Positions 1 to 64,000 of a stretch of DNA of 64,000 nt are shown piece by piece. A program made the translations under genes and the position numbers. The notes beneath the pieces were generated by a model. It was given only the letters and a program-made list of their open reading frames with translations. It had not been told where the DNA came from and searched no databases. Numbering within the stretch: position 1 is the first letter of the stretch; every line of letters begins with the position of its first letter. Origin of the DNA: Bradyrhizobium sp. NFR13 (lineage in GTDB: Bacteria; Pseudomonadota; Alphaproteobacteria; Rhizobiales; Xanthobacteraceae). The stretch covers positions 310,001 to 374,000 of the forward strand of contig NZ_FOTP01000002.1 of the NCBI RefSeq assembly GCF_900114605.1, read 5' to 3'.

Positions 1-258
1 AAACACCGCAAAGCTTTCCGGCGTCGAGCGATCGAGCACGACACCGACCATGACCAGCGCGCCGCGGTTGACCTTCTCGGGCGCAATGATGGCGCGTGTA
101 TTCTTGATATAGCCCTCGTCGAACAGCTGCTGCGTGCGGCGATGACAGGTGGCGGGACTGACATTCACCTTAGCCGCCAGATCAGCATTGCTCAGACGCC
201 CGTCTTTCTGCAGCAAATGCAGCATGCGAAGTCCGATTTTATCCGGATTTTCCGTCAT
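1..258 (-). CDS. acdR: Lrp/AsnC-family regulator, AcdR-like (3' part missing)
   Basis: The first 86 residues are present; the gene runs off the left edge. The N-terminus is a winged helix-turn-helix of Lrp/AsnC type (LSNADLAAKVNVSPATCHRR at about residues 23-42), followed by the start of the ligand-binding RAM domain (GALVMVGVVLD). It is divergent from acdS with 156 bp between the start codons. In rhizobia and pseudomonads an Lrp-type regulator (AcdR/AcdB system) sits divergent to acdS and controls it in response to ACC. The name rests on family plus position; another Lrp paralogue is possible but unlikely here. Confidence 0.85.
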   Translation of the reverse strand, partial: MTENPDKIGLRMLHLLQKDGRLSNADLAAKVNVSPATCHRRTQQLFDEGYIKNTRAIIAPEKVNRGALVMVGVVLDRSTPESFAVF

Positions 259-313
259 GAAAGAATCTTCCAAATCTTCAGGATTATATGCGTCTTACTT
301 CCGGTTTAGATGC

Positions 314-327
314 ATATCATATGATAT
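314..327. promoter_or_regulatory. 14-bp perfect palindrome between acdR and acdS
   Basis: ATATCATATGATAT reads identically on both strands and lies in the 156-bp acdR-acdS divergent spacer, about 88 bp before acdS and 56 bp before acdR. Its size and AT content fit an Lrp-family operator. Binding by AcdR is inferred from position only. Confidence 0.5.
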
Positions 328-414
328 ATAGTAGAGCGCAACCATATCTTTGAAAGCACCTTCCGCATCGAAAATGCTAGCTGTACCGCCAGTTTTCACG
401 ACAACAGGTGTCAC

Positions 415-1428
415 ATGCTCGAAGGCTTCGAACGCTATCCGCTCACCTTTGGACCCACCTATATCGAGAAGCTGGAGAAGCTCTCGGCCCATCTTGGCGG
501 TAAGGTCGAACTCTACGCCAAGCGCGAGGACTGCAATTCCGGGCTGGCCTATGGCGGCAACAAGCTGCGGAAGCTCGAATACATCATCCCCGATGCCATC
601 GCCTCCAATGCTGACACGCTGGTGTCGATTGGCGGCGTGCAATCAAATCACACGCGCATGGTCGCCGCCGTTGCGGCCAAGATCGGCATGAAGTGCCGCC
701 TCGTGCAGGAAAGCTGGGTGCCGCATGAGGACGCCGTCTACGACCGTGTCGGCAATATCATGCTCAGCCGGATCATGGGCGCGGATGTGCAGCTCGTCGA
801 CGAAGGCTTTGACATCGGCATCCGCCATAGCTGGGAAGAGGCGATCGAGGATGTGAAGGCAAAGGGCGGCAAGCCTTACGCCATTCCGGCCGGTGCCTCC
901 GTGCATAAATTCGGCGGTCTCGGCTATGTCGGCTTTGCCGAAGAAGTCCGGGCGCAGGAAAAAGAGCTCGGTTTCGCGTTCGACTATATCGTCGTCTGCA
1001 CCGTGACCGGCTCGACCCATGCAGGCATGCTGGTAGGCTTCGCCAAGGATGACCGCCAGCGCAGGGTGATCGGTATTGACGCTTCTTTCACGGCGGCCCA
1101 GACCAAGGCGCAGGTGCTGCAGATCGCGCAGGACACAGCCAAGCTCGTCAAGCTCGGCAAGGATATTGTCGCGGACGACGTGGTACTGGTCGAGGACTAC
1201 GCTTATCCGGCTTACGGCGTGCCGTCGGAAGAGACCAAGGACGCCATCCGTCTCTGCGCGCGCCTCGAGGGCATGATCACCGACCCTGTCTATGAAGGGA
1301 AATCGATGCAGGGGATGATCGACCTCGTGCAGAAGGGGTACTTCCCTGAAGGATCCAAGGTGCTCTATGCACATCTCGGCGGCGCGCCGGCGCTAAATGG
1401 ATACGGCTACACGTTCCGTAATGGATAG
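415..1428 (+). CDS. acdS: 1-aminocyclopropane-1-carboxylate (ACC) deaminase
   Basis: This cytoplasmic PLP enzyme splits ACC, the plant ethylene precursor, to 2-oxobutyrate and ammonia; it lowers ethylene in plant-associated bacteria. The protein is 337 residues, usual for the family. It has the PLP lysine in [10 protein letters not shown] (K50, equal to K51 of the Pseudomonas enzyme), the serine of [11 protein letters not shown], the VYEGKS Tyr-Glu pair, and the Leu of [10 protein letters not shown]. The Glu and Leu separate true ACC deaminases from D-cysteine desulfhydrases. The start at 415 puts [10 protein letters not shown] in the usual place and has a weak AGG upstream. It is convergent with pheC and probably controlled by the divergent Lrp-type gene. 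Confidence 0.95.
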
Positions 1429-1443
1429 CTGTCGTCACGTCGT

Positions 1444-1469
1444 GTGCGCCGGCGTTACGTCCGGCGCAC
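1444..1469. terminator. Inverted repeat between convergent acdS and pheC
   Basis: A 9-bp perfect stem (GTGCGCCGG / CCGGCGCAC) with an 8-nt loop lies in the 54-bp convergent gap. There is no T-tract on either side, so it is only a candidate bidirectional terminator. Confidence 0.45.
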
Positions 1470-1482
1470 CGATGGTCCCCGG

Positions 1483-2277
1483 TCACTCGAACCAGCGATT
1501 GACGGTCGCACGGAAACTACCGTCCTCCTGCATGATGTGCAGCCACTGATCGACGAAGGCCTTCAGCGCAACATCGCGCTGGAGCCAATAGGCCTTCTCG
1601 GCGAAGTCGAACGGCATGTCGGGATGCACGGCGCAGAGCACGCCGTGATGCAGCTTTTGCTGATAACGCGTCTCCGACGCATCGGTCATCATCAGGTCGG
1701 CACGGCCCTGTGCGATCTCGTCGAAGATGCGGGTATTGTCGTTGAAGACGGTGATCTCGGCCGACTTGATGTGTGTCCGTGCAAAACGCTCATTGGTACC
1801 GCCTGGATTCACGATCACCTTGACGCCGGGACGATCGATCTCGGCGAGCGTGCCGAATTTCCCGGTATCAGCGCAGCGCGCGATCGGCGTCTTGCCCTCG
1901 CGCATGATGGGGATCGAGAACACGCCCTTCTTCTGCCGGTCGAGGGTGATCGAGACGCCGCCCATCACCATGTCGAACTGGTCCGCCGCAAAGTCCGCTG
2001 ACAGTTTTGGCCAGCTCGTCTTCACATAGTCGACCCTGACGCCGAGCGCTTTTCCGAGCGCTTCCGCCATCTCGACGTCGAATCCCTTGAACGTCGTCGT
2101 GACAGGATCGAACGCGCTGAACGGCATGTAGTCGCCGGTCAATCCAACGCGGAGCGTCCCCCGGGCAATGATATCGTCGAGGCGGGAAGGTGAGGGCGGA
2201 GGGGCCGGCATTTGTGCCTGCAAGGGCGCCGCAAGCAGCAGGCAGGCCGCCAGCCAGGCGGCGGTGATCCGGATCAT
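1483..2277 (-). CDS. pheC: Periplasmic cyclohexadienyl dehydratase (arogenate/prephenate dehydratase)
   Basis: 264 residues with a signal peptide (cut near AAPLQAQ, residue 22). The fold is that of a solute-binding protein, but the sequence matches PheC of Pseudomonas rather than a transport protein: LRVGLTGDYMPFS, SWPKLSADFAADQFDMVMGG, VIVNPGGTNERFAR, DLMMTDASETR and CAVHPDMPFDFAEKAYWL appear in order. The family converts arogenate or prephenate to phenylalanine or phenylpyruvate in the periplasm. No phenylalanine-pathway genes are adjacent, so it stands alone. An amino-acid ABC binding protein is the alternative; the NPGGTNE and FDFAEKAYWL motifs argue against it, and no permease or ATPase gene follows. 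Confidence 0.8.
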   Translation of the reverse strand: MIRITAAWLAACLLLAAPLQAQMPAPPPSPSRLDDIIARGTLRVGLTGDYMPFSAFDPVTTTFKGFDVEMAEALGKALGVRVDYVKTSWPKLSADFAADQFDMVMGGVSITLDRQKKGVFSIPIMREGKTPIARCADTGKFGTLAEIDRPGVKVIVNPGGTNERFARTHIKSAEITVFNDNTRIFDEIAQGRADLMMTDASETRYQQKLHHGVLCAVHPDMPFDFAEKAYWLQRDVALKAFVDQWLHIMQEDGSFRATVNRWFE

Positions 2278-2392
2278 GACGTCTCCCCCGTTTGTACAGC
2301 GGAGTGCGCCGTTCAGGGTCAGGGGCGCACCGCGTTACGATCAGCTTACAGGGGATGTATATTCGTTCAATCGACGAGCGCGTCTGCCGGGA

Positions 2393-3151
2393 TCAGTTCA
2401 CCCGCGTCCAGGTCTGGCCGCCGCAGAACATGCCACCGAAGGCGCAGCCCTGGACGCGCAGCGTATCACTGTCCTTCAGAGCGATGGTCGAGTCATAGGT
2501 GCTGCCGCTGTTCGGATCGAAGATCTTTCCTGCCCATTTGTTGTTGCCGGGCTTCATGTTGATCAGCACCTTCTCCCCGTTGGCCTCGGTCTTGGCATTC
2601 ATCGAGTAGCCGCACAGATTGGCGCCGCATTGTTCGATGCGAACCTTGCCTTCCTTCTTCTCGGTCATCCAGATGCCGAGCGGCGTTGCCGCGGCGGCAG
2701 GCGTAACCGGTGCGGGCGCATCCTGCTTGTTGACTGGATCTGTGGGCGGTGCGTTGGCGATGACCGTAGAGGGGGCAGATTTCTCGGCAGGCGCGGGAGC
2801 CTGGGCAGGCTGCGGGGCTACTGCGACGGATGGCGTGACAGGAGTCGCCGGAGCTGCCGCCTCCTTTGGGGCGGCAACGGGCTTCTGCGTCTCCACAGGC
2901 TTGGCCGTCTGTTCGGATCGCGGATTGTTGGGGGCCTGCTCGCGCGTCTCGCGGTCACGCTCGCGCTTGCTGCGCTTGGTGCCATATTCGTAGACGCCGG
3001 GAATGGAAACCGAGATGCAGTCCGTCGAGTTGCAGTCGCTTGGCGCTTCGATGGTAATGGTGCGGCCACTGATGTCGAACGAGTAGCTGTCGCCGGCCTG
3101 AGCGGCGGTGCTGGTCAGCAGGATGGCGGCGAGGGCGAAGAGCGGCTTCAT
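2393..3151 (-). CDS. Secreted DUF2147 domain protein
   Basis: 252 residues. A signal peptide (MKPLFALAAILLTSTAAQAG) is followed by a short Cys-containing segment (CNSTDCISV, about residues 40-48), a long low-complexity Pro/Ala/Lys linker (about 75-150), and a C-terminal DUF2147 domain (PLGIWMTEKKEGKVRIEQC to GGQTWTRVN, about 157-250) with conserved cysteines. DUF2147 proteins are exported calycin-like proteins of unknown role. The linker makes this longer than the typical 110-150 residue family member. Function unknown. Confidence 0.8.
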   Translation of the reverse strand: MKPLFALAAILLTSTAAQAGDSYSFDISGRTITIEAPSDCNSTDCISVSIPGVYEYGTKRSKRERDRETREQAPNNPRSEQTAKPVETQKPVAAPKEAAAPATPVTPSVAVAPQPAQAPAPAEKSAPSTVIANAPPTDPVNKQDAPAPVTPAAAATPLGIWMTEKKEGKVRIEQCGANLCGYSMNAKTEANGEKVLINMKPGNNKWAGKIFDPNSGSTYDSTIALKDSDTLRVQGCAFGGMFCGGQTWTRVN

Positions 3152-3324
3152 GTGTCCTCCAAAGCGGTTGAAATCCTGACCCTGAACCGAGCCCGCGGAT
3201 GCGCCCGAACACCGTGATCCGCGTCACTCAGGGGGAATTGCAATTGCCTTGCTGTGTGGCGCCGAATGAAGAGGTGGTTCAATCATGCGCCGGACATTTA
3301 CTGTTTGAGTCAGCCTGACGAGCC

Positions 3325-3352
3325 AAAACGCCGCCGCTGGACGGCGGCGGCG
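3325..3352 (-). terminator. Rho-independent terminator
   Basis: On the minus strand a GC-only 8-bp stem (CGCCGCCG / CGGCGGCG, 5-nt loop) is followed by TTTT. It lies about 20-45 bp downstream of the stop of the 173-residue-or-shorter hypothetical gene at 3371-3856. Confidence 0.65.
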
Positions 3353-3370
3353 CCAGAAGCCTGGCTTTCG

Positions 3371-3856
3371 TCAGTAATCGCTGTAACGCGAGACGCTGCT
3401 GCCCACGGTCATCTGGCTCTTCAGCGTCTCGAAACGATCGCGGGCGGCGCGCTCGCGCCCATCGATGAAATCGATGATTTCGTCACGCGGCATCGGGCCT
3501 GACGAAATCGGCCGTGAGCTGCCGATGGTTTCATCGACGAAATACTGGCCATCGTCGTCGCGGCGTGCGGTCCAGCGGAAGCGGATGGCATCGAGCGGAC
3601 CGGGGCCGAGACGAGAATAGCCATCGACCTCGAGGGCCTCTGGAACCGTGGAGGGCGACTCGTGTTCGACGAGCGGCGCTTCGGGTTCGGCGGCGACCAT
3701 GACGGATATAGTCTCGGTGACCACGGTTTCAGTGACGACGGTAATCGAAGCGGGTTCGGTGTCACTGTGTTCGGCCACGTGCGATTCCGCTTCCTTGCGG
3801 TCGAGAATGCTCGCAATGGCCGCGAGGGCGTGATCGGTCGGATCGTTCTGGGTCAT
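3371..3856 (-). CDS. Hypothetical acidic protein
   Basis: 161 residues from MTQNDPTDHALAAIASILDR. This start is preferred over one 36 bp upstream because GGGGAGG lies about 8 nt before it. The first half is acidic and repetitive (TVVTETVVTETISVMV); the second half is better ordered (LDAIRFRWTARRDDDGQYFVDETIG, then a charged helix ending SRYSDY). No signal peptide, membrane segment or known motif. A terminator follows it. Unrecognised; likely restricted to Bradyrhizobium relatives. Confidence 0.65.
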   Translation of the reverse strand: MTQNDPTDHALAAIASILDRKEAESHVAEHSDTEPASITVVTETVVTETISVMVAAEPEAPLVEHESPSTVPEALEVDGYSRLGPGPLDAIRFRWTARRDDDGQYFVDETIGSSRPISSGPMPRDEIIDFIDGRERAARDRFETLKSQMTVGSSVSRYSDY

Positions 3857-3946
3857 TGAAATGCGCCTCCCCACAATTACGCAACTCCACATAGGACCGA
3901 TATTTAATCGGCTGTGGTTTCATTTTGGTAATCGCTGTGGCTGTTT

Positions 3947-5371
3947 TTAGGCAGAGATCGGCGGACGCCTGTCTTTCCAGGGCCGGACCTGCTCAAGCTG
4001 GCCGGCGAGACGAAACAGCATGGCCTCGTCGCCGAAATGCGCCGTGAACATCATACCGATCGGCAGGCCCTTGCTGCTCCAGGACAGGGGTACCGACATG
4101 GATGGCTGCCCGGTCATGTTGGCCATGCTGGTGCCTGGCATGTAGCGGCGCAGCAAAGGCGCCACATGGCCGAGATCGTCCGACATCGTATCGATCTCGC
4201 CGATCCTGATTGGCGGCGTGCACAGCGTCGGCGACAGGAAGATGTCGCAACCGGTAAAGAATTCGGTGACGCTGCGGGAGATCTGGAATGCGCTCTGCAG
4301 TGCTGTCACGTAGTCGACTGCGCTTGCCTTGCGGGCATTGTGCGCGCTGCCGAGTGTGAGTTTCTCGAAATCATCCGAGGTCATCGGACGGCCGAACTTC
4401 GTCTCCGCGAGCTGCACGGTAGCCGCCGTATTGGCCGACACGACCGCTGCGATCACTTGCGCAGGGTCCAGCGGCAACACCGGCGCGCGTTCTTCGACAT
4501 GATGACCCTGTACCTCGAGCAGTCTGGCGATATCGCGGACGGCAGCGGCGACTTCGGGATCGATGGCATCGCCATAGGGCGACTTGTCGGTGAAGAAGAT
4601 GCGCAGCCTGCCGGGATCGCGGCTCACTTCATCGAGGAAGGGACGTTCCGGCGCCGGCGCCATATAGGGGCTGGTCAGTTCGGGTCCGTGAACGGCATCG
4701 AGCATCGCAGCACTGTCGCGGACGCTGATGCTCACGACGTGGCCGCAGGAAAAGCCGCCCCAGCCTTCGGCCTTGTCAGGACCTGTCGGATTGCGAGCGC
4801 GGGTCGGCTTCAGACCGAACACGCCACAGGCCGAGGCTGGAATACGGATCGAGCCGCCGCCGTCGCTGGCATGGGCGACCGGAAGGATCCGCGCAGCCAC
4901 GGCAGCGGCTGCGCCGCCGGACGAGCCGCCCGATGCATGATCGGTATTCCAGGGATTGCGCGTCGGTCCGTGCAGTCGGCACTCGGTCGTCGGCATCAAT
5001 CCGAATTCGGGACTCGCACTCTTGCCGAACATTGTGAGGCCGGCCTTGAGGAAGCGCTGGGCAAGCGTCGTGTTGTGATCGGCGACGAAGTCCTTGTAGA
5101 GACTGGCCCCGAAGGTCGTGCACGTGCCGTCGAGGAGTTCGAGATCCTTCAGCAGGAATGGCACGCCGGTGAATGGCCCGTCGGGCAACCCCCTGTCGAT
5201 CTGGCGCTGCGCATAGTCCTCGTGGCGCACCACGACAGCATTGATCCGGGGATTGACGCGTTCGGTGCGCACTATGGCCTCATCGAGCAGTTCGCGCGGG
5301 CTGACCTGCTTGCTGCGCACCAGCCCCGCAAGGCCGAGCGCGTCGTGATCGCCGTATTCCTTGAATGCCAT
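3947..5371 (-). CDS. Amidase (amidase-signature family)
   Basis: About 474 residues from [18 protein letters not shown]; a longer start 48 bp upstream is open but adds residues unlike the family. The Ser-cisSer-Lys catalytic set is visible: Lys in PFLLKDLE, the Ser loop [15 protein letters not shown], and the nucleophile region [15 protein letters not shown]. It hydrolyses an amide, releasing an acid and an amine; substrate unknown. The closest described types are 6-aminohexanoate cyclic dimer hydrolase (NylA) and generic aryl/aliphatic amidases rather than GatA, since no gatB or gatC is near. It lies 72 bp downstream of the dehydrogenase gene on the same strand and may share its transcript. 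Confidence 0.85.
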
Positions 5372-5443
5372 CGCGGGGGGTACTCTGGTGAGGACTGCGG
5401 CAGTGCTAGCGCGGATCAATCATCCGCGCCAGCAATCGACGGT

Positions 5444-6433
5444 TCAGCCGAACACGTCCGCATTGACGGCATTCTGCTTGATCGGCTCGCCGTCGAGCAC
5501 GCTCAGCATGTTGCGCGCGGTCTGCGCGCCCATGCGGTCGAGTGCTTCGCGGGTCACGCCGGCGACGTGCGGCGCGATGATCACGTTCGGCAGTTCGAAC
5601 AGCGCGTGACCGAGCGGCGGCGGTTCCGCCTCGAACACGTCGAGGCCGGCGCCGGCGAGCTTGCCCGACACCAGCGCGTCATGCAGCGCGGCCTCGACGA
5701 TGATGCCACCACGCGCGGTATTGATGAGATAGGCCGACGGCTTCATGCGCGCGATCCGCGCAGCGTTGAACAGGCCGGTCGTCTCCGGAGTCTTCGGGCA
5801 ATGCAGGCTGACAAAGTCGGCACGGGGCAGTGCCGCGTCGAGATCGCTGACAGGCTCGCAGCCGGCCGCCTTGATCGTATCGGCCGAGACATAGGGATCA
5901 TAGACCAGCACGTTCATTTCCATCGCCTGGCAGCGCTTGGCGGTGCGGGTGCCGATACGGCCGAAGCCGACCACCAGCACGGTCTTGCCGAACAGGTCGA
6001 AGGGCAGCGCCCCGAAGCGCGACGCCCATTTGCCTTCCTTGACCATGGCGTGCAGTTCGACGGCGCGCTTGGCGAGGGTCAGCATCATGAACAGCGCCTG
6101 TTCGGCGACAGAGGGCGAGTTGGCGGTGCCGGCGATCATCAGCGGCACCTTGCGCTTCGATAGCGCCGGTACGTCGACCGCGTCGTAGCCGACGCCGATG
6201 CGCGCCACGACTTTCATGTCTTTGCAGGCCTCGAGTTCGGGCTCGCCGAACCGCGTGGCGCCGAGGGCGGTGCCATGCACCGGCGCGTGTTGCTCGATCA
6301 GTTTGATGTAGTCGGCAGCGGAAATCAGATTGCTGAACTTGACCACTTCGATGTCGTCGCGTGCGTTGAAGAGGTCCATTCCCTGGGTCGACATCGACTC
6401 GGTGATCAGAAGTTTCTTCTTGTTGGTCGCCAT
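5444..6433 (-). CDS. D-2-hydroxyacid dehydrogenase (SerA/GyaR family)
   Basis: 329 residues from MATNKKKLLITESM, chosen because AGGGGTGG lies just upstream; an open start 42 bp earlier adds no conserved residues. NAD-binding motif VVGFGRIGTRTAKR, catalytic Arg in NTARGGIIVE, Glu in LDVFEAEPP and His in IAPHVAG are all present. This is the family of phosphoglycerate, glyoxylate/hydroxypyruvate and related D-2-hydroxyacid NAD(P)H dehydrogenases. No C-terminal ACT domain, so it is unlikely to be the main serine-pathway SerA. It precedes the amidase gene on the same strand; the exact substrate cannot be read from sequence. Confidence 0.85.
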   Translation of the reverse strand: MATNKKKLLITESMSTQGMDLFNARDDIEVVKFSNLISAADYIKLIEQHAPVHGTALGATRFGEPELEACKDMKVVARIGVGYDAVDVPALSKRKVPLMIAGTANSPSVAEQALFMMLTLAKRAVELHAMVKEGKWASRFGALPFDLFGKTVLVVGFGRIGTRTAKRCQAMEMNVLVYDPYVSADTIKAAGCEPVSDLDAALPRADFVSLHCPKTPETTGLFNAARIARMKPSAYLINTARGGIIVEAALHDALVSGKLAGAGLDVFEAEPPPLGHALFELPNVIIAPHVAGVTREALDRMGAQTARNMLSVLDGEPIKQNAVNADVFG

Positions 6434-6641
6434 TTCCACCCCTTGAAGCATTCCACGTTGTTGCGCACCGGCCAATGGCCGCGCGGACGTTATCTAACAG
6501 GCTTGGCGCGATGAGGTCTACCATTGGCGGAGACGCGGTGTGTGGACTTGGCGTGTGGACTTGGCCGTGTTGAAGCCACTATGCTCGCTGATGATCGCAA
6601 GTGATTTGCTGCGCCGCGAAATTGCGGTGAGGGAGACGGTG

Positions 6642-7331
6642 ATGACCAGAATGAATTTGCGCAAGCGCACTCATCAACCGTTGCGCCATGCGCTGTGCGT
6701 TGCCGCCATTCTGCTGCTCGGAAATTCCGCGGCGGTTCACGCGCAGGGGTTGGTGCAGGGCGTGCAGCAGGGTGCGAGAGACGGCAATCGTGCGGCGGGC
6801 CCGATTGGCGGTGTGCTCGGTGGGGCGATCGGCGGCGTGGTGGGCGTTGTTGGCGGCGTGCTGGGCGTGCCCTCGAATAATGTTCGCGGTCCTGTGGGCG
6901 GGCAGTCGAGCGCCAAACAAACCAAGGCCGCCAAGAAGGGTAAGAAGGGCGCTCAACCCGCATCGGAGCCGGAACTGACCGCCGAGCAGATCGTCGCGAA
7001 TAGCGATGCCAACATTACCCGCATCAAGACGTCGCTCAACCTGACGCCGGAGCAGGAAAAGAACTGGGCCGGCTTTAGCGATGCCATGCATACGCTCGGC
7101 AATAACGGCGCTGAGCGTCTGAAACTGCGTATTGCCCGCGCCAAGCGCGATCCGCCGGATGACATCATCGAGCAGATGCGCAACGAGGCCCAGTTCCTCA
7201 ACGACCGGGCCGTCGATCAGCGCGCCGTTGCCGATGCCGCGGAGCCGCTCTTCGCCACGCTGGATGACAAGCAGAAGGCACTGTTCATTCAGGAGATGGT
7301 TGGTCTCAGCCGCGAGCGCGGTCTCGACTAA
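6642..7331 (+). CDS. Exported LTXXQ-motif (Spy/CpxP-like) protein
   Basis: 229 residues from MTRMNLRKRTHQPLRHAL; GAGGGAGA sits just upstream of this ATG, while a longer start at 6540 has no ribosome site. A signal peptide (to AAVHAQ) is followed by a glycine-rich stretch with GxxxG repeats (GGVLGGAIGGVVGVVGGVLG, about residues 50-70), a basic linker, and a helical C-terminal domain with LNLTPEQEKNWAGF. The LTxxQ motif marks periplasmic Spy/CpxP-like proteins, some of which bind metals or act as chaperones. The glycine zipper may insert in or contact a membrane. Role here unknown. Confidence 0.75.
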   Translation: MTRMNLRKRTHQPLRHALCVAAILLLGNSAAVHAQGLVQGVQQGARDGNRAAGPIGGVLGGAIGGVVGVVGGVLGVPSNNVRGPVGGQSSAKQTKAAKKGKKGAQPASEPELTAEQIVANSDANITRIKTSLNLTPEQEKNWAGFSDAMHTLGNNGAERLKLRIARAKRDPPDDIIEQMRNEAQFLNDRAVDQRAVADAAEPLFATLDDKQKALFIQEMVGLSRERGLD

Positions 7332-7396
7332 TCGCCGCGGAGAGGAACCTCTCGGCCACGGAGACGTTTTTCCTTCATCAGATGAAGGAGACGGTC

Positions 7397-7621
7397 ATGG
7401 CCGAGAAATTCGATCCCGCACCCCACGACAAATATGCCGTTGGCGTGAAGGAAGCAGCGCGCGCCGATCGCAAGACGTCTGAAGAACTCAAGACCGGCCT
7501 GAAAGACACTTTTCCGGCTTCAGATCCCGTCAGCGCGACCCAGCCTGACCGATCGAAACACGACAGCAGCGACGACAGGTCATCGCTGTGGAGCAAGATC
7601 ACGGGGGTTTTCAAATCCTGA
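7397..7621 (+). CDS. Small hypothetical protein with TFPASDP motif
   Basis: 74 residues from MAEKFDPAPHDKYAVGV. The GAAGGAGA in front of 7397 favours this start over an in-frame ATG 15 bp earlier. Charged and soluble, with LKDTFPASDPVSATQPD in the middle, a motif I associate with short rhizobial proteins of unknown role, and a final SSLWSKITGVFKS that could form an amphipathic helix. No function assigned. Confidence 0.6.
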   Translation: MAEKFDPAPHDKYAVGVKEAARADRKTSEELKTGLKDTFPASDPVSATQPDRSKHDSSDDRSSLWSKITGVFKS

Positions 7622-7701
7622 CGGTACAGCAGGTAACCTTCGGTTAACTACGTGCGCTGCACAATCGCTTCAGCTTTGACAGGCGATGATGGAGACTGGC
7701 G

Positions 7702-7959
7702 TTGGCAACCGTGTTCTCTGACAATGATCTTGAAGCAACCGACATCCCTGCAGCTTCGCGGCGGGGCGATATCTTCACCATCCACGCGACGCGCAATGAC
7801 CAGAGCATGGTGACGCATCGGATCATTCCGGATGTGGCCGTCGCGCAAGCCCGGACGCTGAACGATGCGGGTTGGCGGGTGAGTATCTCAGGTCTTGGCG
7901 GCCGCCGGTTCTCGCCCTCGGAATTTCATCAGTTGCTGACATTCAAACGGATCGGCTGA
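7702..7959 (+). CDS. Hypothetical 85-residue protein
   Basis: Starts with TTG (no in-frame ATG nearby) after GATGGAGA. Soluble protein with a readable alpha/beta pattern (DIFTIHATRNDQSMVTHRII, AGWRVSISGLGGRRFSPSEF) and no signal peptide. A strong rho-independent terminator begins 14 bp after the stop, which supports a real gene end. Unrecognised. Confidence 0.6.
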   Translation: MATVFSDNDLEATDIPAASRRGDIFTIHATRNDQSMVTHRIIPDVAVAQARTLNDAGWRVSISGLGGRRFSPSEFHQLLTFKRIG

Positions 7960-7972
7960 CGATCCCGAGTTT

Positions 7973-8004
7973 AAAACCCCGCGGTAACACAGGCGGGGTT
8001 TTTT
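7973..8004 (+). terminator. Rho-independent terminator
   Basis: Perfect 10-bp stem AAAACCCCGC / GCGGGGTTTT with a 10-nt loop, ending in TTTTTT. It follows the 85-residue hypothetical gene. Confidence 0.85.
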
Positions 8005-8074
8005 GCACGTGCGAACATGATAGGTTCGCGCCACAAAATCCTCGCAAGTTAAATAAGGTAATTGGCTTAAGGCA

Positions 8075-8470
8075 ATGAGAAAACTAGCATTCGTGGTTGT
8101 CGCCCTTATTGGCGTTGCTGCGCAATCTTCCGTATATGCAGCGTCGTCCCGGACCGATCAGATGCTCAAACTGTCGCCGGAAACCCGTCTGGAGCAGCGT
8201 TGTGATGCGCGCGCCATGGGCGCCGTGGGCCGCGAGCACAAGGGATACAAGCCGGACGAGTTCGTTGCCTACGCGTTCGCCGATCCGGTCATTCGAGGCA
8301 ACGAGATCAAAGCGCCGGGCGGCGCCATCCGCAGCGGGGGCAAGTGGTACAGGCTGTCCTATGTCTGCGAGACCACCTCTGACGGGCTCGATGTCAAATC
8401 CTTTGCCTATCAGCTCGGCAACGAGGTGCCGCGTAGCGAATGGGACGAGCACTATCTCGTGCCGCGCTGA
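8075..8470 (+). CDS. Secreted DUF930 protein
   Basis: 131 residues: signal peptide (MRKLAFVVVALIGVAAQSSVYA), then LKLSPETRLEQRCDARAMGAV with the Cys-Asp-Xaa-Xaa-Ala-Met signature of DUF930, and a second cysteine in YRLSYVCETT that probably forms a disulfide with the first. Common in Rhizobiales; function unknown. Convergent with the LysR gene. Confidence 0.75.
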   Translation: MRKLAFVVVALIGVAAQSSVYAASSRTDQMLKLSPETRLEQRCDARAMGAVGREHKGYKPDEFVAYAFADPVIRGNEIKAPGGAIRSGGKWYRLSYVCETTSDGLDVKSFAYQLGNEVPRSEWDEHYLVPR

Positions 8471-8502
8471 CCGCTTATGGGGATTGCGGCCGGGCTCACG
8501 AA

Positions 8503-9378
8503 CTACAGGTTCACCATGGCCGGCGATTTGAAAAAGCGTGACGAGATCTCATTGAGCAATTCCGTGCTCTGCATTGTCTCGAGATTCGAGCGCGCGCACA
8601 GCAACGCTTTAACGGGCGGCAGGTGCGGCAGGTAATATTCCTGCGCCCAGACAAGTGTAGGCGGAATCATCCGCTTCGGGATCGCGGTGATGCCGATGCC
8701 GCTTTCCACGGCTGCCAGCTTGGCGTGATAGTCGGGACTGTTGAATACGATCTTGTAGGACAGACCGTGGCGCGTCAGAGTCCGGGTCATCAGGTTGTCG
8801 CCCGGCCAGGTCAGAATCGGGATGGGGGCACCCGAACTGAGGACGAAGTCCTTTGCACGCACCCACACGAACTCCTCATCGGCCTCGTTGACGATCAGGT
8901 GCGATATCTCGCTGCTCATTTCCGGATTTTCGAGAATGTAGGCGATATCGATATAGCCGTCGATCAGGCCCTTGGTGATGCCTACCGAGTTGTCAGTGTG
9001 AATGACCAGATCGGCCAGGCTTTGAGCGGTCTGATGGCTAAAGAAGTCCTGCACGAACAGGGTGCTCAATCCAAACCGGATCGGTTGCGGAAGATGCGCT
9101 ACGCCGCCAATCCGCAACATCTGATCGTTGGCTTCCAGGATCCGTCTGGCTTGCTGCAGCACCAGTTTGCCGAGCTGGGTAGCCGTCGTCCCATTCACCG
9201 ATCTGGTGAAAAGGATGCCTCCCACCATGGTCTGAATGCGCTTGATCTGTGAACTGACGGCGGGCTGGCTCAGGCCCAGGCGTTCGGCTGCCTTGGTCAG
9301 GCTGCCGGTCTCCGAGATCGCCACCACGGTCCGGACGATCTCGATAGGAATATTTAATGGCTGATATCGCTTGTGCAT
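8503..9378 (-). CDS. LysR-type transcriptional regulator
   Basis: 291 residues from MHKRYQPLNIPIEIVRTVV; a start 39 bp upstream only adds a basic extension. An N-terminal helix-turn-helix (SLTKAAERLGLSQPAVSSQI, about residues 25-44) is followed by a periplasmic-binding-like effector domain ending near residue 285. LysR regulators usually act on a divergent gene; here that would be the zinc-ribbon gene 286 bp away, which is not a convincing target. Effector unknown. Confidence 0.85.
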   Translation of the reverse strand: MHKRYQPLNIPIEIVRTVVAISETGSLTKAAERLGLSQPAVSSQIKRIQTMVGGILFTRSVNGTTATQLGKLVLQQARRILEANDQMLRIGGVAHLPQPIRFGLSTLFVQDFFSHQTAQSLADLVIHTDNSVGITKGLIDGYIDIAYILENPEMSSEISHLIVNEADEEFVWVRAKDFVLSSGAPIPILTWPGDNLMTRTLTRHGLSYKIVFNSPDYHAKLAAVESGIGITAIPKRMIPPTLVWAQEYYLPHLPPVKALLCARSNLETMQSTELLNEISSRFFKSPAMVNL

Positions 9379-9663
9379 CGCGACACGTCCGAGTCGTAAA
9401 AAGGGGCGAGTCATCAAAATTTACAGTTGTATACCGGCGACCTGCAATCAAAGACTTGGATTAGTTCCAAATTGCGTGAAAAGACGTATATTGGCGTGGG
9501 GAAATCTGGATAATACAGATGGAACAAGGTAGCCCGATACGGCTGCGATTCGTCAAGGGTGTGGGGCGTCTTTCAAGCAATTACAGGTTGTCTATTTCGA
9601 CGCTCGGTGCGCGCGAAAACGCGACATTCCGGGCAAGCTGTCATCGGTTTTCGGAGACTGCAG

Positions 9664-9894
9664 ATGCCCGGCACCCGCAGAGTTCATCTGAACGATAACA
9701 TTCGCACCGAACATCTGAAATGTTCGTGCTGCAGGACCCAAGTCTATTTGATCAAGATCGAGTCGGACGACGAGGGCGGTGAAATTCGCACCTTTGGCTG
9801 TCCACATTGCGCCACGTCGAAATCGCTGCGCCTGGCGCCGCGCCCGCAACACCTCAAGCCCGCTGAACTTGCTGCGGACAAGGTTGTCTGCTGA
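9664..9894 (+). CDS. Small zinc-ribbon protein
   Basis: 76 residues from MPGTRRVHLNDNIRTEHLKC, with GGAG 9 nt upstream. Two metal knuckles, CSCC and CPHC, are about 30 residues apart, as in a zinc ribbon; no other domain. A related architecture occurs at 13107-13349. It could bind nucleic acid or protein; no function is claimed. Convergent with the small membrane gene at 9903. Confidence 0.6.
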   Translation: MPGTRRVHLNDNIRTEHLKCSCCRTQVYLIKIESDDEGGEIRTFGCPHCATSKSLRLAPRPQHLKPAELAADKVVC

Positions 9895-9902
9895 TCGAAC
9901 GA

Positions 9903-10091
9903 CTACAGTCGGTCGACGCGCAAGAAGAACGCCCAGATGATGGACAGGACGGCGGCGATGACAAGCCATGATGGGTTCATGCAGAATATGTCGCCGTAGT
10001 GGCACACCTGCATCGCCCATCTGCTGTTGTTGATACTCGCTGCGTAAAATACACCGGCAGCGACCGTCAGAATGCTCGCGATCATGAACAT
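9903..10091 (-). CDS. Small membrane protein, two transmembrane segments
   Basis: 62 residues from MFMIASILTVAAGVFYAAS. TTGGAG lies 7 nt before this ATG, so the much longer upstream frame is not needed. Two hydrophobic segments (about 3-20 and 41-57) flank a short loop containing two cysteines (QVCHYGDIFC) that could form a disulfide. It ends in a basic tail (FFLRVDRL). Function unknown. Confidence 0.6.
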   Translation of the reverse strand: MFMIASILTVAAGVFYAASINNSRWAMQVCHYGDIFCMNPSWLVIAAVLSIIWAFFLRVDRL

Positions 10092-10292
10092 GGGACGCTC
10101 CAATAATATTGACGCCACACTGTTCTGCATTCTTGAAGCAGCCGTGAATCCGATCGACGAAAGTCGGGGGCTTCCTCGCATTAAATGCAGGGAGCGCCAG
10201 CCCAATACCGTCGCGGATCTGCTTGAGGCTTTTTTAACCGCGAGTCGCCGAGAGTTCCCGATGGGGACATTGCGACGTTGGGGAGGCCCGAT

Positions 10293-10517
10293 TTGGCCAA
10301 ATACGAAACGACGAAATACGCGCAGATGCGCCGCTGCCGGATGGCGCATCTTCATGGCGAGTTGATCGACGAGCGATTCAGCGACGATGCCGACAGCGTT
10401 TTCGTCAACGGCTATGTTCACGCGGTTCGTCCGGATCTCACCTGCTGGCCACTGCGCTGGACGATCACCGTGGAGCCGTATCCGGTCGAAAGTCGCGTTT
10501 TGGCGATGACCGGGTGA
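10293..10517 (+). CDS. Hypothetical 74-residue protein
   Basis: Starts with TTG at 10293, preceded by GGGGAGG at good spacing; another TTG 15 bp earlier would overlap that site. The sequence MAKYETTKYAQMRRCRMAHL is basic, and the remainder includes WPLRWTITVEPYPVESRVL, predicted beta. No signal peptide. A very strong inverted repeat follows the stop. Unrecognised. Confidence 0.55.
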   Translation: MAKYETTKYAQMRRCRMAHLHGELIDERFSDDADSVFVNGYVHAVRPDLTCWPLRWTITVEPYPVESRVLAMTG

Positions 10518-10526
10518 TCGGCCGCG

Positions 10527-10572
10527 CCTCCAAACAAAAAGCCCTCGCGAGCGAGGGCTTTTTGTTTGGAGG
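10527..10572. terminator. Bidirectional terminator, 22-bp perfect stem
   Basis: Two perfectly complementary 22-nt arms surround a 2-nt centre. The core GCCCTCGC / GCGAGGGC is flanked by AAAAA and TTTTT, so it works as an intrinsic terminator in both directions between the convergent genes ending at 10517 and 10585. Confidence 0.9.
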
Positions 10573-10584
10573 TCTTTGCAGTGA

Positions 10585-11388
10585 TCAGTAACGCGCGACC
10601 GACGGGCCGCCGAAATGGTAGTTAAGTCCGCCGCGCACAGTGTTGGTCTTCAAGTCTATATCATGCGCGATGATGCCGGTCGGAGTACCCGCGCCGTTGA
10701 AAACCGGCGCCGTGACCGACTGCTTGCCGAAGTCGGTATGGAGATATTCGACCTTCGCCGACCAGTTCTTGGTGAACGCGTGTTCGATGCCTGCACCGAC
10801 CGTCCATCCTGCCACCGTCTTTGACAGTGACGCGGTTTCGTTCTGGCCAGTCGTGTCGGTGAGCGAGGAGGCGAAATTCAACTCGGTGAGCGCGAGGCCG
10901 CCGGTTGCGTAAAAAAGTGTACGATCGACCGTGTAGCCAACGCGCGGGCGCAGCGTGACCAGCCAATCACTCGTGACGGAATTTGTGGTGGTGAACGAAC
11001 CGCCGCCCGGGAATGGCGCGCTGAAACCGCGCGATTGCTTCAGGCCGAAATAATTCGCGTCGGCCTCGACGCCGAACAGCCAGCGGTTCACCTGATGATT
11101 GTAGCCGACCTGGCCGCCGCCAGTGAAGCCATCGGGATTGAGCCGCGGCGAAGCAGCCGCAATAGCCTGCTGGTTTGCGATTGGCGCGGTGCCGTTGACG
11201 AAAGCGTTGGAGACGTTGCTCTGACCCCAGGAGCCGCCAGCGTTGCCACCGACATACCAGCCGCCCCAGCTGTAACCGGCCTCGGTTGCGGCTGGCGTCT
11301 TGGTCCAGACGCGCGATTGCAGGTCGGCGGCAGCGGCATTCACCGCGCCCGACGCTGCGACGATCGCGGCCAGCCAAAGCGTTCGCAT
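10585..11388 (-). CDS. Outer-membrane beta-barrel protein, Omp25/31 type
   Basis: 267 residues: signal peptide (to AVNAAAAD), then the family opening YSWGGWYVGGNAGGSWGQ, alternating amphipathic strands, internal WLFGVEADANYFGL and WTVGAGIEHAFTKNWSAKVEYLHTDFG, and a final strand GGLNYHFGG-PSVARY. This is the eight-stranded porin-like barrel family abundant in Rhizobiales outer membranes. The last residue is Tyr rather than the usual Phe, a tolerated variant. Single gene, terminated by the inverted repeat at 10527-10572. Confidence 0.88.
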   Translation of the reverse strand: MRTLWLAAIVAASGAVNAAAADLQSRVWTKTPAATEAGYSWGGWYVGGNAGGSWGQSNVSNAFVNGTAPIANQQAIAAASPRLNPDGFTGGGQVGYNHQVNRWLFGVEADANYFGLKQSRGFSAPFPGGGSFTTTNSVTSDWLVTLRPRVGYTVDRTLFYATGGLALTELNFASSLTDTTGQNETASLSKTVAGWTVGAGIEHAFTKNWSAKVEYLHTDFGKQSVTAPVFNGAGTPTGIIAHDIDLKTNTVRGGLNYHFGGPSVARY

Positions 11389-11508
11389 CCAGAACCTTCC
11401 ATCGCTCTGAAGATATTGAGCGAATTCGATGCAAGCTTTAGCTGGAAAGACGAGGTTTGGCTGTCACCGGTGGGCAACAGAAGCAGAACAATACCTGAGT
11501 ATGGCAGC

Positions 11509-11538
11509 AAAAAAGCCCGGCCGTTGGGCGGCCGGGCT
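11509..11538 (-). terminator. Rho-independent terminator
   Basis: On the minus strand AGCCCGGCCG and its complement form a 10-bp stem with a 5-nt loop followed by TTTTTT. It terminates the small Gly/His-rich secreted gene at 11557-11811. Confidence 0.85.
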
Positions 11539-11556
11539 CCCCGTAATTTGATGTGA

Positions 11557-11811
11557 TCAGTAGGCGCAGACGTTGACCGTCCGGACGCGCGGCCCACGGC
11601 GGGTTTCCACGACGCGGCGCTGCAGGCAGCCATCGGTCAGGCCGCCGACATAGAAGGTGGGCCCGCCATAGAAGGCGTGGTGACCGTAGCCACCCCATCC
11701 ACCGTGCCAGCCACCGATATGCCAACCGTGAGCCGACGCGGCGCTGGGGGTGAGGGCGGCCGCACCGAGCGAGGCCGCTGCGATCAGTCCGAGGGTTACT
11801 TTGCGAAACAT
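11557..11811 (-). CDS. Small secreted Gly/His-rich protein
   Basis: 84 residues: signal peptide (MFRKVTLGLIAAASLGAAALTPSAASA), then HGWHIGGWHGGWGGYGHHAF, rich in His, Trp and Gly, and a C-terminal part with two cysteines (DGCLQRRVVETRRGPRVRTVNVCAY). This layout is common in Bradyrhizobium relatives; metal or polyphenol binding by the His-rich part is speculation. A clear terminator follows. Confidence 0.7.
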   Translation of the reverse strand: MFRKVTLGLIAAASLGAAALTPSAASAHGWHIGGWHGGWGGYGHHAFYGGPTFYVGGLTDGCLQRRVVETRRGPRVRTVNVCAY

Positions 11812-12047
11812 AGATATTCTCCATTGGGTGGGCGCGCGAGCGCTTTGCTGTGTCCCTGCCCATCAGTCGCGACCCTCGTCGGGTGCGTTCAAACGGGTTC
11901 TGGAGAATCGTGTTTCAGTCTTGTTTCGTCGGAGACAGCTTTCGTCGAAGCCGGGTCTCTCGATCAGAGCAGCGCAGTTGCTGCAGGCGCACCAACCAGC
12001 CGAGTTACGAGATGGCCGAGCGGCGGTGTTCCGAAATCGTCGCGCGC

Positions 12048-12137
12048 TTAGAAGCGGGCGCGGTAACCGTCATAGGCGTGAGCGGCCAGAATGCCGGCGC
12101 TGAGAAAGCCGAAGAGTGCAGTGACGGTCTCGATCAT
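12048..12137 (-). CDS. 29-residue single-span membrane peptide
   Basis: MIETVTALFGFLSAGILAAHAYDGYRARF. AAGGACC lies about 7 nt upstream. One hydrophobic segment (about 5-20) followed by a Tyr/Arg tail, so N-out, C-in is expected. Peptides of this form (FLSAGI..AHA.D.YR) occur in Bradyrhizobium-type genomes as I recall. The longer frame upstream has no coding character. Confidence 0.5.
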   Translation of the reverse strand: MIETVTALFGFLSAGILAAHAYDGYRARF

Positions 12138-12502
12138 CGTGGTGGTCCTTTTTCCCCCGCGAACTACAGACGGCACGGAGGGCCGCACAGTCAAAGAGAT
12201 TCGCGGCCGGCTTTTCATTCGGAGCTGTAGTGATGCGTCGTTGCAACATTTTACGCAGTTGCGCGGAGCGATCGCGGCGCAACGGCGATGACAATGCGGC
12301 GCCGGCGAGGCGACGCCAGCCTGGCGCAGGGTTAACGGCCGCTGAAGGCGTATCAGCGCGGGCATGATGAGGGGACATGGGGGATGATCGGGTCGCAGCA
12401 GTTCACCTCTGTGGATTTTTTGCTTACATAGGCTTCAAGGAATCGCGCCGGTTGTCTCGCTCCCCGAGCCGCAGGATCGGATGTCGCAAGTGAGGATCTC
12501 CC
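12138..12502. other. 365-bp spacer without a recognised gene
   Basis: Contains the ribosome site of the 29-residue peptide and about 300 bp in which no frame has convincing protein character. No repeat, RNA or FixK-type box was seen. Confidence 0.5.
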
Positions 12503-13093
12503 GTGGCCGATACGTTCAATAACGAGATCAATGTCGGGCCGCCCCCTGTGCCGCTGCGCAAGCGCAGGTCGTTTGGCCCGTTCGGAATTGTCGTCGTATT
12601 GCTGATCCTCGCTGGCGGCGGTGGATATCTTTGGCTGAACTACCACGACGCGCTGACCGACCTGGCACAGGCTGTGACAGGAAGCACCGGCCCCAGAGAT
12701 AGCGCCCCGGTATTGGCGAGTGCGGCGGAGGGCAACGTCAGCGCGACTGATTTCGCGGCGTTCCAGCAGCAGACCGGAAGTTCGATCCAGGCTGCTACCG
12801 AACTGCTGTCGGCGCAGCAGACGGAGTTGAAGCACCTGTCCGATCAGATCCTGGGCCTGACAGCCCAGGTCGCTGGACTGGTCGCCAAGATCGATACGCT
12901 GCAGGGCAGGGGCGCTCTCGCTCCGCCGGCTCCAGTCGCTGCGGCGCCAGCGCCCCTGGCCGCAGCTCCGGCCGCGCCGGTGGCCGCGCGCCCGGCACCT
13001 ACGGCGCCGCGCAAGCGCCCGGCAGATCGTCCCGCGGGTGCCATTTCGGTCGGGGGCGCTCCGCTCCCGGCGACGCCACAGCCGCCGCGGTGA
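12503..13093 (+). CDS. Single-span inner-membrane protein with coiled coil and Pro/Ala tail
   Basis: 196 residues, GTG start. A short cytoplasmic N-terminus ending in basic RKRRSFGPFG is followed by one transmembrane helix (IVVVLLILAGGGGYLWL, about residues 28-45), a helical periplasmic part (about 80-130, FAAFQQQTGSSIQAATELL... TELKHLSDQILGLTAQ), and an Ala/Pro-rich C-terminus with basic patches. The layout resembles proteins that span the periplasm towards cell wall, but no domain is recognised. Confidence 0.65.
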   Translation: MADTFNNEINVGPPPVPLRKRRSFGPFGIVVVLLILAGGGGYLWLNYHDALTDLAQAVTGSTGPRDSAPVLASAAEGNVSATDFAAFQQQTGSSIQAATELLSAQQTELKHLSDQILGLTAQVAGLVAKIDTLQGRGALAPPAPVAAAPAPLAAAPAAPVAARPAPTAPRKRPADRPAGAISVGGAPLPATPQPPR

Positions 13094-13106
13094 TCCCTCA
13101 AGCGAT

Positions 13107-13349
13107 CTAACGCGTCTGGGGTCGTCGTGCCTTTTTGGGCGGCCTGTAGCGACTGAGATCGGGCGGGCCGCCGACGACCTTGGTCTTCACGAATTCGCAT
13201 TTCGGGCAGGCGAAGGTGCATCTGTCGCCGCCGCCGGCATCCGGCTCGCTCCGCAGCAACACCATCCGCGCCCGGCACATCGCGCAGCGCGGCGGCTTGA
13301 GAGCGCCGGGTGTTTCAGTGCGCGTCGTTGGCTCGGATTGGTCGATCAT
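13107..13349 (-). CDS. Small zinc-ribbon protein
   Basis: 80 residues from MIDQSEPTTRTETPGALK. Two CxxC knuckles (CAMC and CPKC) are about 26 residues apart, separated by an acidic, glycine-rich loop; a very basic tail follows (YRPPKKARRPQTR). It shares layout with 9664-9894 (CSCC ... CPHC), suggesting related proteins. The ribosome site is weak, and an in-frame start further upstream is possible. Function unknown. Confidence 0.55.
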   Translation of the reverse strand: MIDQSEPTTRTETPGALKPPRCAMCRARMVLLRSEPDAGGGDRCTFACPKCEFVKTKVVGGPPDLSRYRPPKKARRPQTR

Positions 13350-13728
13350 GTCGTCCGACAGAGGATAATACAGCGGTGGGCGGAAAGGGTGTCTGTCAAG
13401 CAGTACTGATTTTGCGAAAGAAAAGTTTGTTTTCGACGTTCGAACGACGATCCTGACCACGCGCGAGAACAGGGGAGGCGGTATGGTACCATAAGCCCCG
13501 TACAACATGCGACCGCCGCGACAGCAAACTAGAAGAGCGAGCTGATCAAATTAGATTTTGGGCTTTGCCGTGATTGCGCCCATTCCGACAACTATGCCTG
13601 CAACGGCGGTCACACGCTCAAGCAAATAAAAAATGTTGAGGTAGTCATGCACTACCCGCTCTGGTTGATTTCAAGTCAGTACAACCCTAGGCTGCTCGGA
13701 TATTCTCGGTAACCGGCGACCTCAGAAT
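13350..13728. other. 379-bp spacer, AT-richer than surroundings
   Basis: No convincing gene on either strand, and no FixK-type box. Composition becomes noticeably AT-richer towards the glycan-type membrane gene that starts at 13729. It probably holds that gene's promoter. Confidence 0.5.
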
Positions 13729-15477
13729 ATGAAAAGCAAGAAACTGCTGGGCGTATTCTGGGGCATGGTTGCAGCGTGTGCGTCCGTGATTTTGCAGGGC
13801 GGGCTAAAAATCTGGTCTGAGCCGATCATCTGGTTGGCTGGTGACCATGCCTTTTTCCTCGCAGATATGAAGCAACTGATCATGCATCAGGGCTTTTGGT
13901 CGAGTGGCGTTACAGGTTTCCCGTTCGGGCAGGTCAACGCTTACTTTCCGTCGTTCGAGCCGCTACTCCGGTTGCTGACACTCGCTATAGCTAATTTTAG
14001 TTCTGATGTTTTCACTGCGGCGAAGGTCTTTTACATCATCGGCATCGCCGGTATCGGCGCGTCAGGTTACATTTGTCTTCGTTTCCTGAAAATCATGCCA
14101 CCGCTTGCTGCTCTCGGTGGCATCGCATTCGCTGTTTCGCCTTACTTCCAAGTGCGAGCGACGAGCCATGACATGCTGGCGATCTATGTGTCCGCGGCGT
14201 TTGGCGCGGCGCTGGCTGTCCATATCGCTTTGATGGATCGGGAGTCGGAGTTCTTCGCATTCATCCGCAAGCCGTTCTTCATTGCGGGGATCATCGTTGC
14301 CTGTACCGGTGGGCTCTACTACGCAGTGTTCTCGCTGATCATGATCGGCGTCGCCTTGACGGGGTTGACGGTTCGCACTGGCGAGTTTCGGGCGCTAATA
14401 TTCTTTCTTGCGATGTGCGCGATCATCGTTGGCACGATGCTGGTCATCGCGCTGGGGCCGCATCTTTCGCTCGCGCTTTCGGGAGCTCCGAAGCGAGGTC
14501 CTGTTGAGCAATTCTGGCATGGGCTGTCGGTTTCCGATGCGCTCTACACGCTCGACTGGTGGTCGTGGGGGCGAGAACATATAGGCAAGTACGACATCAC
14601 AAGACCCGTGACGCTGGTGGGCGAGGGGCATCACGAATGGCCGGGTATCATCTTGTCGTTTTCGATACTGGCCAGCCCGATCGTCGTGCTGGCCTTTGCG
14701 GGCCGTACACCCAGTGACCGCCGATGGAAGGGGATCGTTTGTGCGTCGGCATTGATGTGCTTCGGGCTGATATTCGCCAGTCGCGGCGGCGTTGGCTACC
14801 TCTTCAGCGAGTTGATATCTCCCTCGCTTCGCGGGCAGTCGCGCATCATGCCGCTGCTCATGCTCATGGCGATTTTCGCGACGCTCAGCCTGATTGAGTG
14901 GCTTTGGCAAGCGCGCATTTTGGTAACGCGCGGCGTCGCGGTGCTACTGGCACTAGGGCTGTTTGCGGGCAGCTGGCACGTCCGTTTTACGCTCTCGTCC
15001 AGGCAGGCATGGATGGCTGATCCAAACACGAAGGCTCTTATTGCCAGCGTGAAGGAGATGCTGGCTGCGAAGGACCGTGCCAAATCTGAGGCCGTACTGC
15101 AGTTGCCCGTCACCAACTGGCCAGAGGCTGCATTCCGGCCGGACTATGACTTTTATCCGATGCGCTACGGCTTCTTGTTCGATCGAGCTGATAGCCCGAC
15201 AAAGTGGAGCTATGGCCTGTCAGATCGGCAGGATGGCTTTAGAGTGTTGAGCAATTCGTTTGCCGTCGGCGCGGCCGACGTCGTCGGCAAAGCGCGGGGA
15301 TTGGGCTACGACGCCATCCTGGTCGAAAAGCTGGGCTACGATGCAAAAGACCTGTCGATTGTGGTGGCCTCGATCGAGAGCGGATTGTCTCCATCATGCA
15401 AGATATTCAACGACAGGATGCGGGCTTTATACGACATAGGGCACCCCTGCCGTCGTTCCCTGCCGCGGATCCAATAA
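13729..15477 (+). CDS. Polytopic membrane protein, glycosyltransferase-like (GT-C-like fold suspected)
   Basis: 582 residues with roughly 11-12 hydrophobic segments from residue 8 to about 430, then a soluble C-terminal part (about 440-582). After the first helix the loop contains IIWLAGDHAFFLADMK, with an Asp in the first external loop as in GT-C glycosyltransferases and YfhO-type proteins; FPFGQVNAYFPSFEPLL follows. This family modifies surface glycans or lipids in the inner membrane. It stands alone between unrelated genes and seems less GC-rich than them, which hints at separate acquisition. A related layout is seen at 58635-60128. Catalytic role is inferred only. Confidence 0.65.
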   Translation: MKSKKLLGVFWGMVAACASVILQGGLKIWSEPIIWLAGDHAFFLADMKQLIMHQGFWSSGVTGFPFGQVNAYFPSFEPLLRLLTLAIANFSSDVFTAAKVFYIIGIAGIGASGYICLRFLKIMPPLAALGGIAFAVSPYFQVRATSHDMLAIYVSAAFGAALAVHIALMDRESEFFAFIRKPFFIAGIIVACTGGLYYAVFSLIMIGVALTGLTVRTGEFRALIFFLAMCAIIVGTMLVIALGPHLSLALSGAPKRGPVEQFWHGLSVSDALYTLDWWSWGREHIGKYDITRPVTLVGEGHHEWPGIILSFSILASPIVVLAFAGRTPSDRRWKGIVCASALMCFGLIFASRGGVGYLFSELISPSLRGQSRIMPLLMLMAIFATLSLIEWLWQARILVTRGVAVLLALGLFAGSWHVRFTLSSRQAWMADPNTKALIASVKEMLAAKDRAKSEAVLQLPVTNWPEAAFRPDYDFYPMRYGFLFDRADSPTKWSYGLSDRQDGFRVLSNSFAVGAADVVGKARGLGYDAILVEKLGYDAKDLSIVVASIESGLSPSCKIFNDRMRALYDIGHPCRRSLPRIQ

Positions 15478-15568
15478 CGATAAGACCAGTTCTGCAGCGG
15501 ACAGCTCTGACGAGCTCCGATGCAAGCCGTGGTGGTCATGTGCTATTATCGAGGGAGGACGTGACCGT

Positions 15569-16423
15569 TTATCTCTGCGGTCCCGATAGGTTCACCTCGC
15601 GCTCAGCCCTAAAAACATTACTGTGCAGGCTGGCAATCCACTGTCGGCCGCTAGAGGTAACATTGAGATACTGGATCGCAAGCTGGATCTGTGGCGCAAC
15701 GTTGGTCCAGTAGAACTGAGGAAATTTATAGACGATGTCAGCTGGCGTTGCATAACCGAGCGCTTTGTTCAGTCCGATCTCTTCGAACTCATGGAACAGA
15801 GCATTTGATTTCCTTATGTAATTGGGATCGCCGAGCTGGCCAATCAGATCCGCAGCACGCAACAGCAATCCTTCTTCCTCGTTGAGGTCATCACCTTCTC
15901 CGTTTACTGCATCGACGTAGGGAAAGCGCGTGTATTCGATGGCCCGGGCAATCCGGGCGGCGTCGACTTCCTCTACGGCATGGAGCCGCTCAATCACAAA
16001 GAGCTTTGAGCGGTCGACATGATAGGGTGCGAGTGCGGCATCGGAGGATCCAACCGGCAATTCAACTTTGCGCCCGGTAAGGTCCGCAACATAAGCGCCG
16101 TCTTCATCGCCTTGGATAATGCCCCGCACATATCCAATGTCATGGGTCAGGCAGGCCATAATGAAGTTCGCATAGTCGGTTGCGGTGGTGGTCCGTTGCA
16201 GCGCGCGGCCCGCCAGAATATCGTTCCCGACCAGCGTAACCAGCATCGTATGTTCGATATTATGATAGAGTGCATCACTATTCCCGATGCACTCCAATGC
16301 CAGCCTGGCGGCAAAGGGCAGCAATTTTATCAAATCGGAATGTGAGGAGCGGAAGCGATCTTCGGTTTCCCGGGCAAGAAATGAGCCAAGGGCCTGCGCC
16401 GTCAGTTGAGGGATTGTGATCAT
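15569..16423 (-). CDS. HD-domain phosphohydrolase-like protein
   Basis: 284 residues. The metal-binding set is visible: YHNIEHTMLV (about residues 53-62) and CLTHDIGYVRG (about 91-101), the classic H...HD, followed by a helical domain. HD proteins are metal-dependent phosphohydrolases or phosphodiesterases, including cyclic-nucleotide PDEs, whose HNxxH motif this resembles. No GGDEF, EAL or GAF domain is present. A perfect FNR/FixK box centred 138 bp upstream suggests induction at low oxygen. Substrate unknown. Confidence 0.75.
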   Translation of the reverse strand: MITIPQLTAQALGSFLARETEDRFRSSHSDLIKLLPFAARLALECIGNSDALYHNIEHTMLVTLVGNDILAGRALQRTTTATDYANFIMACLTHDIGYVRGIIQGDEDGAYVADLTGRKVELPVGSSDAALAPYHVDRSKLFVIERLHAVEEVDAARIARAIEYTRFPYVDAVNGEGDDLNEEEGLLLRAADLIGQLGDPNYIRKSNALFHEFEEIGLNKALGYATPADIVYKFPQFYWTNVAPQIQLAIQYLNVTSSGRQWIASLHSNVFRAEREVNLSGPQR

Positions 16424-16554
16424 CTCGGCACCCAGTCTTGCCCAGTTGTTGTGATCGCCGGGTCCTCAGCGGTATCCTTCGGCTACAGCATAGCGAAAGT
16501 CGTGAGTGTCGAAGGACATCAAGGGAAGGCTACTGACGAGAGCCCCCCTGAGAG

Positions 16555-16568
16555 TTGATCTGAATCAA
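16555..16568. promoter_or_regulatory. FNR/FixK box, perfect
   Basis: TTGAT-CTGA-ATCAA. Lies between the HD gene (start 16423, minus) and the stop of the antiporter gene, so the HD gene is the target. A -41.5 placement gives a leader of about 97 nt. Confidence 0.8.
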
Positions 16569-16650
16569 CGCTCTGAAAGCCGCCTCCCGAAGCGTTCGAC
16601 GTCGAATAGAGCTGAGCGCCGGCGGTGCGCTGCCTCACCGAGCGCGAGCT

Positions 16651-17751
16651 TCACTCCACCCCTTGGCCCGTCGGCGGAACTACATATAGCGTCAGCGCAA
16701 AGACTGCGTAAATGAAGATGAGCAGGGCGCCGACGAACCAGGCCGAGCGACCGCTGCTCGTAATGAAGCTCGCCGTCACGGTCGCAATCATGACCATGGT
16801 GACGGCGCCGGGCCAGAATTGCAGGCTCATCGGCGACGGTCCGACCACATAGCTGAGTAGCACCAGGGCAGGCGCTACGAACAGCGCAATCTGGGAGGCG
16901 CTGCCTAGCGCAATGCTGACGCTCATGTCGAGGCGGTCCTTGCGTGCCGCAGAAAAGGCAACGGCAAACTCGGCGGCAGCCCCGACCATTGAGACGATGA
17001 TGAAGCCAACGAAGGCCGGGCTCATTCCAAAGGTTGCTGCGGCCTTCTGCACCGACTCGACAAAAATCTCACTCACAAGTGCAACCAGTACAGTGACAAC
17101 AAGCAGTGTTCCCACCGCAAGGACAATCGGCCAATGTTCCTCGCCTTCCTCGTGCGCGGCGCTTGCGAACAATTCCTTGTGGGTCTTCAGAGAGAACAGC
17201 AGGCCGAGTGCATAAGCAATGATGAGCAGGATGGCGAGGCCGATGCTGAGCTTCTGCATGACGGTCTCACCCTGCACAAGCTTCAGGTCGGCGACTGCCG
17301 ATGGAGCGAGCAGGGCAACGGTCGCCATGAGCAGGAGACCGGAGTAGAGCCGCGCGCCGGAGCGATTATATTCTTGGACGTGGTAGCGCAGACCGCCGAG
17401 GAGAAGACAGGCGCCGAGCATGAAAAGGGCGTTGGTGACAATCGCACCGGCAATCGACGCCTTCACCAGCATGTACTGGCCGGCCTGTAACGCGGTGATC
17501 GCAATGATCAGCTCCGTTAAGTTTCCCAGCGTCGCATTGAGCAACCCACCGACGGCATCACCGGTCTTGGCGGCAACCGCTTCGGTCGCGTGGCTGAGCA
17601 GGGCGGCCAGTGGCACGATGGCGAGAACCGAAAGCACGAACAGCAGCGTATGGGAATGCGGCGCTATTGCTTCCGCGACCAGCACGACAGGAACGAAGAT
17701 CAGCATCCAAAGCAGTGGTGTGTGCTGGATTTGCTTGAGCAGGGGTTTCAT
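16651..17751 (-). CDS. chaA: Ca2+/H+ antiporter (ChaA/Cax family)
   Basis: 366 residues from MKPLLKQIQHTPLLW. An open start 36 bp earlier would sit at the predicted transcript start, so 17751 is preferred. Eleven hydrophobic segments are visible with the two CaCA repeats: GGLLNATLGNLTELIIAI (first) and MVGAAAEFAVAFSAARKD (second), each with its ion-binding acidic residue. It exchanges cytoplasmic Ca2+ (or Na+/K+) for protons. The FixK-type box 70 bp upstream suggests control by oxygen, unusual for this transporter. Confidence 0.88.
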   Translation of the reverse strand: MKPLLKQIQHTPLLWMLIFVPVVLVAEAIAPHSHTLLFVLSVLAIVPLAALLSHATEAVAAKTGDAVGGLLNATLGNLTELIIAITALQAGQYMLVKASIAGAIVTNALFMLGACLLLGGLRYHVQEYNRSGARLYSGLLLMATVALLAPSAVADLKLVQGETVMQKLSIGLAILLIIAYALGLLFSLKTHKELFASAAHEEGEEHWPIVLAVGTLLVVTVLVALVSEIFVESVQKAAATFGMSPAFVGFIIVSMVGAAAEFAVAFSAARKDRLDMSVSIALGSASQIALFVAPALVLLSYVVGPSPMSLQFWPGAVTMVMIATVTASFITSSGRSAWFVGALLIFIYAVFALTLYVVPPTGQGVE

Positions 17752-17813
17752 AGCGGCGCCGTCTCCATATTGAACGCGACGGCGCAAACTCCGATCCGAT
17801 GACGGGACCGGTA

Positions 17814-17827
17814 TTGATCTAGCTCAA
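17814..17827. promoter_or_regulatory. FNR/FixK box, one mismatch
   Basis: TTGAT-CTAG-CTCAA, one base off. Centre 70 bp before chaA; a -41.5 placement gives a 28-nt leader. Confidence 0.7.
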
Positions 17828-17946
17828 CAAGACCACCAAGCTGGAAGGACGCGGATGCGCTTCGGGAGGGCCAGATTTCTTCCGACGGTCCGAGGCTGCG
17901 CACATCATCAATATCGAGTTGCGCCAAGGCCTGTCGATCTTGGATC

Positions 17947-18468
17947 TTAAGTGAGCTTAAGCACCAGGCTGACGATCTGGGGATCTTTTCGCGGGGCCGC
18001 CTTGAAGCCGAATTTTGTAAATATCTTTCGCATCGAGGTGTTTTCCGGAAGAACTTCTGCGGTCAGTTCTTTCAACCCGGCATCATTTCCGAGTTTGATC
18101 AGGTGCCGCATGAGGATCGAGCCTACGCCTCGCCCCTGCCACCCATCGACCACCATGAACGCCATCTCGGCCTGGCCTGGCTCGGAAACGATATATCTGC
18201 AACCACCCACCAGGACATTCCGGCCCGCGTCCTCAGCGCGCGCAACCAGCGCGACATGATTTTCGAAATCAATGTCCATGAAGAAGGCGCGCTCCTTGTC
18301 GGAGAAATGGCGCTTCATGACGAAAAAACGACGCTGCAGCGACTGCACGCTGGCCTGCGCCAGCGCAGCGAGCATGTCGGCCTCATCTTCCGGCCGAAGC
18401 GCCAGGATATTCACCAGGCGGCCATCGCGTAACTGCTCATGCGCGGTATAGGTGGCAGCATCGGACAT
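17947..18468 (-). CDS. GNAT-family N-acetyltransferase
   Basis: 173 residues from MSDAATYTAHEQLRDGRLVN. CGGAG lies 7 nt upstream; a longer open start would run into the FixK box and is rejected. It has the acetyl-CoA loop in VVDGWQGRGVGSILMRHLI (Q/RxxGxG/A) and the final strand VLPENTSMRKIFTKFGFKA. GNAT enzymes transfer acetyl to amines. This type (RDGRLVNILALRPEDEADML) resembles the acetyltransferase module of protein lysine acetylases linked to acyl-CoA metabolism, but target is unknown. It shares a box with the divergent permease gene. Confidence 0.8.
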   Translation of the reverse strand: MSDAATYTAHEQLRDGRLVNILALRPEDEADMLAALAQASVQSLQRRFFVMKRHFSDKERAFFMDIDFENHVALVARAEDAGRNVLVGGCRYIVSEPGQAEMAFMVVDGWQGRGVGSILMRHLIKLGNDAGLKELTAEVLPENTSMRKIFTKFGFKAAPRKDPQIVSLVLKLT

Positions 18469-18541
18469 GGGAGCTCCGCTGGCATGGCTTGGAAACCTGT
18501 TCGGCCCAGCGTCAAGCAAAGGGCGGCTGCCGGACGGAGGC

Positions 18542-18555
18542 TTGATCTGGATCAA
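18542..18555. promoter_or_regulatory. FNR/FixK box, perfect, in divergent spacer
   Basis: TTGAT-CTGG-ATCAA between the GNAT gene (minus) and the AI-2E-type permease gene (plus). -41.5 placement gives leaders of about 39 and 18 nt, so one box could serve both. Confidence 0.85.
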
Positions 18556-18607
18556 GACTACCGGATGACCGCAGCAGCAACGCTTGCGGACCTGAACAGA
18601 TCAAGGC

Positions 18608-19705
18608 GTGTCCGTGAGAACACTTCGCCGCGTTTTATCCGGGGACGATGTCATCCAGCTTGTGGTCCGGTTGGGATTGCTGGCGTTACTGGTGGTCTGG
18701 ACATTCATCGTGATCCGTTCCTTCGTGCCAATTCTGGCTTGGAGCGGTGTCCTTGCAGTCGCCTTCTATCCGGTTTTCAACTGGCTGTCCGAACTGCTCG
18801 GTGGCCGTCCCAGAACGGCTGCGACGATCCTCACAATTGTCAATCTTGGAATTGTGATCGGGCCGGCGACATGGCTGGGTTTGAGCGCGGTGGACGGGAT
18901 CAGACAACTCGCCGATGACCTGAGTGCCGGCAATCTGGTCATTCCGTCGCCGCCCGAACACATCAAGGAATGGCGTTTCGTCGGGCCCCAGCTTTATGAA
19001 ATCTGGAGTCGGGCGTTCAGCAATATCAGGACGGTGTTGCGCGAGGTCGCACCGTATTTGAAACCCTTGGCGGGGACGATGCTCACGCTTGCGGGGACTG
19101 CCGGCGTCGGTACGCTCAAGTTTCTGCTGTCCGTGCTTATAACCGGTTTTCTCTTCCCCTATGGTTCCCAACTGGCCGCGGGGGGAAGGCGCCTTCTTTC
19201 TCTCATCGTTCCCGAGCAAAGCGAACATTTGCTGGATTTGGCGGGAGCGACAATCCGCGCCGTCTCTCAAGGCGTGATCGGTGTCGCGGTCTTGCAGGCC
19301 CTGCTGGCCGGCATAGGATTCAAAATGGCCGGCATTCCTAGCGCCGGCCTGCTGGCCTTTGCAGTCATGCTGCTGGCCATTATTCAGATCGGCGCGGCGA
19401 TCGTCCTTCTTCCCGTGATCATCTGGATCTGGATGGACAAGGATTTCACCACAGCACTGCTGTTGACGGTGTTCCTTGGCCTGGTCGGCGTGCTCGACAA
19501 CATATTGAAACCGCTCGTGATGGGGCGCGGACTTACGACGCCGACACTTGTCATCTTCATCGGCGTCATCGGAGGAACTCTTGCGCACGGAATTGTCGGG
19601 CTCTTTATCGGGCCGATTGTTCTTTCGGTCGCCTGGGAGTTGATGGCGGCATGGATGCGTGAGGATCAATCCAAACCGGCGCCGGGGCTGACTGCGGACC
19701 CTTGA
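18608..19705 (+). CDS. AI-2E/PerM-family transporter
   Basis: 365 residues, GTG start. About eight transmembrane helices: a pair near the N-terminus (LGLLALLVVWTFIVI, SWSGVLAVAFYPVFNWL), a central amphipathic region, and the conserved C-terminal block VGVLDNILKPLVMGRGLTTP and FIGVIGGTLAHGIVGLFIGP. The family includes TqsA and Na+/H+ exchangers; substrates vary and none is implied here. The stop codon overlaps the next FixK box, which drives the following operon, so this gene is probably a single transcription unit. Confidence 0.85.
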   Translation: MSVRTLRRVLSGDDVIQLVVRLGLLALLVVWTFIVIRSFVPILAWSGVLAVAFYPVFNWLSELLGGRPRTAATILTIVNLGIVIGPATWLGLSAVDGIRQLADDLSAGNLVIPSPPEHIKEWRFVGPQLYEIWSRAFSNIRTVLREVAPYLKPLAGTMLTLAGTAGVGTLKFLLSVLITGFLFPYGSQLAAGGRRLLSLIVPEQSEHLLDLAGATIRAVSQGVIGVAVLQALLAGIGFKMAGIPSAGLLAFAVMLLAIIQIGAAIVLLPVIIWIWMDKDFTTALLLTVFLGLVGVLDNILKPLVMGRGLTTPTLVIFIGVIGGTLAHGIVGLFIGPIVLSVAWELMAAWMREDQSKPAPGLTADP

Positions 19706-19715
19706 CCTAGATCAA
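19702..19715. promoter_or_regulatory. FNR/FixK box, one mismatch
   Basis: TTGAC-CTAG-ATCAA, overlapping the stop of the permease gene. Centre 61 bp before the DUF3141 gene; predicted leader about 20 nt. Confidence 0.75.
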
Positions 19716-19769
19716 CGATGCCTTGCGCAAAGCGCCCTGAATGAGTTTGCGCGACGATGAGGTCGGAAC

Positions 19770-21992
19770 ATGTCGAAGGAAGTGTCAAACTTGCCGGGCG
19801 GTCCGATGTCCGGGCTCGTTGCCTCGGCAGTGGAGTACATGGTCGATGCCGGGCAGCGGAGCATGCTGTTCCTGGATGTCATGCGCCAACGTGGCGATCA
19901 GTACCGTGAACATGTCGCGCAGACCGCACCGCATGTACTTCAGTATTCAGCCGAATTGATCATCGATGGTCGCACGCTGAACGACCCCGTGAACTACGCG
20001 CTGGTCCGTATCATTCCGCCCGAGGGCGTTGAGATCGATCTCGAGCGGCGGCCATTCATCGTCGTCGATCCCCGTGCGGGTCACGGTCCGGGCATTGGCG
20101 GTTTCAAAGCCGACAGTGAAATAGGCGTAGCGATGAAAGCCGGTCATCCCTGCTATTTCATTGGCTTCCTGCCGGAACCGATGCCGGGACAGACCATCGA
20201 GCGCATTGCGCGTGCCGAGGCGCAGTTTATCGAGAAGGTCATCAGCCTGCATCCCAGGGCCGATGGCAAACCCTGTGTCATCGGAAATTGCCAGGCCGGT
20301 TGGGCCGTCATGATTTTGGCATCGCTGCGGCCGGAGCTGTTCGGACCGCTGATCATCGCAGGCGCTCCGCTCGCTTATTGGGAAGGAGTGCACGGAAAAT
20401 ATCCGATGCGCTATTCGGGTGGCCTGTTGGGAGGTAGTTGGCTGACCGCGATGACCAGCGATCTCGGTGCAGGCAAGTTCGACGGCGCCTGGCTGGTGCA
20501 GAATTTCGAGAACCAGAATCCCTCCAACACGCTGTGGACCAAGCAGTACAATGTCTATTCCAATATCGATACCGAGGCGGATCGATATCTTGAATTCGAG
20601 CGCTGGTGGGGCGGTCACGTCAATCTGAATGCCGAAGAAATCCAGTTCATCGTCGACGAGCTTTTCATCGGCAACAACCTCGCTGCCGGCAAGGTCGAGA
20701 TGTCGGACGGCCAGAAGGTCGATTTGCGCAATATCAGGTCGCCGATCCTGGTGTTCTGCTCGGAGGGCGACAACGTTACACCGCCACAGCAGGCGCTGAA
20801 CTGGATCCTCGATTGCTATGCCGATGTGGATGAGATCAGGGCGTATGGGCAGACGATTGTCTATACGGTTCACAAGAGCATCGGCCATCTCGGCATTTTC
20901 GTGTCCGGCGGCGTCGCCAAGAAGGAACACACGGAGTTCTCCAGCAACATCGATCTCATCGACGTATTGCCGCCGGGTCTCTACGAAGCAACCTTCGAGG
21001 CCAAGGGTGAGGCGACCGCGAGTGCCGACCTCGTCGTCGGTCAATGGGTGATGCGCTGTGAGGCGCGGACGCTTGATGACATCAGGGCCATGGGCGGCAA
21101 TTCACCGGAGGACGAGCGGCGCTTCGCTGCTGCCAAACGTGTGTCGGAGATGAATCTCGCTGCCTACCAGAAGTATGTTCACCCCTGGCTCAAGAATGCA
21201 GTGACGCCGCAAATGGCGGAAGTGATGCGCAATCTGCATCCGCTACGGCTTCAGTATGAAGCTTTCAGCAGCAAAAATCCCTGGATGAGCTGGGTGAAGT
21301 CTGCGGCAGAAAGTATTGAGGGGAATCGCAAGCCGGTTTCGAAGGACAATCCCTTCCTGGCGTTTCAGGAGCAGATGGGAAAGCAGATCGTTCATGCCCT
21401 GGATAGCTGGCGCGACTCTCAGGAAGCGTTCAGCGAGGCCATGTTCCTCAACATTTATGGTTCGCCCGCATTGCAGGCAGCCGTCGGCATTGATCCGGAA
21501 TCCGAGCCTTCGCGCCGCCGGGAGATGTCGGCTGAACACCGAGCCATGCTTGACAAGAGGATCGCTGAACTCAAGTCCAGGATTGCAGAAGGTGGCCTGC
21601 GCGAAGCGACCTTGCGTTCGTTGCTCTACATAGGCTCTGCGCGGGGAATGGTCGATGAGCGAAGCATCGAGGCGCTGCGCCAGGTTCGGCGGGATCAGGC
21701 CGAGGCACAAATAACGCTGTCCGAATTCAAGACCCTGGTGCGCGAGCAGTTCTTCATGCTGTTGCTCGATCCGGAAGGGGCGCTGGCGGCTATTCCGGCA
21801 TTGCTGCCTGCGGATCACGGTCAAAGGCAGGCAATTTTCGCTGCGATGCGTGAGGTGTTGTCCGCGAGCGGCGAGATCACCGGCGAGCGCGCAGTCAGGC
21901 TCAAGCGGATCGCCGGGTTGTTCGGTGTGGAAGCGGGCGAGGTGGTGGCGTCAAACGTTACCCCTTTCGATCCAGAGGCGAGAGCGTCGTAG
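19770..21992 (+). CDS. DUF3141 protein, PHA-synthase-like alpha/beta hydrolase
   Basis: 740 residues. The N-terminal half is an alpha/beta-hydrolase fold with a PHA-synthase-type lipase box GNCQAGWA (Cys174 as candidate nucleophile), an Asp in VFCSEGDNVTPP and His in KSIGHLGIFVSGG: a full Cys-Asp-His set. The C-terminal half (about 420-740) is helical and rich in charged residues. Family members are annotated as poly(3-hydroxyalkanoate) synthetase-like and recur beside phosphate acyltransferase, acetate kinase and FabI genes, as here. No N-terminal signal. Whether it makes or breaks polyester is unknown; it heads a FixK-controlled operon. Confidence 0.85.
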   Translation: MSKEVSNLPGGPMSGLVASAVEYMVDAGQRSMLFLDVMRQRGDQYREHVAQTAPHVLQYSAELIIDGRTLNDPVNYALVRIIPPEGVEIDLERRPFIVVDPRAGHGPGIGGFKADSEIGVAMKAGHPCYFIGFLPEPMPGQTIERIARAEAQFIEKVISLHPRADGKPCVIGNCQAGWAVMILASLRPELFGPLIIAGAPLAYWEGVHGKYPMRYSGGLLGGSWLTAMTSDLGAGKFDGAWLVQNFENQNPSNTLWTKQYNVYSNIDTEADRYLEFERWWGGHVNLNAEEIQFIVDELFIGNNLAAGKVEMSDGQKVDLRNIRSPILVFCSEGDNVTPPQQALNWILDCYADVDEIRAYGQTIVYTVHKSIGHLGIFVSGGVAKKEHTEFSSNIDLIDVLPPGLYEATFEAKGEATASADLVVGQWVMRCEARTLDDIRAMGGNSPEDERRFAAAKRVSEMNLAAYQKYVHPWLKNAVTPQMAEVMRNLHPLRLQYEAFSSKNPWMSWVKSAAESIEGNRKPVSKDNPFLAFQEQMGKQIVHALDSWRDSQEAFSEAMFLNIYGSPALQAAVGIDPESEPSRRREMSAEHRAMLDKRIAELKSRIAEGGLREATLRSLLYIGSARGMVDERSIEALRQVRRDQAEAQITLSEFKTLVREQFFMLLLDPEGALAAIPALLPADHGQRQAIFAAMREVLSASGEITGERAVRLKRIAGLFGVEAGEVVASNVTPFDPEARAS

Positions 21993-22023
21993 GGCAGATT
22001 CTGTCAACGGAAGTGGGAGCAAG

Positions 22024-22989
22024 ATGATGTCAGCTGACGCAAGCCAAGCACGATCTCCCAGTAAGTATGATCGATTGATCGCGGCGGCGAAGGCTGTGCC
22101 GCCGGTCCCGACTGTTGTCGTGCATCCTTGCGACGAGACCTCGCTGCGAGGTGCTGTCGATAGTGCGCAGGCAGGCATCATCCGGCCAATCCTGGTTGGC
22201 CCCGCTCAGAAGATCAAGGACACCGCAGAGAAGAGCGGCCTCAATATCGCGGGCTTCGAGATCGTCAATGCTGCGCATAGCGACGACGCTGCCGCCAAGG
22301 GTGTGGAACTGATTCATGCAGCAAAAGGCGAGATGCTGATGAAAGGCAGCCTGCATACCGACGAACTCATGCGAGCCGTGACGGCCAAGGTCGGCGGCTT
22401 GCGCACTAATCGGCGCATCAGTCATGTGTTCGTGATGGACGTTCCGGCCTATGCGGAGACCATTTTTGTCACTGATGCGGCGATCAACATCTTTCCGGAT
22501 CTCGCAGCCAAGCGCGACATCATCCAGAATGCCATCGATCTCTACAATCAAGCGGGGTTCGGCCAGTCTCCACGCGTGGCGATCCTCTCGGCAGTGGAAA
22601 CTGTCACCTCCATGATTCCCTCGACGATCGAGGCGGCAGCGCTTTGCAAGATGGCCGACCGCGGCCAGATCACTGGGGGAGTGCTCGACGGTCCATTGGC
22701 GTTCGACAATGCCATCGATGTCGAGGCGGCAAGGATCAAGGGCATCAAGTCCGAGGTGGCAGGACGCGCTCAGATCCTGGTCGTTCCCGATCTTGAGGCC
22801 GGCAACATGCTGGCAAAGAATCTGGCCTACTTCGCCAAGGCCGATGGCGCCGGTATCGTGTTGGGAGCCAGGGTGCCCGTCGTGTTGACATCGCGAGCGG
22901 ACACGGCACGCGCCCGGATGGCGTCCTGCGCCATAGCGTCGCTGTACGCGCATGCAAGGCGTCAACATGCACCAACAGTTTCCGGGTGA
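22024..22989 (+). CDS. pta: Phosphate acetyl/butyryltransferase
   Basis: 321 residues from ATG at 22024, 31 bp after the DUF3141 stop; upstream frame overlap is not coding. It converts acyl-CoA plus phosphate to acyl phosphate plus CoA. Family motifs: [71 protein letters not shown] and [13 protein letters not shown]. In related bacteria the same enzyme is often fused to an N-terminal MaoC hydratase; here MaoC is a separate gene at 25013. The stop overlaps the GTG of ackA region, so they are tightly coupled. Acyl specificity (acetyl, propionyl or butyryl) cannot be read. Confidence 0.9.
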
Positions 22990-22994
22990 CAGTC

Positions 22995-24209
22995 ATGGAC
23001 ACTATTCTGGTCGTCAATGCCGGCTCCTCAAGCGTCAAGTTTCAGATTTTCTCGGTTGAGGGAGAGGGGAGCTTGCAAAGGCGGATCAAGGGCCAGATCG
23101 ACGGGATAGGCAGCCGTCCGCGGCTGCGCGCGAATGGCCAGAACGGTGATCCGATGGCCGATCGCGCTTATCCGATCGAGGCTGTGGCAGATGTGCCGGC
23201 GGCGATGTCTGTCGCGGGCGCCTGGCTGCGCGACGAGCTGAATATCAACCCCATCGCCGTCGGCCATCGCGTCGTCCATGGCGGACCGGATTATGCAAAT
23301 CCGGTCTTGATCGATCATGGCGTTGTGGGGCGGCTGGAACGGTATGTCTCGCTGGCTCCCCTGCACCAGCCGCATAATCTGGCACCGATCAGGACGATTC
23401 TGAACAACTTCCCAACCCTGCCGCAGGTTGCCTGTTTCGACACTGCCTTCCATCGCGATCACGATGCGCTGGCGGACCACTATGCGATCCCGCATCAGCT
23501 CCATGCCGAAGGCATCAGGCGCTACGGCTTCCACGGCCTGTCCTACGAGTATATCGCCAAGCGGCTGCCGCAGGTCGCGCTAAATGTTGCCGGCGGGCGC
23601 GTGATCGTCGCCCATCTCGGTAGCGGAGCCTCGATGTGCGCGATCAAGAACGGAAAGAGTGTGGAGAGCACGATGGGCTTTACCGCCCTCGATGGTCTTC
23701 CGATGGGAACGCGTGCCGGCCAGATCGATCCGGGCGTCGTGCTCTACCTGATCGCGGAAAAAGGGATGTCCGTCTCTAAAGTGCAGGATTTCCTCTATCG
23801 GGATTGCGGTCTGAAAGGACTGTCCGGGGTCAGCAATGACATGCGAGAGCTCCAGACCAGCAATGATCCGCGGGCAGCATTTGCGGTCGACTATTTCGTC
23901 TACCGGGTCGGCCTCCATACCGGCATGCTGGCGGCCGCGCTGCAAGGCCTCGACGCCTTCGTGTTCACCGCTGGGATCGGCGAGAACTCGGCCACGATCC
24001 GGGCCCGCATTGCTGAAAAACTGGCCTGGCTTGGGATCACGCTCGATCCGACCGCGAATGCGGCAAATGCCAGCAAGATTTCAGGGACAGACAGCCGCGT
24101 TCCGGTCTTCGTCATTCCCACCGACGAAGAGTTGATGATTGCGCAACACACGCTGACGCTGCTGATGAATCCGAAAATGCAAAATCAGAAACGCGAGAGA
24201 GTATCATGA
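22995..24209 (+). CDS. ackA: Acetate kinase (acetate/propionate kinase family)
   Basis: 404 residues from [16 protein letters not shown]; a GTG at 22986 that overlaps the pta stop is also possible. The ASKHA kinase motifs are all present: [17 protein letters not shown] (substrate Arg), ACFDTAFH (Asp), [35 protein letters not shown] and [13 protein letters not shown]. It makes ATP and acetate from acetyl phosphate and ADP. With pta and the pfl operon it would complete a pyruvate-to-acetate ATP-yielding route under low oxygen. Confidence 0.93.
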
Positions 24210-24997
24210 CTATTCCGGTATTTCCCGAGACCAGCGTCGCATTGAAAGGCAAGAAGGGTCTCGTCGTCGGTATTGCCAACGATCAGTCCATCGCGTGGGG
24301 CTGCGCCAAGGCATTTCGGGCGCTTGGTGCCGAGGTTGCCGTCACTTATCTGAACGAGAAGGCCAGGAAGCATGTCGAGCCCCTTGCCGTGGCGCTGGAG
24401 GCTCCGATCTTCATGCCGCTCGATGTGATGGTTGAGGGCGAAACCGAGAAGGTGTTTGAGCGAATTGGCAAGGAATGGGGCCATCTCGATTTCCTGCTGC
24501 ACTCCATCGCCTTTTCACCCAAAGGCGCATTGCACGGCCGTGTCGTCGACGTGGACCGCGAGGGCTTTCAGAAGACCATGGATGTGTCCTGCTGGTCGTT
24601 CATGCGCATGGCGCATCTGGCTGAGCCTTTGATGAAGAACGGCGGAACGATGTTCACCATGACCTACTACGGCAGCCAGATTGTGGTGAAGAACTACAAC
24701 GTCATGGGCGTTGCGAAGGCGGCCCTTGAGGCCGCGGTGCGCTATATCGCAGCCGAGCTTGGCCCGAAGGGCATTCGCGTGCATGCCATCTCGCCCGGAC
24801 CTCTGGCGACGCGTGCGGCATCAGGCATTCCCGAGTTCGATGAACTGATGGATAAGGCCCAGTCGCAAGCGCCGGCGCGCAGTCTTGTCAGCATCGACGA
24901 CGTGGGGCGAGCGACAGCATTCCTCGCGCTCGACGGCGCCAAGCTGATCACCGGGAGCGTGATGTATATCGACGGCGGCTACCACATTATCGATTGA
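24206..24997 (+). CDS. fabI: Enoyl-[ACP] reductase (NADH), FabI type
   Basis: 263 residues, start overlapping the ackA stop (ATGA). Short-chain dehydrogenase with the FabI form of the cofactor loop ([18 protein letters not shown]), HSIAFSPKG, and active-site Tyr/Lys in [12 protein letters not shown] (Tyr-X6-Lys), then [14 protein letters not shown]. It reduces trans-2-enoyl-ACP. Placement in an acyl-phosphate operon instead of the main fatty-acid cluster suggests a second copy with a special role, perhaps crotonyl-type substrates and NADH disposal; that is inference. Confidence 0.9.
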
Positions 24998-25012
24998 TGT
25001 GTGGAACTTGCT

Positions 25013-25471
25013 TCAACTGAAGTGCAGGCCGATGACTTCTGCGACGCAGGCCGGGCGCTTGCCGCCCTCGATCTCGATCGTCACCCGATAGTGGGTGCGC
25101 AAACCGTTGGGCGGCACTTCCTCGGCCTCTGCAATGCTGACGCGTCCACGCAGCCTTGAACCGGCCGGCACCGGGGAGAGATAGCGAACGCGATCCGCGC
25201 CATAGTTCAGCGTGTTCTTCAACCCCTTCAAACCCATCACCGAGCGGATGAACATCGGCGTCAAGCTCAATGACAGCAGGCCATGAGCGATGGTCTTGCC
25301 GCCCGGCATCTCTGCCTCTGCGCGCTCCTGGTCGACATGAATCCATTGTTCGTCGCAGGTTGCTTCCGCGAACTTGTTGATGCGGTCCTGTGTCACCTCG
25401 ATCCAGTCGCTGACGCCGATCTCCGTACCGACGGCGGCCTTCAGCTCGTCAAACCCGTTGAAAATTCGCAT
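25013..25471 (-). CDS. MaoC-family (R)-specific enoyl-CoA hydratase
   Basis: 152 residues, single hot-dog domain. Hydratase motif with catalytic Asp and His: FAEATCDEQWIHVDQERA and GGKTIAHGLLSLSL. It interconverts enoyl-CoA and (R)-3-hydroxyacyl-CoA, the monomer used by PHA synthases. It faces fabI with a 15-bp gap and is the last gene of a minus-strand run behind the CoA transferase genes. In other genomes this domain is fused to Pta, which supports joint function with the opposite operon. Confidence 0.88.
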   Translation of the reverse strand: MRIFNGFDELKAAVGTEIGVSDWIEVTQDRINKFAEATCDEQWIHVDQERAEAEMPGGKTIAHGLLSLSLTPMFIRSVMGLKGLKNTLNYGADRVRYLSPVPAGSRLRGRVSIAEAEEVPPNGLRTHYRVTIEIEGGKRPACVAEVIGLHFS

Positions 25472-25493
25472 CGCGATTCGTTCCTGCGCACGG

Positions 25494-26144
25494 TTACAGC
25501 TTCATTTCCGGGACATCGTCTGGAATAGCGATCTCCGCCTCGGTCACCGCCAGCACCTCGGCGATGCTGACGCCGGGTGCTGTCTCCAGCAAAGTTGCAT
25601 GTCCGCCGGGAAACGCGATGACTGCCATATCGGTGACGACGAGATCGATCGGCCGCGCCGAAGTCAGCGGTAGGTTGCATCTGGCGACGATCTTGGACTT
25701 TCCTTTGGCCGCATGCTGCATGGCGACGATGACGCGCTTGGCGCCGCTGACGAGATCCATGGCGCCGCCCATACCTGGCACCATCTTGCCGGGGATCATC
25801 CAGTTGGCGAGGTGCCCGCCAGCATCGACCTGCAAACCGCCGAGCACGGTGAGATCGACATGACCGCCTCGGATTAAGCCGAACGACATCGCGCTATCGA
25901 AGGTGGCGGCGCCGGGCAGGGCGCTGATCGGCTTACCGCCGGCGTCGGTCAGCAGAGGATGGGCCATGCCTTGCTCCGGGATGGGGCCCGTGCCGATCAG
26001 GCCGTTCTCGGACTGAAAGTAAACGTGCAGCCCCGCCGGCACATAGTTTGCGACCAGTGTCGGAATGCCGATGCCGAGATTGACAAGGTTGCCGGGTCGA
26101 AGCTCCTGCGCCACGCGGCGGGCGATGATGGTTTGCGCATCCAT
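25494..26144 (-). CDS. 3-oxoacid/acetate CoA-transferase, subunit B
   Basis: 216 residues with the catalytic glutamate motif YFQSENGLIGTGP, and VNLGIGIPTLVANYVP and GGHVDLTVLGGLQVD. It moves CoA between an acyl-CoA (often acetyl- or succinyl-CoA) and a free acid such as acetoacetate. It follows subunit A by 3 bp. Together they make a heteromeric family I CoA transferase (AtoDA/ScoAB type); preferred acid unknown. Confidence 0.9.
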   Translation of the reverse strand: MDAQTIIARRVAQELRPGNLVNLGIGIPTLVANYVPAGLHVYFQSENGLIGTGPIPEQGMAHPLLTDAGGKPISALPGAATFDSAMSFGLIRGGHVDLTVLGGLQVDAGGHLANWMIPGKMVPGMGGAMDLVSGAKRVIVAMQHAAKGKSKIVARCNLPLTSARPIDLVVTDMAVIAFPGGHATLLETAPGVSIAEVLAVTEAEIAIPDDVPEMKL

Positions 26145-26147
26145 GGG

Positions 26148-26795
26148 TCACCCGTTCGCAACGAGGTAATCGACCAAGGGGCCGGGGGTCATGACGTGGT
26201 CAGGCGCAATGACGCCAACCGGCACGATATGTTCGGCCGTGACGATCACGGTATCTGCAGCCATCGCCATGACCGGATTGAAGTTGCGTGCCGTGAGGGC
26301 GTAAGACAGGTTGCCGGCGTAGTCGGCGAGAAATGCCTGCACGAGTGCAAAATCCGCGCGCAGGGCGGTTTCCAGCAAATATGCCTTTCCGCCGACATCG
26401 ATCCTCTGCTTGCCTTCCTCGACGAGCGTGCCGACGCCGGTTGGCGTGAGTACGCCGCCAAGTCCGCAGCCGCCGGCGCGAATGCGCTCGACGAAAGTGC
26501 CTTGCGGGATGAGATCGACGGTGATCTGCTTACCCAGCATCTGTTGTTGAGCTTTCGGATTGAGCCCAATGTGAGTCCCGATCATGTGGGTCACCTGTGC
26601 GCCGTCGAACAGCTTCCCGACGCCTTTTCCGGGTGTGGCCGCGTCATTGCTGATGAGAGAAAGATTGGATTTCCTCTGCCGTACCAGCTCGTCGAGAAGG
26701 CGCTCCGGCGTGCCGACACCCATGAACCCGCCGACCATGATGCTTGCACCGGCCGGGATCACCGCAATGGCTTCTTCCAGGGAAACGGCCTTCAT
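26148..26795 (-). CDS. 3-oxoacid/acetate CoA-transferase, subunit A
   Basis: 215 residues. Family I subunit A motifs: GASIMVGGFMGVGTPERLL, GAQVTHMIGTHIGLNPKAQ, GTFVERIRAGGCGLGGVLTPTGVGT and AYLLETALRADFALVQAF. It pairs with subunit B immediately downstream and is preceded by a one-mismatch FixK box giving a leader of about 41 nt. In this setting it could activate acids released by the nearby alpha/beta hydrolases. Confidence 0.9.
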   Translation of the reverse strand: MKAVSLEEAIAVIPAGASIMVGGFMGVGTPERLLDELVRQRKSNLSLISNDAATPGKGVGKLFDGAQVTHMIGTHIGLNPKAQQQMLGKQITVDLIPQGTFVERIRAGGCGLGGVLTPTGVGTLVEEGKQRIDVGGKAYLLETALRADFALVQAFLADYAGNLSYALTARNFNPVMAMAADTVIVTAEHIVPVGVIAPDHVMTPGPLVDYLVANG

Positions 26796-26870
26796 GAGGA
26801 AGCTCCGGTCGACAGGCGATCAAGAGAAGGCGACGATGCAGAAGTGTTGGTCCGCGACCCCGGCTCTCCT

Positions 26871-26884
26871 TTGATCTGCGTCAA
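26871..26884. promoter_or_regulatory. FNR/FixK box, one mismatch, overlapping a stop codon
   Basis: TTGAT-CTGC-GTCAA. Centre 82 bp before the CoA-transferase A gene (minus). It overlaps the stop codon (26881-26883) of the upstream hypothetical gene. Confidence 0.65.
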
Positions 26885-27495
26885 GACTTCCGATCATTTC
26901 CTTCGCGAATGGAAATGCCCACGCCCTTAAGGGCGTCCGCCCAGAGCTCGCGAACCTGGGTATGTCGCTGTTCGAGGGCAACGCTCACGGCATCGCGGAA
27001 GGGTGAAAGATTAGAGCCCTTCAAAAGAAGAATCTGTGCCTGCAGCAGACGGCCGCTTTCAAATTCAATACGCCGCAGTGCCGTGACGAATGGATCATGC
27101 GCGTTGGCGTCGACCGGCAAGAGGGCCGCCGGCCGGATGCCAGCATGTATGGCATGTGCGCGGGCGGCGAGATCTCCCGCCAGCGCCAGGGATTGATCGG
27201 GAATTCCTTCGATCGGCTTTGGCAGCCACGCTGCTTCCCAGGATCCCACCAGATAGCTCAGGGCAAGATCGGGAGTCCATGACGTCGCACGCAGCAACAG
27301 CGAGACGATCTCTGTTTCACGATAGAACTGCGCATTCAATTCGGTTTGCCAGGCCGAATCCAGCTTGAGCGGCAAGGCAAATGCGAACTGCCGCGCCAGC
27401 GCGCCATGGGCCGAGACCAGGAATGCAGCCACGCGCGTCTGTTGATGCGCGGGCACGCAGCCATTGGTATCGAGTGGCCCGAAGAACCCGCTCAT
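26881..27495 (-). CDS. Hypothetical protein co-transcribed with a hydrolase
   Basis: 204 residues, mostly helical, no signal peptide and no transmembrane segment: AFALPLKLDSAWQTELNAQF, ETEIVSLLLRATSWTPDLAL, FESGRLLQAQILLLKGSNLS. Its start overlaps the hydrolase stop (ATGA), so the two are translated together. Position beside a hydrolase and CoA transferase fits a polyester-granule or acyl-metabolism helper, and the helical make-up recalls PHA-synthase partner proteins, but I do not recognise the family. Confidence 0.6.
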   Translation of the reverse strand: MSGFFGPLDTNGCVPAHQQTRVAAFLVSAHGALARQFAFALPLKLDSAWQTELNAQFYRETEIVSLLLRATSWTPDLALSYLVGSWEAAWLPKPIEGIPDQSLALAGDLAARAHAIHAGIRPAALLPVDANAHDPFVTALRRIEFESGRLLQAQILLLKGSNLSPFRDAVSVALEQRHTQVRELWADALKGVGISIREGNDRKS

Positions 27496-28418
27496 CGCAT
27501 CATTCCCTGTACCGGAATGGCACGCAGGTGGTCGTAGCCGGCGGGAAACGGCATGATTTCGCCACCGGCTTCCTCTGGTGCAACATAGACAGCCTTTTTG
27601 CCTTGCCAGCGACCTGCCAGCACATCCTCCGCAAAGCGTGCGAGCAGGTCGGCGGTGAGTGCTGGCTTCTCGAGCGTGAAGGCGTGATAGGCGCGCGGAA
27701 TGATAATGAGCGAGCTGTCGGGAATGTGGATACGCAGGGTTTCGTGCAGCGCGCGTGGCGTCAGAAAGTCGAATTCGCCATTCAAGATCATCGTCGGCAC
27801 GCCGATCTGAGGTAATTGCAGCGTCAGCGGCTGGAAATCGAGGAAGGACTCCATAAGATTTTGCAGCGCGTAGACGTCATTGATCAGCCAGCCTTGCCGC
27901 TTGACCTTGTCGAGCGTTTCGAGAACCGGCTGCAGCCATTGGTCGCTGACATTCATGGGCAACAGCAGGTCCTGAAGATAGCTGGTACCGCCAAGGATCA
28001 ATCCGGTGCGCAGGGCATTGCCAAGTAGATAGAGTTGAGGCGGAAGCTCCGCAAAGCAGCTCATTGGCACAAGGCCTGCGAGCCGCTGGCTGTGTTCGAT
28101 GGCATAGCGTAATGCGATGAGACCGCCGAAGCTGATACCTCCGAGAAAAATAGGGCCTTTACCCAGCTCTTCCATCAGAAGGTGGAGTGCAGCGACGTGA
28201 TCGTCCTGGCGGATGAAGAGAGCTGGCTTATCGGACGCACCTTGACCAAGCAGATCGAACGTTGCAACGCGGAAGTGCCTTGCGACCAGCGCGTCGCGAT
28301 ATGCAGTCCATAATTCGGCGTATTGGGTCAGTCCGTTGACCAGAACATAGACGGGCGCGTCCTCCGGGCCGTCGAGTTCATAACGTATCCGATACGAACC
28401 ATACTTCAGGAACGGCAT
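27492..28418 (-). CDS. Alpha/beta-fold hydrolase
   Basis: 308 residues, cytoplasmic. Oxyanion region VYVLVNGLTQYAELW, FDLLGQGASDKP, nucleophile elbow GISFGG (Ser at about 113), acid in NGEFDFLTP and His in PRAYHAFTLEKP: a full Ser-Asp-His set. An esterase, lactonase or PHA depolymerase-like role is possible. A C-terminal extension of about 50 residues follows the core. It shares a FixK box with the divergent tandem hydrolase gene; predicted leader about 25 nt. Confidence 0.8.
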   Translation of the reverse strand: MPFLKYGSYRIRYELDGPEDAPVYVLVNGLTQYAELWTAYRDALVARHFRVATFDLLGQGASDKPALFIRQDDHVAALHLLMEELGKGPIFLGGISFGGLIALRYAIEHSQRLAGLVPMSCFAELPPQLYLLGNALRTGLILGGTSYLQDLLLPMNVSDQWLQPVLETLDKVKRQGWLINDVYALQNLMESFLDFQPLTLQLPQIGVPTMILNGEFDFLTPRALHETLRIHIPDSSLIIIPRAYHAFTLEKPALTADLLARFAEDVLAGRWQGKKAVYVAPEEAGGEIMPFPAGYDHLRAIPVQGMMR

Positions 28419-28477
28419 TGCGCTGACCGGTTGGCGATCTGATCGCTGCGATACTCAACTCCCGAAAGTCGATTCCA

Positions 28478-28491
28478 TTGAGCTAGATCAA
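28478..28491. promoter_or_regulatory. FNR/FixK box, one mismatch, in divergent spacer
   Basis: TTGAG-CTAG-ATCAA. Almost exactly central in the 131-bp spacer between two hydrolase genes: centre 66-67 bp from each start, so leaders of about 24-25 nt on both sides. Confidence 0.75.
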
Positions 28492-28549
28492 GCCTTTCCG
28501 GGCAGTCCCGCCGAACACTTTCGCGCAAAGCCATTGGGAGGACGCCGTC

Positions 28550-31057
28550 ATGACCGGGGCAGATGCCGTGAAACGTTGTGCTGTGAGCCTGATCATTCTG
28601 CTGGTCGGCACAGCGATAGCCGTCGCACAGCCCTTCACGCGCCGTTCGTCACAAGTCCAGCATGATGGATTGAAGAAATACTACGAGATATCGAACTTCC
28701 GGCTGGGTGGTAAGTATGACCTCAACGACCCCGCCAAGTGGGAAGACGGCGGCGAGGGCGGGGTCACGCTGGAGTCGCTTGGTAGTGGTAAGCTACGCAC
28801 GGCCTATGTCGCAGTCGGAAATCCGCGCCGCAACGCCGCCGGTGAGATCACCAATGCGGTGGTTATCAATTCCTACTATTCCGGCGACTCCACCGATATG
28901 TACGAGCAATGGGTCAAGGGTGCCGCGCTATCAGGTGGTGTGCCTATCATTGGTCCCGGACGACCCATCGATACCGACCGCTATTACGTCATTATGGTCG
29001 ATCCGTTGGGTACCTGGGGCGCCAGCAAACCTTCGGACGGTCTTGGCATCAAATTTCCGCAGTACAGCTACTTTGACATGGTGCAGGCCAACTATCGGAT
29101 GTTGCGCGACCATCTGAAGGTCGCGCGGGTGGCGCTGGTCGCCGGCGTCTCGATGGGTGGCACGCAGACTTATGTTTGGGGCGTGCTACATCCTGAATAT
29201 ATCGGTGCGCTGATGCCGATTGGCGGCACCACGCAGTCCGACGCCGGGGATCCGGTCGGCCACTGGACGTTCCAGCTCATGACGGCCGCGATCCAATCCG
29301 ACCCCGTCTGGCAATCGACCAAGGGCGACTACTACAAGCTACCGAAGGAGAAGCACCCGCTGCCGGGCATGGCCTTCGGCTGGTCGGTGTTAGGTCTCAC
29401 CGGCTATGATTTCGGCTACAGGACGAACCAGAGTTTCGCGTCGGTCCAGCCCGAGGTTTTCTACTGGGACCCGCCGAATGAGAAAGCTGGTCTCAATGTG
29501 AACAACCGCTCCAAGATGTATGATGCGGTCGATCTGGTCTGGCGTAACCGCGTTGGCGAAACCTACAACATCAATGAGAACCTCGGGCGTATTCAGGCTC
29601 GCACGTTGGTGATGCATATCACCAACGACCTCTGGCTGAATTTCAAGCTTGCCCAGCGCGCTGTCGATCGCGTTCCCGGCGCAGACCTCATCTCCGAGGA
29701 GAGTCCGGTTGCTCATTACGGTGTGTTTCCGATCATCAACAATCGCAAGAACGATCCGAAATTCGTCGCGTTCATGGACGATGTGGCGAGCCTCGATCGG
29801 GCGCAGCAGTTTGTCGACAAGAACTATCGTGTTCCCCGCGTTGCCGAGAATATCGACAAGACCAAGTCGTTCTGGAAGGACTACGTGACCTATCCTTATC
29901 CGGTTAAATATGCGACCGCGAAGAACAAGCGTGGCACGTCCTGGCAGATCGGCTATATGGACGAATATGCCGGTACAGACAGGGATCCGAAGGTTCTTGT
30001 CATCATTCATGGCAAGGGCGCATTTGGCGGCCACTACGGCAATATCATGCAATATGCCTTGCGCAGCGGCGTCCGCGTGATCGTTCCCGACTTGCCTCAT
30101 TATGGCATGTCCGGGCCCGGCAATCTCGACAAGAGCCCGGCGCGCACCATGCAGGATATGCGCGAGGTGATCTACGATCTCGTCGTCAACCAGCTGGGCG
30201 TCAAGAAGGCGCACTATCTTGGCCACTCTCTCGGTGGTCAGTTCGTGATGGGCTACGCCCTGACCTGGCCGGACGCGGTGCAGAGTCTTGCGCTCGAAGC
30301 GCCTTCCGGTCTTGAGGAATATCCGCGCGACATCACGATCGCCAAGGACAAGAAGGCGCGTCTGTTCGACGAATCCTTCGGCCGTGACTTCGCCAAGTGG
30401 AAGCAGACATGGGATCAGACCGGGATCCTGGCGGCAGAGATTGCCCGGCCAGAGGAGGGCATCCGCGATTTCTTCTACTTCAAGAAGCGTGACCCGGAGA
30501 CCGGCGTTGTGTCGGCTGCGAAGAGCGGTTACTTCTTCAGCGATAGCGAATATGCCCGCTTGCATACCGAGCAGCGGGTCGGGCTCACCAAGGGTAACCC
30601 GAAGGAGCTTGAGCAATGGTGCAACGTCTTCATCTTCGACATCTACACGATCGGGGCTGAGTTGCAGCAGGATGACCCGAAGAACCTCTACGAACGGCTC
30701 ACCGAGATCAAGGCGCCGATCTTCCTGGCGTTCGGCGACAAGGAGCCGTTCATCCCGACGCCTGCCTTTAACGGGCTGACCGACCTCGGGCGTGATGTCA
30801 TCACACCGTTCATGTCGCGTATGACCAATGCCGGCAATCGGCCGATGCTCAAGATCTATCCGGAGACCGGACATTTCATCCACACGGATAACCCCGTTGA
30901 ATATTCCGCCGACGTGGTGGACTTCCTGTCGAAGGGAAAGGTCGATACCAGCTCGCCGGTCGGGACCGACCGCATGATCAGGGGGGCCGTTGCATCGGTG
31001 CTTCCGGTGGCGCCTACACCGCCCGGTGCGGCCCCGACCGCCGGTCTGAACAAATAG
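28550..31057 (+). CDS. Exported tandem alpha/beta-hydrolase (two catalytic domains in one chain)
   Basis: 835 residues. A signal peptide (hydrophobic VSLIILLVGTAIAVAQ) leads into domain 1 (about 35-420), similar to homoserine O-acetyltransferase-type hydrolases, with VIMVDPLGTWGASKP and nucleophile GVSMGG (Ser201). Domain 2 (about 430-790) is a standard hydrolase: VIIHGKGAFGGHYG, PDLPHYGMSGPG, GHSLGG (Ser560), and a late acid/His (FGDKEPFIP, ETGHFIHTDNP). A Pro/Ala tail ends it. Two serine elbows in one exported chain suggests a two-step ester or polymer hydrolase in the periplasm; substrate unknown. The third hydrolase starts 10 bp downstream. Confidence 0.82.
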   Translation: MTGADAVKRCAVSLIILLVGTAIAVAQPFTRRSSQVQHDGLKKYYEISNFRLGGKYDLNDPAKWEDGGEGGVTLESLGSGKLRTAYVAVGNPRRNAAGEITNAVVINSYYSGDSTDMYEQWVKGAALSGGVPIIGPGRPIDTDRYYVIMVDPLGTWGASKPSDGLGIKFPQYSYFDMVQANYRMLRDHLKVARVALVAGVSMGGTQTYVWGVLHPEYIGALMPIGGTTQSDAGDPVGHWTFQLMTAAIQSDPVWQSTKGDYYKLPKEKHPLPGMAFGWSVLGLTGYDFGYRTNQSFASVQPEVFYWDPPNEKAGLNVNNRSKMYDAVDLVWRNRVGETYNINENLGRIQARTLVMHITNDLWLNFKLAQRAVDRVPGADLISEESPVAHYGVFPIINNRKNDPKFVAFMDDVASLDRAQQFVDKNYRVPRVAENIDKTKSFWKDYVTYPYPVKYATAKNKRGTSWQIGYMDEYAGTDRDPKVLVIIHGKGAFGGHYGNIMQYALRSGVRVIVPDLPHYGMSGPGNLDKSPARTMQDMREVIYDLVVNQLGVKKAHYLGHSLGGQFVMGYALTWPDAVQSLALEAPSGLEEYPRDITIAKDKKARLFDESFGRDFAKWKQTWDQTGILAAEIARPEEGIRDFFYFKKRDPETGVVSAAKSGYFFSDSEYARLHTEQRVGLTKGNPKELEQWCNVFIFDIYTIGAELQQDDPKNLYERLTEIKAPIFLAFGDKEPFIPTPAFNGLTDLGRDVITPFMSRMTNAGNRPMLKIYPETGHFIHTDNPVEYSADVVDFLSKGKVDTSSPVGTDRMIRGAVASVLPVAPTPPGAAPTAGLNK

Positions 31058-31066
31058 GTCCGCCTC

Positions 31067-31927
31067 ATGCCGAGGGTGAAGGCGGGCGATGTTTCACTGG
31101 GCTGGCGCGAATGGGGAGCGGGCGATGTCACCGTGGTCTTTCTCCATGGTAATCTCGCCAGCAAGGACTGGATTGAACTCGCCGCACCTCTGTTTCCGTC
31201 AGGGCTGCGGGTGATCGGGATCGACTGGCGCGGCTGCGGCGACAGCGACCGGCCGGAGCCTGCGAGCGACTACAGTAATTACTCCATGCAGCAGCACGCT
31301 GAGGATATGCTCGCTGCGCTCGATACGCTGGACATCAGATTCTGCCATCTCGCAACGCATTCTACCGGCGGCATCATTGCGGCACGGATGTTGTTGATGC
31401 AGCCGGAACGCTTCGGGCGGGTATTGGCCCTCGATCCGGTGACGCCGCTGGGACTGGCCTTCAACGCCGATCAGCTCGGCCTCTTCCGGGCCATGATAGC
31501 AAGCAAGCAACTTACACGCACGGTGATGGCCACCGCTGCGTCCTCGCTATTCGTGCCGGAGAGCATGGCGCCAAACGCGATCCCACGTTTCCGTGAGGGG
31601 CTAGGTGAAATCCAGGCGCTGTTCGACCGGATCGTCGAGCAGACATTTGGCGTGTCTGAAGGCATCTGGATCGGGACGCCCGTCAATCTCAACCGCGAGA
31701 AGGAAAGCAGAGAACTGGAACGCCGCATGCCGGAAATCCGGCATGCGCATCTGGTGCTCTGGGGCGAACGCGACGGGTGGATTCCATTGCCCGATTTACG
31801 GACCATGGCAGAGACAATGCCGGATTGCCGGCTCGTCGTTGTGCCCGGCATCGGACATTCGATGAACCTGGAGATGCCGGCGCTATATGCCGGTTATTTC
31901 GGCGCTTGGTTCGGTGCTCTCCAATAG
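31067..31927 (+). CDS. Alpha/beta-fold hydrolase
   Basis: 286 residues, no signal peptide. HG oxyanion motif FLHGNLASKDWI, DWRGCGDSDRP, nucleophile elbow THSTGG (Ser about 103), acid in WGERDGWIPLPD and His in VPGIGHSMNLEMP. Similar to haloperoxidase/esterase-type hydrolases. It follows the tandem hydrolase by 10 bp and is surely in its operon, so it may take up the intracellular part of the same breakdown path. Confidence 0.82.
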   Translation: MPRVKAGDVSLGWREWGAGDVTVVFLHGNLASKDWIELAAPLFPSGLRVIGIDWRGCGDSDRPEPASDYSNYSMQQHAEDMLAALDTLDIRFCHLATHSTGGIIAARMLLMQPERFGRVLALDPVTPLGLAFNADQLGLFRAMIASKQLTRTVMATAASSLFVPESMAPNAIPRFREGLGEIQALFDRIVEQTFGVSEGIWIGTPVNLNREKESRELERRMPEIRHAHLVLWGERDGWIPLPDLRTMAETMPDCRLVVVPGIGHSMNLEMPALYAGYFGAWFGALQ

Positions 31928-31963
31928 CAGCGGGCTTATCACAGGGGGAAGATTGGTAGAATT

Positions 31964-32422
31964 ATGGCGATTCAGTTTTTTGTCGGCTCGCTCGTCACCG
32001 TGATCACGATCATGATCCACGCGCTGGTGACTGTCGGCGCCGTGGGGATCGCGCGCAAAGCCGGGTTGCGGCACACCATGCGACCGAAATTTCACCTGAT
32101 GGCCGTGATGGTCGAGGTAGCAGCTGTGCTAATGATTGCGCACACGCTGGAAATGCTTGCCTGGGCGTTGGCTTACGCAATAGTGGGTGCAGCCCCGGAA
32201 GGGAGCGATCTACTTTATTTTGCTTTCGTGAATTACACGACTCTTGGCTACGGCGACATTACACCGGTGCAGGCCTGGCGGCTGATCGGGCCGATGACCG
32301 CCATGAGCGGCATACTGATGTTTGGCTGGTCAGCCGCAGTCCTGTTCGAAGTGCTGCAGAAGACACTGGATCATCTCGCCAAAATCGGTGCCCGTGGCTT
32401 CAATTTTGAAGATCCAGGCTAG
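31964..32422 (+). CDS. Two-TM potassium channel
   Basis: 152 residues with a hydrophobic N-terminal helix, a second near residues 45-65, and the pore: YTTLGYGDITPV (filter TLGYGD, a Leu for the usual Val), followed by the inner helix GPMTAMSGILMFGWSAAVLFEV. No RCK domain. Small proteobacterial K+ channel of the ion_trans_2 class. It sits at the end of the hydrolase operon and overlaps convergent fixK by 23 bp, so antisense pairing is possible. Confidence 0.82.
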   Translation: MAIQFFVGSLVTVITIMIHALVTVGAVGIARKAGLRHTMRPKFHLMAVMVEVAAVLMIAHTLEMLAWALAYAIVGAAPEGSDLLYFAFVNYTTLGYGDITPVQAWRLIGPMTAMSGILMFGWSAAVLFEVLQKTLDHLAKIGARGFNFEDPG

Positions 32423-33083
32423 CGAGCCGATTCCGGTCCATGAGCACGATCTGGCGTTGGGTGTTCCCGACAAAACCAAGGGTGCCGAGTTCATGCAGCC
32501 GAGACAATACGCGTGAAACAGTTTCCAGCGTCAGGCCGAGATAATCAGCGATATCGCGGCGCGACATCGGCAGCGCCATAATGTCGGCGGCTGTCAACCG
32601 TTTGTCCATTTCAAGCAGGAAGGCGGCGACCCGTTCCAGCGAAGTCTTGCGGCCAAGCAGAAGCATATGGTCTTCCGCATGTTGCAGGTTGCTAGTGGTC
32701 ATGCTGAGGAGATTGCGGGCGACCATGGCGTCGTTTTCAGCGACTATCTCCAAACTTTGTCGCCTGATGAGGCGAACGGTGGTGTCGACAATCGCTTCCG
32801 CTGTGAACCGATGCTCGCCACCGTTCTCCAGTCCGAAAATATCGCCGACGAGGTGAAATGCGCCGATCTGTCGACGGCCATCGGAGAGTAGCTTGTAGCT
32901 TCGTACGGCCCCGGATTTTACCTGGTAGACGTATTCTGCTGGCTCTTTCTCGCCGTAGATCTCAGAGCGTTTTTTGTATGTGAATTCGTTCAGGCTGACG
33001 ATAGGATTTGAATCGCTGTCCATGCCGAGTTCACGAAGAGAGTTTGGGCGAGGCGTTGGGCTCATTGTCGTGCGAGCAAACAT
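32400..33083 (-). CDS. fixK: FixK/FNR-type transcription regulator (Crp-Fnr family)
   Basis: 227 residues from MFARTTMSPTPRPNSL, chosen for GAGGAG 7 nt upstream. A cNMP-binding-like beta roll (KEPAEYVYQVKSGAVRSYKLLSDGRRQIGAFHLVGDIFG) is followed by a dimer helix and a Crp-type helix-turn-helix with LGLTLETVSR, whose Glu and Arg read TTGAT. There is no N-terminal cysteine cluster, so no Fe-S oxygen sensing, as in FixK. The position of the redox cysteine of Bradyrhizobium FixK2 (Cys183, in MCRRD) is Ser174 here (MSRRD). It probably drives the boxes of this island. Confidence 0.88.
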   Translation of the reverse strand: MFARTTMSPTPRPNSLRELGMDSDSNPIVSLNEFTYKKRSEIYGEKEPAEYVYQVKSGAVRSYKLLSDGRRQIGAFHLVGDIFGLENGGEHRFTAEAIVDTTVRLIRRQSLEIVAENDAMVARNLLSMTTSNLQHAEDHMLLLGRKTSLERVAAFLLEMDKRLTAADIMALPMSRRDIADYLGLTLETVSRVLSRLHELGTLGFVGNTQRQIVLMDRNRLASLDLQN

Positions 33084-33438
33084 GGTCCACTCCTCACTTT
33101 TACTGAACGGCTTTCCATAAATTCTGCACTGCGACAAAAACAACATGTTTTTTACCGCTCGCGCCGAAGTAGATTTAAGAATAAGCTGGAACCTGCGACC
33201 ATTGTCTCAAGGTTCATTGCACCAAAGAACAACATAACGGTGCGTAATACGGTACTTAAGATAGGAGGCGATGCCTCGTCGCGACATGCATATTTCGATC
33301 CGAAATGCGTTCGGACCATTTTCGGTATCGTACGGATATGATGCGCCGATGGGAAGATCAGGCGCGATGCGTAAGACGTTCGACTAGAATTGATGCTTCA
33401 GCAGTGCCTTTCGCCATATTGATCGGAGTTCGAGTAAA
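33084..33438. promoter_or_regulatory. Divergent fixK-fixJ spacer with inverted repeats
   Basis: 355 bp without a gene. It contains ATTTCG-ATC-CGAAAT at 33292-33306 (6-bp arms) and TTAAGTA on the minus strand at 33253-33259, resembling half a FixJ site (TTAxGTA). No TTGAT-N4-ATCAA box was found here, so fixK is not obviously controlled by its own product. Candidate FixJ-dependent promoter of fixK. Confidence 0.4.
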
Positions 33439-34050
33439 ATGCCGGGCCTCGTTCACGTCGTAGACGACGATGCTTCGTATCGAACCGCGATCGAGCGGCG
33501 GCTGAAAGTGGCCGGCTATGAGGTAGCTGTATACGCATCAGCGACACAGTTGCTGGATCAATTGCCGTTCAACGTGAGGCCGGGGTGCATTCTGCTTGAT
33601 GTACAGATGCCCGGGTTGAGTGGTCTGGAGTTACAAAGTCAGTTGATTGAACTCGGGTCCAGCATGCCAATCGTGTTCGTCACCGCGCACCTCGACGCTG
33701 CAACGATTGTGCAGGTTATCAAGGCTGGTGCGGAAGACTTTTTGACGAAGCCAGTGACATCGGAGCAGCTGATCGATGCGATAGAGCGTGCGCTGCTGCG
33801 CCTAGAGACGGAAAATGGGCAACGCAACGAGCTCGCTTCATTTCGCGGGCTCTTGTTGTCCCTCACGCCGCGGGAATGGCAGGTGTTCGACTTGATGGTA
33901 CGGGGTAAAATCAACAAGCAGATCGCCTATGAGCTAGGAACAACCGAGCGCACGATAAAGGCGCACCGCCATCAGGTCATGGAGAAGATGCAGGTCGTTT
34001 CGTTTGCGGAGCTAGTTTCCGTCGCCGAAAGACTTGGTATGCGGGGATGA
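33439..34050 (+). CDS. FixJ-type response regulator (receiver plus LuxR helix-turn-helix)
   Basis: 203 residues. Receiver domain with VVDDDASYR acidic patch, phosphorylation site Asp54 in LLDVQMPG, Thr in FVTAHLD and Lys in FLTKPV. C-terminal LuxR domain: LTPREWQVFDLMVRGKINKQI and LGTTERTIKAHRHQVMEKM. This is FixJ architecture, and it lies divergent to fixK, the usual FixJ target. No FixL heme-PAS kinase is in the window, so its kinase is unknown; the kinase at 43631 is one candidate. Confidence 0.85.
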   Translation: MPGLVHVVDDDASYRTAIERRLKVAGYEVAVYASATQLLDQLPFNVRPGCILLDVQMPGLSGLELQSQLIELGSSMPIVFVTAHLDAATIVQVIKAGAEDFLTKPVTSEQLIDAIERALLRLETENGQRNELASFRGLLLSLTPREWQVFDLMVRGKINKQIAYELGTTERTIKAHRHQVMEKMQVVSFAELVSVAERLGMRG

Positions 34051-34091
34051 AAGACGTGCCTATCTCTGTCTGATTGCGGGTTCCGGCATAT

Positions 34092-34709
34092 TCATTCGTC
34101 GATATCCTGTTCAAACGTCTGCGCCGGAGCGCCGTTGTAAACGTTCGAAAACGGATTGAGCGGTATTGATGTGGTGAGTACCAAGAGGCTTGAATCCACG
34201 AATTGCAGCCGCAGAATCCGCCCTTGGCTTATCTCTTTTATCAGCGGGGAAGGGGCTTTCGCACCTGCGACACAAGCGTTTGTCAGGCACCAGGTGTAGG
34301 GAAAACGGTAAGGCTTGCCCTGGTCGATTATGAGTTCGACTGGATTCGGCAGGTACATTCCGACTGGAGAGAATATCTGTATCCGCCTGGCGGCATCGCC
34401 TTCGCGCTCTGTGATGTCGAGCCGGACAGCCATTTGACCGGTCGAGAAAGTTCCGGTGATCGACGTGCGACAAAGCACTTTTGCCCCACCGGGTTTGAAG
34501 CAGACTTTTTTCCAGTCCCCAAAAGTAACGTCCTTGACCTCGCGCTGACCACGGGGGCGCATTTCCGCGCCTGTGAGGGCGGGCGTCGAGCTCTGTTGAG
34601 ACGCGGCGGATTGGTTGAACACGATGTTCGCAGGTACAGCGAGAAGTAGTACCAAGAATAGATGCCCTTCATGGCTGCGGTGTCGCTCGTTGCGGTGCGA
34701 TCCTGTCAC
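34092..34709 (-). CDS. Invasion-associated locus B (IalB) family protein
   Basis: 205 residues. The N-terminus has a basic lead and hydrophobic stretch (FLVLLLAVPANIVF), probably a signal. The IalB domain follows: VTFGDWKKVCFKPGGAKVLC, MYLPNPVELIIDQGKPYRFPYTWCLTNACVA, with two Cys pairs as usual. IalB proteins are exported and widespread in Rhizobiales; roles outside Bartonella invasion are unclear. It runs away from fixJ and is preceded by the hydrolase gene, likely on one transcript. Confidence 0.8.
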   Translation of the reverse strand: MTGSHRNERHRSHEGHLFLVLLLAVPANIVFNQSAASQQSSTPALTGAEMRPRGQREVKDVTFGDWKKVCFKPGGAKVLCRTSITGTFSTGQMAVRLDITEREGDAARRIQIFSPVGMYLPNPVELIIDQGKPYRFPYTWCLTNACVAGAKAPSPLIKEISQGRILRLQFVDSSLLVLTTSIPLNPFSNVYNGAPAQTFEQDIDE

Positions 34710-34733
34710 AGCTGTCCTCCGGCGTCGGCTGTC

Positions 34734-35618
34734 CTATTTCTGGCTATCCAGGAACTTCGCCACCAGCGGCGACCAGATCGGGATAGCTTCGGGTGAGCCT
34801 ATGAAGAAATGTCCCTCGTTTCCGAATGGTGGCATCAGATGATATTCGGCTTGACCACCAGCAGCGGTGAAGGCCGCATGCATACTCCTTGATAGCGCCG
34901 GGCCGAAAAACGTATCGTTCTCGATATAGATCCACAGCATCGGGGTCCGCGACGTCCGACCGAACTCTGCCGTAGCCTCAACAAGTTTGTCCGGCGCGCA
35001 ATTGTTGTTTGGCTTGCCGTCAACGCGGCCGCCTCGGCCGGCTGCAAAGGTGATAATCGCCTTCACCTGCGATGGATTAACACTCGATAGGGCAATAGAG
35101 GCCCACCCACCGGCGGATTGCCCGACGACGATGACATCATTCGGCACGATCTGCTTCGCGGCAGTCAGATAATCGATAATCCAGAGATCTACTTTTGCGA
35201 CCGCACGGCCGGCATCGCGAAAATTGGGATTGGTGCATTTGCCGACCTTGGAGAAGAATGGACCGAATATCCCGTGCTCGGGAATGTCGATGGCCGACGC
35301 GCCATATCCGCTTCCGACCGGCGCCACCACGAGATAACCCCGCCTTGCAAACCATTTGGCTGCGTCGCGGAATTCGACGAGTGGAAAGAAGCTGCGGTCA
35401 GTTGGATTGAGAGCGACGCCGTGGTTCATGATAACGAGCGAAAAGGGGCCGTCGCCTACCGGGCGCACCAGGTAAGCGAACATCGGCAACGGCAGCGGTA
35501 GAACCCAGAGTTCTTCCTGAATGCGCACAGCGTCAGGCGTTTCCGCGGCTTGTGTCGACTCCGCGGGGGCGACGAACGCGAGGACCGCCATCACGATGAT
35601 CCGCTGGATGATATGCAT
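34734..35618 (-). CDS. Exported alpha/beta hydrolase (dienelactone hydrolase/PETase-like superfamily)
   Basis: 294 residues with signal peptide (to STQAAE). Oxyanion segment FSLVIMNHGVALNPTDRSFF, nucleophile elbow GQSAGG (Ser about 170), Asp in WIYIENDTFFGP, His in PFGNEGHFFIG. Four cysteines may form disulfides (GKCTNPNF, NNNCAPD). A periplasmic esterase is likely. It shares a perfect FixK box with the divergent DUF1275 gene; predicted leader about 23 nt. Confidence 0.8.
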   Translation of the reverse strand: MHIIQRIIVMAVLAFVAPAESTQAAETPDAVRIQEELWVLPLPLPMFAYLVRPVGDGPFSLVIMNHGVALNPTDRSFFPLVEFRDAAKWFARRGYLVVAPVGSGYGASAIDIPEHGIFGPFFSKVGKCTNPNFRDAGRAVAKVDLWIIDYLTAAKQIVPNDVIVVGQSAGGWASIALSSVNPSQVKAIITFAAGRGGRVDGKPNNNCAPDKLVEATAEFGRTSRTPMLWIYIENDTFFGPALSRSMHAAFTAAGGQAEYHLMPPFGNEGHFFIGSPEAIPIWSPLVAKFLDSQK

Positions 35619-35675
35619 GCTCGCTTAGCCCTGCATTTTGGTATTGCGAGCTGACCGCAGAAAACTCCGAAACAG

Positions 35676-35689
35676 TTGATTCAGATCAA
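35676..35689. promoter_or_regulatory. FNR/FixK box, perfect, in divergent spacer
   Basis: TTGAT-TCAG-ATCAA, centre 64 bp from the hydrolase start and 42 bp from the first ATG of the DUF1275 gene. Confidence 0.85.
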
Positions 35690-35724
35690 CCTAAGCATGT
35701 GGGAAGCCGGCGTTTGTTGGCTCG

Positions 35725-36423
35725 ATGTGGTTCAATATGTATGTGGCTCATGTCGGCAATCCGCCGATGCGCCGCGAAGAGAGCCTGCTGGTCGCGCTGC
35801 TGCTGGGCTTCGCCGGTGGCTATCTTGACGCCTATACCTGGATCACCCACGGCGTCCTGGCGAATGCGCAAACCGCCAATCTGGTCTTCTTGTGGGTGAA
35901 CGCGATGGTTGGGAAGTGGAAGGAGGCATTCCACTTCGTGCCATCGCTTTTTGCATTCATGGTCGGCGTTGTGCTCGCCGCGTGGCTGCGCCGTGTCGCT
36001 GGCGATCGAGCTGGCCCAATCAGCATCCTCGTCGAGATTGCCGTTCTTGTCCTTGTTGGTGTGTTGCACAATCGAATGCCCGATGTCGCTGGCACGCTGG
36101 GCGTCTCGATGGTGGCCGCAATGCAGACCTCGGTTTTTACCAAGGTCGAAGGTGCAAACTACAGTTCGGTGATGATAACGGGAAATCTTCGCCAGGCAAT
36201 TGACGGCGTATTTAGCCTGGTAGCCGGGGATTCGCAGGTCGGTTTGTTGCGGAAGTCCTGCATCTTCATCGGGGTTTGCGCTACATTCGGTACGGGTGCG
36301 GCTGTGGGGGCCTTCATTACAGAGAGAACGCCAGCGGTCGCATTGACCGTTCCTGTCGCCGCGTTGTCGCTTGTTCTTTTGCGTTGCGGCCGAATACGCA
36401 CCGCTCACGCAGGATGGCGTTGA
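35725..36423 (+). CDS. DUF1275 (YoaK-family) membrane protein
   Basis: 232 residues at most; starts at 35737 or 35767 are as likely, because a transcript beginning 41.5 bp after the box centre would start near 35724. Six predicted helices, with family blocks LLLGFAGGYLDAYTWITHG, ANAQTANLVFLWV, and SVMITGNLRQAIDG. YoaK proteins are inner-membrane proteins of unknown activity. The SulP gene begins 15 bp later, so they form an operon. Confidence 0.82.
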   Translation: MWFNMYVAHVGNPPMRREESLLVALLLGFAGGYLDAYTWITHGVLANAQTANLVFLWVNAMVGKWKEAFHFVPSLFAFMVGVVLAAWLRRVAGDRAGPISILVEIAVLVLVGVLHNRMPDVAGTLGVSMVAAMQTSVFTKVEGANYSSVMITGNLRQAIDGVFSLVAGDSQVGLLRKSCIFIGVCATFGTGAAVGAFITERTPAVALTVPVAALSLVLLRCGRIRTAHAGWR

Positions 36424-36438
36424 TCGAAGGAGGCGGGC

Positions 36439-38103
36439 ATGAATTCGCGAGGGATCTTTCCGCCAGCGCAGTGGCTTTCCGGATACAAGGCGGACTGGCT
36501 TCGCTACGACATGATTGCGGGTGTCACGCTTGCCGCCTACGCGATCCCGGTATCGCTCGCCTATGCCGCGCTTGCTGGTCTGCCGCCACAGGTCGGCATC
36601 TACGGCTACATGCTGGGCGGCATAGGCTATGCGTTGCTGGGTTCTTCGCGACAACTTGCTGTCGGTCCCACTTCGGCGATTTCCCTGATGGTCGCCGCCA
36701 CGGTCGGAGCGCTGGCCGCAGGTGATGCACTTCGCTATATGCAGATCGCGAGTATAGCGGCCCTGGCCGTTGCGTGCCTCTGCGTGATTGCCTGGATTTT
36801 CCGGCTAAGCATGCTGGTTCGGCTGATCAGTGACAGCATTCTGGTCGGCTTCAAGGCTGGCGCCGGCCTGACCATCATCATGACGCAGTTGCCAAGCCTG
36901 TTTGGCGTTGCTGGCGGCGGACGAAATTTCTTTGATCGCGTTGTCACACTCGTTTGGCAACTCGGGGGCGTGCAGTGGATCGTGCTTGTGATCGGGCTCG
37001 TTGCGCTCCTGCTGCTTCAAGGCGAACGCCTGTGGCCGGGCAGGCCGGTGGGACTTGCGGTCGTGATCCTCTCGGTCGTTGTCGCAACGATGCTTGGCTT
37101 GCCGGCACTTGGCATTCCCGTCACCGGTGAAATTCCCAAGGGCTTGCCGAGCATCGCCGTGCCGACCTTCGGGTTGCTGGAGTTCGACGAACTGTTTCCT
37201 CTCGCTGCCGGCATTATGTTGCTCGCTTATGTCGAAGGCGTCGCGGCTGCACGCAGTTTTGCGGCGAAACACGGTTACATCATCGATGTGAGACAGGAGT
37301 TTTTGGGGCTGGGCGCGGCGAATATGGCAGTAGCGTTCGGCCACGGCTATCCCGTTGCGGGAGGACTATCGCAATCCGCCGTCAACGACCAGGCCGGCGC
37401 GAAGACGCCACTCGCTCTCATTATCTGTTCGGGCACACTAGCCATCTGCCTGCTCTTTCTCACCGATTTACTGACCAATTTACCCAAGGCGGTGCTTGCC
37501 GCGATCGTGTGCACGGCGGTTTACAGACTGATTGATATCGCCGCGCTTATTCGAATGTGGCGCATCAGCCGGATCGATTTCTATGCAGCAGCGATCGCTC
37601 TCGTGTCCGTGCTGTTGCTGGGAATTCTTCAGGGTATCCTGCTGGCCGCGCTGGCCTCCATTTTCCTGTTGCTGGCGCGCGCCTCGCAGCCGAACGTCGC
37701 AATTCTCGGGCGCCTGCCAGGAACGGGCCGATATGCCGATAGTGCGCGACATTCTGACGTGGAGCCCATTGCTGGTGTGCTCGCGTTCCGCCCGGAGGCC
37801 TCGTTACTCTACATCAATGCGGAAACGGTGATGGAGATCGTGCTGGCAAGGGTTCGGGCATTGCCGGACACCAAGATTGTTGTCTGCGGCCTCTCGTCGT
37901 CGCCCTTCATCGATCTCGCGGGTGTAAAAATGCTTCACGACCTCCATGGCCAGCTTGTCTCTCACGGCATCGCCTTCCAGATCGTTGGCGCCCGCGGTCA
38001 GGTCCGTGACGTTTTGCAGGCTGATGGCTTCGCAGAAAAGACTGACAGTGCCAACTGGACCCGAAGGATGGATAGCGTGCTTGGCGATCTGAGGCGAGAG
38101 TGA
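36439..38103 (+). CDS. SulP/SLC26 anion transporter with STAS domain
   Basis: 554 residues, RBS GAAGGAGG. SulP motif PVSLAYAALAGLPPQVGIYGYM, then 12-14 hydrophobic segments, GYPVAGGLSQSAVNDQAGAKTPL, and a C-terminal STAS domain (about 440-545, SSPFIDLAGVKMLHDLHGQL). Substrates in the family are sulfate, bicarbonate or carboxylates (C4-dicarboxylate DauA); not readable here. Co-expressed with DUF1275 behind a FixK box, so an anaerobic anion or dicarboxylate exchange role is plausible. Confidence 0.88.
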   Translation: MNSRGIFPPAQWLSGYKADWLRYDMIAGVTLAAYAIPVSLAYAALAGLPPQVGIYGYMLGGIGYALLGSSRQLAVGPTSAISLMVAATVGALAAGDALRYMQIASIAALAVACLCVIAWIFRLSMLVRLISDSILVGFKAGAGLTIIMTQLPSLFGVAGGGRNFFDRVVTLVWQLGGVQWIVLVIGLVALLLLQGERLWPGRPVGLAVVILSVVVATMLGLPALGIPVTGEIPKGLPSIAVPTFGLLEFDELFPLAAGIMLLAYVEGVAAARSFAAKHGYIIDVRQEFLGLGAANMAVAFGHGYPVAGGLSQSAVNDQAGAKTPLALIICSGTLAICLLFLTDLLTNLPKAVLAAIVCTAVYRLIDIAALIRMWRISRIDFYAAAIALVSVLLLGILQGILLAALASIFLLLARASQPNVAILGRLPGTGRYADSARHSDVEPIAGVLAFRPEASLLYINAETVMEIVLARVRALPDTKIVVCGLSSSPFIDLAGVKMLHDLHGQLVSHGIAFQIVGARGQVRDVLQADGFAEKTDSANWTRRMDSVLGDLRRE

Positions 38104-38150
38104 CCTTGTTGCGTTGCGAGGCGGATCGTTGCTCACAGAAGCAGATTGCG

Positions 38151-38164
38151 TTGACCTGGATCAA
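38151..38164. promoter_or_regulatory. FNR/FixK box, one mismatch
   Basis: TTGAC-CTGG-ATCAA. 178 bp before the secreted gene at 38335, implying an unusually long leader of about 136 nt, so the assignment is weaker than for the other boxes. Confidence 0.6.
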
Positions 38165-38334
38165 CAGACGTTTGTCGGAACGGCGCGAGGATCTGCCGAA
38201 TTTCTCGATATCTCGGAAGTATCACATCTCCACAAGTGACCGCGCCAAACCGCCTTTTATCGTCTGAGCGATCGGGGTGTTCGCGATGATCCTGGCTCAA
38301 TAGTTCAGTCTCACAACAGAGGGAAGTAAAAGTC

Positions 38335-38769
38335 ATGCGAAAGTTTAGCGTCTATGCAGTTGTCGCCGTCGTCCTCGCTGGAGTCGCAGGTTTCAGCACG
38401 CCGTCGCGCGCCGATATGGGCCAGGTTGCCGTGATATTCACCAAGGGCGGATTCATCGTCGGGGTTGGCGGCGGCGAGGGTGTGCTGAGGTATCGCGGCA
38501 AACAGTATCCATTCACAGTCTCGGGCATGAGCGTCGGTTTTACGATTGGCGCCTCTACCACGAAGTTTGTCGGCCGTGCGATCAATTTGAAGGGGCCGGC
38601 TTCGATTGAAGGCACTTATGCGGTGGTCGGAGCGGGTGGTGCGGTGGCGGCCGGCGCGGGAGGTGTGCAACTGCAGAATGGCAATGGCGTGATCCTGCAG
38701 CTCAGCGGTCCCAAAGTTGGCGCCGAAGTATCCGCTGCTGTCGGCGGGGTTACGATACGGTTGAAGTAG
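38335..38769 (+). CDS. Secreted glycine-rich protein, paralogue of 48183-48653
   Basis: 144 residues: signal peptide (to SRADMGQV), then VGVGGGEGVLRYRGKQYPF, VSGMSVGFTIGAS, GTYAVVGAGGAVAAGAGGVQL and a final GVTIRLK. The same order of blocks occurs in 48183-48653. It resembles the C-terminal domain of EipA/DUF1134 envelope proteins, but I cannot confirm this. Function unknown. A terminator follows. Confidence 0.7.
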   Translation: MRKFSVYAVVAVVLAGVAGFSTPSRADMGQVAVIFTKGGFIVGVGGGEGVLRYRGKQYPFTVSGMSVGFTIGASTTKFVGRAINLKGPASIEGTYAVVGAGGAVAAGAGGVQLQNGNGVILQLSGPKVGAEVSAAVGGVTIRLK

Positions 38770-38780
38770 GCAGGAGTCGA

Positions 38781-38808
38781 ACGGGCCGCGCAGCGCGCGG
38801 CCCCGTTT
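38781..38808. terminator. Bidirectional terminator between convergent genes
   Basis: Perfect 9-bp GC stem (GGGCCGCGC / GCGCGGCCC, 3-nt loop) followed by CGTTT on the plus strand. Short T-run, so moderate strength. Confidence 0.6.
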
Positions 38809-38811
38809 GCT

Positions 38812-39612
38812 TCAGTACCGACTCTCGACGAATTTCATGCGGCGCAAGCTGGTCTGATCGTTGTAGCGCCCCTTATTGGATCGCTTCGCCAGCTTGATCT
38901 TCTTTCGCGCGATCTTCTTGTAAGGGATCGTCTTGAGGATGTGCCAGATGATGTTGAGCCGAGCCCGCCGCTTGTCGTCGGATCTGACCAGTCGCCATGG
39001 CGCATGCTTCGTATCGGTCGCGCTGAGCATCATGTCGCGCGCTCGGGAATAGTCGTACCAGCGATCGAACGACTCGGTGTCCATCGGGCTTAACTTCCAT
39101 TGCCGTAGAGGGTCATCGATGCGCGCCTTGAACCGCTGTTCCTGCTCCTCCATCCCGACTTCGAGCCATAGTTTGATCAGGATGATGCCAGCATCCACTG
39201 CGAATTTCTCAACCAGTGGGCACAATTCGAGGAAGCGTTTGTGTTCGGCCGGGCTGCAGAAGCCCATGACATATTCGACGCCGGCGCGATTGTACCAGCT
39301 GCGGTCGAAGATCACGATCTCTCCACCTGCCGGGAATTGCTCGATGTAGCGCTGAAGGAACAACTGGGATTTTTGCCGGTCAGACGGCGCGGGCAGGGCG
39401 CAGACGCGGAAAACCCGCGGGCTCACTTTTTCCGTCAGGGCCTTGATCGCGCCGCCCTTGCCGGCGGCGTCGCGTCCCTCAAAAATCACGATGACCTTCA
39501 GGTTTTTCGCTTTCACCCATTCCTGCAAATGACAGAGACCGACCTGAAGCTTTTCCAACTCCTTCTCGTAATCCTTGCGCTTTAGCCGCTCCGTCGCGAC
39601 GATAGCTGACAT
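38812..39612 (-). CDS. ppk2: Polyphosphate kinase 2 (PPK2)
   Basis: 266 residues. P-loop fold with Walker A VIFEGRDAAGKGGAIKAL, lid and active-site block FDRSWYNRAGVEYVMGFC, and Walker B/strand following. PPK2 makes GTP/ATP from NDP using polyphosphate or the reverse. Length (single domain, about 266) fits class I. In a low-oxygen island it could supply nucleotide triphosphates from polyphosphate when respiration stops. No FixK box lies directly upstream (39613-39649), so it may be read from the promoter of the hypothetical gene at 39650. Confidence 0.92.
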   Translation of the reverse strand: MSAIVATERLKRKDYEKELEKLQVGLCHLQEWVKAKNLKVIVIFEGRDAAGKGGAIKALTEKVSPRVFRVCALPAPSDRQKSQLFLQRYIEQFPAGGEIVIFDRSWYNRAGVEYVMGFCSPAEHKRFLELCPLVEKFAVDAGIILIKLWLEVGMEEQEQRFKARIDDPLRQWKLSPMDTESFDRWYDYSRARDMMLSATDTKHAPWRLVRSDDKRRARLNIIWHILKTIPYKKIARKKIKLAKRSNKGRYNDQTSLRRMKFVESRY

Positions 39613-39649
39613 GTCATGACTCCATGATCAGTCTGGAACGAGCAAATGC

Positions 39650-40105
39650 TCAATCTCCCCAGGAAATGGTGATGCCGATGTCGCCCGGCATGCCGCCGGG
39701 ATAGTCGATGGTCTGGTAACCGATGCGATAGCCGCGCGGCTGCAGATAGTCGCTCCAGAGCTGGAAGATTTCAGCTGGAATTCCCGTTAGCGTTTTTTCC
39801 CAGCCCTTTTCTTGCTGATTGATGGCCCGACCTTTGTCGGTGCACAGGGAGTTGGGAAAGCGGTAGACCTGAACTTCCGTCAGGCCGTTTCGCACTGCCC
39901 GCTGGATGATGGTTGAGGCCAGCTGGACTTTCTCGGCTTCGCTCTTCCCGGACGGCTGGCTGAGCCGTTCGATCAGGGCACGCTTTTCAGCGTCAGCGGC
40001 GGCGGCGATGCGCGCATATTGGTCAGCCGCCTCGGCCTCTTTAAGCGCCGCCTCTTTGCGGATCTGGGTGGCAGTGGGGATGAGATCGTCGATGCTGCGA
40101 GACAT
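39650..40105 (-). CDS. Hypothetical protein upstream of ppk2
   Basis: 151 residues, soluble. A charged helical first half (RKEAALKEAEAADQYARIAAAADAEKRAL) probably forms a coiled coil; the second half is ordered (VQVYRFPNSLCTDKGRAINQ, YLQPRGYRIGYQTIDYPGG). Unrecognised. It is 37 bp ahead of ppk2 on the same strand and behind a perfect FixK box (leader about 35 nt), so it is probably the first gene of a FixK-driven ppk2 operon. Confidence 0.65.
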   Translation of the reverse strand: MSRSIDDLIPTATQIRKEAALKEAEAADQYARIAAAADAEKRALIERLSQPSGKSEAEKVQLASTIIQRAVRNGLTEVQVYRFPNSLCTDKGRAINQQEKGWEKTLTGIPAEIFQLWSDYLQPRGYRIGYQTIDYPGGMPGDIGITISWGD

Positions 40106-40174
40106 GATTTAGAGCTCCTGGTGGCTGTCGGCTTGAACGCTGCCGCAAGGTTAGGTACGGCCGGCCGCATTTTG

Positions 40175-40188
40175 TTGATCCAAATCAA
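40175..40188. promoter_or_regulatory. FNR/FixK box, perfect, in divergent spacer
   Basis: TTGAT-CCAA-ATCAA, between the ppk2-linked gene (leader about 35 nt) and the DUF3302 gene (about 41 nt). Confidence 0.85.
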
Positions 40189-40263
40189 GCAGACCGCGCC
40201 GTGGGAGGGCACGGTGCAGAGCGTGGCTGCGGAATGTTCGGGCCAGCGGCAGGGAGAGAAGAT

Positions 40264-40707
40264 TTGAGCGGAGAGATGCACCCGGCAGCTCCTCATCATG
40301 TGCCATTTTTCGTTCCCGGCGCTGACGGAGCGGATACCCTCATGGTGGTGATGGGAGTTTTTCTCGTCGCGACCGTGTTATGGGTGGGTACGCTGTACTG
40401 GAAACTGCACAGCCTTCCCGAACGCATGGCGCACAAGACGCACAAGATGCAGTTCGAGATTGTCGGCGTTCTTGGCCTGATCTCGCTCTTCACTCACATG
40501 CATATCTTCTGGGTCGCCGGCTTGCTGCTTGCGATGATCGACCTGCCGGATTTTGGTACGCCGATGCGCGGCATTGCCGACTCCGTCGAGCGCATCGCGA
40601 ATGCCACTGCTGGTGCGCCTTCCGCTGAATCCGATGTCGAGCCTCTGCCCGGCGGTAAAGCTGGTGGTCAGTCCTCCTTGAAGGAAGAGGTGCACGACCA
40701 TGCTTGA
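40264..40707 (+). CDS. DUF3302 inner-membrane protein (YiaW-like)
   Basis: 147 residues; TTG at 40264 has GGGAG at good spacing, while the ATG at 40276 has its GGAG too close. Two transmembrane segments (MVVMGVFLVATVLWVGTLYW; IVGVLGLISLFTHMHIFWVAGLLLAM) separated by LPERMAHKTHKMQ, the DUF3302 signature. It overlaps the HlyD gene by 8 bp. The same pair (YiaW-YiaV) occurs in E. coli, supporting joint function as an envelope transport or assembly unit. Confidence 0.75.
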   Translation: MSGEMHPAAPHHVPFFVPGADGADTLMVVMGVFLVATVLWVGTLYWKLHSLPERMAHKTHKMQFEIVGVLGLISLFTHMHIFWVAGLLLAMIDLPDFGTPMRGIADSVERIANATAGAPSAESDVEPLPGGKAGGQSSLKEEVHDHA

Positions 40708-41932
40708 ACTCATGATCTGCTCACTGGTCACCATCTTGCCCGATTATCTCTATCGCCGTTACCGGCAGGGTAAGCGGTTCGGCAAGGAAATCACGTTCTT
40801 CTCTGTCTGGTACGAGTTGAGATGGGGGATCACCGGCTGCCTGATGCTGACGATCGGGCTGATCACGATGATTTTCTATTTTCACCCTTCGACAACGTCG
40901 GCGGCCATCTATTTCCGGACGGTGCCAATCCTCCCCGAAGGCTCCGGCCGTGTGGTCGAGGTAAATGTCGACTTCACCGCCGACGTCAAGAAGGGTGACG
41001 TTCTGTTCAGGCTGGACAGTTCGAAGCAGGACGCGGCGCTGGAGACCGCAAGGCGAAAGATCGTCGAGGTGGAGGCGTCGCTTATTTCTGCGCGAGCCGA
41101 CATTGCCAAGGCGGATGCCCAGATCGGCGAAGCGAAGGCGTCCTACCAGCAGGCCAAGGACGAGCTGGACGTCAAGACCGAGCTGCAACGCCGAAATCCC
41201 GGTATCGTGCCACAGCGCGATATCGAAAAGCTGCAGGTGCTTGTCGATCAACGGCAGTCCGGCATCGATGCCGCGACAGCCGTCAGGGAATCGTCGTTGC
41301 TGCGCGTTTCGACACTCCTGCCAGCCGAGAAGGCGAGCGCCGAGGCCACGCTGGCGCAAGCGCAGGTGGATGTCGATAAGACCTATGTGCGTGCAGGCGT
41401 AGATGGCCGTGTCGAGCAATTTCTCGTTCGTCCGGGGGACGTCGTCAATCAGCTCATGCGCCCGGCCGGAGTTCTGATACCGGAGGGCGCGGGACGACGT
41501 GGCTTGCAGGCGGGATTTGGCCAGATCGAGGCCCAGGTCATGAAGCCTGGTATGATCGCGGAAGCGACATGTATCTCGAAACCTTGGACCATCATTCCTT
41601 TGGTCGTCACAAGCGTGCAGGATTTCATCGCCGCCGGTCAGTTTCGGAGCGGCGAGCTTTTGATCGATCCGCAGAATTTGCAAAGGCCAGGTTCAATTCT
41701 CGTCTTCCTGGAGCCGCTCTTCAAAGGCGGTCTTGAGGGAGTTACTCCGGGCAGTGCCTGCGTCGTCAATGCCTACACCAGCAACCACGACGAAATTTCC
41801 AACCCGAAGACCGGCGCGTTGAAGGGATTCGCGCTGCATGCAGTCGATGCGACCGCGCTGGTGCATGCATTGCTGCTTCGAATCCAGGCGTTGTTGTTGC
41901 CAATCAAGACGCTCGTTCTGAGCGGTCACTGA
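40700..41932 (+). CDS. HlyD-family membrane-fusion protein (YiaV-like)
   Basis: 410 residues. An N-terminal membrane helix (ITGCLMLTIGLITMIFYF, about 46-63) is followed by a biotinyl-lipoyl-like half (GSGRVVEVNVDFTADVKKGDVLFRLD), a long coiled coil (about 110-225), the second lipoyl half (KTYVRAGVDGRVEQFLVRPGDVV) and a beta-barrel. HlyD proteins bridge an inner-membrane pump to the periplasm or act alone with EmrB/DUF partners; here the only partner is the DUF3302 protein that overlaps it. No ABC or MFS pump is adjacent. Confidence 0.85.
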   Translation: MLELMICSLVTILPDYLYRRYRQGKRFGKEITFFSVWYELRWGITGCLMLTIGLITMIFYFHPSTTSAAIYFRTVPILPEGSGRVVEVNVDFTADVKKGDVLFRLDSSKQDAALETARRKIVEVEASLISARADIAKADAQIGEAKASYQQAKDELDVKTELQRRNPGIVPQRDIEKLQVLVDQRQSGIDAATAVRESSLLRVSTLLPAEKASAEATLAQAQVDVDKTYVRAGVDGRVEQFLVRPGDVVNQLMRPAGVLIPEGAGRRGLQAGFGQIEAQVMKPGMIAEATCISKPWTIIPLVVTSVQDFIAAGQFRSGELLIDPQNLQRPGSILVFLEPLFKGGLEGVTPGSACVVNAYTSNHDEISNPKTGALKGFALHAVDATALVHALLLRIQALLLPIKTLVLSGH

Positions 41933-41942
41933 GGGGGATCAA

Positions 41943-42359
41943 ATGATTGCGTTTCAAAAGCTGGTCGTTGCGACGTTTCTTGTTTCCGCAGCGTTGCTGT
42001 CGCCGCCAAGTGCAAAGGCGATCGAGCTTGCTGGAGCTTGGGCGACAAGCGCGGATCAGTGCAACAAGGTGTTCACCCGTAAAGGTCGCGAGAAGAAGGT
42101 CGGGTTTACAAATTTCTCCGGAGTGTATGGCGGCGGCTTCATCGCCGAGGGCGATAGACTTCGGGGTAAACATGAGATTTGCAAGATCAGGTCGAAAAAG
42201 GAGAGCGACAAAACCATCAACCTGGTCGCTGCCTGTGCCTCGAGCATTATGCTCTCTCACGTCCAATTCATTCTGAACGTGATTGATGAAAACACCCTCT
42301 CTCGTGAGTTTCCGGGAATGGTGGATATGAAAGTGGAATACCACCGTTGCCAGATCTAG
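41943..42359 (+). CDS. Secreted hypothetical protein
   Basis: 138 residues with signal peptide (FLVSAALLSPPSAKAIE). Mature part: LAGAWATSADQCNKVFTRKGR, FSGVYGGGFIAEGDRLRGKHEICKI, CASSIMLSHVQF, ending YHRCQI. Four cysteines suggest two disulfides, and the WxTSADxC opening recalls small calycin-like or lipocalin-like exported proteins. It begins 10 bp after the HlyD stop and is in the same operon. Confidence 0.65.
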   Translation: MIAFQKLVVATFLVSAALLSPPSAKAIELAGAWATSADQCNKVFTRKGREKKVGFTNFSGVYGGGFIAEGDRLRGKHEICKIRSKKESDKTINLVAACASSIMLSHVQFILNVIDENTLSREFPGMVDMKVEYHRCQI

Positions 42360-42453
42360 CGGAGTCGACGCCCATTCGATGGGCTTGAGGCGGGATAGAC
42401 CTGAATCAGAAAATTCCATGCTGAACGATGGATTGGATCAGTGGAGAAATGCC

Positions 42454-43257
42454 ATGAACAAGAGCAGACAAGCTAATAACAATGCAAAGCACCTTGCCGG
42501 TATGGCACTGGCCGCCGCCTTCATCGCATTCACGACGCAGCTGGCGAGAGCGGACGATCCAGCGAAATTGCTCAAGGCGATGACTGACTACACAGCAGCG
42601 CAAAAGTCGATCTCCGCGACATTCGATAGTGATGTCGAGGTCGTGACGCCGGAGCTGGAGAAGATCCAGTTTACCAGCTCCGGAAAGCTTCAGCTCTCGC
42701 GACCGGACAAGCTCCGTATCAGCCGAACGGGCGGCTATACCGACGTCGATTTCATCTATGACGGGAAGACGGCGTCGATCTATGGCAACAATGCCAAGGC
42801 GTATATTCAAGCCGATCTTGTAGGCACGGTCGACCAACTCATTGATCTGATTCAGACAAAATCAGGCGCGGCGATGCCGGGCACGGACTTGTTGCTGACA
42901 AACGCTTACGACGAGCTGATGTCCAATGTCGTCCAGGCTCAACATATCGGTCAAGGCATGATCGATGGCGTCGAATGCGAGCATCTGGCGTTCCGTGGCG
43001 TGGATACTGATTGGCAAATATGGATAGAGAGTGGAGCGCGGCCTCTGCCTCGAAAATACGTGATCACGAGCAAGGCGGTGACTGGAGCGCCGCAATACAC
43101 GCTCCGGATCAGGGACTGGAAGACCGACGTCGTCGCTGACGCCGACACATTCGTGTTCAAGCCGCCTGCCGGCGTGGCCAAAGTCGACCTGAATTCTGGC
43201 GCCATGGCAGAATTCGATGAGATTCCCCCAGGAACACCATCGGGAGCAAAAAAATGA
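42454..43257 (+). CDS. Exported DUF2092 protein (LolA/LolB-like fold suspected)
   Basis: 267 residues from MNKSRQANNNAKHLAGM, GGAG 7 nt upstream. A signal segment (MALAAAFIAFTTQLARAD) and then DUF2092: LKAMTDYTAAQKSISATFDSDVEVV, SSGKLQLSRPDKLRISRTGGYTDVDFIYDGKTASIYG, DTFVFKPPAGVAKVDL. The fold is expected to be LolA-like; DUF2092 proteins are periplasmic and unassigned. The stop overlaps the next gene (ATGA). Confidence 0.82.
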   Translation: MNKSRQANNNAKHLAGMALAAAFIAFTTQLARADDPAKLLKAMTDYTAAQKSISATFDSDVEVVTPELEKIQFTSSGKLQLSRPDKLRISRTGGYTDVDFIYDGKTASIYGNNAKAYIQADLVGTVDQLIDLIQTKSGAAMPGTDLLLTNAYDELMSNVVQAQHIGQGMIDGVECEHLAFRGVDTDWQIWIESGARPLPRKYVITSKAVTGAPQYTLRIRDWKTDVVADADTFVFKPPAGVAKVDLNSGAMAEFDEIPPGTPSGAKK

Positions 43258-43535
43258 AACTGGTGCGAAGCGTGATCATGGTAGCAGCCGTACTTACGTC
43301 CTCTGCAGCGGGATTGTCATGGAGCGGCGGAAACATCATTGCGGACGGGCTGTTCTCGGTAGCTGAAGCGAGAGTGGGGCGACCGCTGACGCCGATGAGC
43401 TATGCGGGGGTAGCGCGCCGGACCACACGTCGGGCCGTCGCGGTAGGGGCTGCGGCCGGGGCGGCGGGCGCTTACTATGGCTCGACATGCAGGCAAGTCG
43501 TGGACGCCTACGGGCGGGTTGCGACGGTCTGTTAG
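43254..43535 (+). CDS. Small exported Gly/Ala-rich protein
   Basis: 93 residues: signal peptide (MVAAVLTSSAAGLSW region), then RRAVAVGAAAGAAGAYYGSTCRQVVDAYGRVATVC, a GA-rich hydrophobic stretch and a C-terminal cysteine pair. Small proteins with AVGAAAGAAA...CYYVNG-type ends accompany DUF2092 genes in rhizobia. Overlaps DUF2092 by 4 bp; co-translated. Unknown function. Confidence 0.65.
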   Translation: MKLVRSVIMVAAVLTSSAAGLSWSGGNIIADGLFSVAEARVGRPLTPMSYAGVARRTTRRAVAVGAAAGAAGAYYGSTCRQVVDAYGRVATVC

Positions 43536-43630
43536 ACAGGCGCTGCCAAGGCCAGCTGTTGCAGAAATGCGCACGCGCTGACACTGTGCGATCATAATCG
43601 TTCGCGTGTCTCAGACGGTTGGTGAAGAGG

Positions 43631-45532
43631 ATGAGACGACGGGTCCCCGTTGCTGTCGTGGGTCTATTACGCTTTGCCGCGCGTCTCTGTGTCTGCGTTC
43701 TGGTCTGGATGTCCGTCCCACCCGGATCTGCTGATGCCGCCGAGCGCAGCGAAGTAAAGCGTGTGCTTCTGCTGCATTCGTTTGGTCGGGAATTTCGCCC
43801 CTGGAGTGAATACGCCGCGAGTATCAAGGCTGAGCTTCAGCAGCAATCGCCATGGCCGCTGGATATCCAGGAACATGGGTTATTGACGGCGAGGTTTAAT
43901 AATCCAGGCCCGGAAGCTCCGTTCGTCGACTATTTGAACTCGCTCTACCAGAGCCACTCCGCCGATATCGTGTTGAGCGTCGGGGCGCCCGCAGCAAGGT
44001 TCGTTCAGAAGTATCGCCAGCGTCTCTTTCCCGAAACTCCGATGGTTCTGACCGTGGTGGAACAGCGGCTTGTGAACCGCGTGAGCCTCACAGACAATGA
44101 CACCGTCATTTCGGTCCGCAATGATTTTCTGGCCGCTTTCAGAAACATCCTTCAGGTCTTGCCGGAGACTCAAACCATCGCCGTTGTGATAGGCGCTTCT
44201 GCTTTGGAGAAATTCTGGCTCGAAGAGTTGAAGCGGGAATTGAAGCCCCTGGAAAATCGGGTCCACATTGTCTACTACGGCGATCTTTCGTTTGCGGAAA
44301 TCCTCAAAAGAGCGTCTGCGCTTCCGCCACATACCGTGCTGTTCTGGGGGCTGATGTCAATCGACGGTGCTGGCGTTAGTCATGAAGGCGACCTGGCCTT
44401 GCGTAGCCTTCATGCCGTTGCCAATGCCCCGATCTTTTCCTACCAGGAGCCCTTTTTTAACGGAGAAACCGTTGGTGGTCCGATGCATTCGATCGCCGAG
44501 ACCAGCAAGAAGACCGTCAATGCTGCGATCCGAATTCTTGGTGGCGAGAAGCCCGGGGACATCAAGTTTGAACCGATTGAATTTGCTGCGCCGAAGTACG
44601 ATTGGCGAGAATTACAGCGCTGGGGCATCAGCGAGAGCAATCTGCCGCCGGGCAGTGCAGTCCTGTTCCGCGAACCCGATATTTTGGCGCAGTATCGCTG
44701 GCAGATCTTACTGATCGCATCCGTGATTTTGGTTCAGGCGGGGTTGATCAGCGGCTTGTTGAACCAACGTCGTCGGCGGCGTCTTGCCGAGGTCGAGGCG
44801 CGGCAGCGATTGGCGGAACTCGCGCATGTCAACCGCTATTCGGCCGCCGGAGAGTTGACGACCTCCATTGCGCATGAGCTGAACCAGCCACTCGGCTCTA
44901 TCCTCACCAACACAGAGACGGCGGAGCTTTTGCTCAAGGAAACCTCGCCAGATATTGTCGAGGTCAGGGAAATTCTGGCCGATATCAGGCGTGACAATCA
45001 ACGGGCCAGCGAGGTGATCCGACGGCTTCGCAGCGTATTGAAGAAAACGCCGTTCGAGATCAGGGACATTGATCTGAACGACACGGTGCGGGAGGCGATC
45101 GGGTTTGTGGCGGCGTTGGCGGATCGACGCGGCATCGCACTGAAGTTCGCTGCCGCCTCGGGGGAGTTGCGCGTCAAGGGCGATCCCGTTCAGTTGCAAC
45201 AAGTCATCCTCAACCTGATCATTAACGGAATGGATGCAATCTCGGAGGCGGAGGTGCGAGCTGGCGAAGTCAACGTATCGACAGCTCGGCTGGATCAGCA
45301 CGCTGAAATCAGGATTGGAGATACCGGTCCTGGAATTGTAGACGGCGATATGAAGAAAATTTTCGATCCTTTCTTCAGCACCAAACCGCAAGGCTTGGGA
45401 ATGGGGCTCGCCATCGCTCGCACCATTGTCGAGGCGCATAACGGACAGATCTCCGCTGTGAATCAGGAAACGGGCGGCGCGCTGTTTATCATCAGGATCC
45501 CAATCGCCCGCGGGCGGCTCGCGTCACTATAA
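43631..45532 (+). CDS. Sensor histidine kinase with periplasmic ABC-substrate-binding-like domain
   Basis: 633 residues from ATG at 43631; in-frame TTG/GTG codons 9-12 bp earlier also lack a good ribosome site. Order: signal-anchor, large periplasmic domain (about 35-345: RVLLLHSFGREFRPW, DIVLSVGAPAARFV, PPHTVLFWGLMSIDGAGV), a transmembrane helix (WQILLIASVILVQAGLISGLL), then a HisKA domain with His415 in SIAHELNQPLG and an HATPase (NLIINGMDAIS, IGDTGPGIVDGD, LGMGLAIARTI). The periplasmic part looks like an ABC substrate-binding fold, so it should sense a small ligand. No response regulator is adjacent. Confidence 0.85.
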   Translation: MRRRVPVAVVGLLRFAARLCVCVLVWMSVPPGSADAAERSEVKRVLLLHSFGREFRPWSEYAASIKAELQQQSPWPLDIQEHGLLTARFNNPGPEAPFVDYLNSLYQSHSADIVLSVGAPAARFVQKYRQRLFPETPMVLTVVEQRLVNRVSLTDNDTVISVRNDFLAAFRNILQVLPETQTIAVVIGASALEKFWLEELKRELKPLENRVHIVYYGDLSFAEILKRASALPPHTVLFWGLMSIDGAGVSHEGDLALRSLHAVANAPIFSYQEPFFNGETVGGPMHSIAETSKKTVNAAIRILGGEKPGDIKFEPIEFAAPKYDWRELQRWGISESNLPPGSAVLFREPDILAQYRWQILLIASVILVQAGLISGLLNQRRRRRLAEVEARQRLAELAHVNRYSAAGELTTSIAHELNQPLGSILTNTETAELLLKETSPDIVEVREILADIRRDNQRASEVIRRLRSVLKKTPFEIRDIDLNDTVREAIGFVAALADRRGIALKFAAASGELRVKGDPVQLQQVILNLIINGMDAISEAEVRAGEVNVSTARLDQHAEIRIGDTGPGIVDGDMKKIFDPFFSTKPQGLGMGLAIARTIVEAHNGQISAVNQETGGALFIIRIPIARGRLASL

Positions 45533-45576
45533 AGCCGAATTTCCCGCATCGCAGCACTGCGCAAAGCTACCTTTCC

Positions 45577-45590
45577 TTGATCTTGATCAA
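45577..45590. promoter_or_regulatory. FNR/FixK box, perfect
   Basis: TTGAT-CTTG-ATCAA, 64 bp before the DUF3300 gene; predicted leader about 23 nt. Confidence 0.85.
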
Positions 45591-45647
45591 AAGACCTCCT
45601 CTCGCTTCACCCAATGCTTTCCGGAGTGAAGCCCGAAGGAGGGTGAG

Positions 45648-47279
45648 ATGTTCTGCTGGCGCAAGATCCTGATCACGCTTGCATTGATGATGACTATCCC
45701 GGTTGCTGCCTCGGCCCAAACGGCTGACAAGGCGCCGGCTTCAGACGCTCCGGCGAGCCAATCAGCGCCCAGTGTAGAGTTGCTAAAGCCTGAGCAGCTT
45801 GAGGCTTTGGTAGCACCTATTGCGCTTTACCCCGACGAGTTGCTCGCGAATGTCCTGGCAGCATCGACCTACCCACTGGAGGTGGTGCAGGCAGATCGTT
45901 GGGTGAAGGAACGCAAGTCGCTTAAGGGTGACGCGCTGAAGGAAGCGGTCGACAAACAGGCGTGGGACGACAGCGTCAAGGCTTTGGTCAGCACTCCGGA
46001 CGTCCTCGTGATGATGAGCGACAAAGTCGATTGGACAAAGAGCCTCGGCGATGCGGTGCTCGCTCAACAGCCGGATGTCATGGATGCGATCCAGCGGCTG
46101 CGGGCGAAAGCCTATGACAACAAAAAGCTCGTCACCACCAAGCAGCAGAAGGTCAGCGTCAAGACCCAGGAGAGCAAGCAGGTGGTCGTGATCGAACAGG
46201 CGGATCCCGCCGCGGTCTACGTGCCGTATTACGATCCGGCAACAGTGTACGGGACCTGGCCCTATGCAGACTATCCACCGTATTACTTCGGGTACCCGTC
46301 CTATATCGGCGCGGGTGTTGTTGCAGCGGGTGTCGCCTTCGGCACCGCATGGGCGATCGGGCGTTGGGGCAACTATTGGGGCGGTGGCTTCAACTGGGGT
46401 AACCGCAACGTCTATGTCAACCATCGCACGACCAACGTTGGAAACGGTTGGCAGCATAATCCGGCGCACCGCCAGGGTGTGCGATACAACAACACCAACG
46501 TTCAGCAGCGCTTCAGCAACAACAATCTGAAGGCCGGCGCCTCCAACCGGATGGATTTCCGTGGTCGCGACGGGCAGCAGGTGCTGCGTCCGAACCAGGG
46601 CGCTGGCGATCGCGCAGGAGATCGAGGCGGCGTTGGTGCCGGCACGCGAGATCGGCCGGGCGGTGGAGATCGCGCCGGCGTTGCCGACCGCGCCAAAGGT
46701 GGTGCCGATCGCGCGAAGGCTGGAGATCGTGCCAAAGGCGGCGGCGATCGGGCGAAGGCGGCTAACCGCAGCGCGGCCGGGCGCGGTGGCGGCGGAGGAA
46801 ATCGTGGCGGCGCCATGAATATGTCGTCCGGCCGCGCGGCGGCGGCTGCGTCCGCGCGCGGGCGGTCGAGCATGGCGAGCATGCCGCGTGGCGGCGGCGG
46901 AGCAAGCTTCGCCGGTGTGCGCGGTGGCGGCGGTGGCTTCCACGGCGGTGGCGGAGGTGGTTTTCGTGGCGGAGGCGGCGGTGGCTTCCGAGGTGGTGGA
47001 GGCGGTGGACGCCGGTCCGATATTGCCCTGAAGCATGACGTCGTCCTGCTCGGCCATCTCGCCAACGGTCTCGGCTACTATCGCTTCAGCTATCTCGGCA
47101 GCCAGAAGGCCTATGTCGGCGTGATGGCGCAGGAGGTCGAAAACGTGGCGCCACATGCCGTGACGCGGGGCAGCGACGGCTACCTGCGGGTGAATTACGA
47201 GACGCTCGGGCTGACGTTCCGCACCTATCGTGACTGGCTTGCAAACGGCGCAAGGATTCCTGCGGAGGTGTCGCCATGA
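45648..47279 (+). CDS. Exported DUF3300 protein with Gly/Asp/Arg repeats and C-terminal peptidase-S74-like domain
   Basis: 543 residues. Signal peptide (to AASAQ), DUF3300 (about 45-250: LVAPIALYPDELLANVLAASTYPLEVVQADRWV), a low-complexity middle (about 320-390, DRAK/GGGDRA repeats; then GGGGG to 455), and a C-terminal block SDIALKHDVVLLGHLANGLGYYRFSY with YVGVMAQEVENVAPHAV and DGYLRVNYETLGL, the pattern of intramolecular chaperone S74 domains of phage tail spikes. DUF3300 is usually paired with DUF2950, which overlaps here by 4 bp. Joining DUF3300 to an S74 end is unusual. Surface location is likely. Confidence 0.8.
   Translation: MFCWRKILITLALMMTIPVAASAQTADKAPASDAPASQSAPSVELLKPEQLEALVAPIALYPDELLANVLAASTYPLEVVQADRWVKERKSLKGDALKEAVDKQAWDDSVKALVSTPDVLVMMSDKVDWTKSLGDAVLAQQPDVMDAIQRLRAKAYDNKKLVTTKQQKVSVKTQESKQVVVIEQADPAAVYVPYYDPATVYGTWPYADYPPYYFGYPSYIGAGVVAAGVAFGTAWAIGRWGNYWGGGFNWGNRNVYVNHRTTNVGNGWQHNPAHRQGVRYNNTNVQQRFSNNNLKAGASNRMDFRGRDGQQVLRPNQGAGDRAGDRGGVGAGTRDRPGGGDRAGVADRAKGGADRAKAGDRAKGGGDRAKAANRSAAGRGGGGGNRGGAMNMSSGRAAAAASARGRSSMASMPRGGGGASFAGVRGGGGGFHGGGGGGFRGGGGGGFRGGGGGGRRSDIALKHDVVLLGHLANGLGYYRFSYLGSQKAYVGVMAQEVENVAPHAVTRGSDGYLRVNYETLGLTFRTYRDWLANGARIPAEVSP
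46604..47010 (+). repeat. Low-complexity coding repeat (DRAK and Gly-rich tracts)
   Basis: In-frame repetition inside the DUF3300 gene: GATCGCGC-AA-type units give DRAKGGADRAKAGDRAKGGGDRAKA, then GGCGGC tracts give long glycine runs (46870-47010). Likely to vary in length between strains by slippage. Confidence 0.75.
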
Positions 47280-48199
47280 TTGTTTGGACGTCAATCCGTC
47301 ATGCTGCATCGACAACAGCGGCGGCAGTCGTGGCGCTGGTTCTCATGAGTTCGGTGTCCGGGGCTCAGCAGTCCTTTCCATCACCGGAGGCTGCTGCTGC
47401 TGCACTCGCCGCAGCGGTCAAGAGCGGCGCAAGCGATATTCTAAAGGTCCTCGGCAAGGGGGCCGATGACATCGTCTCGTCGGGTGACGAGGTGGCCGAC
47501 GCTGATACACGTCAGCGGTTCACGTCCATGTATGATGCCAAGCATGCGATCAAGACGGAGGGCAACAAGAGGGCCACCTTGATGCTCGGCGCGGACGACT
47601 TTCCGTTCCCGATTCCGCTCGTCAACACCAAGACGGGTTGGGAGTTCGATGTTGAAGAGGGCCGCATCGAGGTCCTGTATCGTCGTATCGGGCGTAACGA
47701 GCTCGATGCGATCCAGACCAGTCTCGCTTATGTCGACGCCCAGAACGAATATGCCGACAAGGACCGCGGCGAAGGCCCAGGGGTCTATGCACAGCGGTTT
47801 GTCTCGACGCCGGGCAAGAAGGACGGGCTGTTCTGGCGTGACGATAAGGATCCGAGCCCATTGGGTGCACTGGTCGCAGAAGCCTCTACCGAAGGCTACC
47901 AGGTCGGTGAAAAACCGCAGCCGTATCATGGCTACTATTTCCGCATACTCAAAGGACAGGGGGCCAATGCCCCGGGCGGCGCACATATCTATCTGGTGAA
48001 AGGCAAGATGATCGGCGGATACGGCTTAGTCGCCTGGCCCGCCGAGTACGGGAATTCCGGCGTCAAGACTTTCCTGGTCAGTCATGCGGGGACCGTTTAC
48101 GAAAAGGATCTCGGACCGCAGACCGACCGGATCGTGAAGCGCCTGTCCCTGTTCGATCCGGACCAGACGTGGAAGAAGGTCAATGCAGAAAAGCCCTGA
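47276..48199 (+). CDS. Exported DUF2950 protein
   Basis: 307 residues, start overlapping the DUF3300 stop (ATGA). Signal region (AAAVVALVLMSSVSGAQQ), then DUF2950: QSFPSPEAAAAALAAAV, GWEFDVEEGRIEVLYRRIGRNEL, DGLFWRDDKDPSPLGALVAEA, YHGYYFRILKGQGANAPGGAH. The DUF3300-DUF2950 pairing is recurrent in proteobacteria, so the two probably act together in the envelope. Function unknown. Confidence 0.85.
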   Translation: MIVWTSIRHAASTTAAAVVALVLMSSVSGAQQSFPSPEAAAAALAAAVKSGASDILKVLGKGADDIVSSGDEVADADTRQRFTSMYDAKHAIKTEGNKRATLMLGADDFPFPIPLVNTKTGWEFDVEEGRIEVLYRRIGRNELDAIQTSLAYVDAQNEYADKDRGEGPGVYAQRFVSTPGKKDGLFWRDDKDPSPLGALVAEASTEGYQVGEKPQPYHGYYFRILKGQGANAPGGAHIYLVKGKMIGGYGLVAWPAEYGNSGVKTFLVSHAGTVYEKDLGPQTDRIVKRLSLFDPDQTWKKVNAEKP

Positions 48200-48653
48200 G
48201 CGCGGGATATCTGCGGTGGGTCTGTTCGCAATGCACCTGACGGCGGTTGTCCTGCTCACATTGACTGTTCCGGTGACGCCGTCCCGGGCTCAGGCACCCG
48301 GCTATGTTCAGGTAAAGCTGTTGAAAGCGGGACTCATCCTGGGCGCCGGCGGCGGCAGCGGCGTCGTGACATATCGCGGTCGCGACTATCCGTTCAGGGT
48401 GTCCGGCCTCAGTCTCGGATTTGCGGCAGGAGCGTCCTTCATCCGGCTCAAGGGATGGGCCTGGGGAATAAGGCAGATCAGCGACTTCGCCGGTACCTAT
48501 AGCTCGGTTGGAACCGGTGGTGCCTTAATTGCCGGTGCCGGTGGCATCCAGCTCACAAACGATAAGGGGGTGAGGATGGCCTTGCACGGACCTCGGGCGG
48601 GAGTGGAGCTTGCCGGCAACCTCGGCCAGATCACAATTACCCTGAAGGAGTGA
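48183..48653 (+). CDS. Secreted glycine-rich protein, paralogue of 38335-38769
   Basis: 156 residues, overlapping DUF2950 by 17 bp. Signal region (TLTVPVTPSRAQ), then LKAGLILGAGGGSGVVTYRGRDYPF, VSGLSLGFAAGASFI, GTYSSVGTGGALIAGAGGIQL and a final GQITITLKE. Each block lines up with 38335-38769 in the same order. Resemblance to EipA/DUF1134 is suspected. Two copies in one FixK island suggest duplication inside it. Confidence 0.7.
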   Translation: MQKSPERGISAVGLFAMHLTAVVLLTLTVPVTPSRAQAPGYVQVKLLKAGLILGAGGGSGVVTYRGRDYPFRVSGLSLGFAAGASFIRLKGWAWGIRQISDFAGTYSSVGTGGALIAGAGGIQLTNDKGVRMALHGPRAGVELAGNLGQITITLKE

Positions 48654-48660
48654 GGCGTGG

Positions 48661-49107
48661 ATGGTTTGCGGTGATGCTCCCTGTCATTGCGCAGGAGGCG
48701 CTCAGGTCGGGGCGGGTCATTCGAAATTGCCGGTGGGCGCGCTGCACGACGATTTGGAGTTTCCCGTGAATACGATTGCAGCGCAGGTGTCGTCAGATCA
48801 ATCTTCCGCCGTTTTCCGCAGTGCGACGCTCTCCAGACGGCGTCTTTGCTTGGGCGCGTTCCTGATAGTCGTGACATCCGCTGTCGCACCAACTGCCGTC
48901 ACTGCTCAGCCGCTCACTACGTTTCGATATGAAATGCAGGCGCAAGCGCATTGTCCTCATGATTCCGTTGTTTGGCTCGATTTCCGCAAGGAGGTCTACT
49001 ACCTCAAGCGACAGAAGAAATACGGGCGAGGCGGGACGGGAAGTTTCGTTTGTCGGAAAGAAGCTGGCGATAGCGGCTTTCGGCATTCGCTACTTGGGGT
49101 GAGATGA
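48661..49107 (+). CDS. Exported hypothetical protein
   Basis: Up to 148 residues; the true start is unclear (a GTG near 48766 gives a signal-like RRRLCLGAFLIVVTSAVAPTAVTA). Conserved C-terminal part: AQAHCPHDSVVWLDFRKEVYYLKRQKKYGRG, GSFVCRKEAGDSGFRHSLLGVR, with two cysteines. I recognise this as a small family of alphaproteobacterial secreted proteins, without a function. It begins 8 bp after the glycine-rich gene and is last in the DUF3300 operon. Confidence 0.6.
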   Translation: MVCGDAPCHCAGGAQVGAGHSKLPVGALHDDLEFPVNTIAAQVSSDQSSAVFRSATLSRRRLCLGAFLIVVTSAVAPTAVTAQPLTTFRYEMQAQAHCPHDSVVWLDFRKEVYYLKRQKKYGRGGTGSFVCRKEAGDSGFRHSLLGVR

Positions 49108-49213
49108 GGTTGACCTGCTCTGTTGAACGAGAGGACGACGTCAAATTTTCTGGTCTCTGTCGGGCTGGTAGCAGCGCAAGAATGGAGGCTACCGCTATTA
49201 GCGGTTCAACCTG

Positions 49214-50134
49214 CTATTTCTGATCTCGATAGGATGCACCGAACGCCGCACGGTAAATCGCCCAGTAGACGATGCCGACAAAGCCGGCACCTCCCACGAT
49301 GTTGCCAAGCGTCACCGGTACGAGGTTGTGGATGATGCCGGCCAGCGTGATCGACGATGCGTCGACATTCGCCGGGATCTGGCCAGTCTGGGTCATCAGC
49401 CACGCCAGTGGCAGGAAATACATGTTGGCGACGCAGTGCTCGAAGCCGGCCGCGATGAAGGCGGAGATCGGCAACACAACAGCAATCATCTTGTCGGTGA
49501 CCGATCTGCCTGCATAAGCGAGCCAGACGGCGGCGCATACGAGCACGTTGCACAAGACGCCCTTGAAGAACAGCGTCAGCAGATCGGGGCGGATTTTGCC
49601 AACTGCTGTATTCAACACTGATAGACCGATGCGGCCATCATTCATCTCGAGATGATGGGAGAAGAAGACGAGAACAATGAGGCCGAGCGCTCCAAACAAA
49701 TTCCCGAACCAGACGATGGTCCAGTTGCGCAGCATCGTCCGCGTGGACACCTTTCCGCTCGCCCAGGCCATGACGATCAGATTGTTGCCGGTAAACAGCT
49801 CGGCTCCGCCCACAAGAACGAGGGCCAGCCCCAGAGAGAAGACGAGCCCTCCGACGACGCGTACCGTCGCGAAGCTGAGCGACGGATCGCTGGCGACGAT
49901 CGTAAAGTAGATCGCGCCGAAGCCAATGCCTCCGCCTGCGACGGTTGCCAGCATGAAGGAGGCCAGAAGCGGCAGGTTGGCCTTTTTGACGCCGACCTTC
50001 TCGACAGCCTCCTTGATTTCGGCAGGACTGTAAGCCTGCAGATTGAAGATCGGCGGTTGCGACACGGACGCACCCTCGGCCGTTCCAACGCCTTGCTCTT
50101 GATGTCCCTTCGCGGGGCTATCCACCGGCGCCAC
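49214..50134 (-). CDS. focA: Formate/nitrite channel FocA
   Basis: 306 residues; six transmembrane helices. FNT motifs: GGGIGFGAIYFTI, GGAELFTGNNLIVMAWASG, and GFEHCVANMYFLP (pore His near GFEH), with ITLAGIIHNLVPVTLGNIVGG. It exports formate and takes it back up. Its start overlaps the antiporter gene and it ends the pflB-pflA-antiporter-focA operon, matching pyruvate formate-lyase. Confidence 0.9.
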   Translation of the reverse strand: MAPVDSPAKGHQEQGVGTAEGASVSQPPIFNLQAYSPAEIKEAVEKVGVKKANLPLLASFMLATVAGGGIGFGAIYFTIVASDPSLSFATVRVVGGLVFSLGLALVLVGGAELFTGNNLIVMAWASGKVSTRTMLRNWTIVWFGNLFGALGLIVLVFFSHHLEMNDGRIGLSVLNTAVGKIRPDLLTLFFKGVLCNVLVCAAVWLAYAGRSVTDKMIAVVLPISAFIAAGFEHCVANMYFLPLAWLMTQTGQIPANVDASSITLAGIIHNLVPVTLGNIVGGAGFVGIVYWAIYRAAFGASYRDQK

Positions 50135-51719
50135 TCGTCGCCAGAAGCCCGACGATCTGCGCTGCGATCACCTTCACGAGCGTCATTGAAGGGAAAATCA
50201 TCGCGTAACCGATATCCGGGCGTTCGGTCGGCGCCATCTTCGTCGAATAGACCAGAATGGCCGGGTTTCCGGTTGCGCCGGATGCCACGCCGACCAGGTC
50301 GTCGTAAGGAATCTTCATCACATAATGGCCAACCAGCAGGACGATGAAGACGGTCGTCAGAAGCACGGCGACGCCGATGAACAGCATCGTGAACCCTGAT
50401 TCGGACACCGTGCGGACAAAGGGCTGTCCGGCATTCACGCCAACGGTTGCAAGAAACATCGCCAGACCAAAGTTTCGAAGAACAATGTTAGCCGGCAACG
50501 GCATGGTCCAAAGCATGGGGCCGGTGCGGCGGAGCTTGCCGAGAATGAGCGCAACGATCAGTGGCCCGCCGCCAATGCCGAGCGTCACAACACCCACGCC
50601 TGGGATCGGAATGGGGATCAGACCGAGAAGGACGCCCATGACCATGCCGAGACCGAGCGAAACATAACTAAATTCGGCAGCCGCCTTGACGCTATCGCCG
50701 AAGTGCTTTCGGATCTCCTCCTTCTTTTCGGGCGGCGTTAGGACTCCGACACGGTCGCCGAATTCCAGCATGAGATCGGGGGAGGGGACGAGGTCGGCGT
50801 CGTAGCGCCGGACGTGCAGGATGTGCGCTGGCACTCCGGGTGGCATCGTCAACTTCGAAAGTGCTACGCCGACAATGTTGCCCTTGCCTACGAACACGCG
50901 GATGTAATCCAGGTCGGCGCGGTCGCTCGCGAGCCGGCCCGGTTCGAGCCGGCCGATACGTTCAGCCGCCAATGCGATTTCCTCTTGCCGATCGGCCACG
51001 ACGAGTATGGCGTCTCCCGCATTCAGAACGGTGCCGTCTGTCGGCACGACGTTGCGGCCGTTCTGGCGGACCATGGTAATCTGCAGCTCGGCGAGCGAGT
51101 CTGCAGCAAGGTCCTTGAGCTTCGCACCGGCAAAGTTCTCTCCGATCGTAATCTCGCCCATGTGGAAATTCTTGGTCTTGGCCGGGAACTTGGGCTTTAC
51201 GATCTGAGTCATGAAGTAGATGCAGAGAATCGGCCCGATGACCCCAAAGGGATATGCAATCGAATAACCGATCGACGGATCCTTGTTCTTCATAACGTCG
51301 AGCGCCGCCTGAAGCGTTGCGGTGCTCGTCATCGATCCGGCATAGAGGCCAAGCGTATGTCCGATCTTGATGCCGAAGATGTGGCCCAGTGCAAGCGCAA
51401 CTCCGAGACCAGCGAGGCAAGCAATGAGGGCCAGCAGATTGTACTTCTGCCCCACGCCAAACATGCCCTCGAAGAACTGGCGGCCGTAAAGGATGCCGAT
51501 GCCGTAGAGGAACATGATCAGGCCGGTGAGGCCGATGGGTCCGATGATCTGGGCCTTGGGCGCGAACGCGCCGATCGCAAGACCGACGAACAGGACCGCA
51601 CCGACGCCGAGCGAAAATCCGAAGATGCTGATCTGGCCCACCAGATAGCCCACTCCGATCGCCAGAAACGCCGTCAGGATCGGCTGGCTTCCAATGATGT
51701 CGCGTGCAAGATCCAACAT
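50118..51719 (-). CDS. AspT/YidE-family antiporter with two RCK_C (TrkA-C) domains
   Basis: 533 residues from MLDLARDIIGSQPIL; GGGGAG is about 9 nt upstream, and a longer start 54 bp earlier would overlap pflA. Eleven or so helices in two halves surround two RCK-C domains (about 190-350: HMGEITIGENFAGAKLKDLA; LDYIRVFVGKGNIVG). AspT swaps aspartate for alanine; relatives carry other carboxylates such as oxalate or succinate. Between pflA and focA it may exchange a fermentation acid; the substrate is not readable. Confidence 0.85.
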   Translation of the reverse strand: MLDLARDIIGSQPILTAFLAIGVGYLVGQISIFGFSLGVGAVLFVGLAIGAFAPKAQIIGPIGLTGLIMFLYGIGILYGRQFFEGMFGVGQKYNLLALIACLAGLGVALALGHIFGIKIGHTLGLYAGSMTSTATLQAALDVMKNKDPSIGYSIAYPFGVIGPILCIYFMTQIVKPKFPAKTKNFHMGEITIGENFAGAKLKDLAADSLAELQITMVRQNGRNVVPTDGTVLNAGDAILVVADRQEEIALAAERIGRLEPGRLASDRADLDYIRVFVGKGNIVGVALSKLTMPPGVPAHILHVRRYDADLVPSPDLMLEFGDRVGVLTPPEKKEEIRKHFGDSVKAAAEFSYVSLGLGMVMGVLLGLIPIPIPGVGVVTLGIGGGPLIVALILGKLRRTGPMLWTMPLPANIVLRNFGLAMFLATVGVNAGQPFVRTVSESGFTMLFIGVAVLLTTVFIVLLVGHYVMKIPYDDLVGVASGATGNPAILVYSTKMAPTERPDIGYAMIFPSMTLVKVIAAQIVGLLATSGAGG

Positions 51720-51757
51720 AGTTCTGAACTCCCCGAATTCGCCGAATAGTCGGTTGA

Positions 51758-52585
51758 TCAGCGTGCCTGACACCCCGCAGCCCGGAACTGTTCGAGCACC
51801 CGGTTCACCAGGTCCCGGCTGGGTGGCAGCGTGTCAGCTAGCTTGTATTCGAGACCCATCGTCTTCCACTTGAACGCGCCCATCTGGTGGAAAGGCTGCA
51901 CTTCCACCCACCGGACATTCTTCATCGGCGCGACGAATTTCGCGATTCCGTCGACATTCGCCGGATCGTCAGTCTCGCCTGGGACGAGCGTGAACCGAAC
52001 CCAGACCGGCTTCGAGATCGAAGCCAGGCGTTCGGCGAAGCGAAGCGTTGGCGCGATGTCGCGGCCAGTGGTTCGACGATAGGTTTCGGGATCCGAACTC
52101 TTGATGTCGAGAAGAACAAGGTCGATCTCGGACAGGTAGGCATCGTCCACGCGATCGCCCAGGAATCCGGAAGTCTGAATGGCGGTGTGCAGGCCCATTT
52201 TCCTGGCGCCAGCGAATATTCGCTGGGTGAATGCACGCTGCACCATTGGCTCGCCGCCCGAGATGGTCAGCCCGCCGCCAAGAGCCTGAATGGAGGGCGC
52301 GAAATCGGCGAGGCGACGGAGCACCTGATCGGCCGAGACGTAGGTGCCGTCCTTGAGGTGCCAGGTGTCCGGATTGTGACAATAAGTGCACCGCAGAAGA
52401 CAACCCGAGACGAACAGCACAACGCGCAAGCCGGGCCCGTCATAACGGGAGGACGTCTCATAGGAATGGCAATATCCGAACGCGCCCTCCTGGTCCTTGA
52501 ACTGTTCGTCATCGGGCGCGTCGGGCGAAATCCCGACCCGGAGGTCATGACGACTTCCGGGCTCCAGTGTCTGCACCGTCGACAT
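51758..52585 (-). CDS. pflA: Pyruvate formate-lyase-activating enzyme (radical SAM)
   Basis: 275 residues with the radical-SAM cluster CLLRCTYCHNPDTW, then LTISGGEPMVQ (SAM/GGE motif). It uses S-adenosylmethionine and a [4Fe-4S] cluster to place the glycyl radical on PflB. Slightly longer than the E. coli enzyme (246). It follows pflB by 12 bp on the same strand. Confidence 0.94.
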   Translation of the reverse strand: MSTVQTLEPGSRHDLRVGISPDAPDDEQFKDQEGAFGYCHSYETSSRYDGPGLRVVLFVSGCLLRCTYCHNPDTWHLKDGTYVSADQVLRRLADFAPSIQALGGGLTISGGEPMVQRAFTQRIFAGARKMGLHTAIQTSGFLGDRVDDAYLSEIDLVLLDIKSSDPETYRRTTGRDIAPTLRFAERLASISKPVWVRFTLVPGETDDPANVDGIAKFVAPMKNVRWVEVQPFHQMGAFKWKTMGLEYKLADTLPPSRDLVNRVLEQFRAAGCQAR

Positions 52586-52597
52586 GGTGCACCTCGC

Positions 52598-54868
52598 TCA
52601 GATCTGGCCGTGGAAAGTACGGTTGATCACATCACGTTGCTGCTCCGGCGTCAGCCGGACGAAATTCACGGCGTAACCCGAAACCCGGATCGTGAGTTGC
52701 GGATACTTGTCCGGGTTCTTCATCGCGTCTTCGAGCGTCTCCCTGTCGATCACGTTCAGGTTCATGTGGAAACCGCCGCGATCGAAATAGACGTCGAAGG
52801 CTTTGACGGCTTCATCGACGAGCTGGTCATCCGACAGGTGAGCCTTCTGGGGAGCGACCGAGACCGTGTAGCTGATGCCGTCCTGGGCATCCTTGTAGGG
52901 AAGTTTTGAGACCGAGAGGCAGGAGGCGAGCCAGCCGTGGCTATCGCGTCCGTGCATTGGATTGGCGCCCGGTCCGAACGGCTCTCCCTTTCGCCGTCCG
53001 TCGGGGGTATTTCCCGTAGCCTTGCCGTAGACGACGTTGGAGGTGATCGTGAGCACGCTCTGGGTATGTGTCGCGTTCCGGTAGGTCGGATGCTTGCGGA
53101 TCTTCTCCATGAAGCTGGTCACAAGGCTTGAAGCGATCTGATCGACCCGATCGTCATTGTTGCCGAACTGGGGCGTCGACTGGTTACCCTCGTTCTTGTA
53201 GTCAACGACAAGTCCTGTTGCATCCCGCGTAACGCGGACCTTTCCGTATTTGATAGCGCTGAGACTATCGGCAACCACCGAAAGACCTGCGATGCCGAAT
53301 GCCATCGTGCGCAGGATATCGCGATCATGGAGCGCCATCTCCAGACGCTCATAGAAATACTTGTCGTGCATGTAGTGGATGCAATTCATCGCATGGACGT
53401 AGACCCTGGCGAGCCACTCCATCGTGCTATCGAACTTGGCCATGACGTCGTCGAAATCGAGGAAATCACCCACAACGGGCTGCGACGTCGGGGCAATCTG
53501 TTCGCCGGATACTTCGTCCCGGCCGCCATTGATGGCGTAAAGCAGCGCCTTCGCCAGGTTGACGCGCGCGCCGAAGAATTGCATCTGCTTTCCAAGGCGC
53601 ATCGCCGAAACACAGCAGGCAATCCCGTAGTCATCTCCCCAGAAGGGCCGCATCAGATCGTCATTCTCGTACTGAAGCGAGGAGGTATCCTTGCTGACCT
53701 TCACGCAATAGCGCTTGAACGGCTCCGGCATCTTGGTGGACCAAAGCACAGTGATGTTTGGTTCGGGCGCCGGGCCGAGATTGTAAAGCGTGTGCAGCAT
53801 CCGATAGCTGCTTCGGGTCACCAGTGCCCGGCCATCCAGATCCATTCCGCCAACACATTCGGTCGCCCAATAGGGGTCGCCGCTGAACAGTGCGTCGTAA
53901 TCAGGCGTGCGGAGGAAACGAACGATACGGAGTTTCTGGACAAGCTGGTCCCAGAGCTCTTGCGCTCCGGCCTCGTCCAGAATGCCGGCCTTCAGGTCCC
54001 GCTCGATATAGATATCGAGGAAGCTCGATATACGGCCGATCGACATCGCGGCGCCGTTGGCTTCCTTGATGGCGCCCAGATAGGCAAAGTAAGTCCACTG
54101 AAATGCTTCCTGGGCATTCGCCGCGGGCTTGGAGATGTCGTGACCGTAGAGTTTCGCCATGGATGCGAGATCAGCGAGCGCGCGCATCTGCTCCGATAGT
54201 TCTTCACGCGTCCGGATGATTTCATCGGTGGGCCACATATCGTTGATCTGCGCGCGCTCCGCCCGCTTCGCCTCAAGGAGGCGGTCGGTTCCGTACAGAG
54301 CCACCCGGCGATAGTCACCGATGATGCGGCCACGTCCGTAAGAGTCGGGCAGGCCGGTGACGATCCCCGATCGGCGACAGTTCATGATCTCGGGTGTGTA
54401 GACGTCGAACACGCCGTCATTGTGCGATTTGCGATATTTCGTGAATGCTTCGTGCACGCGCGCGTCAGGTTTGAAGCCTGCAGCTTCCAGGCCGTTCTCG
54501 ACCATCCTGAGGCCGCCGAACGGAAAGATCGCGCGCTTGAAAGGCTGATCTGTCTGCAGGCCGACGACGACTTCGTTATCCTTGTCGATATAGCCAGCAT
54601 TGTGTGCCAGCATGGTCGAAGGGGAGGCGGCATCCACCGCAAGTACGCCCTTCTTTCTCTCATCGGCAAAATAGGGCTGCAGTTTTGCCCAGACCGCTTT
54701 TGTGCGGGCTGAAGGGCCTGTCAGGAAGTCCTCGTTGCCGGTGTAAGGCGTGACGTTCCGGGCAATGAAATCGCGGACGTTGATCGAGGTCTGCCAGTCT
54801 CCCGACCGAAACCCCTTCCAGCAATCCCCGGTATCGGCTTCCTTCCTGAGAGCGGCACTTGCTTTCAT
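52598..54868 (-). CDS. pflB: Pyruvate formate-lyase (formate C-acetyltransferase)
   Basis: 756 residues from [16 protein letters not shown], matching the 760 of E. coli; a longer open frame is rejected because it runs into leader sequence. Active-site pair Cys418-Cys419 (GIACCVSAM) has the same numbering as E. coli, and the glycyl-radical site is Gly731 in RVSGYAVNF (E. coli Gly734). It converts pyruvate and CoA to acetyl-CoA and formate. The radical is oxygen-sensitive, consistent with the perfect FixK box upstream. Few alphaproteobacteria carry it. Confidence 0.96.
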
Positions 54869-54967
54869 GGTACGTCTCCGTCCGATGCATTCTTGATTGG
54901 TGGGCCCGATGGAGCTGATCCATACGAGCAAGGGTGACGTATGTTGGTCTGGCCGAAGTGCTGATGT

Positions 54968-54981
54968 TTGATCTGGATCAA
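54968..54981. promoter_or_regulatory. FNR/FixK box, perfect, for the pfl operon
   Basis: TTGAT-CTGG-ATCAA, centre 107 bp before pflB; -41.5 placement gives a leader of about 65 nt. Confidence 0.85.
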
Positions 54982-55160
54982 GCTGATGCAGACATCGCTG
55001 CATCGACGCACGTCGTGCCTGTCAACGCTTCAGCGATCCGGGCTATCGTTGATTTTGACAACGCCCTCTTTCTGCCGCGCGCCGGATCGGGATCCGTGAT
55101 GCAGGCGCGATGCGGACGGCGTTGCTCTCGGAGGCGCCCGTTCGACGGAATCGATATCTT

Positions 55161-55193
55161 CACTTCGCAGCGCGCTTTGTGCGCTGCGAAGTG
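55161..55193. terminator. 13-bp perfect inverted repeat
   Basis: CACTTCGCAGCGC and its exact complement with a 7-nt loop, downstream of the secreted gene at 55219 and before the pfl promoter. No T-tract, so either a Rho-assisted terminator or an RNA hairpin. Rest of the 54869-55218 spacer has only the FixK box. Confidence 0.5.
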
Positions 55194-55218
55194 ACTTGGC
55201 GAGCGTCGCGGGCAAAAA

Positions 55219-55656
55219 TTACCAACCGTAATAATAGCGCGCGGCGCCATAGCGGGGATAATAGCCTCCGCCCCCATAGGGAGCGCAGTAGTCGGAAGCA
55301 TATCCACTGCTGTACGCGTAGCTGCCACCATAAGGGTATCCGCTGCCGTAATAGGGGTAAGCGTCGCCGTAATAGGCCGAACGTGCGATCGCACCGCCCA
55401 CGACCGCGCCGGCAGCGGCTGCGCCCCAGCCCCAACCCCGGTAGCCCCGATATCCCCAGCCGCGATAACCGCCCCAACCTCGGTAACCCCCGCCGCCGTA
55501 CCAGCGCCCGTAGCGTACTTGCAGCACTGGCGTGTCCAGCGCGGTCTTCATCGCGGCGACGTTGGTCGGCAGCGGTGCTGCCGTAGCGGGTGAGGCAGCA
55601 ATACCGATGGTGGTGATGGCAGATGCAGCAACGACCGTTGCCTTGATGAAGTTCAT
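55219..55656 (-). CDS. Small exported Tyr/Gly-rich protein
   Basis: 145 residues: signal peptide (to ATAAPLP), a short neutral part (NVAAMKTALDTPVLQVRY), then GYRGWGGYRGWGYRGYRGWG repeats, a hydrophobic GA stretch (GAAAAGAVVGGAIARSAYY, glycine zipper) and a Tyr/Gly tail with one Cys (SDYCAPYGGG). A common envelope-protein type in Bradyrhizobium; function unknown. A one-mismatch FixK box lies 123 bp upstream. Confidence 0.75.
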   Translation of the reverse strand: MNFIKATVVAASAITTIGIAASPATAAPLPTNVAAMKTALDTPVLQVRYGRWYGGGGYRGWGGYRGWGYRGYRGWGWGAAAAGAVVGGAIARSAYYGDAYPYYGSGYPYGGSYAYSSGYASDYCAPYGGGGYYPRYGAARYYYGW

Positions 55657-55772
55657 GACGTCCTCCTCATGGTTGAGACGGAACGAATTGAGCCGAGCGA
55701 TGCTCCATCTTTCGTTGCGAGGCAGCTCAAGGGCATAGCGATCTGATGGTTCTAGCGCTCGGGAGCGGGACC

Positions 55773-55786
55773 TTGACCTAGATCAA
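55773..55786. promoter_or_regulatory. FNR/FixK box, one mismatch
   Basis: TTGAC-CTAG-ATCAA, in a 343-bp spacer between the Tyr/Gly-rich gene (minus, predicted leader about 82 nt) and the small gene at 56000 (plus, about 179 nt). The minus-strand target is more likely. No other signal seen in 55657-55999. Confidence 0.7.
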
Positions 55787-55999
55787 CGTAGCCACCTCTG
55801 ACCGGTCGCTATTGGGCCAGGAAGATCCGGGTCGATCGACTTCAATCGGATCGTTGTCGTTGCTATCTCGCCGGCGCGGTCCGTACGGATCTCTCTCGTC
55901 GCGAGCCGGACGGCAGCTGACTGGCGGATCAGCCGAGTCGCACTACCGTTCGACATGCATGAACCATCCGCAGCTGTGCGAACTGAGAAAGGGTTCAAG

Positions 56000-56173
56000 A
56001 TGGCTGAAACCCCCAGGCTCTCCGTAGAGAAGGTCCTGAAAAAATTAGTTGAAAGCGAGATGAAAGCGGATAGCGCATCTCGCGTCTCGAAGATTGATGC
56101 GCTGGATGAAGAAATAAAGCGAATGAGAGCGCAGCGTCAGCGACTGGACCGGAAACCGCCCAAGCGCGACTAG
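56000..56173 (+). CDS. Small coiled-coil protein
   Basis: 57 residues from MAETPRLSVEKVLKKLVESE. Mostly helix with heptads (VEKVLKKLVESEMKADSASRVSKIDALDEEIKRMRAQRQRL), very charged, ending KPPKRD. An in-frame ATG 45 bp upstream adds no conserved sequence. Unrecognised. Confidence 0.5.
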   Translation: MAETPRLSVEKVLKKLVESEMKADSASRVSKIDALDEEIKRMRAQRQRLDRKPPKRD

Positions 56174-56218
56174 GCTTCAGATAAAGCGTCTAGAATCTTC
56201 AGCGCGGGAGTTTTGTCG

Positions 56219-56905
56219 ATGGTTGTGAGCGAGCCGGGTTTGACGGGCGCCCATCTGAGAACGCCCCGGGCCGCGGGTCTTGCGGGCATCATATTCTCGG
56301 TCCTGTTGTTCGCTGTTTTCGGCCTCATGCGGCTCTCTGTCCCTGCCGATCCCTTTGAACGGGGGGGCTGGCTTGCGGGAGATACGAAGTATGTCACGCT
56401 TGCCATGAATCTCGTGCCGTTCGCTGGGGTCGCCTTTCTCTGGTTCGTGGGCGTGCTTCGCGATCGACTCGGGGCGCGGGAGGATCGGTTTTTTGCGACG
56501 GTGTTCCTGGGGAGTGGCTTTCTGATGCTGGCCATGCTCTTCGCTGCTGCCGCCGTTGTCGGCGCGATCATTGTTGCGTTCCATGCCGCGCCCGAATTGC
56601 TCATCCACTCCGGCACTTTTCACTTCGGCCGCGGCTTGGCCTACGGAATGGTCAACATCTATCTGGCGAAGACGGCGGCCTTCATGATCACGACATCGAC
56701 GATTGCCGTCTACACCCGTTTGACGCCGCGTTGGCTTGCGTTCGGGGGATATGCCATCGCGGCCGTCCTTCTCTTCGGGAGCAGCTATTTCGACGGAAGT
56801 TTGCTTGCATTTCCGCTGTGGGTTCTCGTCGTCAGCGCGACTGTGCTGTGGGATAGGCAGGCTGCCTCGACGTCGGCAGGCTTGCCGCCGACAGAGCTGG
56901 AGTAG
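56219..56905 (+). CDS. Multi-span membrane protein of unknown function
   Basis: 228 residues from MVVSEPGLTGAHLRTPR; GGGAG 8 nt upstream, TTG 6 bp earlier is an alternative. Six predicted helices: AAGLAGIIFSVLLFAVFGLM, VTLAMNLVPFAGVAFLWFVG, GFLMLAMLFAAAAVVGAIIV, and three more after a histidine-containing loop (IHSGTFHFGRG). Mean length and order resemble small DUF-type integral proteins; no active site is evident. Confidence 0.65.
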   Translation: MVVSEPGLTGAHLRTPRAAGLAGIIFSVLLFAVFGLMRLSVPADPFERGGWLAGDTKYVTLAMNLVPFAGVAFLWFVGVLRDRLGAREDRFFATVFLGSGFLMLAMLFAAAAVVGAIIVAFHAAPELLIHSGTFHFGRGLAYGMVNIYLAKTAAFMITTSTIAVYTRLTPRWLAFGGYAIAAVLLFGSSYFDGSLLAFPLWVLVVSATVLWDRQAASTSAGLPPTELE

Positions 56906-56987
56906 CGCAGATGCTAAGCTCCCGCTTGCCAGTCCGGGCATTCAAGAGCCGGATCCGCAGATCATCGAGAATTCCCATCAATCCTTC

Positions 56988-57308
56988 CTATTCCATGACC
57001 GCGGATCTGCGCGCCTTAATCCTGCGCGTTGTCAGCCACCAGCCAAGCGTGGTGGGCAACGCGAGAATCATGCTGGTCCATGCGACCCAAACTACTCGTC
57101 CTTCAAGCGGCTGGGAGACCGTTTTCTGAATTTCGAGGAAAACGAAAAACAGGATGGGTATGGCCACGCACATCGAGAAGCCAAAGGCTTTGTTTGGGAT
57201 TCAGCTGCCGACAATCAAGCCAAGCAGCGTGCCAGGGAGTGCTGCCACGAGTAGCCAAACTATAACGAATACAGGTACGGCAACAACGATGTTATAGAAT
57301 ATGCTCAA
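56988..57308 (-). pseudogene. Small membrane gene interrupted by in-frame TGA
   Basis: On the minus strand a 35-codon membrane-type frame starts at TTG 57308 with GGAG 9 nt upstream (YNIVVAVPVFVIVWLLVAAL, GTLLGLIVGS), ends at TGA (57203-57201), and continues in the same frame with IPNKAFGFSMCVAIPILFFV to VWVAWTSMILALPTTLGWWL and a basic tail to 56988. One base change would restore a single protein of about 106 residues (TGG, Trp). It might be a recent nonsense mutation, or two small peptides; strain comparison is needed. Family not recognised. Confidence 0.45.
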
Positions 57309-57421
57309 TTGCTGTCACTCCATGACGGCAGATTTGTCCGGCAGCGATATTCTCGCGGTTGGTGCTGTCGCCGGCTCAACCCCACGAGTGCTTCCCCTGC
57401 TTCATCGTTCAGGCCGGAGAG

Positions 57422-58501
57422 CTAAGCTCCACTTTGCTGGGTTGAAAACGTCGTTAGGCTTTCCTTCTTCCGGGAGGTGAGCAAACGGCCGACGCCGATG
57501 AACGGAAGCTCGATGTATTTCACCGAGAGGCAGGCCACAGGCACGGCGAACGCCGTAATTACCAAGCCAGAGATCAGGCCGGTCACCAGCGGATGCGGCA
57601 AGCCTGATACCCGATGGAGCTGGAGATTGATGATTTCCAGAAACAACACATTCCACAGGTACAAGCTGTAGCTAATGGTACCGAGGAATACTGATGTCGG
57701 CCTGGCAAGGAAATCGCCGAGGGCGCCGGCTTTACGGTAGTAAATGAGCCCAACCAGAAACACTGCGATCGTTTCCTGAATGGTGTGACGCGCAAAAATA
57801 GTTCCGATGAGGAGGATGGGCCACGACCATGTCGGGATCCGGCTGATCACGGCTCTACCAAGCGGCGTTGGAATCAGCGCGCCCAAGGCGAAGCAATAGA
57901 TGAACATGCGGAACTGGACGAGATATCCCATCAAGGGTGGCAGGTAGAGGCATGCGAATATCAGGGCAACGACGACCAGCCCGGCCTCTTTAAAACGTTT
58001 GAAGGCCAGGAAGCCGAGCGCAAGCAGAACAGCTCCCCATGCTTCGACGCCCAGTGTCCAGGTTGCGCCGTTCACCGGATATTCCAGCAAGCTCAGATTG
58101 AGAAGAAGGTTGTCTGCTGTGCGAGGAGTTCCGGCCGCGTTGAAGACCAGCCAGCACGCTATAAGGCAGACGAACAGCACGGGGTAAATGCGGAAAAAGC
58201 GACGGATGAAGAAATTGCGAATGAGCGATGGAGTAGGCGACCTATCTCGCATGAGACTTTCAAAGAGGACCGCACCGCTCATAATAAAAAACAAAGCGAC
58301 CGCCGTCTCGCCGTTCAGGAGCGTAAGCCCAATCTTTGACATCCAGTCTCTAGCTCCGGTGATACCACTAAAGTTCCGGTAGAGCACTCGGCCGACCAGA
58401 TCCGGATCAGCGCCTAGGATGGCGTGGAAGAAGACGACCATGAGGGCCGCATACCCTCGCAGACCGTCAAGTTGCTCGTTTCGCTGTGGAGAGGTGGACA
58501 T
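57422..58501 (-). CDS. Acyltransferase family 3 (OafA/YrhL)
   Basis: 359 residues, about ten membrane helices. Family opening NEQLDGLRGYAALMVVFFHA with conserved Arg and His, VRMRDRSP-like cytoplasmic loop, and IRNFFIRRFFRIYPVLFVC. These enzymes move acyl groups onto surface sugars (O-antigen or exopolysaccharide). It follows another glycan-type membrane gene by 133 bp, suggesting a small surface-modification pair. Confidence 0.88.
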   Translation of the reverse strand: MSTSPQRNEQLDGLRGYAALMVVFFHAILGADPDLVGRVLYRNFSGITGARDWMSKIGLTLLNGETAVALFFIMSGAVLFESLMRDRSPTPSLIRNFFIRRFFRIYPVLFVCLIACWLVFNAAGTPRTADNLLLNLSLLEYPVNGATWTLGVEAWGAVLLALGFLAFKRFKEAGLVVVALIFACLYLPPLMGYLVQFRMFIYCFALGALIPTPLGRAVISRIPTWSWPILLIGTIFARHTIQETIAVFLVGLIYYRKAGALGDFLARPTSVFLGTISYSLYLWNVLFLEIINLQLHRVSGLPHPLVTGLISGLVITAFAVPVACLSVKYIELPFIGVGRLLTSRKKESLTTFSTQQSGA

Positions 58502-58634
58502 GCCCCGAGTGTTTCAGAATGTTTCGCTCAGCGCAAATCTCAGGAAAAAAGCGGCCCCTTGTCTCCGTCGCTGAAACCTTCGTTGATGCATCTAGTGAGT
58601 TTCCGCGCGACGCGATCGGCACGCAACTTCCGAT

Positions 58635-60128
58635 TCAATTGGCCAATGGCACGGCAGCATTTTTAGTGATCTGCGGGCCGTCGTCGCTAGACCTCATTTC
58701 TAGCAGGCAGTCATATCGCATTGCGATGGCTTGTCCGCGAGACAGCGCGCGATCGACACAACGACCTAAGATCAGTGGATCGGAGGCGGGTGCAAAAGCC
58801 GTCTTAATTTGACCGAAAGGGAAACTCTCGCCCGTTAGGGCGTGCGTCGCCGGACCGAGCGGAACACGCAAGTCTCCGTAGACAATCGCAAAGGCAATAT
58901 TCTTCGGCCATAGGGTGGTTATAACTGTTGAGTTTTGTCGATCGGGTGACTCACCAAGGGCTGCCCTTATATCCTCTTGGAATGACGCTACTGGACGCAG
59001 ACTAACGATCGACGGATATAGATCTGCTCGGGTCGCCAACAGTGCCATCACTCCACAGAGGATGAGGATACTTCCTTGCAGGGGAAGGACGTGTTCCGGC
59101 TCCTCAGAACGCTTATGTCTCTGCGCCAGCAACGCTGCGCCGATGAAGATGACGACGCTCACAGTCATGAAGACCGTCTTTGCAATCGAATAATTCGAGG
59201 TCAAGCCGGCGGCATGGAGAGCTATATGCAGGATCGTGACCAGGCTTGTGCCGAAACCCATGCACGCAAGTGTGACGGCATATCGATTTTCTCGCGACGC
59301 GAAGAGCAACTTGGCGGAAAGGAAAAATCCAGTGGCAACTAGCACTATTTGAGCGATTCGGCTGCCGAACAAGTTGATGTGAGCGCCGGCTTCACTTTGC
59401 GACGCGTCATACATTGTCCCAATGAAGGGATTCTGCAGGGTCAGAGCGACGGTGATCAAAGAAAACGCGAGCAGCCTCCAGAGTGTGTGCCAATTACGCC
59501 CGCTCCAGAAGTCGAACAGGAGAATGCAGCTATAGACTGCCGCGAGCTGTAAGGCTGGCAACAGATGAGTGCATACCATAATCTGTACACACACCATGAC
59601 CAAAACGTCGGCGCCAAGCCAGCGCTGCCGGCAATGCAAGAACGTCGCGCCTATAAGAGCGATAGGTATCAGTGCTGAGCCCGCGACTTGCCCGAGAAAG
59701 TAGTTATTCACGACCATGCGTCCGAAAATGGGGCCGCGCAGGACTGCGTATGCTACAGTGATCGCGAGCGCCAACATCGCCGCGCGCGTGGCGATACGCG
59801 ATGTGATCGCGAACATGGTTAGATAGAACAGTGCGACAGACGCTGTAGACACTGCGGACATGCCGAGCAATCCGGAGCCGGCGACGCGCCCGATTTGGGC
59901 TGACATCCAGTGCGCAAACGGAGGATAAGTCGACATGACCGGCAGAGCTGGCAAGTCGGTTTGCCCTTCTGCACGAAACATCAGATCGCGAACGAGACCA
60001 TAATGTAAGCCGGCGTCGCTGCTAATTGCATGAAATTCATTCCAAAGCATTGCCGTCGACGCGAGCGCTACAAGGGCGGCGACCACGATTGCGCCAAGCG
60101 GGCCCCCAACCCCAATACGAGATATCAT
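58635..60128 (-). CDS. Polytopic membrane protein, glycosyltransferase-like
   Basis: 497 residues from ATG 60128; a TTG 45 bp upstream is open but lacks a ribosome site. About eleven helices, a luminal loop with Asp and Tyr-Pro-Pro (SSDAGLHYGLVRDLM, MSTYPPFAHWMSAQ) typical of GT-C or PMT-like proteins, and a soluble end with cysteines. Layout matches 13729-15477. Probably acts on surface glycans with the acyltransferase below; catalytic role unproven. Confidence 0.65.
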   Translation of the reverse strand: MISRIGVGGPLGAIVVAALVALASTAMLWNEFHAISSDAGLHYGLVRDLMFRAEGQTDLPALPVMSTYPPFAHWMSAQIGRVAGSGLLGMSAVSTASVALFYLTMFAITSRIATRAAMLALAITVAYAVLRGPIFGRMVVNNYFLGQVAGSALIPIALIGATFLHCRQRWLGADVLVMVCVQIMVCTHLLPALQLAAVYSCILLFDFWSGRNWHTLWRLLAFSLITVALTLQNPFIGTMYDASQSEAGAHINLFGSRIAQIVLVATGFFLSAKLLFASRENRYAVTLACMGFGTSLVTILHIALHAAGLTSNYSIAKTVFMTVSVVIFIGAALLAQRHKRSEEPEHVLPLQGSILILCGVMALLATRADLYPSIVSLRPVASFQEDIRAALGESPDRQNSTVITTLWPKNIAFAIVYGDLRVPLGPATHALTGESFPFGQIKTAFAPASDPLILGRCVDRALSRGQAIAMRYDCLLEMRSSDDGPQITKNAAVPLAN

Positions 60129-60173
60129 CAATCCCAATGGAATATCCGCAGCTCTGTAACCATATTTTTTCAA

Positions 60174-60733
60174 AGTGCACTGGTCGAATCCGGCTATTGA
60201 GGCCGGGTTCGATCAATACCGTTGCACGCAATCGCTAAGCCGGCTCTAGCCACCGTCTGGTTGAACCTGGAATAGGGGGCTGGATGCGGCTTGGGAGGGC
60301 AGCTTAGTATAGCAGAGTTGTGACAGAATAGATCCGTAACTAAAGGTGGCATCGTCAAGGTGCATTGTCTAGCATGTTCTCGGTCTGCGCTCCGACTATC
60401 TCGCGAGGTGGGTCTCGTGCGATGAGTTGGACCGTCTGAGCATGGGGCACCCTAATCTCACGACGGTTTCAGCTGACCTTTTTAAAAATCAGAAATTAGC
60501 CAGACGGCCCTGCGACGTCTGGACCCCAGCGGTGACCCAGAAGCCATGACCCACGCGATGGCCGCAAAAGTTTTGGCCGCCAGATCCGAAGCAATGACGT
60601 GAATCGGCAGACGCGGGGATTGGTGGATGGCGTCCAAGCTGCTCAACTTTGAGCCGGATTTGGGACTGTAGTTGGGACCGCGGTAGTTCGAAATTCGGAT
60701 GTTTAATAAATTCAAATACTTGATAGCGGGGAT
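60174..60733. other. 560-bp spacer beside tRNA-Ser
   Basis: No gene with coding character on either strand, and no integrase or repeat could be identified. It flanks the 3' end of the tRNA, a usual integration target, and looks like non-coding or decayed sequence. Confidence 0.45.
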
Positions 60734-60823
60734 TGGCGGAAAGGGTGGGATTCGAACCCACGGTACCCTTGCAGGCACGGCGGTTTTCAAGACCGCTGCC
60801 TTAAACCACTCGGCCACCTTTCC
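60734..60823 (-). tRNA. tRNA-Ser (anticodon UGA)
   Basis: 90 nt including an encoded CCA. Acceptor GGAAAGG pairs with CCTTTCC, D arm TGGCCGAGTGG, anticodon stem-loop GCGGTCTTGAAAACCGC with TGA, a long variable arm, and T arm GTGGGTTCGAATCCCAC. Read on the minus strand. Confidence 0.95.
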
Positions 60824-60990
60824 GTCGTGGGACAGCGCTTAGCAAAGCGGCTTGCTGAGGGAAAGAGAGGATTGCGTCGGGGCGGCTGTCCGGGGCCGAA
60901 ATCATCGACACGGGATTTTCTTGGGCGGTCGGTGCCGGGGCGCCGGGCGTGCTAAGCAAAGCCTGACGATTCTGAGCGACGGAGACCACC

Positions 60991-61407
60991 ATGGCAAACC
61001 CGACACCGCGCGCCGACGCCTTGCGTGCGATGCGCGAGGCCAAATTCGAGGCGGCACAGCGGCTGATCAAGGAGGCGGGCAAAGCTGCCGCCTCCACGGA
61101 GAACAAGCCCGCGCCTGCGGCAAAGCAGATGGCCGCAGCTCCGAAGCCTGCCAGGAAACAGGTTGCAGAAATCCGGGTGAGTGAGGCGCAGGCCGCCGAA
61201 GCTCAGGCGACGGAAGCCTCGTCTGCAGAGATTGTCGAAGCCAAACCTGCAAAGACCAAGGCCGCCAAAGGGCAGCCCACCGGGGAAAAGACGGCGGCAT
61301 TGAAGGCGGCCAAGGTGAAAGCAGCCAAGGCAAAACCGGCGGCCGCAAGCACCGGGACTGCCGCAAAAAAGAACGTAGCCAAAAAGAGTTCCGCCAAAAA
61401 AGCCTAG
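60991..61407 (+). CDS. Ala/Lys-rich basic protein (histone-H1-like tail)
   Basis: 138 residues. A short ordered start (PRADALRAMREAKFEAAQRL) is followed by low-complexity KPAKTKAAKG, KAAKVKAAKAKPAA and final AAKKNVAKKSSAKKA repeats. Histone H1-like tails of this type bind DNA in some bacteria, but no globular domain supports a claim. GGAGA lies upstream of the ATG. Confidence 0.65.
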   Translation: MANPTPRADALRAMREAKFEAAQRLIKEAGKAAASTENKPAPAAKQMAAAPKPARKQVAEIRVSEAQAAEAQATEASSAEIVEAKPAKTKAAKGQPTGEKTAALKAAKVKAAKAKPAAASTGTAAKKNVAKKSSAKKA

Positions 61408-61881
61408 CCGTCAGCGGCATTCCGCCCGGAAAGCAAGGCGGAAGCGAGCCTAGATTTCGCCGGCAATCGCGCCTATATCTGGTTCGTCGCAAGACGATGG
61501 CGCTGAACCTTACGATGGACTGCGGGCAGACCCGGGGGCAGTACCCGGCGCCTCCACCTCAGCAGCTCGAGGCCTCATTCAGATGAGGTCGATTTCGCCG
61601 GACGGTGAAATGCACGGGCTGCTCAGGCGGGGGCGAAACAGGATCGATGGCCGCGAAGAAGTCGTGAATTGTGCTCGGCATGATACCGCCGTTATCGGGT
61701 CAAAACCTAAATGCAAACGATAACGTTCGCATGAACGAAGTGCGCCTCGCGGCGTAACCGTTCGGGGTAGGTCCACCTTGCAACAGAACGGCCATGGCCG
61801 CGTCAATCTTCGGGTTGGCGCGGCTTTTAATTTGCCGGGTACTTCTGGTTTGCGGTGTCGGAGGGTGGCACTTCCGCGCGT
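61408..61881. other. 474-bp spacer with no recognised gene
   Basis: No convincing coding frame, no FixK-type box and no RNA seen. It separates the Lys-rich gene from the minus-strand gene at 61882 and probably holds only terminators or promoters I cannot identify. Confidence 0.45.
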
Positions 61882-62121
61882 TCAATGCCTGGTCTTGCCC
61901 GCCTGCAGGAACGGCTGCCGCGCATTTTCGTGTTTCTTGTAGAGTTCGAGCCAGCGCCGGTCTTCGGCGTGAGCCCATTGTTCGAGCGAGATCCCAGGTG
62001 GGCGGCCGTGACCGATGGTGCCGTCGAGGCGGGTGAATTCCACGGTCTCTTCCACGGTCAATCCGATCAACATCCGGATGCCCTGGTCATTCAACTCATA
62101 GCTGTCGTCATCGTCGATCAT
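61882..62121 (-). CDS. Conserved small hypothetical protein
   Basis: 79 residues. Acidic start (MIDDDDSYELNDQGIRMLIGL), then TVEETVEFTRLDGTIG and ISLEQWAHAEDRRWLELYKKHE. Soluble, mixed alpha/beta, no signal or metal motif. I associate this pattern with short Bradyrhizobium hypotheticals. No neighbour points to a job. Confidence 0.6.
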   Translation of the reverse strand: MIDDDDSYELNDQGIRMLIGLTVEETVEFTRLDGTIGHGRPPGISLEQWAHAEDRRWLELYKKHENARQPFLQAGKTRH

Positions 62122-62400
62122 GCCGGCAATTGAGCAGGGCTGTAGGTGCGGTCAATGCAATTACGGGTTTAACCTAACCGATCAACCTTACCGGCAGAAT
62201 GTGCGCATGATTGTCGGTAGCTAGTCACGTTACGGCGCGACGATACCGTGCTTTACCGCCAGCTCACTCCGCGTCGCCAGCGCTGCGCGCCGGGGCTATG
62301 CTTGCTGTGGGCGCGCAAATTGTCGCCGACGCCACGACGCAATTTTAACAGAATGCATGCTCACATTCAGTGTCGTTCGGTCGATGCAATGGAGCAGGCA

Positions 62401-62526
62401 ATGGCACGCAATTTCGGCGTTCCCCGACAGTTCCGCCCGCGGGCGCAGGCGCCGGTCTGGCCGCTATGGGTGATGGCTTTCGCGGTCGTCACCGTGATCA
62501 ATGCAGCGACATTCCTTCCGCACTAG
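62401..62526 (+). CDS. 41-residue single-span membrane peptide
   Basis: MARNFGVPRQFRPRAQAPVW and one helix (PLWVMAFAVVTVINAATFL). GGAG-CAGGCA precedes the ATG. Basic N-terminus inside, helix at the C-terminal end. Unrecognised. Confidence 0.5.
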   Translation: MARNFGVPRQFRPRAQAPVWPLWVMAFAVVTVINAATFLPH

Positions 62527-62770
62527 CGGGAGCAGGTGGCTGCTCACTCGACGCTGCAGCATTCGGCAGGCGCCATGACCCGAGCACATAGAGCTTCATG
62601 CTGTTCTGGAAGCGCGACGTGACGGCGGTGAAGATCGCTTGGGGATGTTCGGCCCAGATCGCGATCTGGTAGAGCGTCACGATCAGGTGGCCATCGCGAA
62701 ACCTGTACTCTCCCGCACCGGTGATCCCGCCGCAATCCGTCCTTGAAACGTCCATCTCCATCCCCAGCAT
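62498..62770 (-). CDS. Hypothetical protein overlapping a small membrane gene
   Basis: Up to 90 residues; start uncertain (several ATGs within 12 codons). Sequence GGITGAGEYRFRDGHLIVTLYQIAIW and TAVTSRFQNSMKLYVLGSWRL has protein character. The last 29 bp overlap the convergent peptide at 62401. Unrecognised; could be partly spurious. Confidence 0.45.
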   Translation of the reverse strand: MLGMEMDVSRTDCGGITGAGEYRFRDGHLIVTLYQIAIWAEHPQAIFTAVTSRFQNSMKLYVLGSWRLPNAAASSEQPPAPASAEGMSLH

Positions 62771-62961
62771 CCCGCCGCAAGAGTCCCGCCAGGAATCGCG
62801 TCAGCGCGCTCCGCTATCAAATCCAAATCATGCGCGATCGTTCAACTAACAAATAGTTGAAACGGACGGGGAGCGAGTTGCGGAAATTAATCTCCGTTAG
62901 CGGCGGAGCACAAATTCAAAACAAACAGCGGCGGGGATTTTAAAAATCACCATGTATCGCT

Positions 62962-63114
62962 GTGCCCAACGAGAATGCCGGGGGCTTTGTGGTGATTGCG
63001 ACCTTGTTGTTGCTGAGTGTCGTTGCCGGTGTCGGCGGCCTGCTGGTGCAGGTCTATCGCTGGCGCCAGGACGTGCTGTACGGCCCGTATATCCGCCGCG
63101 AGTGGCGGGATTGA
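62962..63114 (+). CDS. 50-residue membrane peptide
   Basis: GTG start, the only one after an upstream stop. One helix (FVVIATLLLLSVVAGVGGLLV) and a basic/aromatic C-terminus (YRWRQDVLYGPYIRREWRD) that should lie in the cytoplasm. A 10-bp inverted repeat follows. Unrecognised. Confidence 0.5.
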   Translation: MPNENAGGFVVIATLLLLSVVAGVGGLLVQVYRWRQDVLYGPYIRREWRD

Positions 63115-63140
63115 TCGTGCACGGCGCAACTTGAGGGAGA

Positions 63141-63161
63141 ACACCGCGCGCCGCGCGGTGT
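63141..63161. terminator. Inverted repeat after the 50-residue gene
   Basis: ACACCGCGCG and its exact complement with a 1-nt centre. No T-tract; candidate terminator only. Confidence 0.35.
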
Positions 63162-63344
63162 GTGCAGCGCGAGATGATCACCCGTTGGACGGGTCAAAAG
63201 ACGACATTCTCTGTTTACCATACCGGGGCTCTCCCCATTTCCGCCGCGATCCGGCTGCGATATATTCACCACTTGATGCGGAAGTGGGCCGCATCGGGAT
63301 TTTGGCCGTGGGGATGCCCGAAGATGGGCAGGCGGCCGCTGGAA

Positions 63345-64000
63345 TGGTATTGGGGCGTATGGGGATTCGTGGGTCAAACCGACTCGGCCAGGCTGTTCAG
63401 GCAGCAGCGGCCATCAGCGCCTGTCTGGCGCTGGCCAATTGTTCCTCCTCCACCACCAGCTTCAGCCGCCTCGATCCGAAATATGGCGTCTCGAGCAGTC
63501 CTCGGGTCGTCGGGATGGGCGAGCCGGTTCCCAAGGGCGGCGGCACCTACCGTATCGGCAAGCCCTACACCGTCGCCGGCAAGCTCTATGTGCCGGAAGA
63601 AAACATCAATTACCGCGCTGAAGGCATCGCCTCCTGGTATGGCGACGCGTTCCATGGCCGTCTGACGGCCAATGGCGAAGTGTTCGACATGGCCTCGCTC
63701 ACCGCGGCCCATCCGACGCTGCCGATCCCGAGCTATGCCCGTGTGACCAACGTCTATAACGGCAAGTCGCTGATCGTGCGCGTCAACGATCGTGGCCCGT
63801 ATCACGGCAACCGCCTGATCGACGTCTCGAACAAGGCCGCCGAACTGCTCGAATTCAAGGGTAACGGCACCGCCAAGGTTCGCGTCGAATATGTCGGCCG
63901 TGCGCCGCTGGAAGGGTCGGACGATCGCCAGCTCGTTGCCACGTTGCGCACCGGTGAGCCGGCACCGTCGCCATCGCTGGTGCGTGTCGCCTCGGCGCGC
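63345..64000 (+). CDS. rlpA: RlpA-type septal lipoprotein, cut by right edge
   Basis: Start at 63345 or 63360 (longer options exist at 63315). A signal and lipobox (LALANC) anchor it in the outer membrane. Then the double-psi barrel: EGIASWYGDAFHGRLTANGE, FDMASLTAAHPTLPIPSYARV, VRVNDRGPYHGNRLIDVSNK, with the His and Asp used by lytic transglycosylases of this family. It would cut peptidoglycan without stem peptides at division. The C-terminal (often SPOR) part lies beyond the window. Confidence 0.9.

Follow-up and report, generated by a model that had tools for sequence, protein, structure and literature searches.

A candidate low-oxygen FixK regulon carried on a tRNA-integrated island in Bradyrhizobium sp. 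NFR13

Regulons are usually pictured as scattered sites that have accumulated in place. Can a regulator, its sites and its targets also travel together? The question is raised by a stretch of 64,000 nucleotides from Bradyrhizobium sp. NFR13 (the window), in which a sequence-only reading had located twelve TTGAT-N4-ATCAA boxes and seen in them a low-oxygen FixK regulon island.

Concentration of the boxes

The twelve boxes were all recovered (12/12), six perfect and six with one mismatch as had been claimed. They are listed with the genes that they precede; the counts are of boxed orthologues in the best 80 of 356 loci (up to 81 related sources).

16555..16568, - strand: perfect box TTGATCTGAATCAA, upstream of an HD-domain-like gene at 15569-16423(-); 6/6 orthologues
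17814..17827, - strand: one-mismatch box, upstream of the Na/Ca exchanger gene; 4/6 orthologues
18542..18555, no strand: perfect box, between divergent GNAT (-) and AI-2E-family transporter (+) genes; 13/18 and 33/41 orthologues
19702..19715, + strand: one-mismatch box, upstream of the DUF3141-pta-ackA-fabI operon; 65/81 orthologues
26871..26884, - strand: one-mismatch box, upstream of the CoA-transferase A/B-MaoC operon; 62/64 orthologues
28478..28491, no strand: one-mismatch box, between divergent alpha/beta-hydrolase genes; 33/47 and 31/43 orthologues
35676..35689, no strand: perfect box, between DLH-like hydrolase (-) and DUF1275-SulP (+); 7/10 and 5/5 orthologues
38151..38164, + strand: one-mismatch box, upstream of an uncharacterised protein at 38335-38769; 9/18 orthologues
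40175..40188, no strand: perfect box, between unknown-151aa/PPK2 (-) and DUF3302-like/HlyD-like (+); 23/23 and 17/17 orthologues
45577..45590, + strand: perfect box, upstream of the DUF3300-DUF2950 operon; 14/14 orthologues, every one perfect
54968..54981, - strand: perfect box, upstream of the pflB-pflA-AspT-focA operon; 1/2 orthologues passing the filter
55773..55786, - strand: one-mismatch box, upstream of an uncharacterised protein at 55219-55656(-); retained in the congener G034

The first 16.4 kb had been described as free of boxes, and a one-mismatch site is found there at 9748 (TTGATCAAGATCGA). Another overlooked site with one mismatch, at 41894 (TTGTTGCCAATCAA), lies in the cluster but within an ORF. 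Both are probably chance occurrences. The window holds 14 boxes in all, against a mean of 1.56 and a maximum of 5 in 100 dinucleotide shuffles; this whole-window test is free of span-selection bias. Genome-wide (6.22 Mb) there are 20 perfect boxes, six of them inside the 39,367-bp span of the cluster, and 229 boxes with at most one mismatch, 13 of them inside it. The density in the span is 67-fold that outside for perfect boxes (binomial P 2.3e-9) and 9.5-fold with one mismatch allowed (binomial P 3.9e-9), both P values being too small by some factor because the span was drawn around the sites. Boxes of equal density elsewhere in the genome, which would have spoken against a regulon, are thus not found. 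A refined motif, TTGAYCYRGRTCAA, places all of the genome's exact sites (5/5) and 12 of its 31 sites with at most one mismatch in the span; this enrichment is circular because the motif was derived from the island's own sites, and its P value is set aside. We limited the use of an exact TTGAYCYRGRTCAA scan of 41 genomes to pointing out G034.

Promoter position and conservation

Over 12 promoter classes, a -10 element of the form TANNNT shows its peak 22 nt after the box, a height reached by none of 20,000 rotations, and this supports boxes centred at -41.5, the spacing predicted. TTGAT-N4-ATCAA therefore lies upstream of the operons near -41.5, a position that comes from the -10 proxy and not from start-site mapping. 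The leaders, previously put at 18-65 nt, run from ~10 to 41 nt when taken from the coordinates, and three are longer (~82, ~97 and ~136 nt). The boxes are better preserved in G034 than their surroundings, with an identity of 167/168 vs 796/895 in the flanks (P 4e-7).

How are the boxes distributed among relatives? In the best 80 of 356 loci, operon first genes are boxed in 50-100% of orthologues (DUF3141 65/81, ctfA 62/64, unk151 23/23, DUF3300 14/14), and most internal genes in 0% (ackA 0/78, fabI 0/77, maoC 0/65, ctfB 0/69, PPK2 0/25, HlyD 0/19, DUF2950 0/15), some internal genes being exceptions. For each gene in each source the count took the best match alone, provided that it began no more than 25 residues from the beginning of the query, covered over half the length at 45% identity or more, and had 250 bp of upstream sequence. 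Six 22-kb loci were swapped for their 60-kb regions, and the shuffle control was mononucleotide only. Four first genes have six orthologues or fewer (PflB, DUF1275, CaX, unk284) and unk145 has none that pass. The locus set favours close relatives, having been cut down to the 80 best of 356 DUF3141 relatives. PflB has a one-mismatch box alongside in L069, L071, L074 and L076. Judged by these patterns, the boxes look functional.

On plasmids of Rhizobiaceae and Burkholderiales, the gene sets related to these are mostly without boxes. Thirteen plasmid loci (L209-L221) were inspected near DUF3141 or DUF3300-DUF2950: in L211 a one-mismatch box lies ~70 bp ahead of the DUF3141 match, in L214 one lies ~370 bp ahead of the annotated DUF3141 start and in L213 a perfect box lies ~1.4 kb ahead, and there is none near these genes in the remaining loci. 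The DUF3300-DUF2950 box was not seen in four plasmid loci (Sinorhizobium, Phyllobacterium, Paraburkholderia and Cupriavidus).

Gene content

The cluster includes the following gene groups.

19770..24997, + strand: DUF3141 (weak PHA-synthase-like match), phosphate acetyl/butyryltransferase, acetate-kinase family, enoyl reductase
25013..26795, - strand: MaoC hydratase and two CoA-transferase subunits
28550..32422, + strand: 835-aa double alpha/beta hydrolase, second hydrolase, ion channel
35725..38103, + strand: DUF1275 and SulP permease
38812..40105, - strand: polyphosphate kinase 2 and an uncharacterised 151-aa protein
40201..45532, + strand: DUF3302-like (below cut-off), HlyD-like (sub-threshold biotin-lipoyl match, labelled by hand), DUF2092, sensor histidine kinase
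45648..48653, + strand: DUF3300, DUF2950, uncharacterised 156-aa protein
49214..55003, - strand: FocA formate channel, AspT-type exchanger, PFL activase (radical SAM), pyruvate formate-lyase

Ends and distribution of the island

Genomic islands integrated at tRNA genes are marked by direct repeats of the tRNA 3' end, empty sites, lower GC and patchy presence. All of these are seen here, together with a hotspot that holds other cargo in three further congeners.

13379..13391, no strand: left attachment-site repeat GGCGGAAAGGGTG, a 13-bp exact repeat of the tRNA-Ser 3' end
60735..60747, no strand: right attachment-site repeat, inside the 3' end of tRNA-Ser(TGA) at 60734-60823(-)
15553..56910, no strand: core cassette common with G034, in four blocks of 87-94% nucleotide identity; at another chromosomal place in G034

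Left-flank homology with four congeners ends at 13379-13396, and the island occupies 47.4 kb between the 13-bp tRNA-Ser repeats. In G034 the same 41.4-kb core lies between 49-bp repeats of tRNA-Gly, and the empty sites are reciprocal, the tRNA-Ser site being empty in G034 and the tRNA-Gly site empty here. The copy here is thus bounded on each side by a tRNA 3'-end repeat, and a relative shows the unoccupied site. The GC content of the island is 58.8%, vs 61.1-61.2% in the window flanks, and the DUF3141 gene is present in two of 18 genus genomes and missing from the other 16. On the evidence of these ends the cluster is literally a tRNA-integrated genomic island, which goes beyond what had been claimed for it, and most congeners searched are without it. 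It differs from the usual islands of this kind in that its cargo is one coherent regulon, no intact integrase was found and the same core occupies two tRNA sites.

No integrase was matched by Pfam in the 40 core ORFs, the flank ORFs or the G034 edge ORFs, not every small ORF being scanned, and the core and flank ORFs scanned gave no relaxase or mating-pair match that would denote an integrative conjugative element. A short ORF at the left edge of G034, considered as an integrase C-terminus, had no credible Pfam match. Among six Bradyrhizobium regions of 60 kb, three have a tRNA adjoining the cluster, but a tRNA 3'-end repeat of at least 12 bp was seen in none, which counts against the tRNA-inserted island; one or more of the six stop short of the far end of the cluster. 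Insertion at ssrA was also rejected, the junction falling at the tRNA-Ser next to it.

Is the cluster instead ancestral to the family, lost from most of the genus and relocated within the chromosome, and not gained by transfer at all? It has much the same gene order in several Bradyrhizobium. The core blocks of the two genomes are 87-94% identical (longest 91.3%), close to the backbone blocks at 92-95% (two at 88-89%), and with the core diverged at least as far as the backbone there has been no recent exchange between them. The two FixK proteins are moreover sisters (support 100/99). Yet clean reciprocal empty sites and tRNA-derived repeats at two different tRNA genes require insertion events, and the absence of DUF3141 from most of the genus also weighs against ancestry, which we regard as unlikely.

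The island FixK and its neighbour

The fixK and fixJ-like genes that had been noted in the cluster are both there, adjoining each other.

32400..33146, - strand: island FixK (P0001), FixK2-sister clade; one Cys, at residue 7 only; ETVSR recognition helix
33439..34050, + strand: FixJ-type response regulator (P0002)

The best PDB match of the island FixK is FixK2 (4i2o). With its ETVSR helix, CRP-family domains and lack of an Fe-S cysteine set it belongs to the FixK family. It falls outside the canonical FixK2 clade, in a separate clade of 22 rows (support 97/97) made up of 20 rows labelled island and two further copies; other FixK2-like rows lie outside this clade, with the bootstrap not settled. 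All 18 genomes reached via island loci have a homologue at 72-85% identity, 15 of the 18 have at least one further FixK copy at 60-77%, and in three of the 18 relatives the FixK matches carry one in-frame stop. CRP-family regulators can pass horizontally, as described in PMC5449483. A box upstream of the regulators themselves is rare among orthologues in the best 80 of 356 loci (island fixK 1/16, response regulator 1/15), and the island's own fixK here has none.

The response regulator does not combine closest similarity to FixJ with an adjoining FixL. No kinase adjoins it, the nearest in the island being at 43619; it is 41% identical to its nearest paralogue, and a FixLJ-like pair on contig C16 is closer to FixLJ. 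It is FixJ-like, and not the FixJ of this genome. A kinase-regulator pair on contig C6 was rejected as FixLJ because its kinase is without a PAS domain by Pfam and the C16 pair fits better.

Which protein reads the boxes? Two other proteins of the genome, FnrN-like L004 and FixK-like L001, share the ETVSR helix; L004 also has several cysteines towards its N-terminus, and two one-mismatch boxes stand in tandem close to its start. The boxes might therefore be read mainly by a host Fe-S FnrN-type protein or another FixK paralogue, leaving the island FixK a minor role or another target. We doubt this, since a FixK of the island clade is beside or near the cluster in all 18 island-carrying genomes tested and in G034 (genomes picked via island loci), and in the genus identity above 90% to the island FixK is confined to the two island carriers, the next best being 68%. 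The weakest reading, clustering by chance or base composition, has next to no probability and is already refuted by the shuffles, conservation, promoter position and -10 spacing, even if sites 41894 and 9748 probably arose in that way.

Proposed explanation

We think it very probable that the boxes are FixK/FNR-type activator sites near -41.5 that switch on some twelve operons at low oxygen, and that these operons, the island FixK and the FixJ-type regulator form one tRNA-inserted island. What supports this in the sequence is the clustering of the boxes, their promoter position, their conservation and the spacing to the -10 element, and, for the island, the tRNA repeats, the reciprocal empty sites and its patchy occurrence. 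The initial view of a low-oxygen FixK regulon island is upheld by the box enrichment, the TANNNT spacing and the regulators inside. Low oxygen would act through a two-component relay (FixL-type kinase and response regulator) on the island FixK, which would in turn activate the island operons. Pta and acetate kinase would provide ATP from acyl-CoA, PFL would split pyruvate with export of the formate, PPK2 would buffer nucleotides, and membrane and periplasm would be adjusted. Entry into the chromosome would be by site-specific insertion at tRNA genes, tRNA-Ser here and tRNA-Gly in the congener, and such insertions imply integrase action in the past, although none is recognised in this copy.

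More tentatively, and with somewhat less than even confidence, we suggest a self-contained transferable oxygen response: signals from the island's response regulator would reach the island FixK, and this protein would act at every one of the twelve promoters. A recipient would then gain a full low-oxygen energy programme by a single insertion, and common control would hold functionally unrelated operons together. The sequences suggest that an entire response to the environment can pass from one genome to another, since a 41-kb block occupies distinct locations in two related soil bacteria; its regulator, sites and targets seem to be carried jointly into different tRNA genes. The island is a testable case of whole-regulon transfer and of clustering among unlike operons. 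We found no published description of it among the titles and abstract openings listed, which were for the most part a portion of the matches, subscription journals being mostly outside the coverage.

Comparison with known systems

The FixLJ-FixK2-FixK1 regulon of Bradyrhizobium diazoefficiens (Mesa et al. 2008, as cited in PMC6515984, PMC4999443 and PMC10454721) has the same site type, with consensus TTGANCNNGATCAANG (PMC4999443), a FixK2-class regulator and the low-oxygen theme. Some of its induced genes are neighbours in number (bll4645-blr4658 and bll6060-blr6074 in the table of PMC6515984). The island differs in its separate FixK clade, its tRNA-gene integration and its DUF3141, CoA-transferase, DUF3300-DUF2950 and PFL genes; the terms DUF3141, DUF3300, AI-2E family and polyphosphate kinase are absent from the main text of PMC6515984. 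In B. diazoefficiens, a phaR mutant is reported to show induction of the candidate orthologues pta blr3457 and ackA blr3458, together with a rise in fixK2 and in the majority of the fixK2 targets (PMC10888616).

The lxa low-oxygen-activated locus of Burkholderia cenocepacia (Sass et al. 2013, via PMC6127331 and PMC3759415) is likewise a low-oxygen cluster (BCAM0275-BCAM0323), missing in some strains (H111), with a phosphate acetyl/butyryltransferase. It has six universal stress proteins, whereas no Usp match was found among the core ORFs scanned here, and the passages on lxa taken from those two papers mention no FixK, cluster-wide boxes or tRNA insertion.

The island places DUF3141, DUF3300, DUF2950 and DUF2092, families of obscure function, under a likely low-oxygen switch. 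DUF3300 and DUF2950 are plant-interaction candidates, described in PMC4653623 as a co-located pair induced in two RNA-seq studies and without a clue to function. The co-location is the same here. Unlike in that report, the pair in the island has a perfect FixK box in 14/14 orthologues, mostly from Bradyrhizobium (best 80 of 356 loci), and low-oxygen control through this box could account for its induction in root nodules.

Regulon and island

The window carries a genomic island integrated at a tRNA gene, and on it a predicted low-oxygen regulon under FixK control. The regulon had been proposed in the sequence-only reading, and is supported by site density, promoter position and conservation; we extend that interpretation to the island.

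The two host junctions (13379 and 60735) share a 13-bp repeat that matches the 3′ end of tRNA-Ser(TGA). In a congener, G034, four blocks of 87-94% identity match window 15553-56910; this core lies at ∼4.08-4.12 Mb of contig C1, a long way from the ssrA locus of that genome (0.27 Mb). At the latter, homology jumps directly from window position 13391 to 60721, so that the site is empty. Reciprocally, 45.7 kb of G034 is bracketed by an exact 49-bp repeat of tRNA-Gly(CCC), and nothing is inserted at the host tRNA-Gly locus, where the flanking sequences join with a 49-bp overlap. Three other relatives have other DNA at the tRNA-Ser site (G019, ∼7 kb; G020, ∼3 kb; G027, ∼17 kb), and it is therefore an insertion hotspot. 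The core has a GC content of 58.8%, compared with 55-56% for the edges and 61% for the window flanks. No integrase was recognised among the ORFs scanned, and no tRNA-end repeat of 12 bp or more was found in six 60-kb Bradyrhizobium regions.

DUF3141 is present in 2 of 18 genomes of the genus, and in 2 of the 11 with completeness of 90% or more and contamination of 5% or less. The closest relatives that bear a name are mostly Bradyrhizobium. The divergence between host and G034 is about equal in core and backbone, or slightly higher in the core; judged on this, there has been no late exchange of the core between them. Separate gain by the two genomes fits, as does an old element that moved and was lost elsewhere.

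Two large proteins are encoded in the low-GC edges, outside the core shared with G034 but inside the repeats; they have no Pfam match, look membrane-like by eye, and are probably other cargo of the hotspot:
13729-15477, edge protein
58635-60173, edge protein
At the G034 island edge (locus L165, 11069-11957), DnaA-N-like and HTH_36 ORFs adjoin the tRNA-Gly repeat, possibly remnants of the replication genes of an element.

Clustering of the boxes

The twelve FixK/FNR boxes (TTGAT-N4-ATCAA) listed earlier are all found in place, and one-mismatch sites at 9748 and 41894 had been overlooked. The window holds 14 sites, against a mean of 1.56 and a maximum of 5 in 100 shuffles. In the host genome (6,224,354 bases in 17 contigs) there are 20 perfect sites, with 6 inside the 39,367-bp span of the twelve boxes, and 229 sites with at most one mismatch, 13 of which fall inside. 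Density is not equal elsewhere in the genome: the value in the span is 67 times the outside value for perfect sites (P = 2.3e-9) and 9.5 times with at most one mismatch (P = 3.9e-9), P values that are optimistic since the span was drawn around the sites themselves. Outside it, among the matches listed, only one perfect-site pair falls within 39 kb, 0.8 kb apart on contig C14 and adjoining a ccoN gene.

Promoter geometry

Promoters were aligned on the box end in 12 equally weighted classes. Positions 27 and 28 after the box are the most informative within 45 nt, and TANNNT peaks at position 22; none of 20,000 random rotations reached this height at any position. With the 14-bp box placed from -48 to -35, position 22 would lie at -13, as a -10 element at most one base from its expected place. 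For this reason the boxes are most likely class II activator sites. Leaders estimated from coordinates, using likely start codons wherever the longest ORF starts too early, mostly measure ∼10-41 nt, with three operons having longer ones of about 82, 97 and 136 nt.

Conservation of box position

We compared 81 sources: 74 DUF3141-found loci in genome contigs, six 60-kb regions standing in for six more of the 80 DUF3141 loci (the best 80 of 356), and G034. Operon-starting genes are boxed far above the shuffle control, and the regulator genes seldom (FixK 1/16, FixJ 1/15). SulP, the second gene of its operon in the host, is boxed in 8 of 13; DUF1275 is not seen ahead of it in several relatives.

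Table. Orthologs with a box at most 250 bp upstream of the gene (shuffle control 0-0.9%).
First genes: DUF3141 65/81; ctfA 62/64; AI2E 33/41; abh308 33/47; abh835 31/43; unk151 23/23; DUF3302 17/17; DUF3300 14/14; unk284 6/6; DUF1275 5/5; GNAT 13/18; DLH 7/10; CaX (Na/Ca exchanger) 4/6; unk144 9/18; PflB 1/2
Operon-internal, no box: ackA 0/78; fabI 0/77; ctfB 0/69; maoC 0/65; unk204 0/47; abh286 0/46; PPK2 0/25; HlyD 0/19; DUF2950 0/15; unk156 0/12; HK 0/9; unk93 0/7; IalB 0/6; FocA 0/6; AspT 0/5; PflA 0/5
Operon-internal exceptions: ionch 4/12; unk138 2/11; DUF2092 2/3; pta 1/17

The G034 island has 13 sites, counterparts of the 13 here, and the remaining 58 kb of G034 DNA examined has none. 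Between the two genomes 167 of 168 bases are identical in the twelve boxes, and 796 of 895 in the 40-bp flanks.

Gene content

By Pfam and NCBIfam searches the island encodes a Na/Ca exchanger, a GNAT enzyme, an AI-2E-family transporter, DUF3141 (weakly similar to PHA synthases), phosphate acetyl/butyryltransferase, an acetate kinase family member, enoyl reductase, MaoC hydratase, CoA transferase, several alpha/beta hydrolases, an ion channel, FixK, a response regulator, an IalB-family protein, DUF1275, SulP permease, PPK2, DUF3302 (match below cut-off), DUF2092, a histidine kinase, DUF3300, DUF2950, FocA, an AspT-type exchanger, a radical-SAM activase and pyruvate formate-lyase (TIGR01255, above its cut-off). 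From these families, the enzymes would generate ATP from acyl-CoA without oxygen, pyruvate would be split and formate exported, and island products may alter the envelope.

By eye, two small proteins encoded in separate boxed operons resemble paralogues, both glycine-rich with a VxYRGxxYPFxVSG-type motif:
38335-38769, small protein
48183-48653, small protein

Related systems

The island resembles the FixK2 regulon in mode of working, but differs in FixK clade and cargo. A study of a B. diazoefficiens phaR mutant reports induction of pta (blr3457) and ackA (blr3458), with fixK2 and most of its targets rising too (PMC10888616); if these genes are the orthologues, this fits the box ahead of DUF3141-pta-ackA. 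Another study reports that DUF3300-DUF2950 is induced and that nothing hints at its function (PMC4653623); the FixK box offers a possible clue. The lxa locus, in the available part of its description, is alike in kind yet a different system.

Plasmids of Sinorhizobium, Ensifer and Caballeronia also carry the DUF3141-pta-ackA-fabI set, in most cases with no such boxes. On plasmid p1 of the betaproteobacterium Caballeronia grimmiae (L216, 3443-17092), AspT-like, DUF2950, PPK2, DUF3141, pta, ackA and fabI genes are grouped in a single stretch with no box at up to one mismatch; on its sequence, this is a comparable gene set without the FixK/FNR control site. On S. meliloti psymA (L218, 1-6441), response regulator, histidine kinase, DUF3300-, DUF2950-, DUF3302- and HlyD-like genes adjoin in island-like fashion, with no box in that stretch.

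Regulators

32400-33146, minus strand, island FixK (P0001)
33439-34050, plus strand, FixJ-type response regulator (P0002)

P0001 has a single cysteine and an ETVSR helix, which is of the FNR recognition type. Its best PDB match is B. japonicum FixK2 (4i2o, 280.7 bits). A homologue of 72-85% identity is present in all 18 genomes reached via island loci (the match has one in-frame stop in 3 of the 18), and 15 of the 18 have extra copies at 60-77%. In a 51-row tree whose bootstrap has not yet settled, all 20 island-labelled rows fall within a 22-row clade (support 97/97), separate from other FixK2-like rows; the two additional rows are second copies of G010 and G002.

Since the island fixK and response regulator genes mostly lack boxes, their expression probably depends on phosphorylated FixJ-type regulators. 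A FixLJ-like pair is present on contig C16 of the host. At E = 1e-25 or better, P0001 matches only itself, a C16 protein (45%) and an FnrN-like protein on C8 (40%) in the host genome, which has 17 HTH_Crp_2 matches, 12 above cut-off. The C8 gene has two one-mismatch boxes in tandem close to its start (633343 and 633368; L004 2293 and 2318), which suggests that it is autoregulated. In G010, a MAG titled Nitrobacter sp. 62-23, two FixK genes (C118:22038 and 40379), each 77% identical to P0001, lie 18 kb apart on the same contig.
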